From: Segetibacter aerophilus
GTDB taxonomy: Bacteria; Bacteroidota; Bacteroidia; Chitinophagales; Chitinophagaceae
Length of the DNA stretch: 64,000 bases
Direction: 5' to 3'
NCBI RefSeq assembly: GCF_007991655.1
Contig: NZ_BJYT01000012.1
Coordinates: 62,001 to 126,000 of the forward strand
In this document: positions 1-64,000 of the stretch, in pieces
Numbering within the stretch: position 1 is the stretch's first letter
Layout of the letters: the number at the start of each line of letters is the position of its first letter
Made by a program: the position numbers and the translations under genes
The notes under the pieces: model-generated
What the model saw: the letters and a program-made list of their open reading frames with translations, nothing else
Databases searched by the model: none
Told to the model about the DNA's origin: nothing

Positions 1-42
1 AAAGTATGATAAGCTCTGGCCACAAAGGTTTATGAGATGATG

Positions 43-468
43 CTAATAATCGTCGTCATCATCGTCGAACTTCGATGATTTGTTGTCGAAAAGATCTTTG
101 AACTCATCGTCTATTTTAAAATCATCGTCATCATCTTTAGCGCTCTTCTTTGTCGTACCTGTTTTTTTTGCTGTCGATTTAGGTAAATCAAACTCATCAA
201 AGTCAGGGTCCCAATCATCCTCTTCTTCCGCTTTATTCCATGTATCATCAACTTCATCAACATCGCTATCGTCGTCCCCGTCTTCTTCCGACTTACCTTT
301 TACCGCCGCAACTTTTTTTCCCTTTGCAGGCTTTTCATCTTCAGCATCTAAATCGTCATCATCGTCTTCAAGTTGTTTTTTCGGTTTTGATGCGATTTTT
401 TTTGCCGCCGCACCAGTCTTAGGAGCTGCTTTCTTAGGGGTCTTTTCTTGATCAGATTTTGCTGCCAT
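43..468 (-). CDS. Acidic low-complexity protein of unknown function
   Basis: I do not recognise this 141-residue protein. Its first third is rich in Lys, Ala and Pro (residues 1-33), and the rest is built of Asp/Glu runs broken by short Lys stretches and aromatic residues, ending in a run of Asp and a Tyr. It has no signal peptide or membrane segment, so it is probably cytoplasmic and largely disordered. The basic head and acidic tail would suit a nucleic-acid or protein chaperone role, but that is only a guess from composition. The DNA carries short trinucleotide runs of GAT/GAC type. It lies downstream of purA on the same strand with a gap of about 100 bp. The opposite strand holds a Ser-rich open frame that is a composition artefact of the Asp codons. 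Confidence 0.7.
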   Translation of the reverse strand: MAAKSDQEKTPKKAAPKTGAAAKKIASKPKKQLEDDDDDLDAEDEKPAKGKKVAAVKGKSEEDGDDDSDVDEVDDTWNKAEEEDDWDPDFDEFDLPKSTAKKTGTTKKSAKDDDDDFKIDDEFKDLFDNKSSKFDDDDDDY

Positions 469-572
469 AACTATAGAATTTGGTCACGTAAAATTTAGAA
501 CTGTTTTCTATCCGTCCAAAATTTTTATTGAAAAATTATAAAAAATGTAAACGATGAAATTTGATAAAAATT

Positions 573-1835
573 TTAAAGTGCGACAATTTGCTCCCTACCG
601 GGACCATTAGATACATATTTAACAGGAGCGCCGACAAAGCTGTTGATGAACTTAACATACTCATTCATTGTGGCAGGAAGGTTTGCACTTTCTTTGATCG
701 CCGTAGTATCAGTATTCCAACCTTTGAAAGATTTGTAAACGGGCTCAATCTTAACCTTTGAAATGGCAAATGGAACTTCTTTCTTTTCTTCTCCGTTAAT
801 AAGATAAGAGGTACACATGCTTAATTCTTGAAAGGAGTCGAGAACATCTGCTTTTGTCATCACAATTTTTGTAACGCCATTAATCATACAAGCATATTGT
901 AAAGCTACAAGATCAATCCAGCCGCATCTGCGAGGACGACCTGTAGTAGCCCCAAACTCTGAACCAATTTTACGTAACTCTTCGCCTGTTTCATCAAAAA
1001 GTTCTGTGGGGAACGGCCCGCTTCCTACCCTGGTACAATAAGCTTTTGAAACACCAATTACCTCATTTATTTTTTGGGGAGCTACTCCCAAACCAGTGCA
1101 AACTCCTGCAGAAATGGTGTTGGAGGATGTCACAAAAGGAAAAGTTCCAAAGTCTACATCAAGCATGCTGCCTTGTGCTCCTTCTGCCAGAATTTTTTGT
1201 CCCTCTGAAATTTTATTGTTGAGGAAATATTCACCGTTCACCACGTTCAATGAGCGCAAAAATTCTATTGCATCAAAGAACTCGTCTTCCCAATCTGATA
1301 TGTCTTCGTTAAAGTGAAAATTGTCTAGTAGCCTTTGATGTTTTAAACGAAGTTTTATATAATTAGTAATAAAACTTTTATCTAAAATATCGCCAACCCT
1401 AATGGCGTTACGACCAGTTTTATCCATGTAAGCCGGTCCGATACCTTTTAATGTACTACCTATCTTTTCTGTTCCTTTCGAGGTTTCAGAGGCTTTATCT
1501 AGAGCGCGGTGCGTAGGAACAATAATGTTTGTTCTTTCAGAAATATAAAGGTTCTTTCTAACGTCGATACCAAAAGAGGCGACAAGGTCGCATTCTCTCT
1601 TTAGAGTAACCGGATCTAAAACAACCCCACCACCAATAAGATTGATTGTGTTTTGATGAAAGATACCTGAAGGTATCTGGTGCAGCACTACTTTTTTATC
1701 TTCTACATAAAGAGTATGACCCGCATTTGGACCACCCTGGAAGCGGGCAACAAGGTCATAATTCGGGGCGAAAAAATCGACAATCTTCCCTTTTCCTTCG
1801 TCGCCCCATTGTAAACCAAGAATAACATCAACCAT
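573..1835 (-). CDS. purA: Adenylosuccinate synthase
   Basis: This enzyme joins IMP and aspartate using GTP to make adenylosuccinate, the first committed step from IMP to AMP. The N-terminus has the GTP-binding loop GLQWGDEGKGK, followed by GGPNAGHT, and the C-terminal half has GRPRRCGWIDL, all hallmarks of the family. From the chosen start the protein is 420 residues, the usual size. The open frame extends upstream to 1862, but the start at 1835 (MVDVILG) is preferred because it begins at the first conserved strand. A good -7 promoter motif (1860-1867) also lies across the upstream alternative. purH, the enzyme that makes IMP, is elsewhere in the window and not in the same operon. Confidence 0.97.
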   Translation of the reverse strand: MVDVILGLQWGDEGKGKIVDFFAPNYDLVARFQGGPNAGHTLYVEDKKVVLHQIPSGIFHQNTINLIGGGVVLDPVTLKRECDLVASFGIDVRKNLYISERTNIIVPTHRALDKASETSKGTEKIGSTLKGIGPAYMDKTGRNAIRVGDILDKSFITNYIKLRLKHQRLLDNFHFNEDISDWEDEFFDAIEFLRSLNVVNGEYFLNNKISEGQKILAEGAQGSMLDVDFGTFPFVTSSNTISAGVCTGLGVAPQKINEVIGVSKAYCTRVGSGPFPTELFDETGEELRKIGSEFGATTGRPRRCGWIDLVALQYACMINGVTKIVMTKADVLDSFQELSMCTSYLINGEEKKEVPFAISKVKIEPVYKSFKGWNTDTTAIKESANLPATMNEYVKFINSFVGAPVKYVSNGPGREQIVAL

Positions 1836-1859
1836 TGTAAAATGTATTTGCGTTTCCGG

Positions 1860-1867
1860 CAAAATTA
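1860..1867 (-). promoter_or_regulatory. Promoter -7 element for purA
   Basis: The minus strand reads TAATTTTG, a full match to the Bacteroidota -7 consensus TAnnTTTG, 24 bases upstream of the chosen purA ATG. It overlaps the longer alternative start, which argues against that start. Confidence 0.6.
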
Positions 1868-2003
1868 ATGGAACTGACTTTACTTCGGCTATTTATTGTG
1901 TTGTCGCAAGAGGATGCGGAAAAATGCCCGCAAAAGAATTTGCCCTAAAAAGCTTTAAACTACCACGAGTTGCTCCGGATCAATTTGCTGCCCCAAAGAT
2001 GCA

Positions 2004-2027
2004 GTACAAGTGAGTGACACAACAATG
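2004..2027 (+). repeat. Dispersed intergenic repeat, GTGAGTGACACAACAATG variant
   Basis: GTACAAG followed by TGAGTGACACAACAATG. It is nearly identical to copies at 35864 and 62002, and a diverged form of the GTACAAG-GTGCGACGCAACGATG copies. It lies between purA and rel. Confidence 0.75.
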
Positions 2028-2100
2028 TCGCTTATAGATTCGATTGACGGCAAACACCATATCTTCCTTCATTTCAGAAAAGGCAATAAAAAGTTCTAAA

Positions 2101-4344
2101 CTACTCTGCATCGAAACGATCGACAGTTTGAATGCCTTTGAGCATCTTTAAGCGCTCCACCAATTCTTCCAACTCTTCTTTGTCGTGCACAAATACTTTT
2201 ATGGTTCCTTCAAACAACCCTTCATGAGATTCGATGGCAAGGGCGGCAATATTTATTTTGAGGTCGCCTGATATTACGTTTGTAATCTTGTTTACCACAC
2301 CGACATCATCCATGCCGATGATTTTTAGCCCGGTAAGGAAACTGATCTCCTTATTTTTTGCCCACTTGGTTTTAACTACGCGATGTCCATAATTAGAAAG
2401 CAAACTAGGCGCATTGGGACAGCTTGTGCGATGAATGATTAAACCTTTGCCGGTGCTTACAAAACCAAAAACGTCGTCGCCGGGAATAGGGTTACAGCAC
2501 TTGGCCAAAGTGTACATGATCTTATCGCTGCTCTCGCCAAAAATGATCAGTTCAGAGTCCTTTTTTGAATAGTGTGGGGTAATCTCTGCCGGTACTTCCT
2601 GAACGGGTTTCTGAGGTTTGGGCGGTTCGAGCCTGTCACCCAGTATCTGGAACTCTTTTAATTCTTTTAGATCGATTGCTTTAACCGCAACCTGGTAGTA
2701 AAAATCAAGCTGCGAATGGAATTTGTAAAATGCAACCAGCGTATCAATGTTTTGCTGTGAATAGGCAGCACCTATACCTTCCAGCTTTCGCTGAAGTATG
2801 TATTTTCCTTCTTCGGCAATGGTTCGTTTTACCTCTTTAAGGGCATCCTTTATTTTGTTCTTGGCTTTGGCGGTAACAACAAAGCTGAGCCAATCTTCAC
2901 TTGGCTTTTGCTTGCTGCTTGTAATGATTTCAACCTGGTCGCCGCTGCGGAGTTTATGACTTATCGGAACAAGCTTGTGGTTGATCTTCGCGCCAATACA
3001 TTTTGTACCGATGGCACTATGTATGCTAAAAGCAAAGTCTAATGCTGTGCTTCCAATCGGCAGCATTTTTACATCACCTTTCGGGGTATATACGTAAATT
3101 TCCTCGGCAAGAAAACTGGTCTTAAAATCTTGCAGAAAATCGACCCCGTCTGTGTCCTGTGTATTTAAAACCTCTCGTATCTGGCTAAACCATTTATCAA
3201 AGCGGTCTTCATCTGCTGAGCCTTCTTTGTATTTGTAGTGGGCAGCAAGACCCTTTTCTGCAATTTCGTTCATGCGTTTAGATCGTATCTGCACCTCGAC
3301 CCATTTGCCTTGCGGCCCCATTACTGTAGTATGTAACGCCTCGTAGCCATTGCTTTTGGGATTGCTCAACCAATCTCTTAATCTTTCTGGGGAGGGAGTA
3401 TATTCATCCGTGATAATTGAGTAGACTTTCCAGCAGTGCTCTTTCTCGCGGGCATGAGGCGAATTCAGAATGATTCTAATGGCAAACAAATCGTACACCT
3501 CTTCAAAGGCAACACCTTTTTTCTTTATTTTATTCCAGATTGAATGGATGCTTTTTGGACGGCCGTAAATTTCAAAATCAAATCCACCACTGATCAGTTT
3601 TTCTTTCACCGGCCTGATGAACTCGTTGATATACCTTGTTCGTTCGCGCTTAGTTTCTGCAAGTTTACGGGCAATGTCTTTGTAGGTCTCTGGCTCCATG
3701 TACTTCATCGATAAGTCTTCGAGCTCTGTTTTGATGTTGTACAATCCCATCCGGTGAGCAAGCGGTGCATAGACCCAGACTGTTTCACTTGAGATTTTAA
3801 GCTGCTTTTCGCGCTTCATACTGTCAAGCGTACGCATGTTGTGTAACCGATCAGCAAGCTTAATTAAAATGACCCGCGGATCATCTGTAAGTGTGAGCAA
3901 AATCTTCTTGAAATTCTCCGCCTGCTGACTGGTATTATTATCAATGACGGTAGAGATTTTTGTAAGTCCGTCTACAATCCTGGCTATCTCATGGCCAAAT
4001 TCTCTTTCAACATCTTCAAATGTCAGGTCAGTATCTTCAACAGTATCATGAAGCAGTGCACAAATAGTACTACGGACACCTAAGCCAATTTCTTCCACGC
4101 AAATCATGGCAACGGCAAGTGGATGAATGATGTAAGGTTCACCGCTTTTTCTGCGCATGGTTTTGTGGGCTTCGGCAGCCATCTCAAAAGCATGGCGCAC
4201 CAATTCCTTGTCGCCTTTTTTTAATTTTTCGCGCAATGCCCGAAGCAATGCACGGTAATGGCGCAAAATTTCCTTCTTTTCCTGCTCCTCGTTTAAATTA
4301 TATTTCGGCGTTAACGGTGCCGCTACTATTTCTTGCTCTTCCAT
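2101..4344 (-). CDS. rel: Bifunctional (p)ppGpp synthetase/hydrolase, RelA/SpoT family
   Basis: This protein makes and degrades the alarmone (p)ppGpp in the stringent response. At 747 residues it has the full long-form architecture. The HD hydrolase domain shows His74, His99-Asp100 (ALLHDTVEDT) and Asp165 (IKLADRLHNM). The synthetase domain carries RLRDWLSNPKSNGYEALHTT. A TGS domain starts near EEIYVYTPKGDV, a Cys-rich region has AKCCNPIPGDD, and an ACT domain ends the protein. Intact hydrolase metal ligands indicate that it can both make and remove (p)ppGpp, as expected for the single long Rel enzyme of most Bacteroidota. A near-match -7 element (TAAATTCG on the minus strand, 4350-4357) lies just upstream of the ATG. 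The gene stands alone between the M1 peptidase terminator and a repeat-containing gap. Confidence 0.97.
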   Translation of the reverse strand: MEEQEIVAAPLTPKYNLNEEQEKKEILRHYRALLRALREKLKKGDKELVRHAFEMAAEAHKTMRRKSGEPYIIHPLAVAMICVEEIGLGVRSTICALLHDTVEDTDLTFEDVEREFGHEIARIVDGLTKISTVIDNNTSQQAENFKKILLTLTDDPRVILIKLADRLHNMRTLDSMKREKQLKISSETVWVYAPLAHRMGLYNIKTELEDLSMKYMEPETYKDIARKLAETKRERTRYINEFIRPVKEKLISGGFDFEIYGRPKSIHSIWNKIKKKGVAFEEVYDLFAIRIILNSPHAREKEHCWKVYSIITDEYTPSPERLRDWLSNPKSNGYEALHTTVMGPQGKWVEVQIRSKRMNEIAEKGLAAHYKYKEGSADEDRFDKWFSQIREVLNTQDTDGVDFLQDFKTSFLAEEIYVYTPKGDVKMLPIGSTALDFAFSIHSAIGTKCIGAKINHKLVPISHKLRSGDQVEIITSSKQKPSEDWLSFVVTAKAKNKIKDALKEVKRTIAEEGKYILQRKLEGIGAAYSQQNIDTLVAFYKFHSQLDFYYQVAVKAIDLKELKEFQILGDRLEPPKPQKPVQEVPAEITPHYSKKDSELIIFGESSDKIMYTLAKCCNPIPGDDVFGFVSTGKGLIIHRTSCPNAPSLLSNYGHRVVKTKWAKNKEISFLTGLKIIGMDDVGVVNKITNVISGDLKINIAALAIESHEGLFEGTIKVFVHDKEELEELVERLKMLKGIQTVDRFDAE

Positions 4345-4425
4345 ATGTACGAATTTACGAAAACAGCTGCAATCAAGATCGCGGAAGCAGCATTATGCCG
4401 GGAAATGATGGTTAAGAGAATTGAA

Positions 4426-4451
4426 AAAAGCGGGAAAATTTTCCCGCTTTT
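4426..4451 (-). terminator. Rho-independent terminator of the M1 peptidase gene
   Basis: A perfect 26-bp palindrome (AAAAGCGGGAAAA / TTTTCCCGCTTTT) lies 40 bp beyond the peptidase stop codon, with a T-run on the minus strand. It separates this gene from rel. Confidence 0.85.
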
Positions 4452-4490
4452 AACTCCGATTTTAAATGTGTTTATAAATGCCCGCCTACT

Positions 4491-6467
4491 TTAAAGGTTA
4501 GCCGACCAGGTGTTATTTGCATCATTGATATCAGGTAATCTTTTTGATGGATCAATTACCACCGAAGTTATTTTATCGGTAGAGTTTACCCTGAACGTCC
4601 ACTTGCTGCCATGATGCCAAACTTCAACCGGTAGTTTTACAAGCTCTGATTTTCCATTTGCTTGTGTAATCTGTACTGTTACGGGCAGCGGCATCATTTG
4701 CAATAATTCTATTGTAACCAAGCCACCTTTTGCAGCATCGTTCTCTACATACTTAACATCTGCGACACCTGCATCAAATTTCCAGTTATTGATGAACCAA
4801 CCACGCCAGAACCAGTCAAGGGTTTCTCCACTATAATTTTCTATCGCCCTGAAAAAGTCCCACGGTGTAGGATGTTTGAAAGCCCAACTATTTATGTAAT
4901 AGCGGAATGCCTTATCAAATCTTTCCTGGCCCAGGATTTCTTCACGTAATAACAGGAGGCCCAGAGCCGGTTTGTTATAGCTATTGATGCCCCAGTTTGC
5001 AGGAGAGTTCACATCAGGAAGATTGAAGATGCTTTCGGTTTTATCGGAAAAATATTGCTTGGCAAGGCGGTACCTGCCGGTGGTGTCATTGCCAAACTCG
5101 CCGTTGTTGTAAGCTGCGTTCGCGACTGTATTTATAAAAGTGTTGAAACCTTCGTCCATCCAGGCATACTTACGTTCGTTGCTGCCAACGATCATTGGAA
5201 ACCAGTTGTGCCCAAACTCGTGGCTCGTAACGCCCCAAAGGCTTTTTTTCCTTGATCTATAACTACAAAAGACGATCCCGGGATATTCCATTCCACCTAC
5301 GCGGCCTGCCACGTTTACCGCCACGGGGTAAGTGTAAGGATACCATTGGTTTGAATAATGTTCTAAAGAGCCTTTCACAAATTCAGTAGACCTACCCCAT
5401 GCTGTATCTCCTGCGCTTTCTACCGGGTATACTGACATTGCCAATGCTGTCTTATTATTTGGAAGGTTCATTTTTGCAGCATCCCATATGAAAGATTTGC
5501 TTGCTGCCCAGGCAACATCCCTTGCATTCTGACATTTAAATCTCCAGGTAAGCTGGCTTTTATTAGTTGGACGTGATGCCGGGTCTGTTACCTCGTTTTC
5601 ACCCCTGATCACTATTGTTTTGTCACTTTGTTTTGCCTTTGCCAGCCTACTTACTTGCGCGGCCGTTAACACCTCTGATGGGTTTTGTAATTCGCCTGAT
5701 CCTACGATGATGTGGCCGGCAGGTGCAGTAATGCTGTAATCAAAGTTGCCGTATTCAAGATAGAATTCACCTTGCCCTAAATAAGGCAACGTGTTCCATC
5801 CTTGCACATTATCAAAAACACACATCCGGGGATACCATTGTGCTACTTCGTAAATCCATCCGTTTTTTGTTTGTACCCTTCCAAGCCGGTCGGTGCCATA
5901 TTCTGGTATGGTGAAAGAATAAGTGATTTTTACTTTCACCGAATCTCCGTTTCCTTTTACAGCTTGTGGTAATTGAACTTGTAAACGGGTATCAGAAATC
6001 AGGTAAACAGCTTTTGTTTCTTTTCCCGCTTTCACTATGCTGACTGACTGAATGTTGTATCCTCCGTTGAAGTTTTGGTTAGCCCATCTTCCGCCGGCGG
6101 TTGCGGTTTGAGCAACCCCTCTAGATTCAACGTTGTAAATGTTCTGATCAGCTTGTAACCATAAAAATGGCAGGCTTTGCGGGCTGTTATTTTTGTAGGT
6201 AATTAAAACTGTTCCCGCGACCGAATGGCTATTATCGTCGAGTGTCACATCAATCTTGTAATTGGCGGCGTTCTGCCAATATTTGGGGCCGGGAGTTCCT
6301 GCAGAGGTGCGCACATCATCTCCATAATTTGGATAAAACTCAGGATTAAAAGCCTGGTGCGCGTCAAAAATGGAAGTCGAAGCGGCAGCACTGTTCGTCG
6401 TCTGTGCAGACAGGCCACTACTAAAAAACAACGCACCACAAAGGGAGAGAGTACTTAATAATTTCAT
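4491..6467 (-). CDS. Secreted M1 family zinc metallopeptidase
   Basis: A 658-residue protein with a signal peptide (residues 1-21, cut after SGLSA). The M1 peptidase core shows the substrate-recognition motif GGMEYP at 391-396, the zinc site HEFGH at 416-420, and the third zinc ligand Glu439 in WMDEGF. These are the defining residues of gluzincin aminopeptidases, so it probably removes N-terminal residues from peptides in the periplasm or outside the cell. There is no obvious type IX secretion C-terminal domain of the usual length; the last 90 residues form a beta-rich tail instead. It is a single gene, ended by a perfect hairpin terminator and divergent from the reductase gene that follows. 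Confidence 0.93.
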
Positions 6468-6653
6468 TGGTTATAACCTTTTTTAAAGTATTTTTTTATT
6501 TACCTGATAGATCTTCAGTTAGGCAAATATCCTTCCATTTGTAAATAGGGCCGCTTTTTTAGATTTTAATTAATGGAAAAAAGCTGCCGAAATGTTTCGA
6601 TCTAGCTATTTGTCTTTAAAAAACAATTCAAGTTTTGTTTGTAATTTTCACTG

Positions 6654-7718
6654 ATGCAACAAAACCAATTTCTACTCTACGGAGCAAATGGCTACACCGG
6701 TGAACTCATCGCGAGGTTTGCTTCTGAATATAACCTGCAACCTATTCTAGCGGGCAGGCGTAAGGAGGCGTTGAAAGCTTTAGGCACCAGGCTAAATATG
6801 CCCTATAAAGTGTTTGACCTTGCTGATACGGCCGCATTGGAAGCAGCGCTCAAAGAAGTGAAAGTAGTGGTTCACTGTGCAGGTCCTTTCGACCATACAG
6901 CTAAGCCAATGGCAGATGCTTGTTTAAAAACAGGGGTACATTACCTGGATATCAACGGCGATATGGATGTGTATGCCTTGTTGTATTCATACAACGAGGC
7001 GGCAAAAAAGGCGGGGGTGATGATTATGTCAGGGGCAGGATTTGACGTTGTTCCGACTGATTGTACGGCATTGTTTCTTAAAAAATTACTTCCCTCTGCT
7101 ACTTCTTTGCAATTAGCGTTTGCTACGCCGGGAGGGGGATTGTCACATGGAACAGCTACCACAACGGTGCAGAAATTAGGCGATCCCGGAGCAGTTAGGA
7201 AAGATGGAAAACTAATACCGGTCCCGGTAGGTCATAAAGGAATGAAAGTTGATTTCGGAGGAGGCCAAAAGTTGTTTGTAATGAGCCTGCCGTGGGGCGA
7301 CGTGTATACCGCTTATCTTACCACGGGCATCCCTGACATAGAAAGTTATACTGCTGTACCAGCAGCGGCTTATTGGCTTTTAAAATTCCAGTTTTTGTTC
7401 AATTGGCTTTTGCGGACGGCCTTTGTAAGAGGTCTTGTTAAAAAGAAAATCGACAAGGCACCGCCAGGTTTGGAGGATTCTAAGAGAGAAAAATCAACCA
7501 GCTTAGTTTGGGGTAAAGTGACTGATAAAGCCGGAAACAAAAGAATTGCAAGACTATCAGGACCTGATGCTTATACACTCACTGCTTATTGCACGTTGCT
7601 TATTGCCAGAAAAATATTAGACGGTCACTTTGCTCCGGGATATCAAACACCGGCAGGAGCTTATGGTGAAGATTTGATTATGGAGATAAAGGGGGTGAAA
7701 AGGGAAGTCGTAAATTAA
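6654..7718 (+). CDS. Saccharopine dehydrogenase-like NAD(P)-binding oxidoreductase (trans-acting enoyl reductase type)
   Basis: A 354-residue protein that opens with a Rossmann motif, LLYGANGYTGELIARF, followed by AGRRKEAL. This arrangement is typical of the saccharopine dehydrogenase NADP-binding family, in particular the branch that includes trans-acting enoyl reductases of mycobacteria. GAGFDVVPTDC near residue 127 is also characteristic of that branch. The substrate is unknown; a role in lipid or ketone reduction is inferred from family only. A hydrophobic stretch around residues 240-255 may contact a membrane or lipid. The start ATG sits about 10 bases after TAATTTTC, a near match to the -7 element. 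The gene stands alone. Confidence 0.85.
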   Translation: MQQNQFLLYGANGYTGELIARFASEYNLQPILAGRRKEALKALGTRLNMPYKVFDLADTAALEAALKEVKVVVHCAGPFDHTAKPMADACLKTGVHYLDINGDMDVYALLYSYNEAAKKAGVMIMSGAGFDVVPTDCTALFLKKLLPSATSLQLAFATPGGGLSHGTATTTVQKLGDPGAVRKDGKLIPVPVGHKGMKVDFGGGQKLFVMSLPWGDVYTAYLTTGIPDIESYTAVPAAAYWLLKFQFLFNWLLRTAFVRGLVKKKIDKAPPGLEDSKREKSTSLVWGKVTDKAGNKRIARLSGPDAYTLTAYCTLLIARKILDGHFAPGYQTPAGAYGEDLIMEIKGVKREVVN

Positions 7719-7738
7719 AAAATGGGGATGAAATTATT

Positions 7739-7788
7739 CCAGCTATTGTTTTCATAGCAGCATCATTGCGTCGCAATCAGTTCGTCAG
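7739..7788 (-). repeat. Dispersed intergenic repeat, long form, with perfect 13-bp palindrome
   Basis: This copy contains the perfect palindrome ATTGCGTCGCAAT (7765-7777). On the outer side it has a conserved flank (CCAGCTATTGTTTTCATAGC) that recurs at 35729, and on the inner side GTTCGTCAG. It pairs with the opposite-orientation copy at 7870. Confidence 0.8.
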
Positions 7789-7869
7789 CATATCATTTTG
7801 CGACTTTCCTTTTCTTTCCACGTATAAAGGAATGGGGTTCAAACGATCAATAGAAAACATGCAGTTGCT

Positions 7870-7887
7870 GTGTGCGACGCAACGATG
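7870..7887 (+). repeat. Dispersed intergenic repeat, short form
   Basis: GTGTGCGACGCAACGATG, in the opposite orientation to the copy at 7739. The two enclose about 80 bp and could define a 149-bp element (7739-7887) with inverted ends. Confidence 0.75.
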
Positions 7888-7943
7888 ATTAATTGAAAGA
7901 CAAACGCTGGTACAAAAAGAAACATCCAAATTTTTAGAAATGT

Positions 7944-10013
7944 TTAGACAGCCGGCTCAACCCATGCATCACTTTCTTTTAGCAGCATGATTAATTCTGA
8001 TACAGCTATATCGCTGTTTACATTTCGCTTTACCACCTCTTTACCCCGGTACAAAGTAATCTTTCCAACACCGCTACCCACATAGCCGAAATCTGCATCA
8101 GCCATTTCACCGGGACCATTAACGATGCAACCCATGATAGCAATCTTAACACCCTTTAAATGATTGGTTACTGCACGAATCTTAGCTGTAGTCTCCTGCA
8201 ACTCGAAAAGGGTACGGCCGCAGGAAGGGCACGAGATGTATTCGGTTTTAGAAATGCGGGTACGTGTCGCCTGAAGAATGCTGAAAGCGGTTGAATTAAT
8301 AAACTGTTCAATGGTCGCGTTGTTTAGGTAATTTCTTCCAGAAGCATTGTTTGCTGAAGCACTGTTGTATGCATTGCTGTTCATACCAAGACAAACGCCG
8401 TCACCAAAACCGTCGAGCAAAAGGGCGCCGCATTCGGTTGCATAATGAATGAGATGTTCATCTGCAGTTTGCCAGTAGCTGTCGCAGATGATAACCGCGG
8501 GATTGAGAACGTTTCTAAGTTCTAATTCCATGAACATGCGACGAACTGCGGGCATCGCATGAGGATGAGTGCTGCTAAGGCAAAGCACGACAGTCGGATC
8601 ATTAGCCAGTGCATCTAAATGCGTAAAGTCATTTACAGACGTGGTGTCGTTAAAGCAGTCAATCATTACAAAATTGAGATTGCTTTTTACATCGGCTTTT
8701 ACATAACCACTATCTTGAAATATTGGGAAGTACTTTGTTTTGTCTTCAACCTGCAGCCACGCGTTAGGATACACTATTACCTTTAAAGTGCCTGGTAGCG
8801 CGAAAGACAAAATTTGGCTGCCGGTAAAAACATAGTCTGCAGCAGCATCACTGATAGCCCACTTATCCGTTGCTTCATTATAGGTATAACCAATGCTTTG
8901 TAAATGGGCCGGAGTTATTTTATCAATTTTACTAAAGTCAGCAATTACAACGGGGACGTGTTTTTCGCCAATATTGTCAACAGCAAACGTAGCTCTTCTC
9001 TTATATACAAAAGGGTCGTAAGGAATTTTTTCAACAGGGGGAATGACAGGGGGGACAGTTGACAGTTGATTGTTGTTATATGACAGATTAGTGTTGCTGT
9101 CTGTTATCTTACTTCTGTCATCCGTCATCTTGTTTTCATATCTCTTAACTAGATCACGACAAACCGGTATTTCAAATTCAGGATCTTCTGTAAGGCTGAC
9201 GCGAATAGTATCGCCAATTCCATCTTCGAGCAAAGTGCCAATACCGGCAGCACTTTTAACCCTTCCGTCCTCTCCATCACCGGCCTCGGTAACGCCAAGG
9301 TGTAAAGGATAACATTCGTTAAACTCCTGCATCATTTGCTGAATGAGCAGCCGGTAAGCTTGGACCATGACCTGGGGATTGCTGCTCTTCATGCTAAGCA
9401 CAATACTATGATAACTTTCTGCCCTTGCTATACGTAAAAACTCCATCGCACTTTCAACCATTCCCATCGGCGTGTCGCCGTAGCGGCTCATGATACGATC
9501 GCTTAAACTGCCATGATTGGTGCCGATCCGCATAGCTGTTCCATACTCGCGACAAATTTTTACAAGCGGAGTAAAACGTTCCCTGATACGGTCTATTTCT
9601 TCGTTGTATTCAAGATCGGTGTAATCGATGAATTCAAACTTCTTTTTGTCAACGTAATTACCGGGATTAACACGCACTTTCTCAATAATTCGTGCGGCGA
9701 TTTCGGCTGCATTAGGTGTAAAATGTATGTCTGCAATTAGAGGGGTTGTGTAGCCACGTCTTCTTAGTTCTTCCTTTATGTTGCGAAGATTTTCCGCTTC
9801 ATTTTTACTAGGTGCTGTTATGCGAACCAGCTCAGCACCAGCTTCTATACAACGGATAGTTTGCTCTACTGTACCAATCGTATCCATGGTATCAGTAGTC
9901 GTCATAGTTTGAAGCCTTATTGGATGATTATTGCCTAAGACTAAATCTCCAACTTTGACTTCGCGGGTAGCTAATCTTTTATATTCGGTTAATGAGTTAC
10001 AGTATAGTTGCAT
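7944..10013 (-). CDS. ispG: 4-hydroxy-3-methylbut-2-enyl diphosphate synthase, long three-domain form
   Basis: IspG converts 2-C-methylerythritol 2,4-cyclodiphosphate to HMBPP in the MEP isoprenoid pathway, using a 4Fe-4S cluster. At 689 residues this is the long type, found in Bacteroidota, Chlamydiae and plants, with an extra domain between the TIM barrel and the cluster domain. The N-terminal barrel carries TMTTTDTMDTIGTVEQ and ADIHFTPNAA. The C-terminal domain carries the cluster ligands in CPSCGRTLFELQ and GCIVNGPGEMADAD. Residues 293-323, at the barrel-insert junction, are a hydrophilic Asn/Asp/Ser-rich linker encoded by low-complexity repeat DNA (see the feature at 9041). The gene lies 106 bp beyond batC, separated from it by another low-complexity stretch. 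Confidence 0.96.
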   Translation of the reverse strand: MQLYCNSLTEYKRLATREVKVGDLVLGNNHPIRLQTMTTTDTMDTIGTVEQTIRCIEAGAELVRITAPSKNEAENLRNIKEELRRRGYTTPLIADIHFTPNAAEIAARIIEKVRVNPGNYVDKKKFEFIDYTDLEYNEEIDRIRERFTPLVKICREYGTAMRIGTNHGSLSDRIMSRYGDTPMGMVESAMEFLRIARAESYHSIVLSMKSSNPQVMVQAYRLLIQQMMQEFNECYPLHLGVTEAGDGEDGRVKSAAGIGTLLEDGIGDTIRVSLTEDPEFEIPVCRDLVKRYENKMTDDRSKITDSNTNLSYNNNQLSTVPPVIPPVEKIPYDPFVYKRRATFAVDNIGEKHVPVVIADFSKIDKITPAHLQSIGYTYNEATDKWAISDAAADYVFTGSQILSFALPGTLKVIVYPNAWLQVEDKTKYFPIFQDSGYVKADVKSNLNFVMIDCFNDTTSVNDFTHLDALANDPTVVLCLSSTHPHAMPAVRRMFMELELRNVLNPAVIICDSYWQTADEHLIHYATECGALLLDGFGDGVCLGMNSNAYNSASANNASGRNYLNNATIEQFINSTAFSILQATRTRISKTEYISCPSCGRTLFELQETTAKIRAVTNHLKGVKIAIMGCIVNGPGEMADADFGYVGSGVGKITLYRGKEVVKRNVNSDIAVSELIMLLKESDAWVEPAV
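9041..9131. repeat. Low-complexity TGACAG/CTGTCA repeat inside ispG
   Basis: GACAG or CTGTC words recur at least seven times in 90 bp, including an inverted pair ATGACAGA (9080-9087) and TCTGTCAT (9114-9121). The stretch is read in frame as a flexible linker of IspG. It looks like intergenic repeat DNA that has spread within a tolerant part of the gene. Confidence 0.7.
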
Positions 10014-10023
10014 GATGATATTA

Positions 10024-10071
10024 AATTAGGAAATGGGAAATTAGGAATTAGAAATAACGAATTAGGAATGA
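10024..10071. repeat. Degenerate tandem repeat of GGAATTAG/GGAAATTA type
   Basis: Five or so imperfect copies of a 9-11 bp word (AATTAGGAAT, AAATGGGAAA and similar) lie between ispG and batC. No gene is seen here. Confidence 0.65.
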
Positions 10072-10119
10072 GTACTTTCGAATTGATGATTCCTGGTTCA
10101 AAACCTCCCAATTGGGCTG

Positions 10120-10755
10120 CTACCAATCTTTGCCATTTGCGCCGCCGGTATTATTCTTTTTCTGGATGCCTTGCTGAAGTTTTTTCTCTTCCTGTCTTAG
10201 GGAATTGAGCATCTGTTCCGCTTGTTTTTGATTGAGCTTACTTTTATTCTGGGGTTGGTCGTTTGGCTTTTGCTTCTGTTTGTCCTTATCCTGCTTTTTC
10301 TTATCCTCTTTGGGCTGCTGCTGTTGTTGCTTTTTTAATTCATTCAATGCCTTTTGCAGGTTCTGGCGAGCTTCTTCATCCGTTGGAATTAACCGAAGAG
10401 CATCCTTATAAGCCATTATGCTTTCCTGTAATTTCTGCTGCCTTGTTAGTGCAACCCCCTTGTTATATACTGCCCTTGATTTTCCGTTTGGATCCTTTGC
10501 ATTTTCTGCAGCATTATCATAAACTTTTTCAGCTGCTTCCGTTTTTTTGCTTTTATACAATGCGTTGCCGAGGTTGTACATCGCCAACGGGTTCTTTTCA
10601 TTTATATCGGCTGCTTTCTGATATTCTTCAGCGGCTTTATCATACTGCTGCTTTTTATAAAGCTCGTTGCCTTTTATTACCAAAGGCTTTTCCTGCTGGC
10701 AATTTGCAATTACAGTTATGATTGAAAATAATATCGTTAACGCTATTTTCCCCAT
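10120..10755 (-). CDS. batC: TPR protein BatC of the Bat (aerotolerance) system
   Basis: A 211-residue protein with an N-terminal hydrophobic export signal ending near ANC, then about three tetratricopeptide repeats (residues 25-120, for example AMYNLGNALYKSKKTEAAEK and SRAVYNKGVALTRQQ). A Gln/Lys-rich tail ends with NQKQAEQMLNSLRQEEKKL. This combination is typical of BatC, which acts with the von Willebrand-type protein BatB in the periplasm, in a system first linked to oxygen tolerance in Bacteroides. I chose the ATG at 10755 over an in-frame GTG three codons upstream. The start lies inside the end of batB (13-bp overlap), so the two are translationally coupled. The usual downstream partners batD and batE are absent; ispG follows instead. 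Confidence 0.85.
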   Translation of the reverse strand: MGKIALTILFSIITVIANCQQEKPLVIKGNELYKKQQYDKAAEEYQKAADINEKNPLAMYNLGNALYKSKKTEAAEKVYDNAAENAKDPNGKSRAVYNKGVALTRQQKLQESIMAYKDALRLIPTDEEARQNLQKALNELKKQQQQQPKEDKKKQDKDKQKQKPNDQPQNKSKLNQKQAEQMLNSLRQEEKKLQQGIQKKNNTGGANGKDW

Positions 10756-11753
10756 GACAGCCACTTCATTTTTCGTTCAGGAATAATTATTTCTAGGATA
10801 AGGAAAATAACAGCAACGAGTAAAAACCATTGAAAGTAAGAGTTGTAAACCCTTATTCCGGTTCCACCGATCTGTTTCTTTTCCATCTGGTCTATCGAAG
10901 CCGCCACACGATTTGCAACTTCATCTGCTGTTGAAAACAAATTGTATTCACCACCCGTTTGTGTTGCTATCATTTGCAAATCCTGCTCATTTAATTTTGA
11001 CACAACAGTATTACCGCTTTCATCCTTTTTAAAGTCATTTGTTCCAGGATCGAAAATTGGTGCACCGTCAGGGGAGCCAATTCCAATTGTATGAACTACT
11101 ACTCCGTTGTCTTGTAGTTCTTTTAAAACTGCAGTGGCTTTTTCATCATGGTCTTCACCATCCGAAATAAGTATGACTGCTTTGTATTTTTTTTCTTTCG
11201 TATCTAACGAAGTATTGCAGAGCCTTAATGCATCGCCGATTACAGTACCCTGTGTTGGCACAGCATCAGGACTTGCATTAGACACATACAATTTAGCTGC
11301 ACCAAGGTCAGTTGTAAGAGGCATTTGCAAAAAAGCTTGCCCGGCAAAAACGACCATGCCTAGCCGGTTATTGCCCATTTTATCGATGATCTTACTAAGC
11401 ACTTGCTTGGCCCGCTCTAAACGGTTTGGCTTTATGTCTTGCGCGAGCATACTATTACTTACATCAAGCGCAACCATTACGTCCACGCCTGTTCTGTTGC
11501 CAGTGTTTCCTGGTGCTGGCGTTCTCATGTTGGCGGCTCCTACAACACACAGGGCAAGGGCAGCAATGATTAGAAGAAATTTATAATTGAAATACCTGGG
11601 TGAATAATCAGACGTGAGTGCATTCACCAACTCTTCATCACCAATTTGTTTCTTTACTTTTTTCTTCCATCGAAGAACCAGTACAAACAATAAAGTAATC
11701 GGAACGAGGACCAGCAGGCCCAATAAAAAGTCAGTATTTTGAAAGGATACCAT
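10743..11753 (-). CDS. batB: Von Willebrand factor type A protein BatB
   Basis: A 336-residue inner-membrane protein with two transmembrane segments near the N-terminus (about residues 9-27 and 60-77), a periplasmic von Willebrand type A domain and a C-terminal transmembrane segment (about 310-326). The metal-dependent adhesion site is intact: DVSNS at about residue 96, the threonine near PTQGT, and SDGEDHD. The length, topology and the TPR gene directly after it make this BatB rather than BatA. The Bat proteins are thought to form a membrane complex with MoxR-family ATPases. No moxR, DUF58 or batA gene is next to it; the upstream neighbour, 67 bp away on the same strand, is a beta-lactamase gene. 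Confidence 0.88.
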   Translation of the reverse strand: MVSFQNTDFLLGLLVLVPITLLFVLVLRWKKKVKKQIGDEELVNALTSDYSPRYFNYKFLLIIAALALCVVGAANMRTPAPGNTGNRTGVDVMVALDVSNSMLAQDIKPNRLERAKQVLSKIIDKMGNNRLGMVVFAGQAFLQMPLTTDLGAAKLYVSNASPDAVPTQGTVIGDALRLCNTSLDTKEKKYKAVILISDGEDHDEKATAVLKELQDNGVVVHTIGIGSPDGAPIFDPGTNDFKKDESGNTVVSKLNEQDLQMIATQTGGEYNLFSTADEVANRVAASIDQMEKKQIGGTGIRVYNSYFQWFLLVAVIFLILEIIIPERKMKWLSWGK

Positions 11754-11820
11754 TAAATGAAATAATGCATTTAGCGCAAGCTACAGAGATGTTTACTAAG
11801 GAAAACAAAAAATGAACCAA

Positions 11821-12654
11821 TTACATTTTGCCTTCAAGGAAACCTAATTGTTTCAGGATGCCTCTCATCATTTTCATTCTTACATCAGGCATTGGCAGGT
11901 CATGAGCACCTTCAATATTGAGGGAGAAAAAATAAGGGTGTTGGTTCTCAACAACCCAACCTATCATCCAACCTAAAGAGTTTCCGTTTTCGCGAAATCC
12001 CCACCCGGTTTTATATGCAAGGGTATAATTAGAATTCTTTTCCATTGCCATTACTTCTTTAACAATGCGCATGCTTCTTTTTTGAAAAGGCAACTGGTCG
12101 AAATAAAGTTTTTTTACCAATCCCAATTGTTCGTCCGGCGTGACTTTTATAGAGTTGTCGAGCCAAAACGTGTCGATCTTTCCAATCTTATGCTTCTGGT
12201 ACCGTGAGCCATATCCTAAAGTATCAATCCAGAATTGCATCATGTCTTTTCCAATTCGCCTGGCAATTTCCTGGTAATAAGGAACGGCCGAGACTTTAAA
12301 CGCTTCCTCCATTGTGAGGTCTTTGTTCCATGCAGTAGCGGTGTCACCTAAGGGATATCTACGAACGACTCCATCCCACTTTATCACCATTTTTTCGTCA
12401 GTAATTTTTCCGCTCTCAAGGGCGATAAGAGAATTAACAATTTTAAAGGTAGATGCAGGCAGGTAAGTACTGTCTTTAAAACGGTTTAAATTATAGATGG
12501 TAAATTCTCCGTTTCCATTATTAAACAGGCCGAAAGTTCCTTCTACATGATTGTCATCAAAGAACTTCTTAAGGCTGTTATCAACCACCACGTTATTTTG
12601 TCCGCACGATGCAATAGTAAGTGCAAGTATGATAAAGCAAAACCAATTCCTCAT
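11821..12654 (-). CDS. Class D (OXA-type) beta-lactamase, lipoprotein
   Basis: A 277-residue serine beta-lactamase of class D. All key motifs are present, numbered from the chosen start: the active-site STFK at 68-71, SAV at 122-124 within the typical AFKVSAVPYYQ, YGS at 148-150 where most OXA enzymes have YGN, and KTGWG from 215. FWLDNSIKVTPDEQ matches the usual omega-loop region. The N-terminus is a lipoprotein signal with lipobox IASC, so the enzyme is probably membrane-anchored in the periplasm. The start at 12654 is chosen over one nine codons upstream because a perfect -7 element (12668-12675) lies between them and the lipobox spacing fits. It probably hydrolyses penicillins or oxacillin; the spectrum cannot be read from sequence. 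Confidence 0.92.
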   Translation of the reverse strand: MRNWFCFIILALTIASCGQNNVVVDNSLKKFFDDNHVEGTFGLFNNGNGEFTIYNLNRFKDSTYLPASTFKIVNSLIALESGKITDEKMVIKWDGVVRRYPLGDTATAWNKDLTMEEAFKVSAVPYYQEIARRIGKDMMQFWIDTLGYGSRYQKHKIGKIDTFWLDNSIKVTPDEQLGLVKKLYFDQLPFQKRSMRIVKEVMAMEKNSNYTLAYKTGWGFRENGNSLGWMIGWVVENQHPYFFSLNIEGAHDLPMPDVRMKMMRGILKQLGFLEGKM

Positions 12655-12667
12655 GTAAAAATTTTTG

Positions 12668-12675
12668 CAAAGATA
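12668..12675 (-). promoter_or_regulatory. Promoter -7 element for the class D beta-lactamase gene
   Basis: The minus strand reads TATCTTTG, a full match to TAnnTTTG, 14 bases before the chosen ATG at 12654. It lies within the longer reading frame and so decides the start. Confidence 0.65.
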
Positions 12676-12788
12676 GAACACGACATGCGATGCATTTGTT
12701 TTGATTCAGGCCTCGTTCTTTTTAAAGTAGCCTTTCGTAGGATATATATAGAAGCTTAAAATAATCGGTCCAATTTTCGTATCATTTA

Positions 12789-12796
12789 TATATTTG
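12789..12796 (+). promoter_or_regulatory. Promoter -7 element for the GH3-family gene
   Basis: TATATTTG, a full match to the -7 consensus, ends 15 bases before the ATG at 12812. An in-frame TTG start at 12794 falls inside the motif and is rejected. Confidence 0.65.
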
Positions 12797-12811
12797 CTCT
12801 TCATACATCTA

Positions 12812-14344
12812 ATGAAACTTTTAAGCCCTGCCATATCGAGATTAGCCAGATTTAGGCTTTGGAGAATTGAACATTGGATGAATAATCCGGTCTCTGTTCA
12901 ATTCGAATTATTGCAGGATTTGATCACTTCAGCCCAGTACACAGAAATCGGTCGGAGGTATGGATTTGAAAAATTGTACACCCTTAAAAGTTTCAAAGAA
13001 GCTGTTCCTATCCACGAATACGATGACCTGAAACCTTACATCGAACGGTGCATGCAGGGCGAACAGAATCTTTTATGGAACACACCCATTACCTGGTTTG
13101 CTAAAAGCAGTGGCACTACAAGTGAAAAAAGCAAGTTCATTCCTGTCTCAGAGGAAAGCCTTGGGGAAAGCCACTTCCAGGGTACAAAAGACGTCCTGAC
13201 TTTATACTACAATTACAACCCTGATAGTGATCTTTTGATGGGCAAGGGCCTTGTCATTGGTGGCAGCCACCAGGTCAGTAAACTAAATGAAGAAGCCCAG
13301 TTTGGAGATCTGAGCGCTGTGCTAATGCAGAACACTCCTTTTTGGGGCCATTGGTTACGCACCCCTGAGTTGTCAATTGCCCTATTGGATGAATGGGAAA
13401 CTAAGATCGAAAAACTTGCCGAAACCACCATTGTTGAAAACGTTACCAGCATCAGCGGCGTCCCGACCTGGACTTTGGTTTTAATAAAAAGGATACTTGA
13501 AATAACAGGAAAGCAAACTTTGAAAGAAGTCTGGCCAAATCTGGAACTCTATATTCATGGCGGTGTGTCTTTTACACCTTATCGAGAGCAATTTGAGAAA
13601 CTGATAGGAGCTCCCATTAACTACATTGACCTTTATAATGCAAGCGAAGGTTTTTTTGCAGCACAAAATAATCCGGATGAAGAAGGCATGTTGCTGTTTT
13701 TGCAACACGGCATTTTTTACGAGTTTATGCCCGTGGAAGAATATGGCAAGGAAAACCCTCAAACCTTGCAACTCGATGAAGTTGAGCTCGGAAAAAACTA
13801 TGCTGTGGTTATAAGCTCCAACGGTGGGTTATGGCGTTACCTTATTGGCGACACTGTTCAGTTTGTATCGAAGGCTCCATTTAAAATTAAAGTGTCAGGC
13901 CGCATCAAACACTTCATTAATGCTTTTGGCGAAGAGGTAATCGTTGATAATTCTGACCGTGCGATTGCCGTGGCAAGTGAAAAAACGGGGGCAATCGTAA
14001 AAGATTATACTGCCGCCCCCATCTATTTTAGCGAACGCGGAAACGGGGGCCACGAATGGTTGGTTGAATTTGAAAAAGCACCTTCAGATCTCGGCTTGTT
14101 TACTTACGAATTAGACACCGCTTTGAAAAACGTCAACAGCGATTATGAAGCAAAGCGACATAAGGACATTGCTTTGAAAATGCCGGTTGTTCATGCTTTA
14201 AATAAATGCGTTTTTGAAGAATGGTTAAGAAGCAAGGGCAAGCTCGGCGGTCAGCATAAGGTACCACGGCTAAGTAACGATCGAAAGTATATCGAAGAGA
14301 TTCTTGCGATTGCCAACGGCGAAAAAGCAAACAAGTGTTTTTGA
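12812..14344 (+). CDS. GH3-family (auxin-responsive GH3-like) adenylating enzyme
   Basis: A 510-residue member of the GH3 family. In plants these enzymes activate hormone carboxylates such as jasmonate or auxin with ATP and join them to amino acids. The ATP-binding loop SSGTTSEKSKFIPVS lies near residues 99-113. The second motif, YNASEGFFAAQN, corresponds to the family YASSEG signature, and GLWRYLIGDTVQF matches the third motif. Bacterial members are common in Bacteroidota, but their substrates are largely unknown; a carboxylate-amine ligase is the family-based inference. No signal peptide or membrane segment is seen. The gene is alone and divergent from the beta-lactamase, with both promoters inside the same 157-bp gap. 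The start is set by the -7 motif at 12789. Confidence 0.9.
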   Translation: MKLLSPAISRLARFRLWRIEHWMNNPVSVQFELLQDLITSAQYTEIGRRYGFEKLYTLKSFKEAVPIHEYDDLKPYIERCMQGEQNLLWNTPITWFAKSSGTTSEKSKFIPVSEESLGESHFQGTKDVLTLYYNYNPDSDLLMGKGLVIGGSHQVSKLNEEAQFGDLSAVLMQNTPFWGHWLRTPELSIALLDEWETKIEKLAETTIVENVTSISGVPTWTLVLIKRILEITGKQTLKEVWPNLELYIHGGVSFTPYREQFEKLIGAPINYIDLYNASEGFFAAQNNPDEEGMLLFLQHGIFYEFMPVEEYGKENPQTLQLDEVELGKNYAVVISSNGGLWRYLIGDTVQFVSKAPFKIKVSGRIKHFINAFGEEVIVDNSDRAIAVASEKTGAIVKDYTAAPIYFSERGNGGHEWLVEFEKAPSDLGLFTYELDTALKNVNSDYEAKRHKDIALKMPVVHALNKCVFEEWLRSKGKLGGQHKVPRLSNDRKYIEEILAIANGEKANKCF

Positions 14345-14375
14345 TAAAGCGTTCGTTGCAATATTTGTAATGGTA

Positions 14376-14426
14376 CAGGCAGAAGTTTTCCATAGCCTCA
14401 TTCTTGCGTCGCATTCCGTTCGTCTG
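14376..14426 (-). repeat. Dispersed intergenic repeat, long form
   Basis: CAGGCAGAAGTTTTCCATAG, then TTGCGTCGCATTCCGTTCGTCTG. The outer flank is shared with the copy at 19826. It lies downstream of the GH3 gene. Confidence 0.75.
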
Positions 14427-14486
14427 TAAACCTTTGTGCAGCTTGTCCATAAGGCATTTTCACTCCAGCTAATTTTACCAATTCTA

Positions 14487-15119
14487 ATGCTTCGACTTAC
14501 TAACGTTCAGAAATATTACGGAGGTTTTTTAGCAATAGATATCCCTTCACTATTTATTGAGGAAGGCCTATGGTGGGTGCAGGGAGAAAATGGTTCCGGT
14601 AAAACCACTTTCCTTAAAATGATTGCCGGTCTCCATCCTTTTAATGGAACGATTTCTCTCAACAATCTAACGATCACAAAGCAACGCCAGCAATTTGTAA
14701 AGCTGGTTAATTATGCAGAAGCGGAACCATTGTATCCTTCATTTCTCACGGCAAGAGATCTAGTCGAACTGTATTGTCAAACAAAAGGCGGGGATATATT
14801 ATTTGCGCAGGAATTATTAAAACAGCTTCATGTTTTTGACGCATATACTCAATCAATCGGAACCTATTCAAGTGGCATGATAAAGAAGGTAAGTCTCGCA
14901 CTTGCGTTTATCGGACAACCTAAAATAATACTGCTCGACGAGCCCTTAATAACGATTGATGCAAGTGCAGTAAATGCAATTTGTACAATGATTAATGATA
15001 GTTATAAAAAGGGCGTCTCTTTCATCATTACCTCTCACCAAGCAGTACGAAGTGAGCAACTAGGATTTACCGGAAAGCTTTTAGTTGAAAACAGAACGAT
15101 TCACAAAAACAGCGAATGA
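14487..15119 (+). CDS. ABC transporter ATP-binding protein
   Basis: A 210-residue nucleotide-binding subunit. The Walker A motif is GENGSGKTT, the ABC signature is YSSGMIKKVS, Walker B is IILLDEP, and the H-loop is in SHQ. It powers the transporter whose membrane part is encoded by the next gene, which overlaps it by 4 bp (ATGA). Single-domain ATPase plus polytopic partner indicates an ABC-2-like exporter; the cargo is unknown. The start at 14487 (MLRLTNVQ) was chosen over an upstream TTG because it begins at the first strand of the fold. A near-match -7 element (TAATTTTA, 14470-14477) precedes it by 9 bases. Confidence 0.92.
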   Translation: MLRLTNVQKYYGGFLAIDIPSLFIEEGLWWVQGENGSGKTTFLKMIAGLHPFNGTISLNNLTITKQRQQFVKLVNYAEAEPLYPSFLTARDLVELYCQTKGGDILFAQELLKQLHVFDAYTQSIGTYSSGMIKKVSLALAFIGQPKIILLDEPLITIDASAVNAICTMINDSYKKGVSFIITSHQAVRSEQLGFTGKLLVENRTIHKNSE

Positions 15120-16213
15120 GGAAAGCGCTTGCTATACTGCAAAAGGTTTTAGTAAATTATTTCTTTCGAGTTAACGCAGGGCTATTCATGTTTGCATTTT
15201 TCGTTTTATTCGGGCTGCCTTATTCGGTGCTTGCGTTTCATTACTCTTTGATTACAGGTGTCGTTCAGAGCCAAACATTTTTGGCGCTGGTAATGGTGGT
15301 TTGGCTGCTTTATAATATCAAGTGCGTCGACTACATAAGTAAACAGTTAAAACATCAACACCAGTCTTTTTTGTTTTGCCTCAATTGTTTGCCCGATAAA
15401 AAAAATTATCTCCTGCAGTTGTATGTACAGGTGCAAGTGTACATGCCTGTTCTGCTGTATTCTATAGCTATTGTAGCGATAGCTCTTAAACAGCATCATT
15501 ATTTAGCTGCTATCGAAGTAATACTCTTTAACTTGATGGTGCTGGTGCTGACACCTTTTTTATATCTGAAGGTTTTGCAACGAAAACCTTTAAACTATAA
15601 AGGGCTCGCAATTCCATCATTGGGGTTAGAATTACGTAAGCCGTATTTTTTATATCCTCTGTATTTTCTTCTAAAAGATCGAAAGCAAATGCTATTAATA
15701 ACAAAGATTTTTTCTCTCTTGTTATTATATGGCTTCATACAATTATACCAGCCTGAAAGAGCTGATATAAGACCCGTTCAGCTTTGCCTTCTAATTACTG
15801 CCGCCGCTCATTGTGCCATCGTTTTTGAGGTAAGAATGTTTGAGGATGAATATTTACAATTCAGCAAAAACCTGCCAATAACGTTGATTGGTCGTTTTTT
15901 TAAATCGATTGCCTTGTATCTAATCCTGCTTTTGCCGGAAATGGTTTTCTTGCTTAAGGGAATTCATACCCAGTTTTCGATCTATAATTACCCACAACTA
16001 GTATTAATGTTAATTGCCCTGATCTGTATGTTTCATGTAGTGTTGCTATTAGAGAAAACGAACATGGAGCAGTTCATCAGAATTGTTTTTGCCATTAGTG
16101 CTGCTTGCTTTTTTGTAATACTCTACGACCCGGGTGTTTTGCTTGCAGCGATGATTTTGGCTTTAGCTTTTGTTCTTTACAGCTCTTATTTTTATCAATA
16201 CGAAAAACAATGA
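15116..16213 (+). CDS. Polytopic membrane subunit of an ABC exporter
   Basis: A 365-residue, very hydrophobic protein with roughly eight to ten predicted membrane segments (for example around residues 15-40, 47-65, 108-125, 130-150, 190-208, 215-235, 255-275, 285-305 and 320-355). I do not recognise a named domain. Its 4-bp overlap with the ATPase gene shows that the two are co-translated and makes it the membrane partner of that ATPase. It contains FKNLP-like and KNLPI stretches next to a membrane segment, as in ABC-2 type permeases whose ATPase and permease are separate. Substrate unknown. Confidence 0.75.
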   Translation: MRKALAILQKVLVNYFFRVNAGLFMFAFFVLFGLPYSVLAFHYSLITGVVQSQTFLALVMVVWLLYNIKCVDYISKQLKHQHQSFLFCLNCLPDKKNYLLQLYVQVQVYMPVLLYSIAIVAIALKQHHYLAAIEVILFNLMVLVLTPFLYLKVLQRKPLNYKGLAIPSLGLELRKPYFLYPLYFLLKDRKQMLLITKIFSLLLLYGFIQLYQPERADIRPVQLCLLITAAAHCAIVFEVRMFEDEYLQFSKNLPITLIGRFFKSIALYLILLLPEMVFLLKGIHTQFSIYNYPQLVLMLIALICMFHVVLLLEKTNMEQFIRIVFAISAACFFVILYDPGVLLAAMILALAFVLYSSYFYQYEKQ

Positions 16214-16285
16214 AAATGTGCTTTTGGTGTTTATTGTTCCGGAGACAATAATGGTTTTGCAGGGTTGCTGATGAGAGAATAAAAT

Positions 16286-16309
16286 GTACAAGAGTGCGAC
16301 GCAACGATG
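16286..16309 (+). repeat. Dispersed intergenic repeat, short form
   Basis: GTACAAG followed by AGTGCGACGCAACGATG. It lies 12 bases before the -7 element of fabG. Confidence 0.75.
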
Positions 16310-16320
16310 TTCAATTTATT

Positions 16321-16328
16321 TACTTTTG
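16321..16328 (+). promoter_or_regulatory. Promoter -7 element for fabG
   Basis: TACTTTTG, a full match to TAnnTTTG, 25 bases before the ATG at 16354. Confidence 0.6.
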
Positions 16329-16353
16329 CTCACTTCATAATTAAAACACACAT

Positions 16354-17103
16354 ATGAAACTTCTTGAAGGAAAAGTGGCTATTGTTACCGGCGCTAGTCG
16401 TGGAATTGGTGAGGCGGTTGCTCTAAAATTAGCGGAGCACGGAGCAAGCATTGCCTTTACTTACGTAAGCAGTGACGATAAAGCAAAGGCACTTGAAGAG
16501 CGTTTGCAAGGTCTTGGTGTAAAGGCAAAAGCTTATAAAAGTAATGCCGGTGTGTTTGCAGAATGTGAGGCAATGGTGAACGCTGCGATCAAAGAATTTG
16601 GAACAATAGACGTGTGTGTAAATAATGCCGGAATAAGTAAGGATAACCTGTTACTTCGTATGACCCCCGAGCAATGGGATGATGTAATGACCACCAACCT
16701 GAAGAGTGTATTTAATATGACCAAGCAGGTAATAAAGCCGATGATGAAAGCAAGGAAAGGCAGCATTATAAACATGAGCTCCATTATTGGAATGCGTGGA
16801 AATGCAGGGCAAAGCAGCTATGCAGCATCAAAAGCAGGCATCATTGGTTTTACAAAATCGATGGCGCATGAAGTAGGAAGTAGAAATATTCGTTGCAACG
16901 CAATTGCACCCGGCTTTGTTGAAACCGACATGACACATTACCTAAAAGAAGGAGAAGCTTCTACTGCTTTCTTACAAAAAATACCTTTGGGTCGTTTTGC
17001 CAAAGCAGAAGAAGTTGCTGATACCACTTTATATCTTGCAAGCGATATGAGCTCGTATGTTACCGGGCAGGTAATCAGCGTTTGCGGAGGTTTGAATATT
17101 TAA
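16354..17103 (+). CDS. fabG: 3-oxoacyl-[acyl-carrier-protein] reductase
   Basis: A 249-residue short-chain dehydrogenase that reduces 3-oxoacyl-ACP with NADPH in fatty acid elongation. The cofactor motif TGASRGIG is at 12-19, NNAG at 90-93, and the catalytic Ser143, Tyr156 and Lys160 lie in MSSIIGMRGN and SYAASKAG. GRFAKAEEVA and the C-terminal TGQVISVCGG are also typical of FabG. The length is that of the family. It stands alone rather than in a fatty acid synthesis cluster, so another short-chain dehydrogenase role is possible, but the residue pattern is close to true FabG enzymes. Confidence 0.93.
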   Translation: MKLLEGKVAIVTGASRGIGEAVALKLAEHGASIAFTYVSSDDKAKALEERLQGLGVKAKAYKSNAGVFAECEAMVNAAIKEFGTIDVCVNNAGISKDNLLLRMTPEQWDDVMTTNLKSVFNMTKQVIKPMMKARKGSIINMSSIIGMRGNAGQSSYAASKAGIIGFTKSMAHEVGSRNIRCNAIAPGFVETDMTHYLKEGEASTAFLQKIPLGRFAKAEEVADTTLYLASDMSSYVTGQVISVCGGLNI

Positions 17104-17215
17104 GGGCAAATTCTTTTGGAACGAGAAAAATTTGTGAAGGCAATTGCTATCATGTGTTAGTTTGTCATTTCCTTGTTAAACTGATATCTATTATTGATTA
17201 ATAAATGCCATCGGT

Positions 17216-17223
17216 TATCTTTG
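17216..17223 (+). promoter_or_regulatory. Promoter -7 element for the small protein gene at 17233
   Basis: TATCTTTG, a full match to the -7 consensus, ends 9 bases before the ATG at 17233. It rules out the longer frame that begins with a TTG at 17194. Confidence 0.65.
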
Positions 17224-17232
17224 CACCTCCGG

Positions 17233-17541
17233 ATGATAAAACTAAAGGTCATATCGTTTTTTCTGTGCTTGCTGATGGTAATGCAAATGTTGCCAATAAA
17301 GCAAATTGGAAAGGTGCTTGCAAGTAATCAATGGACAGAAGAATTACCTCATGACGCTGATGACCTTGGAAAAGACCCTAGCGTAAAATTTAATCATCCT
17401 TTCTTGCCCCCGGCAAATTATACAACTCCAGACTCTTTCGCATCTGATAACAAGGCCCTTGCCTATATTCATCATTCAGAGCAGATACCATCTAATCATT
17501 CTACAGAAGTAGTTACTCCTCCGCCAGACGCTGTTTGCTAA
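17233..17541 (+). CDS. Small exported or membrane-anchored protein of unknown function, upstream of sulP
   Basis: A 102-residue protein that I cannot assign. Residues 1-20 form a hydrophobic segment (SFFLCLLMVMQML) that could be a signal peptide or an anchor. The rest is hydrophilic and Pro/His/Asp-rich, includes IKQIGKVLASNQWTEELPH, and ends with PPPDAVC, so the last residue is a cysteine. It has its own promoter motif and lies 69 bp upstream of the SulP gene in the same direction. The position suggests a link to the SulP-carbonic anhydrase pair, but that is inference from order alone. It could equally be an independent periplasmic protein. Confidence 0.7.
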   Translation: MIKLKVISFFLCLLMVMQMLPIKQIGKVLASNQWTEELPHDADDLGKDPSVKFNHPFLPPANYTTPDSFASDNKALAYIHHSEQIPSNHSTEVVTPPPDAVC

Positions 17542-17610
17542 ACAGGCCTCTTATTTTATTTTATTGTTTACTTCTGATTTTAATTAATTAGATAATCTAT
17601 CTATTTCTGC

Positions 17611-19179
17611 ATGAAAAAGTATTTACAGAACGTAGGGTCGGATTTACCGTCTGCTATCGTCGTGTTTTTGGTGGCGCTGCCACTTTGTTTAGGTATTGCA
17701 TTGGGTTCCGGTGCACCTCTTTTTTCGGGTATTATTGCCGGCATTGTCGGCGGCATTGTTATAGGAACATTAAGTGGTTCACAACTTAGCGTGAGCGGGC
17801 CAGCTGCCGGACTGACTGCAATTGTTGTTGCAGCAATCACTAAGCTACAGGTATATGAAGCATTTCTCGTAGCCGTTGTTATTGCAGGCGTTATCCAAAC
17901 GATCTTCGGCTTTTTAAAAGCAGGAGTCATAGGCGATTATATTCCAAACTCTGTAATCAAAGGAATGTTGGCAGCAATTGGATTGATCCTTATTATGAAG
18001 CAATTGCCACACTTTTTTGGTTATGACAAAGATTATGAAGGGGATCAGTCTTTCGTTCAGGCTGATAATGAAAATACATTTTCTGAGCTATTCAAGATCT
18101 TCAACGTAATTACTCCTGCTGCTGCTATTATTGGTTTCGTGTCAATGTTTATTTTGATACTGTGGGAAACGAAGGCTTTTAAAGCAAAGAAAGCGCTGAC
18201 TCTTGTTCCCGGTCCGCTTGTGGTCGTTTTAGTGGCGGTAGTTTTAAATATTCTTTTCAAGTCATACTCCCCGGGTTTTGAACTTGAGGACAAACATTTA
18301 GTTACACTGCCAATTGCCGACACTCCTGCAATGTTTGTTTCTTTCTTTACTTTCCCCGATTTCTCTTTTATTAAGAATCCACAGGTTTGGATCAGCGGTT
18401 TAACGATAGCAATCGTGGCAAGTCTTGAAACTCTGTTAGGTATTGAAGCGGTGGATAAGCTTGACCCGTTTAAAAGAGTAACACCAACCAACCGTGAATT
18501 AAAAGCGCAGGGTGTGGGAAATATGGTGTCTGGATTAATTGGTGGCTTGCCACTTACATCTGTTATTGTAAGAAGTTCAGCCAACGTGATGGCCGGTGCG
18601 AAGACCAAGATGTCTACCATTTTTCACGGGACGTTATTACTTCTTTCCGTTTTCTTCATTCCAAAGGTGATGAACCTTATACCGCTGTCCGCTTTAGCAG
18701 CTATCCTGATATTTACAGGGTACAAGCTGGCAAAAGTCGGTTTGTTTAAAGAGTTCTATGTGAGAGGCTGGGATCAGTTTATTCCCTTTGTTGTTACCAT
18801 TGTAGCAATACTATTATCTGATTTGCTGATAGGTATTGTGATAGGCGTTATGGTGGGTTTATTCTTCATGATAAGAAGTAATTTCAGGTCTTCTGTATTT
18901 GTAGTGAATGACGAAAACAGGTATCTTGTACGTTTGCGAAAAGATGTCTCGTTTTTAAACAAACCAATTGTAAAGCAAAAGCTCGAGGAAGTGCCTGCCA
19001 ACTCCTTTATCATAATTGATGCAACACGAGCCGATTTTATTGATAAAGACATTATTGAAGAAATCAATAATTTCCTGAAGCATGCCCACTTAAAGAATAT
19101 AAAAGTAGAGATTAAAAAAAGCATGTACAAAAGCATGCATACATTATTTAACGAACAACCTAAACTGCTAGTAAGATGA
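17611..19179 (+). CDS. SulP family inorganic anion transporter
   Basis: A 522-residue SLC26/SulP transporter with about 10-14 membrane segments from residue 10 to about 430 and a short cytoplasmic STAS-like domain at the C-terminus (from about residue 450, strand IIIDATRADFIDKDIIEEI). The signature SGPAAGLTAIVV lies near residue 66, and LIGGLPLTSVIVRSSANVMAG near 310 is also typical. The family carries sulfate, bicarbonate or other anions. The stop codon overlaps the start of a beta-carbonic anhydrase gene by 4 bp, which makes bicarbonate the likeliest substrate. Transport is probably Na+ or H+ coupled, which I cannot determine here. Confidence 0.93.
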   Translation: MKKYLQNVGSDLPSAIVVFLVALPLCLGIALGSGAPLFSGIIAGIVGGIVIGTLSGSQLSVSGPAAGLTAIVVAAITKLQVYEAFLVAVVIAGVIQTIFGFLKAGVIGDYIPNSVIKGMLAAIGLILIMKQLPHFFGYDKDYEGDQSFVQADNENTFSELFKIFNVITPAAAIIGFVSMFILILWETKAFKAKKALTLVPGPLVVVLVAVVLNILFKSYSPGFELEDKHLVTLPIADTPAMFVSFFTFPDFSFIKNPQVWISGLTIAIVASLETLLGIEAVDKLDPFKRVTPTNRELKAQGVGNMVSGLIGGLPLTSVIVRSSANVMAGAKTKMSTIFHGTLLLLSVFFIPKVMNLIPLSALAAILIFTGYKLAKVGLFKEFYVRGWDQFIPFVVTIVAILLSDLLIGIVIGVMVGLFFMIRSNFRSSVFVVNDENRYLVRLRKDVSFLNKPIVKQKLEEVPANSFIIIDATRADFIDKDIIEEINNFLKHAHLKNIKVEIKKSMYKSMHTLFNEQPKLLVR

Positions 19180-19814
19180 CATCATACGAAAAATTATTAT
19201 TAGAAAATAAAGCATGGGCAACGGAAAAGGTAGAAGATGATCCTGAGTTCTTTTCACGGTTAGAGCATTTGCAAACACCCGAGTTCTTGTGGATCGGTTG
19301 CAGCGACAGCCGTGTTCCTGCAAATGAAATTACCGGAACGCAGCCAGGTGAAATCTTTGTTCATCGCAACATTGCCAACCTGGTAATCAATACCGATGTT
19401 AATTTATTGAGCGTACTTGAATATGCAGTGTCGGTACTTAAAGTAAAACACATAATTATTTGCGGGCACTATGGTTGCGGCGGCGTAAAAGCTGCGCTTA
19501 CAAATAACGACCATAAGCAGGTTCTTAACATGTGGCTACGAAACATAAAAGATGTGTATCGTCTGCACCGGGCAGAACTTGACAAGCTGGGTGAAGGAGA
19601 CGAAAGGGTTAACCGGCTAATTGAATTAACGGTAAAAGAGCAGGTAATGAACCTTGCAAAAACTTCCATTGTACAAAAAGCGTGGAAGGAGGAAAACCGG
19701 CCTCACCTACATGGCTGGGTGTACAGTCTTTCTAATGGGTTGATAAATCCAATTTTCGAGATGGAAGCAGGAACTCATATAGATCCTGTTTATGAATACG
19801 AGAACTTTCGCTAG
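19176..19814 (+). CDS. can: Beta-class carbonic anhydrase
   Basis: A 212-residue zinc enzyme that interconverts CO2 and bicarbonate. The zinc ligands and catalytic dyad are visible: Cys42, Asp44 and Arg46 in CSDSR, and His98 and Cys101 in HYGCGG. It has no signal peptide, so it works in the cytoplasm. It overlaps the SulP transporter gene by 4 bp (ATGA), so the two are translated together, and a strong hairpin terminator follows about 100 bp later. Together they probably supply bicarbonate for carboxylation reactions such as purine and fatty acid synthesis when CO2 is scarce. Confidence 0.96.
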   Translation: MTSYEKLLLENKAWATEKVEDDPEFFSRLEHLQTPEFLWIGCSDSRVPANEITGTQPGEIFVHRNIANLVINTDVNLLSVLEYAVSVLKVKHIIICGHYGCGGVKAALTNNDHKQVLNMWLRNIKDVYRLHRAELDKLGEGDERVNRLIELTVKEQVMNLAKTSIVQKAWKEENRPHLHGWVYSLSNGLINPIFEMEAGTHIDPVYEYENFR

Positions 19815-19825
19815 TTTTTTTGGGT

Positions 19826-19877
19826 CAGGCAGAAGTTATTCTATGAAGCTTCTCTTGCGACGCAGTACGTTCATCTG
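19826..19877 (-). repeat. Dispersed intergenic repeat, long form
   Basis: CAGGCAGAAGTTATTCTATG, then CTTGCGACGCAGTACGTTCATCTG. It lies between the carbonic anhydrase stop and the terminator. Confidence 0.7.
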
Positions 19878-19914
19878 TAGCAACAGTAGGAAGCTTTTAT
19901 CGTGATATTTAAAA

Positions 19915-19949
19915 GAAGGTCCGCAAACATTTAAACCTTGCGGGCCTTC
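19915..19949 (+). terminator. Rho-independent terminator of the sulP-can operon
   Basis: A 12-bp stem (GAAGGTCCGCAA / TTGCGGGCCTTC, one G-T pair) with an 11-base loop, followed by TTCTTTATTATT. Confidence 0.8.
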
Positions 19950-19986
19950 TTCTTTATTATTACATTTATAAAAGCCGTCATATTTA

Positions 19987-22074
19987 ATGCCTCTTCGTAC
20001 CCGCCCTTATTTATGGAAGCAGATACCTTTTCTCAGGCTGATAATTCCATTAATAGCAGGGATACTTATTCAATTTATCTTTCCTTTCTCCGTCACACAA
20101 CTCCTAATACTTGCCGCCTTCACCGCTTCTATAGGTTGCATTTATTACCTCCTTACTTTCTCTGCTAAATATTCTTTCAGATGGCTCCCAGGTGTTGCCA
20201 TACATTTTGCGCTGATTATATCAGGTGCATTACTAGTGCACAAACAAGACAGCAGCAATAAAAAGAACTGGATAGGAAACTGCCGGGCAGACAGTGTAAC
20301 AGTACTTATAACATTACAGGAGCCATTAATCGAAAAAGCAAAAACCTATAAAGCTGAAGCCACAGTTGACGCAGTGTACGCAAGCGGAGACTGGAAAGAA
20401 GCCACAGGAAGGATGTTGGTTTATTTCAGCAAAGACAACATTCAAACGTTGACGTATGGCTCCCAAATATTGTTCGATAAACGGTTGCAGCAAATTAAAA
20501 ACTCGGGTAACCCGGGCGGCTTCGATTACAAACAATACACAGCTTTCCAGGGAATCTTTCACCAGGTATTTTTAAAGGGTGATGAGTACAGGGTCGCTTC
20601 TTCCACAAATGGAAGTGCTTTTAAAAATTGGCTTTTCAACGTTCGTGGATGGGTGATTAAGAAATTGCAGGAATACATAAAACCCGACCGGGAAGCAGGG
20701 GTTGCAGAAGCACTTTTGATCGGGTACAGAAATGATCTTGATAAAGACCTTGTGCAGGCATATAGCAACACAGGAGTCGTTCATATCATTGCTATTTCTG
20801 GTTTGCATTTGGGAATGATATATATGGTACTTGTCTGGTTGATGAGACCTTTCAGGAGAACTAAGTGGATCCGCCTCGTAAAGCCAATTATCATTCTAAC
20901 TGTCTTGTGGGTATTTACATTGCTGGCCGGTGGAGTTCCTTCCATTCTTAGATCTGCAGTTATGTTTTCGTTTATCGTTTTGGGCGAAACGCTCAATAGA
21001 AAATCATCTATTTATAACACGCTTGCTTCATCTGCATTTGTAATGCTTTGCGTAAACCCATACTATTTGTGGGATGCGGGATTTCAACTTTCGTATGCTG
21101 CTGTTATTGGTATAATTACTTTTCAAAAACCAGTGTATAACTGGTTTTACCTAAAAAATAAAAGTCTTGATTTTTTGTGGAAACTAACGTCGGTTACTAT
21201 AGCGGCCCAGGTACTAACGATACCAGTTATCTTTTACGCCTTTCATCAATTTCCGACCTTTTTCCTGCTAACAAATATGGTAATCGTTCCGTTATCATCT
21301 CTTGTTTTATTTGCTGAATTAACCTTGCTGATTGTTTCTTTTGCCCCGGCCGTTGCAAACTTTGTTGGTATTGTGACTTCGGGAATGCTCGCTATAATGA
21401 ATGGTTTTATTGAACGTGTCAACAGCTTTCCTTACGCTGTTTATGATGGTATTCAAAATAGCCTCGTTCAAACTATTTTACTGTACATCCTTATTATCAG
21501 TATTGGCTGGTGGCTATTAAATAAGACAAAAAGAGCCTTGTTTATAGGTTTGACTTCCATGCTGCTTTTTATCGCGATAGATAGTTACGAGGACTACGGC
21601 CGAAGGGGGCAGGAAAAAATGATTGTTTATAATATCCCACAACGCAATGCCATCGATTTCGTTGCTGGAAAGCAGTATGCCTTTACGGGCGATGCAGCGT
21701 TACTGGCGGATAAATACCTGGAAAACTTTCATTTAAAACCATCGCGAACTTTGCATCAAGTTGGTTCAGCAAGCGACCTTGAAGGTTTGTATATAAGCAA
21801 GCCATTTTTCTGGTTTGGCGGAAAAAGAATATTGGTAGTTGATAAGTCATTTCGGTTTGAAAGTGCTGCCAGAATTTTCGTGGATGTTATCATCATCTCT
21901 CACAATCCCCGTTTCAGTATTGATGATCTTGTAGGAGTTTTTAATTGTAAGCAATTTGTTTTCGATGGTTCAAACAGTGCGTGGAAAATCAATCAGTGGA
22001 AAAAAGATTGCGAGCGATTACATTTGCCAAATTATTCAACTTCTGATAATGGCGCTTTTGTTTTGGACTTATAA
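19987..22074 (+). CDS. comEC: ComEC/Rec2-family DNA uptake channel protein
   Basis: A 695-residue inner-membrane protein. It has an N-terminal hydrophobic region (residues 15-80), an OB-like soluble region (about 95-220), and the Competence domain with VVHIIAISGLHLGMIYMVL near 260, followed by several membrane segments to about 520. ISGLH is the family signature. ComEC forms the channel that carries single-stranded DNA into the cytoplasm during natural transformation. The C-terminal 150 residues are soluble but do not show the HxHxDH motif of the metallo-beta-lactamase nuclease domain found in long ComEC proteins. A near-match -7 element (TACATTTA, 19961-19968) precedes the ATG. Confidence 0.92.
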   Translation: MPLRTRPYLWKQIPFLRLIIPLIAGILIQFIFPFSVTQLLILAAFTASIGCIYYLLTFSAKYSFRWLPGVAIHFALIISGALLVHKQDSSNKKNWIGNCRADSVTVLITLQEPLIEKAKTYKAEATVDAVYASGDWKEATGRMLVYFSKDNIQTLTYGSQILFDKRLQQIKNSGNPGGFDYKQYTAFQGIFHQVFLKGDEYRVASSTNGSAFKNWLFNVRGWVIKKLQEYIKPDREAGVAEALLIGYRNDLDKDLVQAYSNTGVVHIIAISGLHLGMIYMVLVWLMRPFRRTKWIRLVKPIIILTVLWVFTLLAGGVPSILRSAVMFSFIVLGETLNRKSSIYNTLASSAFVMLCVNPYYLWDAGFQLSYAAVIGIITFQKPVYNWFYLKNKSLDFLWKLTSVTIAAQVLTIPVIFYAFHQFPTFFLLTNMVIVPLSSLVLFAELTLLIVSFAPAVANFVGIVTSGMLAIMNGFIERVNSFPYAVYDGIQNSLVQTILLYILIISIGWWLLNKTKRALFIGLTSMLLFIAIDSYEDYGRRGQEKMIVYNIPQRNAIDFVAGKQYAFTGDAALLADKYLENFHLKPSRTLHQVGSASDLEGLYISKPFFWFGGKRILVVDKSFRFESAARIFVDVIIISHNPRFSIDDLVGVFNCKQFVFDGSNSAWKINQWKKDCERLHLPNYSTSDNGAFVLDL

Positions 22075-22124
22075 TTAGAGTTGAAATAATACGCGTTGAA
22101 AAAGCAACAATAGAATTATAAGAG

Positions 22125-22147
22125 TTGAACGGAGCGTCGCAAGGATG
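22125..22147 (+). repeat. Dispersed intergenic repeat, GAACGGAGCGTCGCAA form
   Basis: TTGAACGGAGCGTCGCAAGGATG, in the gap between comEC and purH. Confidence 0.7.
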
Positions 22148-22206
22148 CTGAACGTTGTTGCTATCGTTTGTCAATTTAAAAAACACTGCTTTTAATCTTA
22201 CCAAAC

Positions 22207-23733
22207 ATGCAAAAGAAAATTCAATCTGCACTGATTTCAGTTTTTTATAAAGAAGGCCTTGATGCCATTGCGAAACGCTTGCAGGGGTTAGGAATAACTA
22301 TTTACTCAACGGGTGGAACAGAAAAATTTATCAGGGATCTTGGTATTGATTGCGTACCCGTTGAAAGCCTGACGACCTACCCATCTATCTTAGGCGGGCG
22401 GGTGAAGACTTTGCATCCTGCTGTTTTTGGTGGCATTCTTGGAAGACGTGATCTTGACCAGGATATGCAGGAGATGAAACAATACAATATTCCTGAAATT
22501 GATTTGGTGATTGTTGATCTCTATCCCTTTGAAGAGACGCTTGCATCGACTACGGATGAAAAGCAAATCATAGAAAAAATTGATATTGGCGGCCCATCGA
22601 TGATACGTGCTGCTGCGAAGAATTTTAAGGACCTTTTGGTCGTAGCGGCAAAAGATGATTATGCAGCACTAGAAAAATTGCTGGTTGAGCAAAAGGGTGA
22701 AACAACGCTTGAGCAACGTAAACAATTTGCCGCAAAGGCTTTTAAAATTGTGATGAATTATGATATTGCTATTAGCAATTATTTTAATCCGGCGAGTGCA
22801 GTTGGCGCGGATGGAGTTGCAAAACAATCTTTACGGTATGGTGAAAACCCGCATCAAAAGGCTGTTTTTGAAGGCGATTTGAGTAAGATCTTTCAACAGT
22901 TGCATGGCAAGGAATTGTCGTACAATAACCTCGTAGATGTTGATGCGGCGATAGAACTCATCAATGAGTTTCCTGCTTATTCTTCCGCAGAAACTGATGC
23001 TGTATTTGCAATTATAAAACACACCAATGTTTGCGGCGTATCATCGAGGGCAACTATAAAGGAGGCGTGGGACTTTGCTTTAGCAGGTGATCCGGAAAGT
23101 GCATTTGGTGGCGTCTTGGTTTGTAACGGAACAATTGATAAAGCAACGGCTGAGGCAATTAATGAAATCTTTTTTGAAGTATTAATTGCGTACGGTTTCG
23201 ATAGCGATGCAATGGAGATCTTGCAGAAGAAAAAGAACCGGATTTTGCTGCAGTTGAAAGGTGCTTTCGAAGCAACTGAGCAGTTTAAAGCTGTAGCAAA
23301 TGGTATTTTAAGACAAGACCGCGACAAGGGAAATTTTGTAGAATGGAAAGAGGTTGGCGGCAGAGAAACTACAGAATCTGAAAGAGCAGATTTAGAATTT
23401 GCTAATCTTGTTTGCAAACATTTAAAGAGCAATGCAATCGCCCTGATAAAAAATAAACAACTTGTTGGCAAAGGGTGTGGCCAAACAAGCCGCATCGATT
23501 CTATAAGGCAGTCAATAGAAAAGGCGAAGCAATTTAATTTCGATTTACACGGAGCGGTGTTAGCCTCTGATGCGTTTTTCCCTTTTAATGACTCGGTGCA
23601 AATCGCACATGCTGAAGGCATAGAGGTATTTATTCAGCCAGGTGGTTCAATAAGAGATAAAGACAGCATAGAGTATTGTGTACAAAATAACCTCGCGATG
23701 GTGTTCACCGGTATGAGGCATTTTAAGCATTAG
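22207..23733 (+). CDS. purH: Bifunctional AICAR transformylase / IMP cyclohydrolase
   Basis: This 508-residue enzyme performs the last two steps of IMP synthesis. The N-terminal MGS-like cyclohydrolase domain (residues 1-140) carries YSTGGTEKFIRDLGI, GGRVKTLHPAVFGGIL and DIGGPSMIRAAAKN. The transformylase domain starts near residue 205 with LRYGENPHQKAVFEG and contains KHTNVCGVSS, GDPESAFGGV and the C-terminal QPGGSIRDKDSIEYC. The length is that of the family. The gene stands alone; its product feeds PurA, which is encoded at the left end of the window. A stable stem-loop shared with the convergent deacetylase gene ends the transcript. Confidence 0.97.
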   Translation: MQKKIQSALISVFYKEGLDAIAKRLQGLGITIYSTGGTEKFIRDLGIDCVPVESLTTYPSILGGRVKTLHPAVFGGILGRRDLDQDMQEMKQYNIPEIDLVIVDLYPFEETLASTTDEKQIIEKIDIGGPSMIRAAAKNFKDLLVVAAKDDYAALEKLLVEQKGETTLEQRKQFAAKAFKIVMNYDIAISNYFNPASAVGADGVAKQSLRYGENPHQKAVFEGDLSKIFQQLHGKELSYNNLVDVDAAIELINEFPAYSSAETDAVFAIIKHTNVCGVSSRATIKEAWDFALAGDPESAFGGVLVCNGTIDKATAEAINEIFFEVLIAYGFDSDAMEILQKKKNRILLQLKGAFEATEQFKAVANGILRQDRDKGNFVEWKEVGGRETTESERADLEFANLVCKHLKSNAIALIKNKQLVGKGCGQTSRIDSIRQSIEKAKQFNFDLHGAVLASDAFFPFNDSVQIAHAEGIEVFIQPGGSIRDKDSIEYCVQNNLAMVFTGMRHFKH

Positions 23734-23757
23734 TCTGAACCGTGATTTAAAAGATTT

Positions 23758-23806
23758 AAGGATTTGGAGGAAAGGGTGCCTATTTACTTCTATCCTCCAA
23801 ATCCTT
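23758..23806. terminator. Bidirectional stem-loop between purH and the deacetylase gene
   Basis: A perfect 14-bp stem (AAGGATTTGGAGGA / TCCTCCAAATCCTT) with a 21-base loop, placed between two convergent genes. The arms are made of low-complexity GATTTAAGGATTT words like those near 55364. Confidence 0.7.
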
Positions 23807-23811
23807 TAATC

Positions 23812-25125
23812 CTAAAAATTCAGGTTCTGACACATTGTTATATAGCTTTCTCGCCAACCTCTAAACATCTTATCCGTTCCCAGGAAGTGATTGTGCCAGA
23901 TTGTAATTAGTAGTCCGTTGACTTCTTTCGTTATTCTAAAATAGTGCTCCATTTCCTTCAAAGCTTCATCGCAATTGTAGTGTTGCTCATAGTAGGAGTT
24001 GGCGTCCATGTAGCAAAAAGGGTAGATGAGAAGTTTTGTTATTTCCTCTTGTTGTAAATCGTACCAAAAAAAGGGCAAACAATAAGAAGCTCTAAAACCA
24101 TTTATACTTCCGTAACCCATCGAGTAATCTTCTGTAAGTCCGGTATCAAGCAATCTTCTATAAGTCTCGGGCAAATTCATTCTTATATAGTGCTGCCGGC
24201 TTTTAGTGATTTTTTTGCCCGATATTTTTTCAAGCGCTTTAAGTTCTTCTTTTAATAATTCTTCTTTATCGCCACTTTGCCAGGAGGGATGAATGGCCAC
24301 TTCATATCGCTCTGCATGTTGACGGACCAATTGTTTCATCGCATGCTTTGACGGAAGAATATTTTTATCATAAGCTTTGTTTTGGCTGGCAAGCAAAAAA
24401 AAGTAGATCGGTTTTAATTGTTGAGCCTGGTGTAATTCATGGAGCCAATGATAGCTATCAAAAGGGTCGGGCTGTTTTCCAAATAACACGTTCATTCTTT
24501 CTTTTACCCGGGCCCATTCGCTCGCCCACATAGCTTTTATAAAACCGCCGAAGTTTCTTGCTAACCCTTTATGTAGATAGCTATAGGCAATGTCGATATC
24601 GTAGGTAGGGACGAAGGTGAAAGGTTTAGGGTGGAAGGTTGAGGAAGGGAATTTTTGAACTAATGTCTTACGAAATTCCTGCAACCAAATATTTACGAGA
24701 GGCAGTTTTAGAAAGTCCTCTTTGTACGCCAGGCTGTTCTCATGTGCGTACCGGCCATACATATCTTTTCTGTGCGGCAAGTATTCTTCGTACCGGGAGA
24801 TCAGGTAGAACGAAGCGGCAAAAATGTCAAAGGGAAAATCGCTGTAAGAAGTTTTAAAAAAGGCCTTGGAACCATTGCAATCAAAACAAATGATTTGCTG
24901 CTCAATTATTCGGGTTTCAAATAGCAGCCTCGCAGGGGATATCCAAAGTTCATCGGCTGTTATCCGCTCAGCGGAATAATTTATTTTGGGGTGAGGCAGC
25001 TGGGAAAAAAATGTTTGATCGGTAGTGAAGCTGAAGTCTTGAATGCCTAAAGCGCTTAGTAATGTAGAGAAAATATAATCTACACGGGAAGAAGGAGCTT
25101 GAGTATAAATGTACAATCTACTCAA
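23812..25125 (-). CDS. Polysaccharide deacetylase family protein
   Basis: A 437-residue protein of the polysaccharide deacetylase-like group with an N-terminal region found in Bacteroidota. The metal-binding strand is PTYDIDIAYSY at about residues 178-188, with the Asp pair DID, and EVAIHPSWQS supplies the downstream His motif at about 275. These residues fit the NodB fold of carbohydrate esterase family 4. It probably removes acetyl groups from a surface or cell-wall polysaccharide, but no polysaccharide gene cluster surrounds it. It has no clear signal peptide. The start is a TTG that overlaps the TGA stop of a 40-codon gene upstream (TTGA), so translation is likely coupled. Confidence 0.83.
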   Translation of the reverse strand: MSRLYIYTQAPSSRVDYIFSTLLSALGIQDFSFTTDQTFFSQLPHPKINYSAERITADELWISPARLLFETRIIEQQIICFDCNGSKAFFKTSYSDFPFDIFAASFYLISRYEEYLPHRKDMYGRYAHENSLAYKEDFLKLPLVNIWLQEFRKTLVQKFPSSTFHPKPFTFVPTYDIDIAYSYLHKGLARNFGGFIKAMWASEWARVKERMNVLFGKQPDPFDSYHWLHELHQAQQLKPIYFFLLASQNKAYDKNILPSKHAMKQLVRQHAERYEVAIHPSWQSGDKEELLKEELKALEKISGKKITKSRQHYIRMNLPETYRRLLDTGLTEDYSMGYGSINGFRASYCLPFFWYDLQQEEITKLLIYPFCYMDANSYYEQHYNCDEALKEMEHYFRITKEVNGLLITIWHNHFLGTDKMFRGWRESYITMCQNLNF

Positions 25126-25244
25126 GGATTGTAGATATCCTTTAGGCTAAGAGAAATATCGAGCTTAGGAAAGATTATAAGCTGTTCATCTTTCGTAAAT
25201 GTTACTTCATTAGACATTTCTTTATGCAACTGTATTACTTTCAT
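25122..25244 (-). CDS. 40-residue protein, translationally coupled to the deacetylase gene
   Basis: A small gene of 40 codons. Its ATG follows a strong Shine-Dalgarno sequence (GGGAG, five bases upstream) and a full -7 promoter match (TAAATTTG on the minus strand, 25261-25268). Its stop codon TGA overlaps the TTG start of the deacetylase gene by 4 bp. The peptide starts MKVIQLHKEMSNEV and ends FPKLDISLSLKDIYNP. I do not recognise it with certainty. The ending, a strand followed by SLKDIY, faintly recalls the C-terminus of Uma2-family proteins, so it may be a remnant of one, or a leader peptide that controls the deacetylase. The initiation signals support real translation. Confidence 0.6.
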   Translation of the reverse strand: MKVIQLHKEMSNEVTFTKDEQLIIFPKLDISLSLKDIYNP

Positions 25245-25249
25245 AACAA

Positions 25250-25268
25250 CTCCCTTTATCCAAATTTA
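25250..25268 (-). promoter_or_regulatory. Promoter and Shine-Dalgarno site for the 40-codon gene and deacetylase
   Basis: On the minus strand TAAATTTG (25268-25261) is followed by AAAGGGAG (ending at 25250). Strong Shine-Dalgarno sites are rare in this window, so this one stands out. Confidence 0.6.
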
Positions 25269-25316
25269 TTAATGTTCTTCTCAATAACAATTGTAGAAAG
25301 CAAAATAGCATTTCAA

Positions 25317-25342
25317 CTGACGAACGGAGCATCGCAACGATG
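25317..25342 (+). repeat. Dispersed intergenic repeat, GACGAACGGAGC form
   Basis: CTGACGAACGGAGC then ATCGCAACGATG. It lies between the 40-codon gene and the LutB-like gene. Confidence 0.75.
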
Positions 25343-25377
25343 ATTAACCAAAGTTGCAAAGTCTGCCACAAAACATC

Positions 25378-26757
25378 CTAACCTTTGCCATTCCTTTCAT
25401 CCCACATTTCGTTGAAAGTCTTATTGCTAAAGTTCAGCTTTCCTCGGTGTGCGGTCCACGCAGAAAAAACTTTGTTGATCATCCAATTCTTCAATTTGCC
25501 ATTGCCCAGGTTCATCATTTTCCGGTTGAGGCTGCCGGTTTTCCAGGCCTTCCAGGCAATCCTTTCTCCGTACGTCGCCATTCCAAACTCAACTGCCTCA
25601 TGCCTGTTTTCGAGCAATAGCTCATGCAGGTTTATTCTTACCGGACAAACCTCGGTACAGTTTCCACACAAAGAGGACGCATTACTCAAATGCTTGTAAT
25701 CGTCCATCTCTTTCAAGTGCGGAGTAATTACACTGCCAATCGGTCCGCTGTAAGTTGTTTCATAAGTATGACCACCAATGTTTTTATAAACCGGGCAAGC
25801 ATTTAAACAAGCGCCGCATCTGATGCAGTACAACGCTTCCCTGGTCTTTGGGTTATTAAGAAGATTAGTTCGGCCGTTGTCGAGGAAGATTACATACATG
25901 TCCTCGGGGCCATCTGTTTCGCCTTCCTGTCTGGGGCCTGTAACGATAGTATTGTACACCGTTACTTTCTGACCTGTGCCATAAGTGGCAAGCAGTGGCC
26001 AAAACAAACCAAGGTCACCTAAAGTAGGAATGACCTTTTCGATGCCAACGATAGCAATATGTGTTTTTGGGAAAGCACAACTTAGCCTTGCATTGCCTTC
26101 ATTTTCTGTAATAGCAATTGCGCCAATATCTGATATAATAAAGTTTGCACCGGTAACACCCACCTCGGCCTGGATGAATTTTTCACGAAGTTTTACGCGT
26201 GCTACAAGTGTTAGTTGTTCCGGTGTAAGGTCCGATGGAGTTCCCAGCTTTTCAGCAAACAGCTTTGCAACGTCTTCTTTGCTTTTGTGCATCGCGGGGG
26301 TAACAATGTGGTAAGGAGCCTCACCGTCGAGTTGTTGGATGTACTCGCCCAAGTCGGTTTCCACGCTTTCAATACCCTGCTTTTCTAAAAACTGGTTCAG
26401 GTGGATCTCTTCGGTAACCATGCTTTTACTCTTCACCAACGTCTTGCAATTTTTTTCCTTGCAAATCTTTTCTACAGCTTCCAGCGCTTGTTCGGCGGTC
26501 TCGGCCCAAATTACCTTTCCGCCCCGTTTGGTAAATTGCCGCTCAAATTCTTCCAACTGCTGGTCAAGCGTTTCTATTGCCCGCCACTTTGCGTTTTTAG
26601 CTCTTTCCCTTGCCACCATTAGTTCAGAGAACTGGTGCTTGGCAACAGGAACAACAGCGTTATATTTATTGATATTAAAATTGATCTTACGCCTATGCTC
26701 GCGATCATCAGATTTTATAGTACTCTTTGCTTTAAACGACTCGGCAGTTTCGGTCAT
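25378..26757 (-). CDS. LutB-like iron-sulfur protein of lactate utilisation
   Basis: A 459-residue protein of the LutB/LldF family, which in Bacillus forms with LutA and LutC the iron-sulfur L-lactate dehydrogenase. The N-terminal LUD domain (about residues 60-290) contains SMVTEEIHLNQFLE and GANFIISDIGAIAITENEGN. The C-terminal ferredoxin-like part has two cluster motifs, CIRCGACLNACPVY and CGNCTEVCPV. The protein is cytoplasmic. lutA and lutC are not adjacent; the upstream neighbour on the same strand is a DUF3109 gene 119 bp away. Lactate as substrate is therefore a family inference. Confidence 0.88.
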   Translation of the reverse strand: MTETAESFKAKSTIKSDDREHRRKINFNINKYNAVVPVAKHQFSELMVARERAKNAKWRAIETLDQQLEEFERQFTKRGGKVIWAETAEQALEAVEKICKEKNCKTLVKSKSMVTEEIHLNQFLEKQGIESVETDLGEYIQQLDGEAPYHIVTPAMHKSKEDVAKLFAEKLGTPSDLTPEQLTLVARVKLREKFIQAEVGVTGANFIISDIGAIAITENEGNARLSCAFPKTHIAIVGIEKVIPTLGDLGLFWPLLATYGTGQKVTVYNTIVTGPRQEGETDGPEDMYVIFLDNGRTNLLNNPKTREALYCIRCGACLNACPVYKNIGGHTYETTYSGPIGSVITPHLKEMDDYKHLSNASSLCGNCTEVCPVRINLHELLLENRHEAVEFGMATYGERIAWKAWKTGSLNRKMMNLGNGKLKNWMINKVFSAWTAHRGKLNFSNKTFNEMWDERNGKG

Positions 26758-26838
26758 GATTTAAGTCATTAATAATTTATAAATACTAATTCTTTCGTTT
26801 TATTTTCTTTGGTGCCAACCCTTCGAAGCTCTATTAAG

Positions 26839-26862
26839 CTTCGTTGCGTCGCACTCTTGTAC
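26839..26862 (-). repeat. Dispersed intergenic repeat, short form
   Basis: On the minus strand GTACAAG, then AGTGCGACGCAACGAAG. Same form as the copy at 16286. It lies between the DUF3109 and LutB-like genes. Confidence 0.75.
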
Positions 26863-26876
26863 GTTTAAATCTTTAC

Positions 26877-27488
26877 TCATCTTCTTCTGCCTTTGCCCGT
26901 AACTATTTGCGACTCCCGCATATATTTCGCTGTAGCATCCAGCGTTTCAAAAAATTCTTCTCCGTACTTTCTTATGATCGCTTCTTTCAAGAAGATATAA
27001 GCAGGCACCTTCAACTTTTTCCCAAGCTTACAAGCAGCGGAACATAAATCTTCTCGAGGTTCATAATTTACAAACTCAGTGTCTCCATGTTTGCTTTTTT
27101 TCAGTCGTATTGGGAAGAGGTGACAACTTATAGGTTTCTTCCACGTTATTTTGCCGTCGTTGTAAGCCTGCTCAATGGCACACTTTACAATGCCCTGTTT
27201 GTCTTTGTAACCATACGCACAAATCTCGCTGTTAATAGTTGGCGTTACCCACCCAAACTCCTGGTCATAAACATATTTGCCGGCTTTTTCAATTTCCCTA
27301 ATACCCTCAGCAGTCATGTATGATTTAACAAACGGATAAGCATTATTAAGATGAGCCAGTTCCTCTACTTCAAGTGGAGCTCCCGCATCGCCATCTTCAC
27401 AACATCCACCTTTACACTTAGTCAAGTCACACACAAATTGTTCTTCTACTACCTGGTCGCTAACCAGTATATTTTCAATTGCTATCAT
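26877..27488 (-). CDS. DUF3109 family cysteine-rich protein
   Basis: A 203-residue protein of the DUF3109 family, common in Bacteroidota and of unknown function. Conserved cysteines lie in CDLTKCKGGCCEDGD (residues 20-34), CAYGY, CAIEQAY, CHLFPIR and CSAACKLGKK, eight or more in all. The pattern resembles the zinc or iron-sulfur binding YkgJ-type CxxxCxxCC proteins. It is cytoplasmic. A full -7 element 39 bases upstream suggests its own promoter; the LutB-like gene follows on the same strand. Confidence 0.87.
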   Translation of the reverse strand: MIAIENILVSDQVVEEQFVCDLTKCKGGCCEDGDAGAPLEVEELAHLNNAYPFVKSYMTAEGIREIEKAGKYVYDQEFGWVTPTINSEICAYGYKDKQGIVKCAIEQAYNDGKITWKKPISCHLFPIRLKKSKHGDTEFVNYEPREDLCSAACKLGKKLKVPAYIFLKEAIIRKYGEEFFETLDATAKYMRESQIVTGKGRRR

Positions 27489-27526
27489 AACCTTTGTTTC
27501 TGCACTTTAATCTCGAAGTTCGATTA

Positions 27527-27534
27527 CAAAGATA
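27527..27534 (-). promoter_or_regulatory. Promoter -7 element for the DUF3109 gene
   Basis: TATCTTTG on the minus strand, a full consensus match, 39 bases before the ATG at 27488. Confidence 0.55.
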
Positions 27535-27707
27535 GTTGCAAAAAGATGCTTATAAAATGTAGGTGTAGTACCATTTTAAGTAATTATTCGGAGAACTACC
27601 GGTGTAGGAGAAAATCAAAAACGATTAATATTAGAGAGAGAATAGCCAGCGCATAAAAAATCTGTCTTATTAGAACGGATTTGTTTAAAAGTTAAAATGC
27701 TAATGGG

Positions 27708-28508
27708 TTATTTCTTTACGATATCGCCCAAACCGGCATCGTCTAAATTAGGCTTGGTTAGCGTGGCTGGCTTAACAGTTTTTCTCATTTTCATGTTTAA
27801 TAATTCTACTGCAAACGAGAAAGCCATTCCAAAATATACATAGTTCTTAAGGTGCAACTCTTCGGCCTTCTCACCCGACCATCCTTCTACAATTAGTACC
27901 ATACCTACCATAACTAAAAATGAGAGCGCCAACATTTTTAAAGTTGGGTGACGATTAATAAAGTCTGCGATTCTTTGACTAAAAATAAACATGATGAACA
28001 TAGCTACTACCACCGCAAGGATCATCACTTCCAAATGGTTCGCAATACCCACTGCTGTAATGATGCTGTCGAATGAAAAAACCATATCAACCACGATAAT
28101 TTGTCCTATTGCATTGATAAAAGATGCCGGCTTTTTTCCAACGTTTTGAAATTCATCCTCTTCACCCTCTAGTTTGTGGTGTATTTCCTTTACGGTTTTA
28201 TACAATAGAAACAGACCTCCCGCGATCATCACGAGGCTGGCCAAATCAAAACCCTTTCCAAACAGACTAAAAAGCGGGCTACCCTTTTGCTTGATCAACC
28301 AGCCCAAGGCCATTAGCAATAAAACACGTACAGTAATGCCCGCTATCATCCAGACCCGGCGTGCTTTTAATTGCTGATTTTGGGGCATCCTACCCATTAT
28401 TATCGATACAAAAATTACGTTGTCAACCCCTAGAACAATTTCCAGAATTGTAAGGGTTAGCAGACTTATTAGTGCATCTAATGAGAACAAGTACTCCATA
28501 AATTCCAA
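27708..28508 (-). CDS. TerC family integral membrane protein
   Basis: A 266-residue membrane protein of the TerC family, with about seven membrane segments. Two acidic membrane motifs are typical: EIVLGVDNVIFVSIIMGR near residue 22 and VDMVFSFDSIITAVGIANH near 142. TerC proteins are linked to tellurite resistance and, for the MeeF/MeeY branch, to manganese export at the membrane. Here no other tellurite gene is nearby, so metal export, perhaps of manganese, is the better inference. A full -7 element (28520-28527) lies close upstream; the in-frame Met at codon 4 (28499) is an equally possible start. Confidence 0.9.
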   Translation of the reverse strand: MEFMEYLFSLDALISLLTLTILEIVLGVDNVIFVSIIMGRMPQNQQLKARRVWMIAGITVRVLLLMALGWLIKQKGSPLFSLFGKGFDLASLVMIAGGLFLLYKTVKEIHHKLEGEEDEFQNVGKKPASFINAIGQIIVVDMVFSFDSIITAVGIANHLEVMILAVVVAMFIMFIFSQRIADFINRHPTLKMLALSFLVMVGMVLIVEGWSGEKAEELHLKNYVYFGMAFSFAVELLNMKMRKTVKPATLTKPNLDDAGLGDIVKK

Positions 28509-28519
28509 TTTAAAAATGG

Positions 28520-28527
28520 CAAATATA
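28520..28527 (-). promoter_or_regulatory. Promoter -7 element for the TerC gene
   Basis: TATATTTG on the minus strand, a full consensus match. It ends 11 bases before the first ATG, so the mRNA leader would be very short unless the second Met (28499) is used. Confidence 0.55.
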
Positions 28528-28600
28528 AGAGAAGAATATATGGTCGTTTCTTCTAATTTTTGTAGGAAGCCGTTACACCGTTAGAAATAATCGGACCTGC

Positions 28601-29629
28601 TTATTTTCTTGCAAGGTCTTCACAAATGCGTTTTACTATAGCCGGACCCTCATAAATAAAACCGGTCCAAACCTGTATAAGCGATGCGCCTGCAGCCAGC
28701 TTTTCTCTCGCGTCTTCTGGGGTAAAAATTCCACCGCTTCCAATAACCGGAAGCCTGCCATTTGTCTGCTTACTAACGTACTGAACTATTTGAGTAGATT
28801 TTTGCTTTAGCGGTTTGCCGCTCAGCCCGCCCATACCAATCTCACTTACCTTTTCTTCTTCTGTTCGCAAGCCTTCACGACTGATAGTAGTGTTCGTTGC
28901 TACAAGCCCGCTCAACTTAACTTCCTGCGCCAACTCGATTATATCATCCAATTGGCCAACGGTAAGATCAGGGGCAATTTTCAACAGCAAGGGCTTTGTG
29001 TTTATACGTCCCTGGTTGATGTTTTGTAGCTGACTTAATATTTTCTTTAAAGAAGATTTCTCCTGTAATTCCCTTAAACCCGGTGTGTTGGGAGAACTAA
29101 CATTTACAACAAAGTAGTCTATGCAATCAAACAACTCGTTCATACAGATTTCATAGTCCTTCCAGGCATCTTCGTTTGCGGTAGCCTTATTTTTGCCAAT
29201 GTTTCCACCTATAATAATGTTTCTTTTTGCCGACCGTAGTCTTGCAGCAACTGCTTTTACCCCATCATTATTAAAACCCATCCTGTTTACGATAGCTTCA
29301 TCTTTATGCAGGCGAAACAACCGGGGTTTGTCGTTTCCCGCTTGAGGTAATGGAGTAACCGTTCCGATTTCAATAAATCCAAATCCTATAGTTTCGAGTT
29401 CTTTCAGGTAAAGCGCGTTTTTATCAAACCCTGCTCCTAAGCCCACCGGATTTTTGAACGGTAAACCAAATACTTGTTTATGTAAAGAGGGGTGATTGAA
29501 CTGGAAGTTTTTTGCAAGTATTTCTTGAAAAGCAGGGATGTTAGTTAGGCGTTTTAAAGAGTTCATTGAAAGGTGATGAACAGCCTCTGCATCGAAGTTG
29601 AACAGTAAATTGCGTAACAGAGAATACAT
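28601..29629 (-). CDS. pyrD: Dihydroorotate dehydrogenase (quinone), class 2
   Basis: A 342-residue flavoenzyme that oxidises dihydroorotate to orotate in pyrimidine synthesis, passing electrons to quinone. The N-terminal helical extension MYSLLRNLLFNFDAEAVHHL is the membrane-binding segment of class 2 enzymes. The FMN barrel has NPVGLGAGFDKNA, GTVTPLPQAGN, NVSSPNTPGLR with the catalytic Ser region, and GGIFTPEDA. The frame extends to 29686, but the start at 29629 matches the family length and lies next to TACCTTCG (29634-29641), one base off the -7 consensus. It is divergent from the DUF433 gene, with both promoters within about 50 bp. Confidence 0.95.
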   Translation of the reverse strand: MYSLLRNLLFNFDAEAVHHLSMNSLKRLTNIPAFQEILAKNFQFNHPSLHKQVFGLPFKNPVGLGAGFDKNALYLKELETIGFGFIEIGTVTPLPQAGNDKPRLFRLHKDEAIVNRMGFNNDGVKAVAARLRSAKRNIIIGGNIGKNKATANEDAWKDYEICMNELFDCIDYFVVNVSSPNTPGLRELQEKSSLKKILSQLQNINQGRINTKPLLLKIAPDLTVGQLDDIIELAQEVKLSGLVATNTTISREGLRTEEEKVSEIGMGGLSGKPLKQKSTQIVQYVSKQTNGRLPVIGSGGIFTPEDAREKLAAGASLIQVWTGFIYEGPAIVKRICEDLARK

Positions 29630-29656
29630 GCTGCGAAGGTAATGTTGGAAAATGTT

Positions 29657-29664
29657 TAAATTTG
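29657..29664 (+). promoter_or_regulatory. Promoter -7 element for the toxin-antitoxin pair
   Basis: TAAATTTG, a full consensus match, 16 bases before the antitoxin ATG. The divergent pyrD element is 15 bases away, so a regulator bound here could affect both genes. Confidence 0.55.
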
Positions 29665-29680
29665 GTAAAAGAGAATAAAT

Positions 29681-29917
29681 ATGCAAGTCGATGCTATAAA
29701 TATTGATCCTGAAATCTTAAGTGGAACGCCTGTCTTCAAGGGTACCAGGGTGGCAGTAAAAACACTATTTGATTACATCGGCACGGGCGAAAGTTTAAAG
29801 GATTTTTTACAAGATTTTCCTTCAGTGCAAGAAAAACAGGCATTAGATGTTCTTCAATTTGCGGGTAGGGTAGTTGTTTCAGAAAAAATTCTACTAGATG
29901 AAAATTCTGCTAGATGA
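29681..29917 (+). CDS. DUF433 family antitoxin
   Basis: A 78-residue DUF433 protein. The family core is clear: INIDPEILSGTPVFKGTRVAV, then DYIGTGESLKDFLQDFP. DUF433 proteins are small winged-helix-like DNA-binding proteins that act as antitoxins, often paired with PIN-like toxins such as DUF5615. The C-terminus EKILLDENSAR is unusual because it repeats the first residues of the toxin. This comes from a 16-bp tandem duplication at the gene overlap (29885-29916). It overlaps the toxin gene by 20 bp and probably represses its own promoter. Confidence 0.88.
   Translation: MQVDAINIDPEILSGTPVFKGTRVAVKTLFDYIGTGESLKDFLQDFPSVQEKQALDVLQFAGRVVVSEKILLDENSAR
29885..29916 (+). repeat. 16-bp tandem duplication at the toxin-antitoxin overlap
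   Basis: Two copies of AAAATTCTNCTAGATG (N is A, then G) in direct tandem, followed by a partial third (AAAATCTG). Because 16 is not a multiple of 3, the copies are read in different frames. The antitoxin reads the first copy and the toxin the second, and both give KILLDEN. Confidence 0.9.
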
Positions 29918-30221
29918 AAATCTGCCCGTGAGTTTGAAAAATGACTTTGGTTTGAGACATCAAGTGTTTACTGTTAGAGATCGGGGTTGGTTAGGAATAA
30001 AAAATGGAGCTTTGATGAAGCTAGTTGAAGCAAACGATTTCGAAGTTTTTGTAACAACTGATACTAACCTCCAATTTCAACAAAACGTATTAAAGTTCTC
30101 CTTTATAATTGTCGTATTGAATGTCGTAATTAACAAATATCAAAATTTACGGCCGCTTATTAGACCACTGCTTGCCGTCTTAGAGACCAACCCGATAGAC
30201 AAAGTAATTGTTCTAAAGTAG
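29898..30221 (+). CDS. DUF5615 family PIN-like toxin
   Basis: A 107-residue protein of the DUF5615 family, a PIN-domain relative expected to be a metal-dependent ribonuclease. The first catalytic Asp is in MKILLDENLP, and a second acidic cluster is in FVTTDTNLQFQQN. Family members sit next to DUF433 antitoxins, as here. The ATG lies inside the antitoxin gene (20-bp overlap), which would couple toxin synthesis to antitoxin translation. RNA cleavage is inferred from fold family and has not been shown for this protein. Confidence 0.87.
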   Translation: MKILLDENLPVSLKNDFGLRHQVFTVRDRGWLGIKNGALMKLVEANDFEVFVTTDTNLQFQQNVLKFSFIIVVLNVVINKYQNLRPLIRPLLAVLETNPIDKVIVLK

Positions 30222-30292
30222 AAAAGTAACAGGTTAACGATTGAAGTGATACAACATGCTTCAGGTTGTCAAAGAACTACTTTTATTCTTAT

Positions 30293-30300
30293 TACATTTG
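30293..30300 (+). promoter_or_regulatory. Promoter -7 element for the thiolase gene
   Basis: TACATTTG, a full consensus match, with TTG 24 bases upstream (30266-30268). It is 20 bases before the ATG at 30321 and inside the longer frame, so it sets the start. Confidence 0.65.
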
Positions 30301-30320
30301 GAAGACATAATTTTTTAAAT

Positions 30321-31499
30321 ATGCAGGAAGCTTATATAGTTGCAGGATACCGAACTGCAGTCACGAAAAGTAAAAAAGGTGGGTTTCGTTTTACAAGACC
30401 TGATGATCTCGCAATAGAGGTTATCAAAGGGTTAATGGCTTCCGTTCCACAGCTGGAAGCAAAAATGGTCGATGATGTAATTGTAGGAAATGCAGTTCCG
30501 GAAGCAGAGCAGGGATTGCAGGTTGGGCGCATCATTGCTGCAAGAGCTTTAGGCCATGATACTCCGGGTATGACAGTTAACAGGTATTGCGCAAGCGGGC
30601 TGGAAACAATCTCTATTGCTACAGCAAAAATAAGAACGGGAATAGCTGACTGCATTATTGCAGGTGGAGTGGAAAGTATGAGTATGGTTCCAACGGCAGG
30701 ATGGAAAACGGTGCCTGCATTTTCTATCGCTTCTGACGAGCCAGATTATTATTTGAATATGGGCCTGACTGCAGAAGCTGTGGCGAAAGAATACAATGTT
30801 ACCCGGCAGGAGCAGGATCAGTATAGTTACGAGTCGCATCAAAAAGCGATAAGAGCTATTTCGAGCGGGTTTTTTAAAACGGGAATTTTACCCATAAGTG
30901 TGGAGCAAGTTTACCTGGATGAAAAAGGTAAAAAACAGAAGAAGGCGTATACTGTTGACACTGACGAAGGTCCCCGCGCAGACACCAGTATCGACGCCCT
31001 GACAAAATTAAAACCAGTCTTTGCCGCCGGAGGAGTAGTTACGGCAGGCAACTCCTCACAAACCAGTGACGGAGCAAGTTTCGTAATTGTGATGGGCGAA
31101 AAAATGATGAATGAATTGGGACTGAAACCGATTGGTCGATTAGTGGCTTGTTCAAATGCCGGTGTAAATCCGAGGCTAATGGGTATTGGACCTGTAGCAG
31201 CTGTTCCGAAAGTATTAAAGTCTGCAGGGATGGCGCAAAGCGAAATAGACCTTGTTGAATTGAATGAAGCTTTTGCGTCGCAGGCTGTAGCCGTGATAAG
31301 GGAGTTAAATTTAAATCCCGAAATAGTAAACATAAATGGAGGGGCCATTGCGCTCGGTCATCCTTTAGGATGTACAGGAAGTAAATTGACTGTACAAATT
31401 TTACAAGACATGAAACGGCTCAAAAAGAAATTTGGGCTCGTTACTGCTTGTGTAGGCGGAGGACAAGGCATTGCAGGAATCATCGAAAATATTGACTAA
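30321..31499 (+). CDS. Acetyl-CoA C-acyltransferase (thiolase)
   Basis: A 392-residue thiolase that cleaves 3-ketoacyl-CoA with CoA, or condenses acetyl-CoA units in the reverse direction. The nucleophile Cys is in MTVNRYCASGLETI near residue 90, the His motif is in NGGAIALGHPLGCTG, and the C-terminal Cys is in CVGGGQGIAGI. The length and GMTVNRYCASG sequence fit the FadA-type degradative thiolases of beta-oxidation. The open frame begins at 30246, but MQEAYIVAGYRTAV at 30321 is the usual N-terminus and follows the promoter. No fadB gene is adjacent. A hairpin terminator follows. Confidence 0.93.
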   Translation: MQEAYIVAGYRTAVTKSKKGGFRFTRPDDLAIEVIKGLMASVPQLEAKMVDDVIVGNAVPEAEQGLQVGRIIAARALGHDTPGMTVNRYCASGLETISIATAKIRTGIADCIIAGGVESMSMVPTAGWKTVPAFSIASDEPDYYLNMGLTAEAVAKEYNVTRQEQDQYSYESHQKAIRAISSGFFKTGILPISVEQVYLDEKGKKQKKAYTVDTDEGPRADTSIDALTKLKPVFAAGGVVTAGNSSQTSDGASFVIVMGEKMMNELGLKPIGRLVACSNAGVNPRLMGIGPVAAVPKVLKSAGMAQSEIDLVELNEAFASQAVAVIRELNLNPEIVNINGGAIALGHPLGCTGSKLTVQILQDMKRLKKKFGLVTACVGGGQGIAGIIENID

Positions 31500-31521
31500 A
31501 CTAACGTACCCGTTCCTCACA

Positions 31522-31551
31522 AAAAAGCTTCGCCAACAACGAAGCTTTTTT
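31522..31551 (+). terminator. Rho-independent terminator of the thiolase gene
   Basis: An 11-bp stem (AAAAAGCTTCG / CGAAGCTTTTT) with a short loop and a T-run, 20 bases after the stop codon. Confidence 0.85.
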
Positions 31552-31612
31552 AACTATAAAGCCAGAATTGGCAAATAAGTCAGACACGGAAAAAAGTTGA
31601 ATAGAGTTAGCA

Positions 31613-31650
31613 CAGACGAACGAAATGCGTCGCAACAGGTGCGTCATAGA
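31613..31650 (+). repeat. Dispersed intergenic repeat, long form
   Basis: CAGACGAACGAAATGCGTCG, then CAACAGGTGCGTCATAGAAG. It lies between the thiolase terminator and the tolC-like gene; the rest of that 292-bp gap shows nothing else clear. Confidence 0.7.
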
Positions 31651-31791
31651 AGAACGAATGTTTGGAACAAAAAAGGGGTCTTTTTAAAAAGATTTGAAAT
31701 TTTTATTTTAAATCCGATAACTTTTGGGCGATTTTGATGGGCTCGTTTCAGGTGTAAAAGATTTATTGAGTAATTAATTATTATTTCTTTC

Positions 31792-33213
31792 ATGAAATAT
31801 CGAATGGTCGTTTTTATTGTTCTGTGCAGCTTGCTTTCTTATGGGCAGGAGAAATGGAGCTTGCAACAGTGTGTGGAGTACGCAATAAAAAATAATGTAT
31901 CTATAAAGCAGTCAGATGTACAGGCGCGGCTTACCAGGTTATCGTCTTTGCAAAGCCAAATGACCCTTTATCCTAACGTTGGTGGTGGAGTGAGTACCGG
32001 TTACCAACATGGTCTGACAGAGGATCCCACAACCGGCACGTTAGTAAGCTCAAGCTTCATTTCGGGAAGCGCTAATCTGCAGGCGAGCTACAACATCTTT
32101 AATTGGAATGCCAGGAGAAACAGCATCGCTGCAAATAAGCTGTATGCGCAAGCTGACGAAATCGGAATTGACAAGGCACACAACGATATCTCGTTAGCTG
32201 TCGCCAATGCTTTTTTACAAGTAATGCTGCGTCGTGAACAGGCGAGAATAAGCGAAGTGCAATTAAATCAGTCAAGGTCGCAGTTAGGAAATACACGTAA
32301 GCTGGTAAACGCTGGAAGTCAGCCTGAACTAAACGCGATTCAATTGGAGGCGCAACTGGCAAAAGACAGTTCAGGTTTGTTGCAGGCGCAGGCGCTTGAA
32401 CAGCAGGCCCTGATCAACTTAAAGGCTTATATGAATTATGACTTTTCTCTGCCTTTTGATATTCAATCTCCGGCGGTTGAAAGTATACCTGTTGAAAACA
32501 TTGCTGACTTGCAACCGGCCGCGGTATACCAGTTAGCGGTAGCTACCCAGCCAATTCAGAAAATGTACAAGCTAAGAATTGAAGCAGCTCAAAAGGAGGC
32601 GAAGGCCGCAAGGGGTTTAATGTATCCCAGTCTTTCCGCTTTCGGTGGAATGAATACCCGCGCTGTTAATGCAAAATACCCGGTGATGGCTTTTGCTCCG
32701 CCTGACTCAACAAACGCTTTTGTTACGATAGGTACTACCCAATATAAAGTGTTTGCACCATCGGTAAGGCAATTGGGCACAGTAGGTATTCCTTTATTCA
32801 GGCAGCTGAGCAAGAACTTTGGTCAAAGTATAGGTTTAAGTGTTAATTTTTCAATCTTCAATGCTTACACATCCCGTACTCAATGGGAACGGGCGAAGGT
32901 AAACGTAGTGCAATTGCAACTGCAGGACGAACAGGAGAATCTGAATTTAAAGACTAACATATACAATGCATACCAGGACGCATTCTCCTCATTTCAAAAA
33001 TATAACGCCGCTCATAGAACTGTTGAGTATTCTCAAAAAGCATTTGACATCTCTAAAAAAAGATACGACATCGGCCTGCTCGGCACCCTTGATTTTATAA
33101 TCACTCAGAATAATCTTTATCTTGCTCAAATCGATGAGATTAGCAGTCGATACGATTATGTTTTTAAAATGAAAGTCCTTGAGTTCTACAAAGGACAAGG
33201 AATAAAATTATAA
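31792..33213 (+). CDS. TolC family outer membrane efflux protein
   Basis: A 473-residue outer-membrane channel of the TolC family with a signal peptide (residues 1-19, MKYRMVVFIVLCSLLSYGQ). The two repeated halves with long helices are visible, for example WSLQQCVEYAIKNNVSIKQS at the start of the mature protein and NAYQDAFSSFQKYNAAHRTV in the second half. It forms the outer-membrane tunnel of a tripartite pump. The adaptor gene follows 47 bp later, but no inner-membrane pump is present at the locus, since the next gene is gpsA. Confidence 0.9.
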   Translation: MKYRMVVFIVLCSLLSYGQEKWSLQQCVEYAIKNNVSIKQSDVQARLTRLSSLQSQMTLYPNVGGGVSTGYQHGLTEDPTTGTLVSSSFISGSANLQASYNIFNWNARRNSIAANKLYAQADEIGIDKAHNDISLAVANAFLQVMLRREQARISEVQLNQSRSQLGNTRKLVNAGSQPELNAIQLEAQLAKDSSGLLQAQALEQQALINLKAYMNYDFSLPFDIQSPAVESIPVENIADLQPAAVYQLAVATQPIQKMYKLRIEAAQKEAKAARGLMYPSLSAFGGMNTRAVNAKYPVMAFAPPDSTNAFVTIGTTQYKVFAPSVRQLGTVGIPLFRQLSKNFGQSIGLSVNFSIFNAYTSRTQWERAKVNVVQLQLQDEQENLNLKTNIYNAYQDAFSSFQKYNAAHRTVEYSQKAFDISKKRYDIGLLGTLDFIITQNNLYLAQIDEISSRYDYVFKMKVLEFYKGQGIKL

Positions 33214-33260
33214 TTAAGCTTAGTGCTTATCCCAACCCTTAATAACACAAACTTCCAGGT

Positions 33261-34646
33261 ATGAATAAAAAACTGATATTAATAATTGGTGGACTGATTT
33301 TGCTTATTTTAATAGTATTGGTTTTAAAAAAGAAGGGTGTAATAGGAGAGACTCCGGGTATTAAAGTAACTACCGAAAAGGTGGGCAAGCGAACTATCAT
33401 TGAGACAGTAAACGTAAGCGGCAAAGTGTACCCTGAAGTAGAAGTAAAGGTGAGTCCTGATATCAGTGGAGAGATTGTTCAGCTAAATGTTGCGGAAGGA
33501 GACAGTGTACGCAGGGGCCAGGTGTTAGCACGTATTTACGCCGATATTTATAATAGTCAAAGAGACCAGGCTGCCGCAGTCGTTACCCAATCACAGGCAC
33601 AAGTGTCAAACTCACAGGCACAATTAGGAGCGCTTAAAGCAACACTAGACCAGGCAGAAGTAACGTATAAAAGACAAAAACAATTGTTGGATGATAAGGT
33701 CATTTCAAGGGCAGAATTTGAACAGGCAGACCAGACGTTTAAAACAGCAAGGGCAAACTACAATGCAGCCGTAGAGGGAATTAAAGGCACACAAGCTTCT
33801 GTGCAAAGTGCGCGCGCTCAATTGATGAGAGCAAATAAAGATGTAGGCAGAGCAACCCTAATTGCTCCTATGGATGGGGTGGTAAGCTTGTTGGCAGTTA
33901 AAAAAGGTGAAAGGGTAGTGGGTACAGCGCAGATGGCGGGAACCGAAATGCTCCGGGTAGCTGACATGAGGGTAATGGAGGTTCGCGTAAACGTGGGTGA
34001 AAACGATATACCTAAAGTACACTTAGATGATAGCGCTTTGATTGAAGTAGACGCTTATGCAAACCGCAAGTTCCGTGGAATAGTAACAAAGATTGCAAGC
34101 AGCAATACGACAGCTGCGTCCGCCAACCAGGCTGCTTCAAGTACTGATGTTACCAATTACGAAGTGCGCATCCGCCTGCTTCCTGAAAGTTACCAGGACT
34201 TGATGAAAGAGCGCAAAGGTGGAAGTTCTCCTTTCAGACCGGGCATGAATGCCAGTGCAGACATCCAGACAAAAACTCATGTAAATGTTTTGGCCGTTCC
34301 CATTAATGCAGTAACCACCAGGGACAAGAATAGCGATAAAGCCAAGCCGGGTAAGGAAAGTAGTAGTACCGGAGAGAACAGCTCTTCTTCAACTCCTGTT
34401 AACAATGCTGATGAAATTGAGGAGGTTGTATTTTTATTGCAACCAGACAAAACAACCGTAAAAAAGGTTAAAGTAAGAACAGACATTCAGGACATTAATT
34501 ATATAGAAATCTTAGGCGGACTGGTAGGCGGTGAGGAGGTGATTACCGGTCCCTATAATGTTGTTAGTAAAACGCTGAAAGAAGGCGACAAAGTAAAAGT
34601 AGTTCCTAAAGAACAACTTTTTGAGGGTGATAAAGCGAAAGAATAA
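33261..34646 (+). CDS. Periplasmic adaptor (HlyD/MacA-like) of an efflux pump
   Basis: A 461-residue membrane fusion protein. Residues 5-23 are a membrane anchor (LILIIGGLILLILIVLVL). A biotinyl-lipoyl half follows (VSGKVYPEVEVKVSPDISG), then a long alpha-hairpin (about 95-190) rich in Gln, Ala and Ser. The second lipoyl half (RATLIAPMDGVVSLL) and a beta-barrel domain lead to a C-terminal domain ending with GEEVITGPYN. A Ser-rich linker (about residues 365-380) interrupts the C-terminal part. It links the TolC-type channel just upstream to an inner-membrane transporter, probably a MacB-type ABC pump encoded elsewhere. Confidence 0.9.
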   Translation: MNKKLILIIGGLILLILIVLVLKKKGVIGETPGIKVTTEKVGKRTIIETVNVSGKVYPEVEVKVSPDISGEIVQLNVAEGDSVRRGQVLARIYADIYNSQRDQAAAVVTQSQAQVSNSQAQLGALKATLDQAEVTYKRQKQLLDDKVISRAEFEQADQTFKTARANYNAAVEGIKGTQASVQSARAQLMRANKDVGRATLIAPMDGVVSLLAVKKGERVVGTAQMAGTEMLRVADMRVMEVRVNVGENDIPKVHLDDSALIEVDAYANRKFRGIVTKIASSNTTAASANQAASSTDVTNYEVRIRLLPESYQDLMKERKGGSSPFRPGMNASADIQTKTHVNVLAVPINAVTTRDKNSDKAKPGKESSSTGENSSSSTPVNNADEIEEVVFLLQPDKTTVKKVKVRTDIQDINYIEILGGLVGGEEVITGPYNVVSKTLKEGDKVKVVPKEQLFEGDKAKE

Positions 34647-34691
34647 ACATGAAGCGCTGCTGCCTAAGAAGCGATAATTAACCGTCTTTTG

Positions 34692-34699
34692 TATGTTTG
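34692..34699 (+). promoter_or_regulatory. Promoter -7 element for gpsA
   Basis: TATGTTTG, a full consensus match, 21 bases before the ATG at 34721. Confidence 0.6.
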
Positions 34700-34720
34700 T
34701 CTAATATTTAAAGCTCATTA

Positions 34721-35719
34721 ATGCAATTTGGAATTTTAGGCAGCGGAAGCTGGGCAACAGCTCTTGCAAAAATCCTCACCGACAACAACAATAAAATCAA
34801 TTGGTGGATTCGTAATACCGGTACTATTACACAGATACTCCAAAGAAGGCACAATCCCCACTACCTTAGTTCGGCCTATTTCAATACTTCTTTACTTACT
34901 CTACAAAACGACATTGCTGAAGTAATTGATGCCTCAGACGTTTTGGTCATAGCAATTCCTTCAGCGTTTGTTGAAAGCGCTTTTGAGAATCTTCCTGCCG
35001 ATAGCTTTGAAGGAAAAAAGGTAATATCTGCTATAAAGGGAATTTTGCCTAGCTGCAACCAGTTGCTGAACGACTACATGCACGATAGGTTTAAGGTCGA
35101 AATAGCCGCCTACTTCACTGTGCTCGGACCTTGTCATGCTGAAGAGGTGGCGTCCGAAAAGCTTTCTTACCTGACTTTCTCTGGGGTTGATGAGGACATG
35201 ACTAAGCGTATCGGCGCCCACTTTCATACTGAGTATTTAAACACGGTTGTTAATCACGACGTCATCGGGGTGCAGTATGCCGCAGTCTTAAAAAACATTT
35301 ATGCACTTGGTGCCGGCATCGCGCACGGCCTTGAGTATGGCGACAACTTCCTAAGTGTCTACATTGCGAATGCCGCAGATGAGATGGTTTCGTTTCTAAA
35401 AAAGGTCGTTGGCAACGAGGTCTGCAACCAGGTAAACTACGCTTCGTCCGTTTACCTTGGCGACTTGTTGGTTACCTGTTATAGCCTCTACAGTCGAAAT
35501 CGAACTTTTGGAAATATGTTGGGAAAAGGATATTCAGTACGTTCCGCCCAACTGGAGCTGAATATGGTTGCAGAAGGTTACAATGCCAGCAAGTGTATGT
35601 TTAAAACTAACCAGTCAGTTGGTGCGAACATGCCTATTGCAAAAACCATTTACCAGATTCTGTGGGAGCACGTTCCGGCTGAAGAAGGCTTTAGAAGAAT
35701 TGAAGAAATCCTGCTGTAA
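34721..35719 (+). CDS. gpsA: Glycerol-3-phosphate dehydrogenase [NAD(P)+]
   Basis: A 332-residue cytoplasmic enzyme that reduces dihydroxyacetone phosphate to sn-glycerol 3-phosphate for phospholipid synthesis. The N-terminal cofactor motif is GILGSGSWATALAKIL, the catalytic Lys is in YAAVLKNIYALGAGIAHGL, and LGDLLVTCYSLYSRNRTFG corresponds to the substrate-binding region. AIKGILP and LGPCHAEEVA are also typical. It has its own promoter motif, so it need not be part of the efflux operon upstream. Confidence 0.95.
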   Translation: MQFGILGSGSWATALAKILTDNNNKINWWIRNTGTITQILQRRHNPHYLSSAYFNTSLLTLQNDIAEVIDASDVLVIAIPSAFVESAFENLPADSFEGKKVISAIKGILPSCNQLLNDYMHDRFKVEIAAYFTVLGPCHAEEVASEKLSYLTFSGVDEDMTKRIGAHFHTEYLNTVVNHDVIGVQYAAVLKNIYALGAGIAHGLEYGDNFLSVYIANAADEMVSFLKKVVGNEVCNQVNYASSVYLGDLLVTCYSLYSRNRTFGNMLGKGYSVRSAQLELNMVAEGYNASKCMFKTNQSVGANMPIAKTIYQILWEHVPAEEGFRRIEEILL

Positions 35720-35728
35720 ATGTTCATA

Positions 35729-35778
35729 CCAGCAATTGTTCTCATAGCGTCATCGTTGCGTCGCAATCCCTTTATCAG
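35729..35778 (-). repeat. Dispersed intergenic repeat, long form
   Basis: CCAGCAATTGTTCTCATAGC, then CATCGTTGCGTCGCAATCC. It shares the outer flank of the copy at 7739. With the opposite copy at 35864 it encloses about 85 bp, giving a 159-bp element between convergent gpsA and hemW. Confidence 0.8.
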
Positions 35779-35863
35779 TTGTAATTCTTATCGGCTTTTT
35801 TCCACGTAGAACTGGAGGTTCCCCGTTTACGACAACTGCTGAAAAGCCCAATAAAGATGTAGG

Positions 35864-35887
35864 GTACAAGTGAGTGACACAACAATG
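35864..35887 (+). repeat. Dispersed intergenic repeat, GTGAGTGACACAACAATG variant
   Basis: GTACAAG then TGAGTGACACAACAATG, identical over 24 bases to the copy at 2004. Confidence 0.8.
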
Positions 35888-35917
35888 CCGGAATGAGTTG
35901 GATGGCTTGGACAATAA

Positions 35918-37042
35918 TTAGAGAATAAACAGATCGGCGGCTATACCGTCTGCTAATAGTTTGCCGCTCGCAGTTGTTTTCAGAAAATTGTTTTCCAAAG
36001 CAAGGTGTTGACTTGTAAGATGCGAATGGGCAGTCTTCAAAACCGTGTCATATTTGTCTTTTCCAAAATCTGCCAGCAATTTGTTCAAAGAGATACCTTC
36101 CATAGTTCGAAGGCTCGTCATGATATATTCATTCAGCTGCTGCTCGCTACTTAATACTTCTTCTTCAGCCGGTATAGTGCCTTGAGCTAAGCTTTGAATA
36201 TATAAAGCGTTGTTTGCAATATTCCATTGGCGACTACGACCATTAAAAGAATGAGCTGATGGGCCAAGCCCAATATATTGTTTTGCCTGCCAGTAACTAC
36301 TGTTGTGCTTACTTTTAAAGCCCGGTTTTGCAAAGTTTGAAATTTCGTAGTGGTCGTACCCACTCGCTTTCATCCATTCCATCAGTTGCTCGAAGTGCCT
36401 GGCCTGCTTTTCTGTATCAATATCCGCTAACTTTTTTTGACGAATTAGTTTGTCGAGTGCAGTTGCAGGCTCTACCGTAAGAGCATAGCAGGAAAGGTGG
36501 GGGATTTGTAAAGCAATCGCCGTGTCTACGTTTTTTTTCCAGTGTTCGTCGCTCAAGGTTGGAGTACCATAGATCAGATCGATAGTTAGATTGAAGAAGC
36601 CAGCGTCCTGTGCAAGGTGGATACAATTTTGAGCTTGTTCAGCATTGTGAGCCCGATTCATCCACGCGAGATCTTCTTCAAAAAAAGATTGTATTCCGAT
36701 GCTTAACCTATTGATGCCGATCTGTTTCCATTCCTGCAGCTTTTCCGGGGTAATGTCATCAGGATTTGCTTCGAGTGTAATTTCAGCGCCAGGTTCTATC
36801 GTAAATGTTTTCGACAGCTGGCTTAGCACCGCATCAATTTCGCTAGATGGCAGAATAGAAGGCGTGCCTCCTCCAAAATAAATGGTAGAAACGGGTTCAG
36901 TCACGTAATCTTTTCGCAAGTCGATCTCTTGCAGAAGAGCCGTTATAAAACTTTCCTGTAAACCTTTTGAAGTGGAGAAATGGAAGTTGCAATAGTGACA
37001 GGCTTTCTTGCAAAAAGGGATATGAATATAAACACCTGCCAT
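35918..37042 (-). CDS. hemW: Radical SAM family heme chaperone HemW
   Basis: A 374-residue radical SAM protein. The cluster cysteines are Cys11, Cys15 and Cys18 in CKKACHYC, spaced CxxxCxxC, and YFGGGTPS and ANPDDIT are typical of the HemN/HemW group. The short N-terminus before the first Cys and the missing HemN-specific N-terminal region place it with HemW, a heme-binding protein that delivers heme to respiratory enzymes, rather than with coproporphyrinogen dehydrogenase. It is divergent from the Omp85-like gene, with 37 bp between start codons. A heme biosynthesis gene (hemD) lies 3 kb away. Confidence 0.92.
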   Translation of the reverse strand: MAGVYIHIPFCKKACHYCNFHFSTSKGLQESFITALLQEIDLRKDYVTEPVSTIYFGGGTPSILPSSEIDAVLSQLSKTFTIEPGAEITLEANPDDITPEKLQEWKQIGINRLSIGIQSFFEEDLAWMNRAHNAEQAQNCIHLAQDAGFFNLTIDLIYGTPTLSDEHWKKNVDTAIALQIPHLSCYALTVEPATALDKLIRQKKLADIDTEKQARHFEQLMEWMKASGYDHYEISNFAKPGFKSKHNSSYWQAKQYIGLGPSAHSFNGRSRQWNIANNALYIQSLAQGTIPAEEEVLSSEQQLNEYIMTSLRTMEGISLNKLLADFGKDKYDTVLKTAHSHLTSQHLALENNFLKTTASGKLLADGIAADLFIL

Positions 37043-37079
37043 GTTAAGCCGGAACTTTTGTAAAATTGTTTAATTAAAG

Positions 37080-38873
37080 ATGGCAAAGTTAACCAGATAT
37101 AGAGTGACTGTAGTGATAAGCGTGTTAATGTGTGTGATCGGTTCTGGCGCTTTAAAAGCTCAAGGTAATTATCGTCTTGTTGTTCATCCAATTGATAAAG
37201 ACAGCATTTTCGTAACTGGCAATCTTGGCATAAAAACATCCTTTCTAAGCGAGTTGGAATGCAATCAATACGTCGTTAATCTTCCTGCGCTCTTGCAATC
37301 AAAGGGATACATCTCTTCGTCTGTTGACAGTCTCAATGTTGCTGGTGATCAAACAGTTATTTACCTGTTTGTGGGTGAGCAGTATAAATCGCTTAACCTT
37401 CGAGTTCGTGACCAGGACAAGCCGTATGTTCAGCAAACAGGATGGGATGACAAAAGCTTGAAGAAGCGGCTTATCCAGTTTTCCGAATATAGAATGATGA
37501 ATGATAAGTTGCTGGATTTCTTTGAGGACATTGGGTATCCATTTGCCAAAGTTTCTCTTGACAGTGTTGCTATAATGGGGAACGAAATACAGGCAGTACT
37601 GAACGTAGAAAAAGGCTTTCCCTACCGGGTAGATAGTATAAGAATGTATGGGCCTGCAAAAATTTCACGAAACTTTATTCACCGTTATCTTAATATAGAA
37701 AGAGGGTCTCTTTATAATAAAACCAAGTTTAAGAAAATAGACCAGCGCTTATTGGAACTTCCTTACCTGGAACAATCGCAACCATGGGACGTAACAATGT
37801 TGAACACCGGCAGCCTGGTTAACCTCTATTTGCAACAAAAGAAAAGTAACCAGATAAATGTACTGGCGGGCTTTCTTCCATCAAACCAGCAACTTGGGGG
37901 GAAGTTATTATTGACAGTAGATGCTAACCTACAGCTACAAAATGCTTTTGGAGGGGGCGAAAGTGTAGGATTGGTTTGGCAGCAGATCCAGCCTAAGTCG
38001 CCAAAACTTCATCTTCAATTTACCCAGCCCTATATGTTCAATTCCCCTTTTGGCGTTGATTTTCTCTTTGAATTAAATAAGAGGGATTCTAGCTTTTTGA
38101 ATATAAATGGGCAAATAGGTTTGTTGTACATGTTGTCGCCAAACCAAACTGGCAAGGTAGTGCTCCAAACGCAGCAGACCAACATACTGCAGGTAGATAC
38201 ATTTAGTGTGAAGGCGCGTAAGCAATTACCCGATATCGGAGACGTTAGCTCTTTGAACCTGGGTATTAATTACGATGTTTCGAACACCGATTATCGCTTC
38301 AATCCACGGAGAGGCAATGAGTTAACAATTTTTGCTTCGGCCGGAAATAAGACGATAAAAAAGAACAACCTCATTACCCAGATAAAGGATACTTCTTTCA
38401 ACTATAACCGGTTATATGACTCTATTAAGTTGAAAACATTTCAACTTAGGCTTACCGTTAAAGGAGCACACTTTTTCAAAACGGGTAAGCAAACCGTGCT
38501 AAAAACAGGTTTCAATGCCGGTTGGTACGAAAGCCCTAGTTACTTTAGAAATGAGCTATTTCAGATTGGGGGCTATCGCTTACTTCGGGGCTTTGATGAA
38601 GAAAGTATTTATGCAAATCGATTTGCTGTAGGTACTATCGAGTACCGGTACCTGATCGGTTTAAATTCAAACTTCTTTGTATTCTCTGATTTTGGCGTTA
38701 GCAATAATAGTATTCGAAAACAATCAAACAGCTATGCCGGGTTTGGAGGCGGACTATCCTTCCAAACTAAGGGCGGAATTTTTAATATCAGTTATGCGGT
38801 CGGAAAACGCAATGATCTCAACTTCGACATAAAACAGTCGAAGATCCATTTTGGATATGTAAGTATTTTTTAA
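37080..38873 (+). CDS. Omp85/BamA-like outer membrane protein
   Basis: A 597-residue protein with a signal peptide (about residues 1-28, ending GALKAQG), a periplasmic region with POTRA-like repeats (about 55-240) and a C-terminal beta-barrel ending in Phe (YVSIF). GGYRLLRGFDEESIYAN near residue 490 matches the conserved RGF barrel motif of the Omp85 superfamily. Its length is shorter than BamA (about 800 residues), with room for two or three POTRA domains, so it is a TamA-like or other family member rather than the main BamA. It may assemble or translocate outer-membrane proteins or lipids. Confidence 0.85.
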   Translation: MAKLTRYRVTVVISVLMCVIGSGALKAQGNYRLVVHPIDKDSIFVTGNLGIKTSFLSELECNQYVVNLPALLQSKGYISSSVDSLNVAGDQTVIYLFVGEQYKSLNLRVRDQDKPYVQQTGWDDKSLKKRLIQFSEYRMMNDKLLDFFEDIGYPFAKVSLDSVAIMGNEIQAVLNVEKGFPYRVDSIRMYGPAKISRNFIHRYLNIERGSLYNKTKFKKIDQRLLELPYLEQSQPWDVTMLNTGSLVNLYLQQKKSNQINVLAGFLPSNQQLGGKLLLTVDANLQLQNAFGGGESVGLVWQQIQPKSPKLHLQFTQPYMFNSPFGVDFLFELNKRDSSFLNINGQIGLLYMLSPNQTGKVVLQTQQTNILQVDTFSVKARKQLPDIGDVSSLNLGINYDVSNTDYRFNPRRGNELTIFASAGNKTIKKNNLITQIKDTSFNYNRLYDSIKLKTFQLRLTVKGAHFFKTGKQTVLKTGFNAGWYESPSYFRNELFQIGGYRLLRGFDEESIYANRFAVGTIEYRYLIGLNSNFFVFSDFGVSNNSIRKQSNSYAGFGGGLSFQTKGGIFNISYAVGKRNDLNFDIKQSKIHFGYVSIF

Positions 38874-38970
38874 AAAGATAATAGAGTTTACTTTGGATAT
38901 GCCTTCAAATTGCTAAATAGAGCGACCTTTTATCAGCCAAGTAATATTTTTCGCTGTCGACTCACTAAGA

Positions 38971-38978
38971 TATTTTTG
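38971..38978 (+). promoter_or_regulatory. Promoter -7 element for the DUF4271 gene
   Basis: TATTTTTG, a full consensus match, 17 bases before the TTG start at 38996. Confidence 0.6.
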
Positions 38979-38995
38979 CCCACTAATCCTGTTGA

Positions 38996-40048
38996 TTGAA
39001 AAAAATAATTTTCATACTACTTCTTTTTTTTGCCGGTTTCACTGCTTTTGCTCAAACTGATACGACATTGCCGAAGGAGCAGCCAGATACAGCAGCAACC
39101 GTAAAGCCGGTAGTAAAACCAAAACCACCGAAAAGAAGAATTTCGTTGGACTCTTTAAGAAGGAAACGATTTGCTGACAGCTTGCGCAACGCTGATACAA
39201 CATTTAGAAAAGACTCTATTGTTGCTCCTATTACCGACAGTAATCGTACCGCCATTGCAGAAACCACTAGAGCAATTGTTAAGCCCATAATTGTCAAACG
39301 TCCAATAGATACTTTTTACAGGAAGTTGTTAGACAATCCGTTTTTAAGATCCAAATCAAAACCGATTTATCTTGTTATTAATGAACGGCAAAGAATTTCA
39401 AAAGACGAAGTCTTTTATCTTCTTTTGGGACTATTGTTTTTTCTCGCCTTTATAAAACTTCTTTTTAGCAAGTATTTTCAAAATTTGTTTAGGTTATTCT
39501 TTCAGCCATCCTTCCGGCAGAAGCAAACCCGCGAACAACTTCAGCAAGGCAACCTGCCTTCGTTATTGCTAAATCTATTTTTTATACTTTCCGTAGCTGC
39601 CTATATTTCTTTTCTTTTTGTATACTATGAAATAGTTACTATTAACTTTTGGTTACTGTTGTCGTACAGTGCTATTTCATTGGCTATTTTGTACACAGGG
39701 AAGTTTATATTCTTAAGCTTTGCAGGATGGGTTTTTAATGTCAAAGAAGCTACTAGCTCCTACATTTTTGCTGTCTACCTAATCAATAAAATACTCGGTG
39801 TCATTCTTATTCCTTTTACCCTTGTTATTGCTTTTTCCCAGTCAAATATTAAAAATATTTCCATTACACTCTCCATATTGCTTATCATGCTTTTGTTTTT
39901 TTATCGCTACGTTGTGTCCTATAACCCGGTACGGAGGGAAGTAAAAGTAAGCCCATTACATTTTTTCTTTTACGTATTAGCTTTTGAAATAACCCCCCTT
40001 TTACTCATTTACAAGACGTTAATGCTTTATTTGAACAAGAGTCTTTAA
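38996..40048 (+). CDS. DUF4271 family membrane protein
   Basis: A 350-residue protein of the DUF4271 family, found in Bacteroidota beside hemD. It has a signal peptide (KKIIFILLLFFAGFTAFAQ), a Lys/Pro/Asp-rich periplasmic stretch (residues 20-125), and then about six membrane segments to the C-terminus. The start is a TTG; no ATG is available in frame before the signal peptide, and a promoter motif sits at the right distance. The function is unknown. The hemD promoter motif overlaps its stop codon, so the two genes are tightly packed and may also be co-transcribed. Confidence 0.85.
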   Translation: MKKIIFILLLFFAGFTAFAQTDTTLPKEQPDTAATVKPVVKPKPPKRRISLDSLRRKRFADSLRNADTTFRKDSIVAPITDSNRTAIAETTRAIVKPIIVKRPIDTFYRKLLDNPFLRSKSKPIYLVINERQRISKDEVFYLLLGLLFFLAFIKLLFSKYFQNLFRLFFQPSFRQKQTREQLQQGNLPSLLLNLFFILSVAAYISFLFVYYEIVTINFWLLLSYSAISLAILYTGKFIFLSFAGWVFNVKEATSSYIFAVYLINKILGVILIPFTLVIAFSQSNIKNISITLSILLIMLLFFYRYVVSYNPVRREVKVSPLHFFFYVLAFEITPLLLIYKTLMLYLNKSL

Positions 40049-40052
40049 TTTT
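40045..40052 (+). promoter_or_regulatory. Promoter -7 element for hemD
   Basis: TAATTTTG, a full consensus match that overlaps the TAA stop codon of the DUF4271 gene, 22 bases before the ATG at 40075. Confidence 0.5.
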
Positions 40053-40074
40053 GCACAATTAGAGCAGATAACGC

Positions 40075-40869
40075 ATGTTTAAAAACGGGGCTACATCCGG
40101 CAATGCCGGTAACACTATGAAAAAAATCCTGATTACTCAACCTAAACCTGAAAACGACAGGTCACCCTATTTTGAGCTTGCCAGGAAATACAATATTGAC
40201 CTTGTTTTTCATCCTTTTATTAAGTTAGAAGGCATTCCGTCAAAAGACTTCCGCAAACAAAAAATAGACATTTCTTATTATTCTGCTGTCATTTTCACCA
40301 GCCGGAATGCGATCGATCACTTCTTTCGTATTTGTGACGAAATGAAGATTAGTATTAGCCAGGATACAAAATATTTTTGCATCACTGAGGCAGTTGCCTT
40401 GTATCTGCAAAAGTTTATCCTTTATAGGAAACGAAAAGTTTTTTATGGGGCAGACGGCACTAATAAGAGTATGTTCGACGTGATTAACAAGCATAAAGAG
40501 AACGAAAAATTCCTTTATGTGTGTAGCGAGAACCAGCAGGATAATGAAATTGTGAATTGGCTTAAGAACAACAAGTGTGAATTTGCCCTTGCTTTTATGT
40601 ACCGCACTGTAAGCAACGAAATAAGCCAAATAATGGAGTCGGAGTACGACGTGATCTGCTTCTTTACTCCAAGTGGAGTTAGGAGTCTTTTTGATAATAT
40701 CCCAACTTTTAAACAAAACAACACGCTTATAGGCGCATTTGGCAACAACACAGGTAAAGCTGTAGAAGATGCTGGATTAACTTTAGAAATAAAGGCTCCG
40801 GCGCCACAGTCCCCTAGCATGGTTGCGGCTCTAGAACAGTTTTTGTCTGCCGAAGCAAAAAAGAAATAA
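40075..40869 (+). CDS. hemD: Uroporphyrinogen-III synthase
   Basis: A 264-residue protein of the HemD family, which cyclises hydroxymethylbilane to uroporphyrinogen III in heme and siroheme synthesis. The two-domain pattern is visible: an N-terminal strand KKILITQPKPEND, AVIFTSRNAIDHFF, then VICFFTPSGVRSLFDNI and IGAFGNNTGKAVEDAGL. The family is weakly conserved, so the call rests on these motifs and on the DUF4271 neighbour. The start could be the ATG at 40075 or the internal ATG at 40117 (MKKILITQ), which fits the fold better; the promoter position allows both. Confidence 0.87.
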   Translation: MFKNGATSGNAGNTMKKILITQPKPENDRSPYFELARKYNIDLVFHPFIKLEGIPSKDFRKQKIDISYYSAVIFTSRNAIDHFFRICDEMKISISQDTKYFCITEAVALYLQKFILYRKRKVFYGADGTNKSMFDVINKHKENEKFLYVCSENQQDNEIVNWLKNNKCEFALAFMYRTVSNEISQIMESEYDVICFFTPSGVRSLFDNIPTFKQNNTLIGAFGNNTGKAVEDAGLTLEIKAPAPQSPSMVAALEQFLSAEAKKK

Positions 40870-41437
40870 GTCCGTTTTAATTATCAGTAAGAGCAATTGA
40901 CGTTTTCTCTCATTTCATTTTATAAGCATTCAAGTCTTCGTGACTTTGTCACTTTACTTCGAATAGTTTTTTTTCAAAAAGTCCGATTACTGCAATTACA
41001 TCACATCCTTGGTTAACCAATTTGTACCACGAAAAAGCGTTATTAAAGCTAAAGACTGGCCAAATCTCGTCGTTTAAATCCAGTGTTTGCTCTTCTTTTA
41101 TTTTAGGGAAAAAGCACGCAAATTTGTTCAAACAAAAAGTTTGTTAAAATACCGGTTATATTGAAAACGTACTTTAAATTGTGCTTCATTTGTTTTCAAT
41201 TCATAACATCTTCCTATCAGATAGACTTCTACACATTACTCGTTACTATTGAACTGGCGTCTTAGTTTTTTGTATAATTATAATTTATAGAACGAACAAA
41301 TACAATAAACTGAAACGTGGCTCGTTTTAACACATCAAAGCTAGCGTTGTTAAAGAATTCTAATACGCTATCTTATGACAAATTTGAGTAAACTATTTTA
41401 TTACATTTGCTTTATACCTATTAATCGTTAATTATAA
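40870..41437. other. 568-bp intergenic region before gldK
   Basis: No convincing gene. A 60-codon minus-strand frame (40949-41131) begins with TTG and resembles nothing I know. A short hairpin GTGACTTTGTCAC (40940-40952), followed later by a T-run (40966-40974), could end the hemD transcript. The last 50 bases hold the gldK promoter. The rest is AT-rich and may carry regulatory sites for the gliding operon. Confidence 0.5.
41402..41409 (+). promoter_or_regulatory. Promoter -7 element of the gldKLMN operon
   Basis: TACATTTG, a full consensus match, with TTTG 15 bases upstream (41383-41386). It is 28 bases before the gldK ATG. Confidence 0.6.
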
Positions 41438-42721
41438 ATGAGAAGTCAACTCTTTGCTTTTGCAGCTCTAACAACCCTGGCAGTCGGATCTATTGGTTGT
41501 GGCAATAAAGGAAAGTCCAAAGGTATGCTAGACAATGGACAGCTAATGGGAGCATCCTATGGAAACATTAAGAGTATGGGTAAACCCATAGGTATGGTAT
41601 ATGTTCCACCTGGGACTTTTCATATGGGTCCGAGTGACGAGGACGTAAACTTCAACTTCACCGCTCGCAACAAGCAAGTATCCATCAACGGCTTTTGGAT
41701 GGATGCTACAGAAATTACAAATAATGAATATCGGCAGTTTGTTTGGTGGGTAAGAGATTCTCTTACAGCGAAAGAATTGGGATATGGAAAAGAAGTTGAC
41801 GGAAGCTTTGCCGTTGATTGGAAAAAAGTACCTACAATAAAATATAGCGATAAAGCAACTTTGGAAAAAATTTCAAAGCTGACATTAACTCCTGACAATA
41901 GACTGTACGGAAGGAATGAGATTGACCCTGAAAAGCTACTTTTCCGAGTGGAGTCTTTCAATATGAAAGAAGCCGCGAAATTGGAAAATAAGGGAAAGCC
42001 TAGAAATTCGTTTGTTGTGAAGTATGATGAGAAAGTTTATCCTGACACTTTGGTTTGGATGAGAGATTTCTCTTATTCTTACAATGAGCCGATGGCTAAG
42101 CGTTATTTCGCTCATCCCTCTTTTGGAAATTATCCTGTAGTAGGGGTAAACTGGAAACAAGCTGTAGCCTTTAGCAAATGGAGAACAAACTACATGAACA
42201 GCTATCTTGAAAGAAAGAAAATGGCTGTTGAAAGTGACTTTCGTTTACCGACAGAGGCTGAGTGGGAATACGCTGCAAGAGGTGGTCGTACGCAATCTCC
42301 TTATCCATGGGGAGGTCCTTACTTAAGAAATAAAAAAGGTTGTTTATTAGCAAACTTTAAACCTGGGCGCGGTAATTATGCTGAAGATGGTGGCTTTTAC
42401 ACTGTGAGAGCAGACGCTTATTGGCCTAATGATTACGGCCTTTACAATATGTCAGGCAACGTTGCGGAATGGACAACTTCGCTGTATTATGAAGGAAGTT
42501 ATAACTTCCAGCATGACATGAACCCTGATATCCGTTGGGATGCAAAAGATACCGATCCTCCAAGAATGAAGCGTAAAGTTTTACGTGGAGGAAGTTGGAA
42601 AGATGTTGGTTACTTTTTACAAACCGGCACCCGCTCTTATGAATACCAGGATACTTCTAAATCCTATATTGGCTTTCGTTGTGTAATTGATCTTCCGGCT
42701 TCAAATTCGAAAAGAAGATAA
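41438..42721 (+). CDS. gldK: Gliding motility / type IX secretion lipoprotein GldK
   Basis: A 427-residue lipoprotein (lipobox SIGC, acylated Cys at about 21) with a formylglycine-generating-enzyme-like (SUMF1) domain. Typical segments are GMVYVPPGTFHMGPSDED, DATEITNNEYRQFV, FRLPTEAEWEYAARGG and the C-terminal LRGGSWKDVGYFLQTGTR. GldK (PorK in Porphyromonas) forms, with GldN, the periplasmic ring under the outer membrane in the type IX secretion system. The order gldK-gldL-gldM-gldN identifies it over the paralog GldJ. As in other GldK proteins the SUMF1 domain is presumably structural and not catalytic. Confidence 0.95.
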   Translation: MRSQLFAFAALTTLAVGSIGCGNKGKSKGMLDNGQLMGASYGNIKSMGKPIGMVYVPPGTFHMGPSDEDVNFNFTARNKQVSINGFWMDATEITNNEYRQFVWWVRDSLTAKELGYGKEVDGSFAVDWKKVPTIKYSDKATLEKISKLTLTPDNRLYGRNEIDPEKLLFRVESFNMKEAAKLENKGKPRNSFVVKYDEKVYPDTLVWMRDFSYSYNEPMAKRYFAHPSFGNYPVVGVNWKQAVAFSKWRTNYMNSYLERKKMAVESDFRLPTEAEWEYAARGGRTQSPYPWGGPYLRNKKGCLLANFKPGRGNYAEDGGFYTVRADAYWPNDYGLYNMSGNVAEWTTSLYYEGSYNFQHDMNPDIRWDAKDTDPPRMKRKVLRGGSWKDVGYFLQTGTRSYEYQDTSKSYIGFRCVIDLPASNSKRR

Positions 42722-42839
42722 TCCAAGGGCATATAAAGAGAATTTTCTAAAAATTTATTACTTCAATTTAAGTGTGTAGGAGCAATACTATTCCTACATA
42801 CAATCCGTTTATTATTCTATAAAAAAATAAAAATTAAAA

Positions 42840-43610
42840 ATGGCAGTTGCAATTCCTTCAAAAGTTAGTAAAGTAGTTGATATTTTCGTATCCGTCGCCG
42901 CTGCAGGCGTTATCTGGGGAGCTCTTCAAAAAATTCTTCATACTCCATCTGCTGACATGTGGTTGAAGATCGGTCTAGGTACAGAAGCTCTTGTATTTTT
43001 GGTGTATGGAATCCTGTATATAATTTACCCAGCGGTATCAGATGGACACGGTGAAGATCATCCTAAAGCAGCACCTCAGCCAAAAGGTAACCCGGCTCTT
43101 CAAAGTATGGAAAAAATGTTGGCGGATGCAGACATCACTCCTGCAAATCTTTCTAAATTAAGTTCTGGTTTCCAAAAGCTTGGTACAACTGTAAGCAATA
43201 TGACCGAGATTGGAGATATCGTTAAGTCTACCGGCGATTATACCCAGAAAACTAAAGCTGCGAGCGCCGCTTTAGAAACTGTAACTGATGCCTATAAGAA
43301 TACAGCAACATCTTTGTCATCTTTTAATGCGGCTAGCGAAAGCACTAAACAATTCCACAGCCAGGTGCAGGTGTTAACTAAAAACCTTTCTTCATTAAAT
43401 ACAATTTACGAATTGGAATTACAGGAGAGCAACAATCACCTGAAAGCTCTAAATAACTTTTACGGAAAATTGGCGCAAACTTCTGCAGCCATGGAAGGAA
43501 GCGTTGAAGATGCTAAAAAAGCTCAAAAAGAGATTGGTGCTTTAGCTAATAACCTTGGCAGATTAAACTCTGTATATGGTAACATGTTAACCGCTATGCA
43601 GGGTAGATAA
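42840..43610 (+). CDS. gldL: Gliding motility / type IX secretion motor protein GldL
   Basis: A 256-residue inner-membrane protein with two membrane segments near the N-terminus (about residues 12-30 and 42-60) and a long cytoplasmic alpha-helical tail. The second segment holds Glu49 in KIGLGTEALVF, the residue that in Flavobacterium GldL is important for using the proton motive force. LQKILHTPSAD just before it is also typical. GldL and GldM form the rotary motor that powers type IX secretion and gliding. The gene is in an operon with gldK (118 bp upstream) and gldM (55 bp downstream). Confidence 0.95.
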   Translation: MAVAIPSKVSKVVDIFVSVAAAGVIWGALQKILHTPSADMWLKIGLGTEALVFLVYGILYIIYPAVSDGHGEDHPKAAPQPKGNPALQSMEKMLADADITPANLSKLSSGFQKLGTTVSNMTEIGDIVKSTGDYTQKTKAASAALETVTDAYKNTATSLSSFNAASESTKQFHSQVQVLTKNLSSLNTIYELELQESNNHLKALNNFYGKLAQTSAAMEGSVEDAKKAQKEIGALANNLGRLNSVYGNMLTAMQGR

Positions 43611-43665
43611 TTCTGTTCTTTAAAAAATTATTTCGAATTCTAAAAAAAACTAATAATACTCCGGT

Positions 43666-45192
43666 ATGTCTTTACCTAAAGAACCGCGGCAGAAGATGAT
43701 TAACCTGATGTATTTGGTGTTAACAGCCTTGTTAGCGCTAAATGTGTCCTCAGAAATCCTTAACGCCTTTAAAACAGTTAATAATAGTTTAGTGAATGCC
43801 AACGGCATCATTGAATCTAAAAATGAGAGCATCATAAAGTCCTTTGAAAATAAGCTTAAGGATCCTAAAACTGCACAACTTGCTAGTCTCTGGAAACCAA
43901 AAGCAGATCAAGCCAAAGGGTTAGCAGATGGCATGTTTTCATACATTGAAAACCTCAAAGTTGAATTAATGAAGGAAGCAGGTCAAACAACACCTGGAGG
44001 AGCTTACAAAGAAGACAACCTGGATGCTGCTACAAGATTGATAGTTGATGGTCCAAAAGGTAAAGAGTTGATTTCGAAATTGACAGAATACAAAAACGGA
44101 TTGTTAGGTATTCATCCTGATATTAATAAGGAGTTTCAAAATTCATTACCTATTGATCTTTCCGTTCCTGCAACAAATAACCAGGCTGGTAGAAAAGATT
44201 GGGCTTATGCTTATTTTCATATGACGCCTACTATTGCCGCGATTACTATGCTTAGTAAGTTTGAAAATGATGTTAAAAACAGTGAGTCTTTAGTACTTGA
44301 TTATTGCCACCGGAAGATTGGTGAAGTACAAGTGGTTTATGATGAGTTCCAGGCATTTGCAGGAACAAACTCACAGTATCTTATGCCCGGACAAGAGTTG
44401 GTAATTACTGCGGGTGTTGGAGCATTTAGTAAAGCTGCCAAGCCTTCTATTACGGTAGATGGTTCAGGAGTTGGGTTAAATGCAGAAGGTGTTGCAGAAT
44501 ATAAAACAAAAGTTGGCGGCCCTGGCACTTATACTAAAACTGTAAACATTACTTACGTAAAACCAGATGGTTCTACTGCTACTATCCCTAAGAAGGTAGA
44601 ATATACCGTAGGCTCTCCAACTGGTGCGAGCGTTAGTGCCGACAAGGTTAAAGTTCTCTATATTGGTCTTGAAAATCCTTTGACTATCACAGGGGGTTCT
44701 GCCGGCGACGAGAAGACGTCTGCGAGTATGACAAATGGTAGTTTGAGCAAGGTTGGAGCTGGAAAATACATTGCAAAAGTATCTACTCCCGGCACGACTA
44801 CAATTAACGTAACTGTTGAAGGAAAAACGACCCCTTTTGAATTTAGAGTTAAAAGAGTTCCGGACCCTGTCGCAATGGTTGGTCAGAGTTCAGGAGGAAG
44901 AATACCGGCTAACGCCTTCAAAGCACAACAAGGCGTTAGGGCAGATTTAAGAGACTTTGTTTTCGAAGGTGTAAAGTTTGAGATTACCTCGTTTTTAGTT
45001 TACGCTACAGGAACTGGTTTTACAGAAAATGCGGCGTTTAACCAGAACGGAGGTGCTTACTTCAACGAGGCTTCTAAGAAGATTATTGATAGATGCAGGC
45101 CAGGATCTACAGTTGTAATAGATGAAATCAGAGCTAAAGGACCAGACGGAACGCCTCGTCCCCTTCCTCCGATGGCTTTTAACTTATTCTAA
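43666..45192 (+). CDS. gldM: Gliding motility / type IX secretion motor protein GldM
   Basis: A 508-residue protein with a single N-terminal membrane helix (LPKEPRQKMINLMYLVLTAL), which is the most conserved part of the family, and a long periplasmic region made of four beta-rich domains. GldM spans the periplasm and couples the GldL motor to the GldK-GldN ring. The C-terminal part (GGRIPANAFKAQQGVRADL, LRDFVFEGVKFEITSF) matches the GldM C-terminal domain. The length is normal. Confidence 0.96.
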   Translation: MSLPKEPRQKMINLMYLVLTALLALNVSSEILNAFKTVNNSLVNANGIIESKNESIIKSFENKLKDPKTAQLASLWKPKADQAKGLADGMFSYIENLKVELMKEAGQTTPGGAYKEDNLDAATRLIVDGPKGKELISKLTEYKNGLLGIHPDINKEFQNSLPIDLSVPATNNQAGRKDWAYAYFHMTPTIAAITMLSKFENDVKNSESLVLDYCHRKIGEVQVVYDEFQAFAGTNSQYLMPGQELVITAGVGAFSKAAKPSITVDGSGVGLNAEGVAEYKTKVGGPGTYTKTVNITYVKPDGSTATIPKKVEYTVGSPTGASVSADKVKVLYIGLENPLTITGGSAGDEKTSASMTNGSLSKVGAGKYIAKVSTPGTTTINVTVEGKTTPFEFRVKRVPDPVAMVGQSSGGRIPANAFKAQQGVRADLRDFVFEGVKFEITSFLVYATGTGFTENAAFNQNGGAYFNEASKKIIDRCRPGSTVVIDEIRAKGPDGTPRPLPPMAFNLF

Positions 45193-45206
45193 TAAATATA
45201 GTAGTT

Positions 45207-46364
45207 ATGAAAACGAGACGGTTTAAAACAGTAGTATTGATGATGTCGGCTTTTATTGTCACTGCTCAACTTAGCGCTCAGAGAGCGACTAGGAATGCAA
45301 AAGCCCGATCTGGATATGGCACTAGTAATAGTGGGTATGGCAACAGTGGGTATACAACTACAAATGCAGGAAAAGATACAACTAAGAAGAAAACCACAAC
45401 TACTGCACCTAAGTCTGGTTATGGTACTACTACGCCAGGTAGTGGCTATGGTAATACTGCAGGTAGCGGCTATGGTACTACTCCGTCAGGTGCTGGTGCA
45501 ACTGGTTCCGGGGCGGTAAATGCTAACTTGCCAATAAAGGTTATTAAAAATAGCGGTAGTGGTATTGGTGACTCTATTGCTCCATCGCTTCGTACTGATA
45601 ATGCTATTGACAGACAGTTAGTAAAAGATAGAACACCTTTGCCTTATGAGCATATTCGTGAAGATGATGCGGTTTATAAGCAAAGGGTTTGGAGAGAGAT
45701 TGATACTCGTGAAAAAATTAATCTTCCTTTTCGCTATGCAGCAAATGAGGATAACGGAAACCAACGTTTCATCTCGATCCTTTATAGTGCTATCCAGGCT
45801 GGAGATGTAACAGTTTTCAGTGGAGATGATGATCGCTTCACTGTTCCTTTGACAAAAGAAGACGTTGCCAAAAATATTACTGGTGGTATGGATACAGTCC
45901 CTGTTGTTGATATGAACGGGGAAGTTAGTAGCTACGAGGCCAGGCAAAGAATGGTAGAGCCTGACTCAATTTACAGATTTCGCTTAAAAGAAGAATGGAT
46001 ATTTGATAAGGAGTCTTCGAGGATGTTTGTAAGGATCTTAGGTATCGCCCCTGTTATGACTCAATATACATCCTCGGGGGTTGCGGTAGGCGATAGAACT
46101 TTGTTTTGGGCTTATTATCCTGACCTGAGACCGACTCTTGCAAAGTACGAGGTGTTTAACGGAAAGAATTATGCCGGTAGAATGAGTTGGGAAGAATTGT
46201 TTGAAAGCCGGTTCTTCAGCAGCTATATCACTAAATCAACCCTTGATAATCCATACGATAAGAGCCTGAGAGAATTCATTAAAGATCCTTTATTCCGTTT
46301 GTTGGAGGGAGAAAATATTAAAGAAAAGATCTTTAACTACGAACAAGATCTTTGGTCGTACTAG
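45207..46364 (+). CDS. gldN: Gliding motility / type IX secretion ring protein GldN
   Basis: A 385-residue exported protein with a signal peptide (residues 1-24). The GldN/PorN core begins near residue 145 (TPLPYEHIREDDAVYKQRVW) and includes REIDTREKINLPFRY and the C-terminal LREFIKDPLFRLLEGENIKE. Between signal and core, residues 35-110, lies a Gly/Ser/Tyr/Thr-rich region with five or six SGYG units, longer than I expect in this family. GldN completes the periplasmic ring with GldK. It is the last gene of the operon and is followed by a strong terminator. Confidence 0.95.
   Translation: MKTRRFKTVVLMMSAFIVTAQLSAQRATRNAKARSGYGTSNSGYGNSGYTTTNAGKDTTKKKTTTTAPKSGYGTTTPGSGYGNTAGSGYGTTPSGAGATGSGAVNANLPIKVIKNSGSGIGDSIAPSLRTDNAIDRQLVKDRTPLPYEHIREDDAVYKQRVWREIDTREKINLPFRYAANEDNGNQRFISILYSAIQAGDVTVFSGDDDRFTVPLTKEDVAKNITGGMDTVPVVDMNGEVSSYEARQRMVEPDSIYRFRLKEEWIFDKESSRMFVRILGIAPVMTQYTSSGVAVGDRTLFWAYYPDLRPTLAKYEVFNGKNYAGRMSWEELFESRFFSSYITKSTLDNPYDKSLREFIKDPLFRLLEGENIKEKIFNYEQDLWSY
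45306..45500 (+). repeat. In-frame SGYG-coding repeats in gldN
   Basis: Imperfect tandem units of TCTGGATATGGC type (AGTGGGTATGGC, AGTGGCTATGGT, AGCGGCTATGGT and others) encode SGYG blocks separated by Thr/Asn stretches. Copy number could vary between strains. Confidence 0.7.
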
Positions 46365-46382
46365 ATTATTTTGATCTGTTTT

Positions 46383-46410
46383 AAAAAAGCTTGTCCAGAC
46401 AAGCTTTTTT
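46383..46410 (+). terminator. Rho-independent terminator of gldKLMN
   Basis: A perfect 13-bp stem (AAAAAAGCTTGTC / GACAAGCTTTTTT) with a 2-base gap, followed by GTTTT, 18 bases after the gldN stop. Confidence 0.9.
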
Positions 46411-46584
46411 GTTTTATGGCCACGTTTGTTCTCTTACACAATTCTGTAAATTCCATTCAAAATTCTTCAAAGTACGTCTCTCTTTAGTATTTCCGAAACA
46501 TGCAGATTTTTTATAAATAAATGAGAAAAAGTTAAACAAAATGATTTTTGAATGTGAAAAAACATTAAAAAAACCGGTAGCGTG

Positions 46585-46614
46585 TTGGAGTGTTATTCAG
46601 TTTATATATCTTTA
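46585..46614 (+). promoter_or_regulatory. Candidate promoter of an intergenic small RNA
   Basis: TTGG at 46585 and TATCTTTA at 46607-46614 (one base off the -7 consensus), 19 bases apart, which is the usual spacing. No open frame follows. Confidence 0.45.
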
Positions 46615-46620
46615 CCTCGG

Positions 46621-46683
46621 TTTTTCATAGGATATTGGATTTTAAAAACGGGGCTGGATGTTTATCCTGGCCCCTTTGTTTTT
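46621..46683 (+). ncRNA. Candidate small RNA of about 60 nt
   Basis: A promoter-like pair ends 7 bases before this point, and a GC-rich hairpin with T-run ends it at about 46682. No coding frame lies between. It resembles no RNA family I know, and it may be no more than terminator-proximal spacer. Confidence 0.3.
46650..46682. terminator. Bidirectional terminator between uvrC and the candidate small RNA
   Basis: A GGGGC / GCCCC stem extended by GGAT / ATCC with a bulge, with T-runs on both strands (CCCCTTTGTTTTTT on plus, CCCCGTTTTT on minus). It lies just past the uvrC stop. Confidence 0.7.
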
Positions 46684-46684
46684 T

Positions 46685-48496
46685 CTAGACGTTCTTATGC
46701 GTAAAGTGCTCCATCACCATTTTAGCCTTTGATAATCCTATAACTTTTGTCAGCTCTTCTTCAGACTTCAACTGTATGTTCTTAACCGATCTAAATTCCT
46801 TTAGCAATTGCTCGGCAGTTGACTTACCAATACCTTTAATGTTTTCGAGCTCGTTTTTAAAAGTGCCGTTACTTCGTTTTAATCTGTGAAAAGTTATTCC
46901 GAACCGATGTACTTCATCCCTTATCCTTCGTATCAGTTTAAGACTTTCGCTATCCCAGCTAAGTTTAATTGATTCTTTGTCTCCATAAAAGAATATCTCT
47001 TCTTCATTTTTCGCCAGTCCAACAACCGTAACCCGGCCTGCCAGGTTCAATTCCTGAATACTCTCCATTGCTGCACTAAGCTGACCTTTTCCTCCGTCTA
47101 TTATAATTAGTTGTGGCAGTGGCTGATTTTCTTTTATTACTCGTGAATATCGTCTTAAAACAACCTCCTTCATGGTAGCAAAGTCATTAATGCCAATTAC
47201 CGTTTTTACATTAAAATGCCTGTAATCTTTTTTGCTGGGTATGCCTTCCTTAAAACACACCATTGCACTAACGGGATAGCTTCCCTGGAAATTGGAATTA
47301 TCAAAACACTCGATGTGGGTAGGTATCCCTGACAGCTGTAAATCTTGCTGAAGTTGATGAAGAACCTCCTTTTTTTGTACATCTGTTTTGCCTTCCAATT
47401 GCAGTATTTTTTTCTTTCTCAGTTCTTCCGTAAAATAATTTACGTTCTTCACTGATAGGTCTAAGAGCTTCTTTTTATCGCCGCCTTTTGGTACAGTAAC
47501 AGTAATTTCTTCCAGGGCAAAATCAATCTCAAATGGAACTATTATTTCGTGTGCAAGACTATTAAATGTTTCACGTAATTGAAGAATAGCCAGAGGTAAA
47601 ACCTCTTCTTCGTTTTCTTCCAGTTTGGTTTCAATCCTTACTGTATGCGTTTGTACAATTGATCCATTTGCAACCATCAGATAGTTGACATAGGCGGTGT
47701 CTCCATCTTTTAAAATTGAAAATACATCGAGATTAGACAGATGCCTACCAACGACTACTGACTTTGCCTGAAAGTTCTCAAGGTGTTCTATCTTCTTGCG
47801 AACCCATTCGGCCTTCTCAAAATCAAGGTTTGAAGCAAATTGAAGCATTTCTGCTTTAAAGTGTAAAATGACAGGTTGCAAATTTCCTTTCAAAATGTTA
47901 CGAACCTGGTTCAGTGCATCCGCATAGTCCTGTTCGGACTGGTGACCTTCACACGGACCCTTACAATTACCTAAATGATATTCGAGACAAACCTTAAACT
48001 TCGCTTTCTGAATGTTTGACTGAGTAAGATTCAATTTACAAGTTCGCAAGGCAACATTCTGCTTTATGAATGTCAACAGTTCGCGCACTTTTGCGACTGA
48101 TGTAAAAGGCCCGAGGTATTCCGACCCGTCATTAATTTTTGTCCGTGTTAAAAATATCCTCGGAAAAGGTTCTTTCTTTATTACGATGTATGGGAAGGAC
48201 TTGTCATCCTTCAGGTCTATATTAAACTTAGGCTTAAACTGTTTAATGAGTGAATTCTCAAGAAGAAAAGCATCGGCCTCACTATTTGTGATGGTAAACT
48301 CAATTCTTCTAATCCTATTGACTAGTTCATGGGTTTTGTAATTTGTAAAAGTTTTTGTGAAGTAGCTGCTCGTGCGCTTTCTCAAATCCTTTGCCTTTCC
48401 TACATACAGTAAGACATTTTCAAAGTCAAAATATTTATAAATGCCTGGCTGATGAGGTATAGTATGTGCTATTTGTTGAAATTCCTTTGGTGTCAT
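46685..48496 (-). CDS. uvrC: Excinuclease ABC subunit C
   Basis: A 603-residue nucleotide excision repair nuclease that makes both incisions around a DNA lesion bound by UvrA-UvrB. The N-terminal GIY-YIG domain (GIYKYFDFENVLLYVGKAKD) cuts on the 3' side. A UVR motif follows near residue 205 (FASNLDFEKAEWVRKKIEHL). The RNase H-like domain, with ECFDNSNFQGSYPV and IIDGGKGQL, cuts on the 5' side. The helix-hairpin-helix end is LENIKGIGKSTAEQLLKEF. The length is normal. A lipoprotein gene lies 10 bp upstream on the same strand and may be co-transcribed. Confidence 0.96.
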   Translation of the reverse strand: MTPKEFQQIAHTIPHQPGIYKYFDFENVLLYVGKAKDLRKRTSSYFTKTFTNYKTHELVNRIRRIEFTITNSEADAFLLENSLIKQFKPKFNIDLKDDKSFPYIVIKKEPFPRIFLTRTKINDGSEYLGPFTSVAKVRELLTFIKQNVALRTCKLNLTQSNIQKAKFKVCLEYHLGNCKGPCEGHQSEQDYADALNQVRNILKGNLQPVILHFKAEMLQFASNLDFEKAEWVRKKIEHLENFQAKSVVVGRHLSNLDVFSILKDGDTAYVNYLMVANGSIVQTHTVRIETKLEENEEEVLPLAILQLRETFNSLAHEIIVPFEIDFALEEITVTVPKGGDKKKLLDLSVKNVNYFTEELRKKKILQLEGKTDVQKKEVLHQLQQDLQLSGIPTHIECFDNSNFQGSYPVSAMVCFKEGIPSKKDYRHFNVKTVIGINDFATMKEVVLRRYSRVIKENQPLPQLIIIDGGKGQLSAAMESIQELNLAGRVTVVGLAKNEEEIFFYGDKESIKLSWDSESLKLIRRIRDEVHRFGITFHRLKRSNGTFKNELENIKGIGKSTAEQLLKEFRSVKNIQLKSEEELTKVIGLSKAKMVMEHFTHKNV

Positions 48497-48506
48497 GACT
48501 TACTCC

Positions 48507-49088
48507 TTAACCCTTTTTGTTCCAAACAACAATTGTTTGTCGTGAACTCTCACTATTTCCAGTCTTTTGAACAGATCGGTTTATCTGGAAGTTCTCGCCT
48601 GGTTTCCAGCTTAATTGTTCTATGGCAGAACTGTCAGGGTAATTATAATACTTGCGAAGTAAAACGCGTTTAACTGTTTGGCCATCCTCATCAAGTAAAA
48701 TGTCCACGTTTTGTAGTGCGAGTTCTTTATTCGTTGTCGAATAGCTTATAGTAAAACTCTTTGTGGTCTGATCTTCAAAAATACTTTCGGTATAGTACCG
48801 TTTAATTTTCTCATCATTAATATCAAGAGCAAGGAACTGCTTGGACACCTGGTTGAAAATGGCAGTATTGATTGGAGTAGAGTCTTGCTTATTATTATGA
48901 ATGTCAATTTTATAAATAAAAAAAGGAGTGGCATTAACCTCTTTAATCTGACCTTCTAGAAATTGGGTCAACTGGAAAAACTTGGTTGTGTTATTTTCAT
49001 CTGCTTTGCTAATTAAATTATTGGCTTTGTTCTTACAGGAGGATGTGTAAATAATGGAAGCCAGAATAAGAAAACTTATCAATCTCAT
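48507..49088 (-). CDS. Lipoprotein of unknown function
   Basis: A 193-residue lipoprotein (signal MRLISFLILASIIYTSSCKN, lipobox TSSC). The mature part is a mixed alpha/beta sequence rich in Asn, Lys and Thr, with strand-like segments such as KSFTISYSTTNKELAL and ENFQINRSVQKTG. I recognise no domain. The start at 49088 was chosen over one six codons upstream because of a full -7 motif at 49093-49100 and the standard signal length. It lies directly upstream of uvrC, a pairing that may have no functional meaning. Confidence 0.8.
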   Translation of the reverse strand: MRLISFLILASIIYTSSCKNKANNLISKADENNTTKFFQLTQFLEGQIKEVNATPFFIYKIDIHNNKQDSTPINTAIFNQVSKQFLALDINDEKIKRYYTESIFEDQTTKSFTISYSTTNKELALQNVDILLDEDGQTVKRVLLRKYYNYPDSSAIEQLSWKPGENFQINRSVQKTGNSESSRQTIVVWNKKG

Positions 49089-49092
49089 AAGG

Positions 49093-49100
49093 CAAAAATA
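49093..49100 (-). promoter_or_regulatory. Promoter -7 element for the lipoprotein (and uvrC)
   Basis: TATTTTTG on the minus strand, a full consensus match, ending 4 bases before the ATG at 49088. A leader this short suggests near-leaderless mRNA, or that another promoter is used. Confidence 0.45.
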
Positions 49101-49320
49101 ATACAACTAATAATGGCTTGAAAAAGCAGGATGTTAAAGAAATGGCTGCTGTGGCTCAGATGAAAATATTTGACTGCAAGTGAAGAAGAAAAGCCATTTT
49201 AGCTTTTCGAGTTTTTAGTCCTAAAACGTCAAAAGTATGAAGGGAATTAGCTAATGAGATTACCAGATTTTTAATAAGAAAGTAGAGTGAGAAACACAAT
49301 AACCGGGACTAGCTATAACA

Positions 49321-49353
49321 CAAAGCGAGTTCCAGTTTGGGAAACTGGCTTTG
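49321..49353 (-). terminator. Possible terminator of the sigma/anti-sigma operon
   Basis: A stem CCAGTTT / AAACTGG inside an outer CAAAG / CTTTG pair, 15 bp past the stop of the 49369 gene. It lacks a clear T-run on the minus strand. Confidence 0.35.
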
Positions 49354-49368
49354 TTAGTATTCAAATCT

Positions 49369-50820
49369 TTAATTGATTGTCTTTGATAGGCCAAGTTTAA
49401 TTCCGTAATCCATCAGGTGCTCTTTAATAGTGTATTCGGGAATAAAGGTGGAGTACGGTTGATAGCGCAATTGCGGACCAATTTGCCATTTAAAGTCTCC
49501 GGCTTTAAAACTCATAAAGGCTTCAATATTGCTATTAATATTCCACTGCCTAACCATGCCAGGATTTTCAGTGTAATTTTTAAAATTTGTTGAAAGAAGG
49601 TAAGCATTACGATTTAGAAGGTAGGTTGGTTGGATAGTTCCGGCAACATTCAACTGGATTTTTTTGTTGCCTATCACCTCCCATTCAATACCCACCGGTA
49701 CTGACAATTGATAATAACGATTAACAAGTTGTGCAGAGTAATAGCCGTTATTATTTCTATAAATAGCCAATGTGTTGATGGTATCTATCCTGTTGCTTCC
49801 TACTAAAGCAATGCTCGCTAATTCAGTACTTGAACGATATGCTTGGATACTGTACTGGCGCATATTGAACTGGAAGCCAGATTTGACACGTACTTTATCA
49901 GACAAATTATACATAATGGCAACGCCCGCTTCTATGCCGGTTCCAGGCTTGTGCCTGACAACCTTGTTTACGTCAGTGACATAGTTTACACCTACAGGGC
50001 CTGCAGTATTTTCTTTTGTTATGGAGTTGTCTTCTAATAATTTTCTATAACTAACTGACGGAGCTATATACAGTTGATATGAAAACTTATGCTTTAAACT
50101 TTGCTTTGCAAAAACAGGGTGTGATGTTACGCTAGCAGGAGTAGAGACTGGAGTTTTATCAAGCGAAATATCCTTTTTTGAATCTTTTGCAGGCAAAGCC
50201 TCAGCTAATTTTATTTCCTTAGAAGTTTCGCTATTGTTTAAACCAGAATTGGCGTCATTAGTATTTTCTACCAAAGCATCTTTTGTACTGCTAACTCCGC
50301 TTAAGCCTTGCTTTCCAATTGAACTGTTTGAGAGCGAAGTAACTCTTGCATTAGATGGATGCTTGGTTGATACTACAGCTTCGCGAACAGACGTGAAAGA
50401 TGTGGTGTTGTTTGCAACATTATTAGCAATAGTTTGGTTGGAAGAAATAACTGTAGTTGCTACTGGCAATTGGGCAGCTTTCTGTGTTAAGACTTCGGCT
50501 GATTGATTTCCTTTTGCAAAAGGATCAGAAGGGGTTAAATGGCTTAAGATGTTATCTTTTTGAGAAGCTTGTTTTGTAGATGTATTTACATTGGCAGTTG
50601 GTATTGAAAATAAATCGGGTTTAGGTGAAAAATAAACACAAATCAGAACGGTAGCACTTACTAGCATTGCGGCGGCAATCGTTAAGGCTGGCCATCTTTT
50701 TTCTCCATGTAGTTTCTTGTCTATTTCCCTCCAAACTGCATCGGCAGGATACATCCGGTGGTTTTTTACCTGATCCTGAAGAAACTCTTCGAAATCGTCG
50801 TAATTAAAATTGTCTTCCAT
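49369..50820 (-). CDS. Putative anti-sigma factor spanning inner and outer membranes (Dma-type)
   Basis: A 483-residue protein with an unusual layout. Residues 1-43 are a short cytoplasmic domain (FEEFLQDQVKNHRMYPADAV, WREIDKKLHG). Residues 45-64 form one inner-membrane helix. Residues 65-245 are a Ser/Thr/Asn-rich flexible linker. Residues 246-483 look like an outer-membrane beta-barrel, with alternating strands such as FSYQLYIAPSVSYRKL, KVRVKSGFQFNMRQYSIQAY and FKWQIGPQLRYQPYS. It lies 19 bp after an ECF sigma gene, so the N-terminal domain is probably the sigma-binding part. This matches the dual membrane-spanning anti-sigma factors reported from Bacteroides. It is not a FecR protein. Which signal it senses at the surface is unknown. 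Confidence 0.75.
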   Translation of the reverse strand: MEDNFNYDDFEEFLQDQVKNHRMYPADAVWREIDKKLHGEKRWPALTIAAAMLVSATVLICVYFSPKPDLFSIPTANVNTSTKQASQKDNILSHLTPSDPFAKGNQSAEVLTQKAAQLPVATTVISSNQTIANNVANNTTSFTSVREAVVSTKHPSNARVTSLSNSSIGKQGLSGVSSTKDALVENTNDANSGLNNSETSKEIKLAEALPAKDSKKDISLDKTPVSTPASVTSHPVFAKQSLKHKFSYQLYIAPSVSYRKLLEDNSITKENTAGPVGVNYVTDVNKVVRHKPGTGIEAGVAIMYNLSDKVRVKSGFQFNMRQYSIQAYRSSTELASIALVGSNRIDTINTLAIYRNNNGYYSAQLVNRYYQLSVPVGIEWEVIGNKKIQLNVAGTIQPTYLLNRNAYLLSTNFKNYTENPGMVRQWNINSNIEAFMSFKAGDFKWQIGPQLRYQPYSTFIPEYTIKEHLMDYGIKLGLSKTIN

Positions 50821-50839
50821 CTAACTCAAATTCTTTTTG

Positions 50840-51418
50840 TCACTTTTTTACTCCAGCTAGTAGAGTGAATTGTGCTCTTGGTTTTTCAACTATATTTTTC
50901 TTAATTAAAATGTTCTCTAACATTGATTTAGCCCTTGTATACTGACTTCTACTGGTACTCTCCTCGATATCTAACATAGTAGCAATTTCCCGGTGACTAT
51001 ATCCTTCTATTGCGTACAGGTTAAGTACAGTACGGTAACCAATAGGTAATAGTCGAATACACTCTGTTACCTGTTTAGCTTGCATAATCGAAGGCATTGT
51101 TTCTTCCTTTACGTGTGCAGAAACTGCCTGGTCTATGTCAACGCTGTCATTAAATTTCTTGTACTTCTTAAGAAAGTTAATACAGGTATGAACAATTATT
51201 CTCCTAATCCAACCCTCAAACGCACCCTTGTTTTGGAAGGTGTGTATTTGGGTAAAGACTTTTATAAAACCCTCCTGCAACATATCCTCTGCGTCTTCAC
51301 GGCTTTGTCCAAATCGGTAACAAACAGATAGCATCTTGGGGCTGAACCTGTTATACAACTCTCTTTGGGCCGAAGGCTGATTATGAAGACAACCTGCAAT
51401 TATATATTCCTCTGTCAT
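50840..51418 (-). CDS. ECF-family RNA polymerase sigma factor
   Basis: A 192-residue sigma-70 family protein with regions 2 and 4 only. Region 2 includes DAEDMLQEGFIKVFTQIHTF and GWIRRIIVHTCINFLKK; region 4 includes LPIGYRTVLNLYAIEGYSHR with a helix-turn-helix through TMLDIEESTSRSQYTRAKSML. It directs RNA polymerase to a small regulon, probably of envelope genes. The downstream gene, separated by 19 bp, encodes a membrane-anchored protein that should hold it inactive. It is not paired with a SusC/FecA transducer at this locus. Confidence 0.94.
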   Translation of the reverse strand: MTEEYIIAGCLHNQPSAQRELYNRFSPKMLSVCYRFGQSREDAEDMLQEGFIKVFTQIHTFQNKGAFEGWIRRIIVHTCINFLKKYKKFNDSVDIDQAVSAHVKEETMPSIMQAKQVTECIRLLPIGYRTVLNLYAIEGYSHREIATMLDIEESTSRSQYTRAKSMLENILIKKNIVEKPRAQFTLLAGVKK

Positions 51419-51641
51419 GAAGCGATTTAAGTACCCTAAAATAAGACAATTAATTCAATAGGATGCTGCTTATGTTGAAATAATTTTATAGCAAGTTTAT
51501 AGTGCTATCGACGCAATTTTTAGAAAAGGTCATTTGTAAAAAACGGAATGCTGATTGAGAACAGGACTGAGCAAAAGATATTATTGCGGTCTTCGTAACT
51601 CACATTATTTTTATGCAAACCCACCAAGAAATAATTATCAA

Positions 51642-52487
51642 ATGAAGACTATACTTGTTCCAACCGATTTTTCGGAGAATGCAAAAAATGCAGCAAAATA
51701 CGCTCTTGCTATTGCAGAGGATTTACAGGCCCAAAAAATTATTTTTTATAATGCCTACCAGTCTCCTCCTGTTATGACTGAGAATGCTTTACCGGCAATA
51801 CCAGTTATAGACATTGAAACATTAAAAGATGTTAGTGAGGAAGGAATGAAGGTTTTTATTAATAATATAAGAGAATACGGAAAAGGAGAAATAGAGATAG
51901 AACACAAGACTGGTTATTCTATACTAGCTAATGATATAAATGATCTTTGTGAAGAAGTGCGAGCGGAACTCATTGTAATGGGTATAACAGGTACGAGCAA
52001 AATCGAAGAGGTTTTAATAGGAAGCACAGCACTAAGTGTGGTGAAACAAACTAAGGTTCCTGTGATTGTTGTGCCCGCGGATGCCACATATACGTCTATT
52101 AAAAATGTAATGTTTGCCTGCGACTTTAAAAAGGTGGTGGAAACAACCCCGGTACAGCCGATCAAAAATGTTTTAGACGCAACGAAAGCTTTATTGCATA
52201 TTGTGAATGTCTACGAAAGTGACAAAGAAATAACCCCCGAAAAAACCAGGCAGCAAGAGCTTCTACATTCGCTCCTTAAAGATTACAATCCGGAGTTTCA
52301 TTTTGAAAACAACGAGCACTTTATTGAAGGAATTAATCACTTCGTAGAAACTCACGCCATAGATATAATTATCACCATCCCAAGAAAACACAAACTATTC
52401 GAAGGTTTATTTAAAGAGCGCCATACTAAAAAACTTGCGTTTCATAGTCATGTGCCCTTAATGTTTATCCACCAAGAAGATCTATAA
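51642..52487 (+). CDS. Tandem universal stress protein (UspA family)
   Basis: A 281-residue cytoplasmic protein with two USP domains. The first (residues 1-147) starts MKTILVPTDFSENAKNAAKY and has the ATP-binding pattern G-2x-G-9x-G-S/T in GITGTSKIEEVLIGST. The second (about 150-281, from IKNVMFACDFKKV) lacks that pattern, so probably only the first binds ATP. Such proteins help survival under starvation or stress; the exact role is unknown. The open frame begins at 51555, but the conserved N-terminus shows that translation starts at 51642. Confidence 0.92.
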   Translation: MKTILVPTDFSENAKNAAKYALAIAEDLQAQKIIFYNAYQSPPVMTENALPAIPVIDIETLKDVSEEGMKVFINNIREYGKGEIEIEHKTGYSILANDINDLCEEVRAELIVMGITGTSKIEEVLIGSTALSVVKQTKVPVIVVPADATYTSIKNVMFACDFKKVVETTPVQPIKNVLDATKALLHIVNVYESDKEITPEKTRQQELLHSLLKDYNPEFHFENNEHFIEGINHFVETHAIDIIITIPRKHKLFEGLFKERHTKKLAFHSHVPLMFIHQEDL

Positions 52488-52520
52488 AGTTTGAGCTATT
52501 AAAAGCAACATTGATGTAAA

Positions 52521-52546
52521 CAGATGAATGGAGCGTCGCAACAATG
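52521..52546 (+). repeat. Dispersed intergenic repeat, GATGAATGGAGCGTCGCAA form
   Basis: CAGATGAATGGAGCGTCGCA then ACAATG. It lies between convergent usp and nadE. Confidence 0.7.
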
Positions 52547-52582
52547 CCGATACCTTCAACGACGTTGGTAACAAAAAAATAA

Positions 52583-54265
52583 CTACGAAAGATACTTGCC
52601 GACTATAGGAACCCGTCTGCCAACTCCGAATGCTTTAGGGCTAACTCTTATTATCGGGCAAAATTGATTTCGTTTATATTCATTGCTGTTTACAAGCTTC
52701 AGGATCCGATCAACTACTGCAGCATCAAAACCAAGTTCCTTGATTTCTGAAGGTCCTTTTCGCCGCTCGATATATTGATACAGCACCTTATCGAGAATAG
52801 AATATTCGGGCAGACTATCCGCATCCTTTTGATCCGGTCTTAGCTCGGCACTGGGGGCCTTATGAATAATATTATCAGGTATAATTTCTCCATCCCGGTT
52901 TATGTATTCCGCAAGGGCGTACACCTGCAATTTGTAGCAGTCGCCTAACACTCCAATCCCTCCAGCCATATCGCCATAGAGCGTTCCGTACCCCGTTGCC
53001 AGTTCGCTTTTGTTTGATGTGTTGAGTAAGATGTAGCCGAACTTATTTGCAATACTCATAAGCAGGTTACCGCGGCTACGGCTTTGAATGTTTTCTTCTG
53101 CAATACTAAAAGGGAGGTCTTTGAAAATTGGTTTTAGCGTAGCAAGAAAAGCCTCATACACCTGTGTGATCTTAATGATATCGTAAGGGTTTTGAAGGTT
53201 TTCGCTTAGCCTGACAGCATCGTTCACAGAATGTTCAGTACTATAAGGCGAAGGCATTAGGATTGCCCGAACATTGTCTTTTCCCAGCGCTTCGCATGCC
53301 AAAGCCAAGGTTACTGCACTATCAATTCCACCAGATGAACCTAGGATTGCTTTCGTGAAACCCATCTTGGTGAAATAATCTTTTATGCCATGAACGAGTG
53401 CTGTATAAATGCCCTTGATATTAAGGTTTGGATCATATTGGGCAGGATTTGGTTTAATGTGAGAAATAGGTTTGATGTTATCAACAGCAATTTCTTCGAT
53501 AGTTCCATCATCGTGTAAAGTTGCTCCGGCAATTGCTTCCTGGAAAGACGGTAAGCACTTGCTAAGGTTTCCTTCTTTGTCAAATACGAGAGAAGCGCCA
53601 TCAAATACAATTTCTGTCTGGCTTCCCACTGCATTGCAATAGAACATCGGCAGTTTATACTTAATGACGTTTGCTTTTATGACCGACTTTCTTTCTTCTT
53701 CGTGTATATAATCGAAAGGAGAAGCACTTAGGTTAATCATGAGGTCTGGCTGCTGCTCCATTAATTTATCCATCGGGCAGATGCGATACAAGGGGTTGTC
53801 GTTGATGTTCCAAATGTCTTCACAGATGGTTACGGCTAGTCTTTTTCCTTTAAACTCAAGTACATGCCATTCAAAGGCAGGCTCGAAATAACGGTACTCA
53901 TCGAAGATGTCGTAAGTGGGTAGCAGCGTCTTATGTATTTCGCCTTTAATCTCTTTTTCGTATAAAAGAAAAGCAGCATTAAAAAGGTCTTTACCTTCTA
54001 TGGCAGGGTTTCTTGCCGGGGAGCCTACCAATACTCCAATCGTATCAGCATGTTGTTTTATCTCGTCAATTGCCTGGTAGCACCTGTTTATAAAATCATT
54101 GAATTCCACAAAATCCCGGGGAGGATAACCACATATGCACAGCTCGCTAAAAACCACCAGGTCTGCTCCCTGGCTTTTAGCTTCGTTTATCGCAGAAATT
54201 ATTTTTTCGGTATTTTTTTCAAAATTGCCTATGTGATAATTCTGTTGGGCCAATACAATCTTCAT
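52583..54265 (-). CDS. nadE: Glutamine-dependent NAD+ synthase
   Basis: A 560-residue two-domain enzyme that makes NAD+ from nicotinate adenine dinucleotide, using ammonia from glutamine. The N-terminal nitrilase-like glutaminase domain (1-260) carries the catalytic Glu in VFSELCICGYPP, Lys in IHKTLLPTYD and Cys in VTICEDIWN. The synthetase domain has the pyrophosphatase loop ILGSSGGIDSAVTLALA near 313 and TSNKSELATGYGTLYGDMAG. nadC, an earlier step of the same pathway, is at 61019. The gene is divergent from gldB, as in several Bacteroidota. Confidence 0.96.
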   Translation of the reverse strand: MKIVLAQQNYHIGNFEKNTEKIISAINEAKSQGADLVVFSELCICGYPPRDFVEFNDFINRCYQAIDEIKQHADTIGVLVGSPARNPAIEGKDLFNAAFLLYEKEIKGEIHKTLLPTYDIFDEYRYFEPAFEWHVLEFKGKRLAVTICEDIWNINDNPLYRICPMDKLMEQQPDLMINLSASPFDYIHEEERKSVIKANVIKYKLPMFYCNAVGSQTEIVFDGASLVFDKEGNLSKCLPSFQEAIAGATLHDDGTIEEIAVDNIKPISHIKPNPAQYDPNLNIKGIYTALVHGIKDYFTKMGFTKAILGSSGGIDSAVTLALACEALGKDNVRAILMPSPYSTEHSVNDAVRLSENLQNPYDIIKITQVYEAFLATLKPIFKDLPFSIAEENIQSRSRGNLLMSIANKFGYILLNTSNKSELATGYGTLYGDMAGGIGVLGDCYKLQVYALAEYINRDGEIIPDNIIHKAPSAELRPDQKDADSLPEYSILDKVLYQYIERRKGPSEIKELGFDAAVVDRILKLVNSNEYKRNQFCPIIRVSPKAFGVGRRVPIVGKYLS

Positions 54266-54346
54266 AATTCAAATTTTGCTAATTGATGTCTAACTGCAGC
54301 ATAAAGTTCGTGCCTTAATGTAATTTGCCCAATAAAGATTATTTGT

Positions 54347-55363
54347 ATGGCGCGTTTTTGCTGGTTCCTTTTTTTAATGATATCAATACTGACGGGTTGT
54401 ACAGGCAGAAAAATTCCTGATGTTTCTGATGTAAAAGTAGACTTGCAGATGCAAAGATTTGAGCAGGATTTTTTTGCAATTGACCCCAATCATACAGATA
54501 AATCACTCGAACAGTTGAACAACAAGTACCCCGGTTTTCTAAGGGATTTTATTTTTAATATTCTCGCGCTTCCACCCCAGCCAGATAGCACAAAAGCTGT
54601 AGAGCAGCAGGTCGTTGCATTTGTAAATTCTTACAAACCTTTGAAAGATTCTGCCGATAAAATTTTCGCAAATTCCGCTGATATTCAAAAGCAGGTGAGA
54701 ACCGGGTTGCAATTTGTAAAGCACTATTTTCCGTCATATAAGTTACCCAACAAGCTTATAACCTTTATTGGCCCAATAAATAGTTATGGCAATATTTTGA
54801 CAACCGATGCTTTAGCAGTCGGATTGCAGTTATACATGGGTAGCAACTATTCGTTGTATCAAAGCGAGGCAGGGCAGGAGTTGTACCCTGCTTATATTTC
54901 CCGACGTTTTCAAAAGGAGTATATTCCTGTTAATTGTATTAAAACTATCGTCAACGATTTGTTTCCTGATAATGACGCAGGCAGACCTCTTATTGAACAA
55001 ATGGTTCAGGCTGGTAAAAGACTTTATATGCTCGATCAATTTGTGCCGGAGGCGGAGGATACCTTAAAAACGGGCTATACGAAAACTCAATTGGACGGGT
55101 GTTATAAAAATGAAGAAACTATCTGGTCATATTTTGTGCAGAACGACTTGTTGTATGTTTCAGATCCGTCTGTTATTAAAGATTATATGAATGATGCTCC
55201 TACCACGCAAGCCTTTGGTGCAGAATCTCCCGGTTTTATTGGGCAGTTTGTTGGGTGGCAAATTGTAAAAAAGTGGATGGGTAAAAATGATAAGGTAACG
55301 TTGCAGCAGTTAATAGAAACTAATCCTAAAACTATTTTTGAGCAGGCGAAGTATAAGCCTTGA
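54347..55363 (+). CDS. gldB: Gliding motility lipoprotein GldB
   Basis: A 338-residue lipoprotein (lipobox LTGC, acylated Cys at about 18). Typical GldB sequence includes VKVDLQMQRFEQDFFAID, FITFIGP-like LITFIGPINSYGNILTTDAL, and the C-terminal ESPGFIGQFVGWQIVKKWM. GldB is required for gliding in Flavobacterium; its biochemical role is unknown. It is not part of the gldKLMN operon 8 kb away, and gldC, which often follows gldB in Flavobacteriia, is absent here. apaG follows convergently. Confidence 0.92.
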   Translation: MARFCWFLFLMISILTGCTGRKIPDVSDVKVDLQMQRFEQDFFAIDPNHTDKSLEQLNNKYPGFLRDFIFNILALPPQPDSTKAVEQQVVAFVNSYKPLKDSADKIFANSADIQKQVRTGLQFVKHYFPSYKLPNKLITFIGPINSYGNILTTDALAVGLQLYMGSNYSLYQSEAGQELYPAYISRRFQKEYIPVNCIKTIVNDLFPDNDAGRPLIEQMVQAGKRLYMLDQFVPEAEDTLKTGYTKTQLDGCYKNEETIWSYFVQNDLLYVSDPSVIKDYMNDAPTTQAFGAESPGFIGQFVGWQIVKKWMGKNDKVTLQQLIETNPKTIFEQAKYKP

Positions 55364-55477
55364 GGAAAGTTTTGAGTTTAAGGATTTTGGGTTTTAGGTT
55401 GTCAGTTCTACTAGTTCTTAAAGCACGCATTTTATAACAAAATTTGTGAACCTTAAACTTGGAACTCAAAAACGTCC
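55364..55477. terminator. Imperfect long stem-loop between gldB and apaG
   Basis: The left arm GTTTTGAGTTTAAGG pairs with CCTTAAAC and CTCAAAAAC on the right, with a 6-base bulge. It is built of low-complexity GTTTAAGGATTTTGGG words and placed between convergent genes, as at 23758. Confidence 0.5.
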
Positions 55478-55486
55478 AAACCTTCC

Positions 55487-55873
55487 CTAATTCATTTTAT
55501 AAGGAACGATCATTTCGAAAGCGGGGATATTGACTTCGAAAGTCATTTTATTGTTCATGTTTTCCATCACATACTTCCCGAACATTTTACCCATTTCGGT
55601 ACGAAGATTACAACCGCTTACGTATTGAAATTGTTGCCCTGCCTCTAGTAATGGTTGCTGACCTACAACGCCTTCTCCTTCTACCTCCCGATACTCGCCG
55701 TTGCTGTCAAATATGTGCCAGTGCCTTCTGTGCAATTGCACGGGAAAGCTATTGTGATTTTCGATGGATATACGATAAGCAAACATGAACTCATTATTAA
55801 CCGGGTTGCTATAGTCGGGTTGGTAAAAAGTTTCTACGCTTATTTGTACTCCCTCAGAAAGTTTTGAAATCAT
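55487..55873 (-). CDS. apaG: ApaG domain protein
   Basis: A 128-residue protein that matches the ApaG family along its full length. Typical segments are AYRISIENHNSFPVQLHRRH, WHIFDSNGEYREVEGEGVVG and QPLLEAGQQFQYVSGCNLRT. ApaG folds as a fibronectin type III-like beta-sandwich; its function is unclear, with effects on cobalt resistance and Ap4A reported in enterobacteria. The protein is cytoplasmic. It is convergent with gldB. Confidence 0.93.
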   Translation of the reverse strand: MISKLSEGVQISVETFYQPDYSNPVNNEFMFAYRISIENHNSFPVQLHRRHWHIFDSNGEYREVEGEGVVGQQPLLEAGQQFQYVSGCNLRTEMGKMFGKYVMENMNNKMTFEVNIPAFEMIVPYKMN

Positions 55874-56043
55874 GTGAGGCAGTTTTAGTAAAAATAAAGA
55901 AATTTTTAAATGTGCTTATACTATTTATGCAAAGACTTTACCAAATTGTTCTTCGCTGCTTTAGTACGAAAAATGTCCTTTTTTGGCTTTTATTATATAG
56001 GTTGCCTAAGAAGAGTTGGTGCGGGAAACAAGCGTGTGCCGGT

Positions 56044-56086
56044 AGCATTTTTGTACTTCAGTACAAGTGTGCGACGCAACGATGCT
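56044..56086 (+). repeat. Dispersed intergenic repeat with palindromic extension
   Basis: GTACAAG and TGTGCGACGCAACGATG (56061-56084) are preceded by an inverted TTGTACTTC, so that TTGTACT pairs with AGTACAA; outer AGCAT and ATGCT also pair. This copy may show a complete hairpin form of the element. Confidence 0.75.
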
Positions 56087-56159
56087 GAGTTCATATTTAT
56101 TGCTGGCAACTAAAGCATTACTATGTGAGAATTTAGATATGTAGTGAGTATACATAACT

Positions 56160-56167
56160 TACCTTTG
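56160..56167 (+). promoter_or_regulatory. Promoter -7 element for icd
   Basis: TACCTTTG, a full consensus match, 33 bases before the ATG at 56201 and inside the longer reading frame. Confidence 0.6.
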
Positions 56168-56200
56168 CCACCAGAAAATAATTACTTTAAAACATTACAT

Positions 56201-57655
56201 ATGAATAAAGTTGCTGTAGCTAAAGGAGATGGAATCGGTCCGGAAATAATGGAAGCTGTCCTCAAAATTTTTAATGCTGCAAATGTTCCTCTCGAGTATG
56301 AGTATGTGGATATGGGCAAGTGGGTTTTCGATAAGGGATACAGCAATGGAATGACTCCGGCAGCACAGCAAACGATAGAAAGTCTCGGTATTTTGTTTAA
56401 AGGTCCGATGGAAACTCCGAAGGGTAAAGGGGTAAAAAGTGTAAATGTTACAGCGAGAAAAACATGGAACACTTATGCAAACAAGCGTGTCTTTCAAACA
56501 CTTCACGGGGTAGATACAGTCTTCTCTAAAGCGGGCATTCCAATAGACATAACAGTCGTTCGCGAAAACATTGAGGATACTTACGGCGGTATAGAACACA
56601 TGCTTACGCACGACGTAGCATTAAGCCGTCGGTTTATTACCCAGCCTGGTAGTATGCAGGTAATTAAGTATGCTTTCGAAATGGCCAAAAAGAAAGGCAC
56701 AAGACGAATTACCTGCGGTCATAAGGCAAATATTATGAAGCTGACCGACGGGTTGTTCCTACAGACTTTTTACGATGTTGCAAAAGATTACCCTGAGCTT
56801 AAGGCAGATGATATTATTGTTGATGACTTGTGTATGAAATTGGTGACCCGCCCTGATCAGTTTGACGTAGTAGTATTGACCAATTTGCAAGGCGATATTG
56901 TTTCTGACCTTTGTGCCGGGTTAGTCGGAGGTTTAGGCTTTGCCCCTTCAGCAAACATCGGGGACCATATTTCTATTTTTGAGGCAGTACACGGAACAGC
57001 TCCCGACATTATGGGAAAGAATATCGCGAACCCTACAGCATTGTTATTAAGCGGTCTTGCCCTGCTTCGTCATATTGGTTTGATGGAAAGTGCAGCAACA
57101 ATCGAAAATGCTTTGTTGTATACCTTAGAGCAAGGCGTGCATACAGGAGACTTTGGCGACAAAGCCGTTCAGTCGTTAAATACTACCGAATTTTCTGAGG
57201 CCATTATTGCCAATTTCGGAAAAGTGCCTGAAAATAATCCAAAGCCTATGCTAGAAAATCAACCTATCACACCTACTGTTTTTAAGCTGGATAAGAACCC
57301 GATGTTGGAGAACAGTGAAAACATAAACGAGACTATTATTGGTGTCGATATGTTTATCGAGAGCAATGAGCAGCCTATGGTGATAGCGGAAAAATGCCTT
57401 CAGCATACTTTCGGACTTTTTAAACTGGTTACCATCAGCAACCGCGGTACACAGGTATGGCCGACAGGAAGTATGTACACCAATCTTGTAAATACTTATG
57501 CTTGTCGCTTTGAAAGCGTAGGCGAAGTTTCTGTTACCCAGACTGACATTATAGAGCTGTACCGCCATCTCGCGCAAGACTTTAAAATTTGCTCTACAGA
57601 GCTCTTAAATGTTTGGGATGGTAAGAAAGCTTACTCGCTGGCAGCGGGACAGTAG
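56201..57655 (+). CDS. icd: Isocitrate dehydrogenase (NADP+ type)
   Basis: A 484-residue TCA cycle enzyme that oxidises isocitrate to 2-oxoglutarate. The first strand VAVAKGDGIGPEIMEAVLKI starts the protein. TVVRENIEDTYGGIEH is the substrate region, and DDLCMKLVTRPDQFDVVVL with NLQGDIVSDLCAGLVGGLG binds metal and cofactor. FEAVHGTAPDIMGKNIANP gives the cofactor loop. The C-terminal 140-residue extension (from about 345) is typical of the Thermus-like branch of IDH found in Bacteroidota. The frame extends to 56144, but the start at 56201 fits the family and follows the promoter. NADP+ use is inferred from the branch. Confidence 0.93.
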   Translation: MNKVAVAKGDGIGPEIMEAVLKIFNAANVPLEYEYVDMGKWVFDKGYSNGMTPAAQQTIESLGILFKGPMETPKGKGVKSVNVTARKTWNTYANKRVFQTLHGVDTVFSKAGIPIDITVVRENIEDTYGGIEHMLTHDVALSRRFITQPGSMQVIKYAFEMAKKKGTRRITCGHKANIMKLTDGLFLQTFYDVAKDYPELKADDIIVDDLCMKLVTRPDQFDVVVLTNLQGDIVSDLCAGLVGGLGFAPSANIGDHISIFEAVHGTAPDIMGKNIANPTALLLSGLALLRHIGLMESAATIENALLYTLEQGVHTGDFGDKAVQSLNTTEFSEAIIANFGKVPENNPKPMLENQPITPTVFKLDKNPMLENSENINETIIGVDMFIESNEQPMVIAEKCLQHTFGLFKLVTISNRGTQVWPTGSMYTNLVNTYACRFESVGEVSVTQTDIIELYRHLAQDFKICSTELLNVWDGKKAYSLAAGQ

Positions 57656-57757
57656 AGAAGGCTGCGGGCTACGAACCTCGAGCTCTCAGTTTTTGTTGTC
57701 TTCTGTTGTTGTTTGAGCTTGTTGTTTATTTTAACCAGCAATGGAGCATAAAGGTAG

Positions 57758-57776
57758 CATCGTTGCGACGCTCCGT
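57758..57776 (-). repeat. Dispersed intergenic repeat, AACGGAGCGTCGCAACGATG form
   Basis: On the minus strand AACGGAGCGTCGCAACGATG, the closest copy to the family consensus of this form. The rest of the 231-bp gap shows no gene. Confidence 0.75.
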
Positions 57777-57886
57777 TTTAGCGGTGGAATTCTTATCAGC
57801 TTTTACCGGGTTATGAGTTGTTAACTTTTGCTATAGCCGTTTTTAGTAAGCCAACAAAATGTACTTTTATTACCTAATTTAGTAGA

Positions 57887-58432
57887 ATGCGTTTATTCAT
57901 ATTTTTTATCTTGTTGCTATCAGTATCAGCCTCACAAGCACAGAGATTTTTGCCTGGAAGTTTTATTGATAACGGTTACAGGGGAGGTTTTGCAAACAAC
58001 ATCAACCTCAACGATAGCACTGCTAACAAGAAATGGTCACTTAGCAAGTACAGCGGCATCTCTACAAGTTTTACTTTTTTTAAAGGTGGAAATGCCACGG
58101 TTGTTTCGGCTCCACTCGGTCTACAACTCAATCGTAGACTAAACAATAATCTATATGCTTTTGCAGGCGTTTCTGTTGCTCCCTCTTATATAAACTTCAA
58201 CCAGTCTTTTATGACTTCTGATTTTAATAAAGCAAATCAGAATAATCCTTTCTTTAAGTCAAGCAGCTTAGGTATTTATTCAAGAGCAGAGTTGGGGTTA
58301 CAGTATGTGAATGATGAGAAAACTTTCTCTATCTCGGGCAGCATAGGCGTTGAAAGAAGCAGTTATCCAATGCCAATTTATAGTCAAATAAATAGTACAA
58401 GGTCAAATCCGGTAATCTCCGCTAACCGGTAA
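57887..58432 (+). CDS. Exported protein of unknown function, possible outer-membrane barrel
   Basis: A 181-residue protein with a clear signal peptide (residues 1-19, cut after ASQAQ). The mature part has alternating strand patterns (TSFTFFKGGNATVVSAPLGL, YAFAGVSVAPSYINF, FSISGSIGVERSS) as in small outer-membrane barrels of Bacteroidota, but is short for one. I recognise no family. It lies 34 bp upstream of the Ldh-family gene on the same strand and may share its transcript. Confidence 0.75.
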   Translation: MRLFIFFILLLSVSASQAQRFLPGSFIDNGYRGGFANNINLNDSTANKKWSLSKYSGISTSFTFFKGGNATVVSAPLGLQLNRRLNNNLYAFAGVSVAPSYINFNQSFMTSDFNKANQNNPFFKSSSLGIYSRAELGLQYVNDEKTFSISGSIGVERSSYPMPIYSQINSTRSNPVISANR

Positions 58433-58466
58433 CTTTAGATGTTTTTAGAGGATTTATTTAATTACA

Positions 58467-59570
58467 ATGAAAGACGAAAGTAGCAACGGTATTTTCTCAT
58501 TTGCCTCTTTACGTCGGTTTACAACTTCGGTTTTTGAACACTTCAACGTACCTCGTAAGGATGCAATCTTAGCTGCTGATGTACTCGCTTATAGCGACGA
58601 ACACGGCATAGATTCACATGGCATCGCTCGTTTGGAAACTTATTATGACCTGCTGAAAATTGGTCGTATAAATCCCAATCCTGTTATTAGTATCGTAAGG
58701 GAAAAAGCAAGTGTCGCTACCGTTGATGGCGATAATGGATTAGGATTGGTGGTGGGTCCAAAGTGCATGCAAATGGCAATGAAAAAGGCTGAAGAGTTTG
58801 GTTCAGGTTGGCTCTCTGTGCGCAATACTAATCATTACGGTGCAGCAGGATACTACCCTGTTATGGCTTTGAAGCACGACCTGATTGGTCTCTCGATGAC
58901 TAACACAACCGCCGGAGTAGCTCCATTTCTTGGTGCCGAAAAGATGCTCGGTACAAATCCTATTGCAATTGCTTTCCCCGGATTCAACGAACCGCCGGTT
59001 CTTATTGATTTTGCATCCAGTACTGTTTCCTATGGAAAAGTAGAAATTGCAAACCGAAAAGGTGAAGAGGTTCCTTTGGGTTGGTGCATCGATAAGAATG
59101 GTAATCCTACCAGTGATCCCTCGGAGATGATTAATGGTGGTGCGCTTCTGCCTTTAGGTAGCGATGCAAATGGTAGCGGACACAAAGGCTATTGCCTTGC
59201 AAGCATGGTCGATATTCTAACATCAGTTTTAAGTGGTGCTAATTGGGGTCCGTTTGCTATTCCCTTTGCCATTCATGTTGCGCCTCTTGAAAAGCAGGTA
59301 GGCAAAGGGATAGGCCACTTCTTTGGTGCTTACGACATCGATGGGTTTCGCGACAGAACAGAATTCAAAAAGGAAATAGATGAATGGATCGTCACCATGC
59401 GAAATACCAAACCTCAACCAGGAGCAGAAAAAGTATTGATACCCGGAGACCCTGAAAGGATTGCTTACCAGAAAAGAATAATAGAAGGCATCCCCGTAGA
59501 TAAAGAAGTCCTAAAGTCTTTGCGAATAATAGCAGAAGAAACAGGAATTGAGCTGGCCCAAAACTCATAG
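58467..59570 (+). CDS. Malate/L-lactate dehydrogenase family oxidoreductase (Ldh2/YlbC type)
   Basis: A 367-residue NAD(P)-dependent oxidoreductase of the Ldh2 family, a fold unrelated to classical lactate dehydrogenases. The catalytic His region is DEHGIDSHGIARLETYYDL, and VDGDNGLGLVVGPKCM, VRNTNHYGAAGYY and LGTNPIAIAFPG are family signatures; GHKGYCLASMVDILTSVLSG supplies part of the active site. Members oxidise or reduce malate, lactate, ureidoglycolate or similar acids; the substrate here is open. It is convergent with another hydroxyacid dehydrogenase gene. Confidence 0.93.
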   Translation: MKDESSNGIFSFASLRRFTTSVFEHFNVPRKDAILAADVLAYSDEHGIDSHGIARLETYYDLLKIGRINPNPVISIVREKASVATVDGDNGLGLVVGPKCMQMAMKKAEEFGSGWLSVRNTNHYGAAGYYPVMALKHDLIGLSMTNTTAGVAPFLGAEKMLGTNPIAIAFPGFNEPPVLIDFASSTVSYGKVEIANRKGEEVPLGWCIDKNGNPTSDPSEMINGGALLPLGSDANGSGHKGYCLASMVDILTSVLSGANWGPFAIPFAIHVAPLEKQVGKGIGHFFGAYDIDGFRDRTEFKKEIDEWIVTMRNTKPQPGAEKVLIPGDPERIAYQKRIIEGIPVDKEVLKSLRIIAEETGIELAQNS

Positions 59571-59592
59571 CTTAAAGCTTGCAGCTGTTTTC

Positions 59593-60585
59593 TCAATTCA
59601 CTACATTCCTGATCTCGTCTCCACGCAACGCCTTTAAACACGCCTCAGCGCTTTTTACCCGGATCTCTTTGAGTCCTTCCTCGCTATAAAAAGCTGAATG
59701 CGGATTAATAATTACTTTATGATAAGCGGGATGATTAGGATCTTTCCATGCTTGTATTAATGCATCATCAACCGGTGGTTCCTGTTCCAGTACATCAAAC
59801 GCAGCTCCAGCGAGACGGCCACTTTCGATAGCTGCCGGAATAGCAGATGTGTCGACAACAGCACCTCTGGAAGTATTGACCAGGTAGGATCCCTTTGGAA
59901 GAAAAGCGAGGGTATTTTGATTTATCAGGTAATGGGTAGTTGGGGTTAATGGGCAGTGTAGGGTTAAAACCTGTACTTGCTTAAGCAGCGCTTCCAGAGT
60001 GGCTGCTCGTTGAATTCCTAAAGCTTTATCGAAGCCGTCGGGTTTAAAAGGATCGTAGAAAATAGCATCCATTCCGATTGCTTTCGCCCGAAGGGCAGCG
60101 GCTGTTCCTATCCTACCAAGACCTACAATTCCAATTTTTCGATTTCGTAATCTTGTCAGAGGTTGGACCTGTGTGTAATTCCATTCTCCTATACCCGCCC
60201 TTAAACGTGAATTGAGAAAGGAGATGCCGCGCGTTAGATCGAGCATCATGCCGATGGCAGTATCAGCAACATCTTCCGATCCGTAGTCAGGGATGTTAGC
60301 TACAGGAATGCCGATGGATCTTGCATACTCATGATCGACATTGTCAAAACCAACCCCTGCTCTCAGGATTAGTTTACACTGTTTTAGCTTGTTTATTGTA
60401 GCGCGGCTTAAAGAAAGGGTGTGATACATGATGACTGCATCCGCACTTTCAATTGCACCTTCTAAAAGCTGTTCATTGTTTACGTCTAATGCAACAACTT
60501 CTGCTGTTTCGCCGAGGATTTCTTTTTCAATATCTAAAGAGTCATTGATAAAGTCTGTGATGATAACCTTGTACTTTTTGTCCAT
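59593..60585 (-). CDS. D-isomer-specific 2-hydroxyacid dehydrogenase family protein (CtBP-like)
   Basis: A 330-residue NAD-dependent dehydrogenase. The N-terminal catalytic domain has ILRAGVGFDNVDHEYARSIG. The Rossmann domain has IGIVGLGRIGTAAALRAKAI near 150. The catalytic Arg is in NTSRGAVVDTSAI, Glu in AAFDVLEQEPP, and His in INPHSAFYSEEG. The sequence is closest to the C-terminal-binding-protein-like and phosphoglycerate dehydrogenase branch; the substrate is not known. The frame starts at 60663, overlapping yciH by 29 bp, but the start at 60585 (MDKKYKVIITDF) opens with the first strand of the fold and leaves a normal gap. Confidence 0.9.
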   Translation of the reverse strand: MDKKYKVIITDFINDSLDIEKEILGETAEVVALDVNNEQLLEGAIESADAVIMYHTLSLSRATINKLKQCKLILRAGVGFDNVDHEYARSIGIPVANIPDYGSEDVADTAIGMMLDLTRGISFLNSRLRAGIGEWNYTQVQPLTRLRNRKIGIVGLGRIGTAAALRAKAIGMDAIFYDPFKPDGFDKALGIQRAATLEALLKQVQVLTLHCPLTPTTHYLINQNTLAFLPKGSYLVNTSRGAVVDTSAIPAAIESGRLAGAAFDVLEQEPPVDDALIQAWKDPNHPAYHKVIINPHSAFYSEEGLKEIRVKSAEACLKALRGDEIRNVVN

Positions 60586-60634
60586 TTTGGTCTTCGGTCC
60601 TCGTATGCGTTCTGAAATATTTTCAATGAATTTT

Positions 60635-60979
60635 TTAGATCTTCTTAGTATTCTTATAGCCATTCTTGATTAGCCATTGCAATACTTTTTCTCTTTGATC
60701 TCCCTGTATTATTATTTCCATGTCTTTTACGCTCCCCCCTGTACCGCAAAAGTTTTTTAATTTTTTGCCCAGGTCTTCTACATCCTCTTCTTTGCCAATG
60801 AAGTTGTCAACTAAGGTAACTGCTTTACCGGCACGTTGCTTTGTATCAAGGCGCACTTTGAGCTTCTGTTGATTTGGAGGCAACGTTTCCTGCACCTGTT
60901 CAGGCTCTTCTTCGAACCGAAAATTAGGATCGGTGCTAAAAACAAAACCACTTTTATCTGGTTTATTTTTCTTGTTCAT
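60635..60979 (-). CDS. yciH: SUI1/YciH family translation initiation factor homolog
   Basis: A 114-residue protein with an N-terminal low-complexity part and a C-terminal SUI1/eIF1 domain (about 37-110). Typical sequence includes LDTKQRAGKAVTLVDNFIG, LGKKLKNFCGTGGSVKDMEI and IIQGDQREKVLQWLIKNGYK. The bacterial family member YciH binds the small ribosomal subunit and affects start-site selection, but is not essential. It lies in a probable operon after nadC (39-bp gap) and before the 2-hydroxyacid dehydrogenase gene. Confidence 0.92.
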   Translation of the reverse strand: MNKKNKPDKSGFVFSTDPNFRFEEEPEQVQETLPPNQQKLKVRLDTKQRAGKAVTLVDNFIGKEEDVEDLGKKLKNFCGTGGSVKDMEIIIQGDQREKVLQWLIKNGYKNTKKI

Positions 60980-61018
60980 TGATGTTTAATTGAAAAGGTT
61001 GTTTGGCCCTGATAGTCT

Positions 61019-61876
61019 TTATATCTCAGCTTTCAAACTTAAATCAAGGCTTTTTGCCTGGTGAATTAAAGCTCCTACACTAATGTAATCAACTCCTGTT
61101 TTGGCGTATTTAACTATGTTCTGCAAATTGATTCCGCCGCTTGCTTCCGTTTCAAATCTTTTATTAATCAGGCCGACTGCCTCCGTTATTTCTGATGGTT
61201 TAAAATTGTCGAGCATTACCCGGAATACTTTTCCATCTCCCATCTGTATTACTTTTTTTACGTCGGCAAGACTGCGGGTTTCTACTTCTATTTTCAGACC
61301 TGGCTTTTTAGTTTGCACATAGTCCCATGCTTTATTGATCGCGCTTTCAATACCTCCTGCGAAATCGATGTGGTTATCTTTTAGCATGATCATATCGTAC
61401 AAAGCGTAGCGGTGGTTTGTACCGCCTCCAATCTTTACGGCTTCCTTTTCAAGCAATCTGAAGTTAGGTGTTGTCTTTCGGGTATCTAGAATTTTTGTGC
61501 TATAATCTTTTATAGTATCAGCGTATTGCCGGGTTAAAGTTGCTATACCACTCATTCTTTGCATGATATTAAGCACCAACCTTTCACACTTTAAAATGGT
61601 ATGAACTGTTGCCTCTACAACAAAAGCTTTCTCGCCATACACCATCAACTCGCCATCTTTTTTATACGAAGTGAAAGTTACTGAAGGCTCTACGAGTGTA
61701 AAGATTTTTTCCGCAACGGAAAGGCCTGCTAAAACGCCATCTTGTTTGATTTTTAAAACTGCTTTTCCTCTCGCATTCGGGGCTATACAACTAAGTGTTG
61801 AATGATCTCCATCGCCTATGTCTTCGTTTAATGCTTCAATAATTAAATGCTGTAGCATTTCATCATAACTATTCAT
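61019..61876 (-). CDS. nadC: Nicotinate-nucleotide pyrophosphorylase (carboxylating)
   Basis: A 285-residue enzyme that converts quinolinate and PRPP to nicotinate mononucleotide in de novo NAD synthesis. LNEDIGDGDHSTLSCI opens the protein; LVLNIMQRMSGIATLTRQY, DTRKTTPNFRLLEKEAVKIG, GGGTNHRYALYDMIMLKDNH and the C-terminal VDYISVGALIHQAKSLDLSL are all family hallmarks. The open frame begins at 61996, but the ATG at 61876 gives the normal length and follows a full -7 motif (61882-61889). nadE, the last step of the pathway, is at 52583. Confidence 0.96.
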   Translation of the reverse strand: MNSYDEMLQHLIIEALNEDIGDGDHSTLSCIAPNARGKAVLKIKQDGVLAGLSVAEKIFTLVEPSVTFTSYKKDGELMVYGEKAFVVEATVHTILKCERLVLNIMQRMSGIATLTRQYADTIKDYSTKILDTRKTTPNFRLLEKEAVKIGGGTNHRYALYDMIMLKDNHIDFAGGIESAINKAWDYVQTKKPGLKIEVETRSLADVKKVIQMGDGKVFRVMLDNFKPSEITEAVGLINKRFETEASGGINLQNIVKYAKTGVDYISVGALIHQAKSLDLSLKAEI

Positions 61877-61881
61877 AAAAA

Positions 61882-61889
61882 CAAAGCTA
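61882..61889 (-). promoter_or_regulatory. Promoter -7 element for the nadC operon
   Basis: TAGCTTTG on the minus strand, a full consensus match, 5 bases before the chosen ATG and inside the longer frame. The leader would be very short. Confidence 0.5.
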
Positions 61890-62001
61890 CAAACTGTTGG
61901 AACATGAACGGTGGGATCGGAAGAGATAAAAGAAGCGATGCGGCTACTTTGACAAAGCATCTCCACACATAAGCTTGAAGTCGAATAAAGAATCAACTAT
62001 A

Positions 62002-62022
62002 AAAGTGAGTGACACAACAATG
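62002..62022 (+). repeat. Dispersed intergenic repeat, GTGAGTGACACAACAATG variant
   Basis: AAAGTGAGTGACACAACAATG, the third copy of this variant (others at 2004 and 35864). It lies upstream of nadC. Confidence 0.75.
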
Positions 62023-62089
62023 CTGAAGTCTGTTCTTGTGATGCCTCGAAAAAATAAAAAATTACTCGCGCTAACTGACTGCCATAAAA

Positions 62090-62116
62090 AAAGCCCCGTT
62101 ATAAAAACGAGGCTTT
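62090..62116 (-). terminator. Rho-independent terminator of the DUF4783 gene
   Basis: A stem AAAGCCCCGTT / AACGAGGCTTT (one mismatch) with a T-run on the minus strand, 22 bp past the stop codon. Confidence 0.75.
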
Positions 62117-62137
62117 AAGAGTTGAAAAAGCAACAGT

Positions 62138-62515
62138 CTAACTAATTCTAACCGTAATTATTTGGGGCTTACCTTCTTTGGTTCGCATCATAATAGAAAG
62201 TTTATATCCCTCGCCAGCGTTGATGAGTTTGCCCGCGATATACATTGTACCCCCCATTTCTCTTTGAGAAGAAAGCTCGAAACCTTTTATATTATTGTTA
62301 TCAAAAAAAGATTTTAACGCTATACCAGCCTGGTTTTTTCCAATGCTTTTTATTTCGTCTTTTTCAGGAAATTTTATGTCCAGAATTTTATCAAAATAGC
62401 TTGAAACTTCTTCGGCATTAGCTGATTTTAAAGCGTTTACGAGGTTGCTTCCGTCCTGTGCTTTTGCTGCTATTGAAGCAAAAAACACCATGAATATTAC
62501 AAGTAGCTTTTTCAT
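62138..62515 (-). CDS. DUF4783 domain protein
   Basis: A 125-residue exported protein with a signal peptide (residues 1-19, MKKLLVIFMVFFASIAAKA) and a DUF4783 domain over the rest, with SSYFDKILDIKFPEKDEI and QAGIALKSFFDNNNIKGFEL. The fold is expected to be like the NTF2/SnoaL cone, but the function is unknown. In Bacteroidota this family is often found near nadC, as here. It is divergent from gpmI. Confidence 0.87.
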   Translation of the reverse strand: MKKLLVIFMVFFASIAAKAQDGSNLVNALKSANAEEVSSYFDKILDIKFPEKDEIKSIGKNQAGIALKSFFDNNNIKGFELSSQREMGGTMYIAGKLINAGEGYKLSIMMRTKEGKPQIITVRIS

Positions 62516-62638
62516 ATTTTAGGTTTGAAATTCAATTGATCACCTATAGGCGAAAAATATGCCAAATTGAGGAATTTCAAAAAGATAGTTGACTTTTGCA
62601 GTTCAGGTAATTATTTAAAAAGCAATAGTTTTATAAAA

Positions 62639-64000
62639 TGGAAAAGAAAAAAGTGATTTTAGTTATAATGGATGGCTGGGGAATTGGAAAGGTGAAGTTG
62701 GCAGATGCTATTCAAAACGCGAACGTGCCCTTTGTCTCTTCTTTGTACCACAAGTATCCAAATACCACTTTAGTTACTTATGGTGAAGACGTGGGTTTAC
62801 CCGAAGGACAAATGGGAAACAGCGAGGTAGGACATATGAATATTGGTGCAGGTCGTATCGTTTACCAGGAACTTCAAAGGATAAACGTTGCTATTCGCGA
62901 TGGTGAGTTTTTTGAGAACGAGGTTTTGCTCGAAACAATAAATCATGCAAAAAACAATCAAAAGCCTTTGCACATAATGGGCCTTGTAAGTGATGGTGGC
63001 GTTCATAGCCATATCAATCATTTAAAGGCAATTATTTCATTGTGCAAAAATCAAGGACTGAACGAAGTCTATATCCATGCGTTCACCGACGGCCGTGATA
63101 CTGACCCAAAGAGTGGCGTTGGTTTTATTAACGAGCTTCAACAGCATCTTGATGCTAACGTTGGAAAGATCGCTACTGTTATAGGTCGTTATTATGCCAT
63201 GGATCGCGATAAGCGGTGGGAAAGAATAAAACAAGCATATGATGCAATGGCAAAAGGTCAGGGACACACAGCAACATCAGCGACAGCTGCAGTTCAGGAG
63301 TCTTACGACAGGGACGAAACAGATGAATTTATAAAGCCAACGGTCATAACGGATGCTAATCAGAAACCTTTAGCCACAATTAACGACGGCGATGCATTGC
63401 TTTGTTTCAACTATCGAACAGACAGGCCGAGGGAAATTTCGGAGGTGCTTACACAAGAGGACTTTCCGGCGTACGAGATGAAGAAGTTGAAGGTGCGTTA
63501 CACAACCCTTACTGAGTACGATAGGAATTTTAAAGACGTTCATATTGTCTTTCAAACCGATAATCTAAACAATACACTTGGTGAAGTATTGGCTGCAAAT
63601 CAAAAAAAGCAGATCCGTATAGCAGAGACAGAAAAATATCCTCACGTCACTTTTTTCTTCAACGGTGGTCGCGAAGTTCCGTTTGAAGGTGAACGACGCA
63701 TTTTAATTCCTTCTCCAAAGGTGGCTACCTACGATTTGCAACCAGAGATGGGTGCTGTCGAAATAACCGATGCTATCATACCTGAAATTGAAAACCAAAC
63801 TGCAGACTTTATCTGTCTCAATTTTGCCAATGCGGATATGGTTGGTCACACCGGTTTTTTTAGCGCCGTTGTAAAAGCCGTTGAAACAGTCGACCGATGT
63901 ATGGAGCGTTTGGTAACTACAGCTTTAAAAAGTAATTACACCGTGTTCATAATTGCCGATCACGGCAATGCAGATTTCATGATTAACGAAGATGGAACAC
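62639..64000 (+). CDS. gpmI: 2,3-bisphosphoglycerate-independent phosphoglycerate mutase (3' end beyond window)
   Basis: The first 454 codons of a gene that runs off the right edge; the full family length is about 510. It interconverts 3- and 2-phosphoglycerate in glycolysis using two Mn2+ ions. The protein opens VILVIMDGWGIGKVKLADAI, and the phosphorylated Ser is in EGQMGNSEVGHMNIGAGR. SDGGVHSHINHL, FTDGRDTDPKSGV and YYAMDRDKRWERI line the mutase domain, and NFANADMVGHTGF and IIADHGNAD bind metal. No start other than the ATG at 62639 is plausible. Confidence 0.95.

Follow-up and report, generated by a model that had tools for sequence, protein, structure and literature searches.

The 64-kb stretch of the Segetibacter aerophilus genome analysed here (the window) encodes a ComEC homologue and carries sixteen copies of a short repeated element. 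An nhmmer profile derived from the genome recovered all sixteen positions listed in a first-pass annotation, with E values from 1e-12 to 0.012; the next best match in the window had an E value of 6.2. Matches to TTGCGTCGCAA with up to two mismatches numbered 40, against 18.4 +/- 5.3 in shuffled sequences, and none of 100 shuffles reached 40. The copies sort into classes. Class A is found at 16267-16328 (plus strand, E 2e-10), 26805-26875 (minus, 9.7e-12) and 56054-56120 (plus, 3.5e-12), with a class A-like copy at 7842-7923 (plus, 1.1e-12). Class A' (GTACAAGTGAGTGACACAACAATG) lies at 1998-2057 (E 1.2e-9), 35846-35917 (4.3e-10) and 61980-62054 (3.6e-8), all on the plus strand, and class B (GACGAACTGATTGCGACGCAATGATG) at 7739-7807 (4.1e-7), 14364-14443 (6.2e-7) and 35728-35775 (5.2e-7), all on the minus strand. 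The class B copies at 7739 and 35728 form close pairs with those at 7842 and 35846, respectively, the first pair being divergent. Class C (GTTGAACGGAGCGTCGCAAGGATG) is represented at 22102-22181 (plus, 6.4e-8), 52508-52583 (plus, 9.1e-7) and 57724-57805 (minus, 1.4e-8), with a class C-like copy at 25309-25379 (plus, 2.9e-5). The weakest copies are those at 31622-31673 (plus, 0.012), with a GCGTCGCAACAGGT core, and at 19814-19875 (minus, 6.3e-4), a divergent member with a GCGTCGCAAGGAAG core.

The repeat family and its core were correctly recognised at the outset, as was a separate three-copy class (GTGAGTGACACAACAATG), but the extent had been drawn too short and the left arms, given as two, fall into at least five classes. 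The element spans about 75-85 nt and consists of an A-rich left flank, a left arm, the GYGWCRCAACGATG core, a spacer and a GCTGGTA-AAAAA right end. The core is dyad-like, GYGWCRC, and is followed by CAACGATG; A-rich stretches lie on both sides, and peaks of A frequency around the core recur, as judged by eye, about every 10 nt. The most numerous class in the genome, 94 of 220 copies, has a GTGACAC core. Types of left arm go with types of right arm, with some mixing; spacers and flanks differ from copy to copy, and unlike classes share only about 7 nt.

Hundreds of intergenic copies of this tag are present in soil bacteria related to Segetibacter. In the window's own genome, of which 1.257 Mb out of 5.89 Mb was scanned, the profile returned 220 copies at E <=0.05, the best match in the reversed-sequence control having an E value of 0.44. 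Genome-wide, GCGACGCAACGATG with at most one mismatch was matched 223 times and its reversed pattern once. Genes were called with our own ORF scorer, and by these calls none of the sixteen window copies lies inside a gene, as had been claimed. Some overlap the end of an ORF by 1 to 17 nt, and the copy at 14364-14443 overlaps a mechanical 105-aa ORF (14133-14450), on the strand opposite to the longer genes, which is taken as spurious. Overall, copies are nearly missing from genes (2 of 454). Of 59 gaps in the congener G201 that measure 220-450 nt, 51 contain a copy. The right side of the element points towards the nearer gene in 328 of 438 scored copies, with little dependence of orientation on gene strand. 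Copies lie near stop codons (median distance 53 nt) and often abut them with one fixed side, as a transcription terminator or some other 3' signal might. Such a role is highly improbable, since the element forms no hairpin (see below), is common in divergent gaps that hold no 3' end (77 of the 438) and is nearly balanced in orientation in tandem gaps (153 vs 116).

Core-anchored ungapped copies of each class, analysed with RNAalifold on both strands, gave either no structure or a stem of at most 3 bp. Base-pair covariation is strongest for two pairs of positions, 1 and 5 in the core, which are four nucleotides apart (z 6.2), and -9 and -2 (z 5.2); both pairs separate classes and neither makes a helix. 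The window contains no Rfam match at gathering threshold, and a search of 20 kb of G201 at E <=1 returned one match, which was non-credible. The earlier suggestion of an RNA processing signal is not supported by these results. Interiors of 38 close divergent pairs yielded two similar pairs and no common interior. The lack of a fold and of common interiors rules out a hairpin REP, a structured RNA and a MITE.

A REP-like element that a Y1 transposase (RAYT) moves in trans, also proposed in the first-pass annotation, would likewise be intergenic, abundant and patchy among related species, and Y1 genes were found in 10 of the 14 genomes searched first and in 7 of 7 further congeners. This origin is nevertheless very unlikely, as the element has no hairpin and Y1 genes do not track its copies. 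The four genomes without a Y1 match (G141, G172, G122 and G081) hold 154 (on one contig), 49, 2 and 0 motif copies, while 7 Y1 matches accompany 5 copies in one genome and 2 accompany 1010 in another. The window's genome has three Y1 genes, none of them flanked on each side by a copy within 1.5 kb. Among all loci fetched, 4 of 49 (1/24 and 3/25) are doubly flanked, each by a minus-plus pair (L197, L241, L247 and L248), but three of the four come from G200 and G201, two dense genomes with a background of one copy per 2-4 kb. The Y1 genes are, by eye, of several kinds with palindromes of their own. Spacers and flanks of the element differ between copies, and decayed copies are not in evidence: degraded cores in non-coding DNA numbered 304, against 357 in the reversed control. 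GTAG REPs, REPINs and BIMEs associated with RAYTs resemble the element in being intergenic and abundant; they differ in having an imperfect hairpin of 20-40 nt with an unpaired GTAG-type tag and in tracking Y1 genes, and the alternation described below for the element extends across genes to about 2 kb. BIME clusters are described as REPs in alternating orientation (PMC2817692). CGTC-tagged REPs, which have been reported in Bacteroidetes too, are described as intergenic, devoid of a dedicated transposase and arranged as head-to-head dimers (PMC3733652). They are stem-loops with a CGTC end and a CCA-like tail; the element does not fold, and no stem-loop with such an end was found in it. An exact 20-mer of the element was not found in viral contigs and one copy with its flanks (56040-56130) had no match in plasmids or phages; a phage or plasmid origin was rejected.

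Comparison with G198, a relative at about 80% DNA identity, showed that 9 of the 9 window copies tested (1998, 7739, 7842, 14364, 16267, 52508, 56054, 57724 and 61980) have kept their place and strand, with the class of the copy at 1998 also retained. The core is best kept (94% identical, ungapped), compared with 29-48% in the outer flanks. The copy at 1998 has no neighbour within 1.9 kb to its left or 5 kb to its right, yet it is conserved; to the left of the copy at 52508, at a distance of about 110 nt, G198 has an additional copy on the opposite strand. The copy at 22102 has a counterpart of the same class in the same gap and on the same strand in G172, and alignment with G098 places a class A' copy at the position and on the strand of the class A copy at 26805. 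Among more distant congeners, the site was missing in 7 of 11 comparisons. Copy number within the genus ranges from 5 (in G196) to 1010, so that the element is not essential. The lack of a hairpin, the dyad-like core and maintenance in place between species make the putative binding site of a DNA-organising protein the best fit among the three roles originally suggested.

Copies lie on both strands, as had been noticed, but the strands are not random: 12 of the 15 neighbouring pairs in the window alternate. Pairs of copies were counted over portions of three Segetibacter genomes: 1.257 Mb out of 5.89 Mb for the window's own, 300 kb for G201 (the profile having been rebuilt from matches within that genome) and 380 kb for G200. 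Of the pairs less than 1.5 kb apart, 95 were on opposite strands and 3 on the same strand, where about 88 of each are expected if placement is uniform. By genome, in the same order, there were 0, 1 and 2 same-strand and 28, 52 and 15 opposite-strand pairs. Shuffling the orientations of the 98 pairs gave 48.9 +/- 4.8 same-strand pairs, the lowest of 2000 shuffles being 33, and position in the gap does not account for the deficit, 41.9 +/- 4.6 same-strand pairs being expected given the geometry and 3 seen. Since opposite-strand pairs occur at the expected rate, like orientation is excluded and pairing is not favoured; only inside one gap do opposite pairs exceed chance, and their agreement in class is at chance as well (30 of 95, vs 28.1 of 88.3 expected). 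One of the three surviving pairs lies in a 1.2-kb "gap" (contig C6 of G201, 8723-9903) with matches in relatives, which may hold an uncalled gene. Same-strand pairs recover at about 3 kb. Same-strand spacing is regular in G201 (mean 3.9 kb, CV 0.37), less so in G200 (CV 0.51) and only weakly in the window's own genome (CV 0.91), which is sparser. In further sets, same-strand and opposite-strand pairs below 1.5 kb numbered 0 and 7 (G025), 2 and 15 (G141), 0 and 11 (named Segetibacter loci) and 7 and 37 (named loci outside Segetibacter); these sets, which include 80 of 116 named loci, partly overlap, some loci lying within the G025, G098 and G201 genomes, and are not independent. Other genera lean towards the same opposite-strand bias. 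Each tag appears to be read in a single direction by some agent, and strand-specific exclusion on the kilobase scale is a genome-scale sign of a directional process, measurable in any genome with no more than its sequence.

Exclusion also operates between unlike classes, and homology is excluded as its cause because these have only about 7 nt in common. Other 12-mer repeats in non-coding DNA, 250-1500 nt apart, comprised 557 direct and 90 inverted pairs; direct repeats in general are not purged and a deleting agent must therefore know the element. Deletion by homology or slippage was ruled out by these two results. A dedicated recombinase, resolvase-like, could instead delete the DNA between direct copies, so that direct neighbours within about 2 kb would not persist while inverted ones would be left untouched. 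This explanation, which we hold to be doubtful, fits the selective absence of direct pairs across classes, the control just described and the mixed arm types, such as exchange at a common core would give. Where two genes are separated by an unmatched gene, the pair was out of synteny in 21 of 27 cases with an element in between, over longer intervals, and in 1 of 3 without. Against it, synteny breaks are not significantly enriched at element gaps between direct neighbours (9/32 vs 13/63, Fisher p 0.45, one contig-end case dropped), in G198 four stretches bounded by inverted copies have retained colinearity, one flip was seen across element gaps against eight conserved pairs, the sites stay in place between species, and the three like-oriented pairs that survive below 1.5 kb each join two different classes. 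Were direct copies deleted after all, a novel recombination system acting at hundreds of chromosomal sites would be indicated.

The scrambled gene order of contig C6 of G201 suggested a rearrangement hotspot; the effect was not significant for neighbouring genes. Mobile "minus-gene-plus" cassettes were likewise rejected, given that interiors are not common, that housekeeping genes seem, by eye, to lie inside and that members of a pair agree in class no more often than by chance; in G198, moreover, the segment 14364-16267 has become shorter by gene decay within it, not by loss of a unit. Two observations had suggested such cassettes. Homologues were found for 7 of 47 genes between minus and plus copies vs 32 of 91 (p 0.016, in about 2 Mb of relatives; the former genes are shorter). 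Three such segments on contig C11 of G201 had no match in four relatives, among the matches listed. For one of them the flanking genes are adjacent in three of the four relatives, for the other two in none.

Where both gaps beside a gene hold one copy, the two point towards the gene in 34 cases and away from it in 47, and in only 6 does one point towards it and the other away; alternation acts across genes over distances of up to about 2 kb. The same pattern would arise if each element were a domain wall or insulator, marking with a definite polarity the border between two types of chromosomal segment, as an anchor of small loops or as a barrier to transcription or to a DNA-coating protein, since successive boundaries must then alternate. 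The bias of the right side towards the nearer gene, the filled gaps of G201 and the slight dependence on gene strand agree with such a boundary. We consider it unlikely: opposite pairs are at chance except inside one gap, with no sign that partners are needed, the lone copy at 1998 is conserved too, and both kinds of segment seem, by eye, to contain housekeeping genes.

The reading that we prefer, with a probability of roughly one in three, is that the element is a polar, double-stranded recognition site for a putative directional protein or machine, our bet being a tag for strand-reading DNA uptake or recombination. Its copies would be long-lived functional sites inherited in place rather than active transposons. 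If the putative machine reads the element in one direction, one site per direction every 2-4 kb or so could suffice; a second like-pointing site within reach would add nothing or do harm and would not be kept, whereas an opposite-pointing site would serve the other direction and might be anywhere. In favour of a recognition site we count the polar exclusion and the like bias in the further sets, the regular spacing in G201, maintenance in place, the lack of an excess of degraded cores, the lack of a hairpin, the 10-nt periodicity of the A peaks and the ComEC homologue. Against it, ComEC is widespread, USS and Chi differ from the element in the ways set out below, copy number varies from 5 to 1010 within the genus, redundancy alone should leave decaying surplus copies, of which there is no excess, sites are often missing in distant congeners and spacing regularity is weak in the window's own genome. 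By extension, though only tentatively, the tag may partition chromosomes, irrespective of gene direction, into stretches that alternate in sense, with a quasi-regular array on each strand (one site about every 3.9 kb in the densest genome) read by an undescribed directional machine, short genes hardly ever having two like-facing tags beside them. Should it serve uptake or recombination, self-recognition tags would extend to a phylum for which, among the papers listed and judging by titles and opening lines of abstracts, none was found described.

Chi, like the element, is polar, reaches over kilobases and occurs on each strand once in a few kb. Its sites measure 5-8 nt, are not confined to gaps and lie in genes, and the element is nearly missing in some congeners, such as G196. 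Chi stimulates recombination in one orientation through RecBCD/AddAB; directional spacing is the sole feature of the element compatible with such an action. The uptake sequences of Pasteurellaceae (USS) and Neisseriaceae (DUS) share with it the genome-wide abundance of a short core, hundreds to about 1000 copies, a core that does not vary, flanks that are A/T-rich and weaker, and inverted pairs lying close together near the ends of genes. Their copies are spaced more evenly than random, a trait that the element shows in G201 and less so in G200, but weakly in the window's own genome. The element differs in its length (a 24-nt core plus arms), in its near absence from genes and in a spacing rule that is separate for each strand. 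Uptake through USS is reported to be independent of orientation, and 65% of the Haemophilus influenzae copies are in ORFs, unlike those of the element (PMC1939737). The classes of the element are dialect-like. Dialects of DUS are known, and the abundance of both USS and DUS has been built up by biased recombination.

A search profile for the element was seeded with 90 matches and refined by iteration; it recovered all 16 copies that the first-pass annotation had listed in the window. Their strands, in order (+ - + - + - + + - + - + + + - + in the profile search), agree with the claim that copies lie on both. Counted genome-wide, a 14-mer with one mismatch gave 107 + 116 matches, compared with 1 + 0 when the pattern was reversed, and the profile found 220 copies (E ≤0.05) in 1.257 Mb of the source genome (5.89 Mb, 79 contigs; family Chitinophagaceae). 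From left to right, the element comprises an A-rich stretch, a left arm, the core GYGWCRC, CAACGATG or a near match, a spacer of about 20 nt separating the core region from GCTGGTA, and an A-run. Rather than the two left arms initially described, five can be listed: GTACAAGWGT, GTACAAGTGA, GATGAACGRATT, GACGAAGTGATT and GTTGAACGGA. Three recurrent spacer types cover 90 of 215 copies in the source genome, the other 125 falling outside them; left types and spacer types are correlated (chi-square p between 1e-7 and 0.008 in each of four sets), yet mixed. By eye, A frequency peaks roughly every ten bases, at about -32, -22, -12, +8, +18, +29 and +43. The top covarying pairs (1 with 5, -9 with -2) distinguish classes and form no helix. 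Different copies do not have their flanks or interiors in common.

Across three genomes whose sequence is 76-81% coding, 2 of 454 copies have their midpoint in an ORF. Of the 438 copies scored by gap type, 269 lie in tandem, 92 in convergent and 77 in divergent gaps, and in 328 of the 438 the right side points toward the nearer gene, regardless of which gene end this is. Strand bias is small on long contigs (65 plus and 60 minus on C1, 37 plus and 25 minus on C2).

Copies facing the same way exclude each other in a manner that is orientation-specific, blind to class, effective over about 2-3 kb and largely independent of gene strand. Strand alternated between adjacent copies in 104/120 cases in the densest Segetibacter genome, G201, in 75/94 in a second dense genome, G200, and in 145/214 in the source genome. 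When pair counts from these three genomes were pooled and resolved by distance, only 3 like-oriented pairs were seen at ≤1.5 kb against 88 expected, with depletion extending to 3 kb. When strands were shuffled 2000 times, 48.9 ± 4.8 pairs closer than 1.5 kb were like-oriented (minimum 33), and an expectation conditioned on position in the gap gave 41.9 ± 4.6, in both cases against the 3 seen. All three lie in gaps without a called gene; pairs spanning a called gene were opposite in 45 cases and like in none. Convergent pairs were scarce at 100-750 nt, approximately gene length (1 versus 19 expected), and four overlapped at less than 100 nt. Divergent pairs were near expectation overall, with a surplus at 100-250 nt within single gaps (33 versus 4.5). 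Where a gene had one copy in each flanking gap, both copies faced it in 34 cases, neither in 47 and one only in 6. Opposite-to-like ratios below 1.5 kb were 7:0 in genome G025, 15:2 in genome G141, 11:0 at named Segetibacter loci and 37:7 at named non-Segetibacter loci, the weakest exclusion among these sets; the named-locus ratios come from 80 of 116 named loci, each chosen for an exact motif and partly overlapping the genome sets.

Homology between copies can be ruled out as the excluding agent. Class A' and GCGACGC copies share a median longest run of 7 nt and 42% identity, and A' paired with other classes gave 1 like pair against 42 expected. Moreover, control 12-mers repeated 250-1500 nt apart in non-coding DNA of the same three genomes were direct in 557 cases and inverted in 90. 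Since dissimilar classes exclude one another while other 12-mers are mostly direct, the excluding agent must recognise the element itself. The sixfold direct excess of the 12-mers suggests local duplications in gaps.

Two kinds of agent fit the polarity rule. One is a directional reader, to which another site facing the same way within reach would be redundant or harmful. Such a reader fits the regular same-strand spacing in G201 (mean 3.9 kb, CV 0.37), the maintenance of copies in place and an anatomy resembling that of USS. However, spacing in the source genome is irregular (CV 0.91), which counts against it, and known USS are said (PMC1939737) to act in either orientation, whereas exclusion here is orientation-specific. 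The other, a recombinase deleting between direct sites only, would also be compatible with an exclusion limited to like orientation, and predicts rearrangement footprints. However, synteny of neighbouring genes was broken at 9/32 element gaps and 13/63 other gaps, a difference that is not significant, and G198, the nearest relative found (long matches 77-85% identical), is colinear with the window across the segments that inverted copies enclose. Scored by an unmatched gene between the pair, 21/27 element intervals and 1/3 others were broken, the two sets differing in interval length. Gene order on contig C6 of G201 (locus L290) is disrupted almost gene by gene relative to both the source genome and G198.

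The comparison of syntenic gaps with G198 covered 9 of the 16 window copies, and all nine keep place, strand and class. Ungapped identity fell from 94% (core) through 82% (left arm) to 29-48% (outer flanks), where indels depress the values; the gap at 57724 has well conserved DNA farther out. Occupancy was less constant in two congeners that are more distant, G098 and G172, where the site was absent in 7 of 11 gap comparisons; the site of copy 26805 has kept its place but switched class between the window and G098. Half-decayed cores, which continual insertion followed by decay would leave behind, showed no excess in non-coding DNA (304 versus 357 in the reversed control). Together with the in-place copies in G198, this argues against an active mobile element. 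In G198 (locus L353 versus window 14436-16213), decay has left a short remnant of the ABC-transporter genes flanked by copies 14364 and 16267, both of which persist.

The suggestion of a REP-like element moved by a RAYT transposase was not borne out: stems are limited to 3 bp at most in every class and on both strands, and the number of RAYT-type (Y1) genes does not follow that of copies. There are seven Y1 matches in the sparse congener G196 (5 copies) versus two, one broken, in G201 (1010 copies), three in the source genome and none in G172, G122, G081 or G141 (one contig). Flanking by the element, proposed as a check, was found at a minority of Y1 genes: a copy lay within about 1.5 kb of 8 of the first 24 loci (E ≤0.01; two loci share one copy), on both sides only at L197, and at 8 of 25 further loci (E ≤0.05), on both sides at L241, L247 and L248. 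These last three belong to G201 and G200, where the background is one copy per 2-4 kb. All four doubly flanked loci show the minus-plus arrangement. In the source genome, the Y1 gene of L003 (C4:1-3102) lies amid several copies of two other repeats, with CCGGACTGTGTCCGG and CTCCGTAGTCGTCCTTCGGAACACTACGGAG units, which are probably its own REPs; the Y1 genes of L001 and L002 adjoin short repeats (GGTAGCCCTTACAGGGC and GACCCCTTCGGGGTC units) unrelated to the element.

The exact motif occurs in 70 of 195 genomes sampled from the family. Nineteen of the 70 hold at least 10 copies (maximum 279), and the counts of the remainder are close to those of the reversed control (one match in each of 8 genomes). 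A slightly wider motif was present in all ten genomes of the genus, with exact counts of 5, 26, 57, 61, 166, 367, 478, 525, 582 and 1010. The element's 20-mer was absent from the viral contigs searched, and one copy with its flanks had no match among plasmid or phage records. No description of the element was found in the open-licence literature searched on Segetibacter or Bacteroidetes repeats, REP/RAYT, uptake sequences, alternating orientation or Chi, including PMC3733652, PMC6006769, PMC1939737 and PMC7811141, nor was any open-licence paper found on Chitinophagaceae intergenic repeats.

Within the window, a gene for a ComEC-type competence protein (19987-22074; PF03772, PF13567) lies between copies 19814 (minus) and 22102 (plus). 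A long inverted repeat at 23724-23840 (51-nt arms, 75% complementary, 15 nt apart) sits where two convergent genes meet at their 3' ends. The stretch at 46619-46684 (about 65 nt), which matches at least two places in each of four relatives, is another dispersed repeat, distinct from the element.
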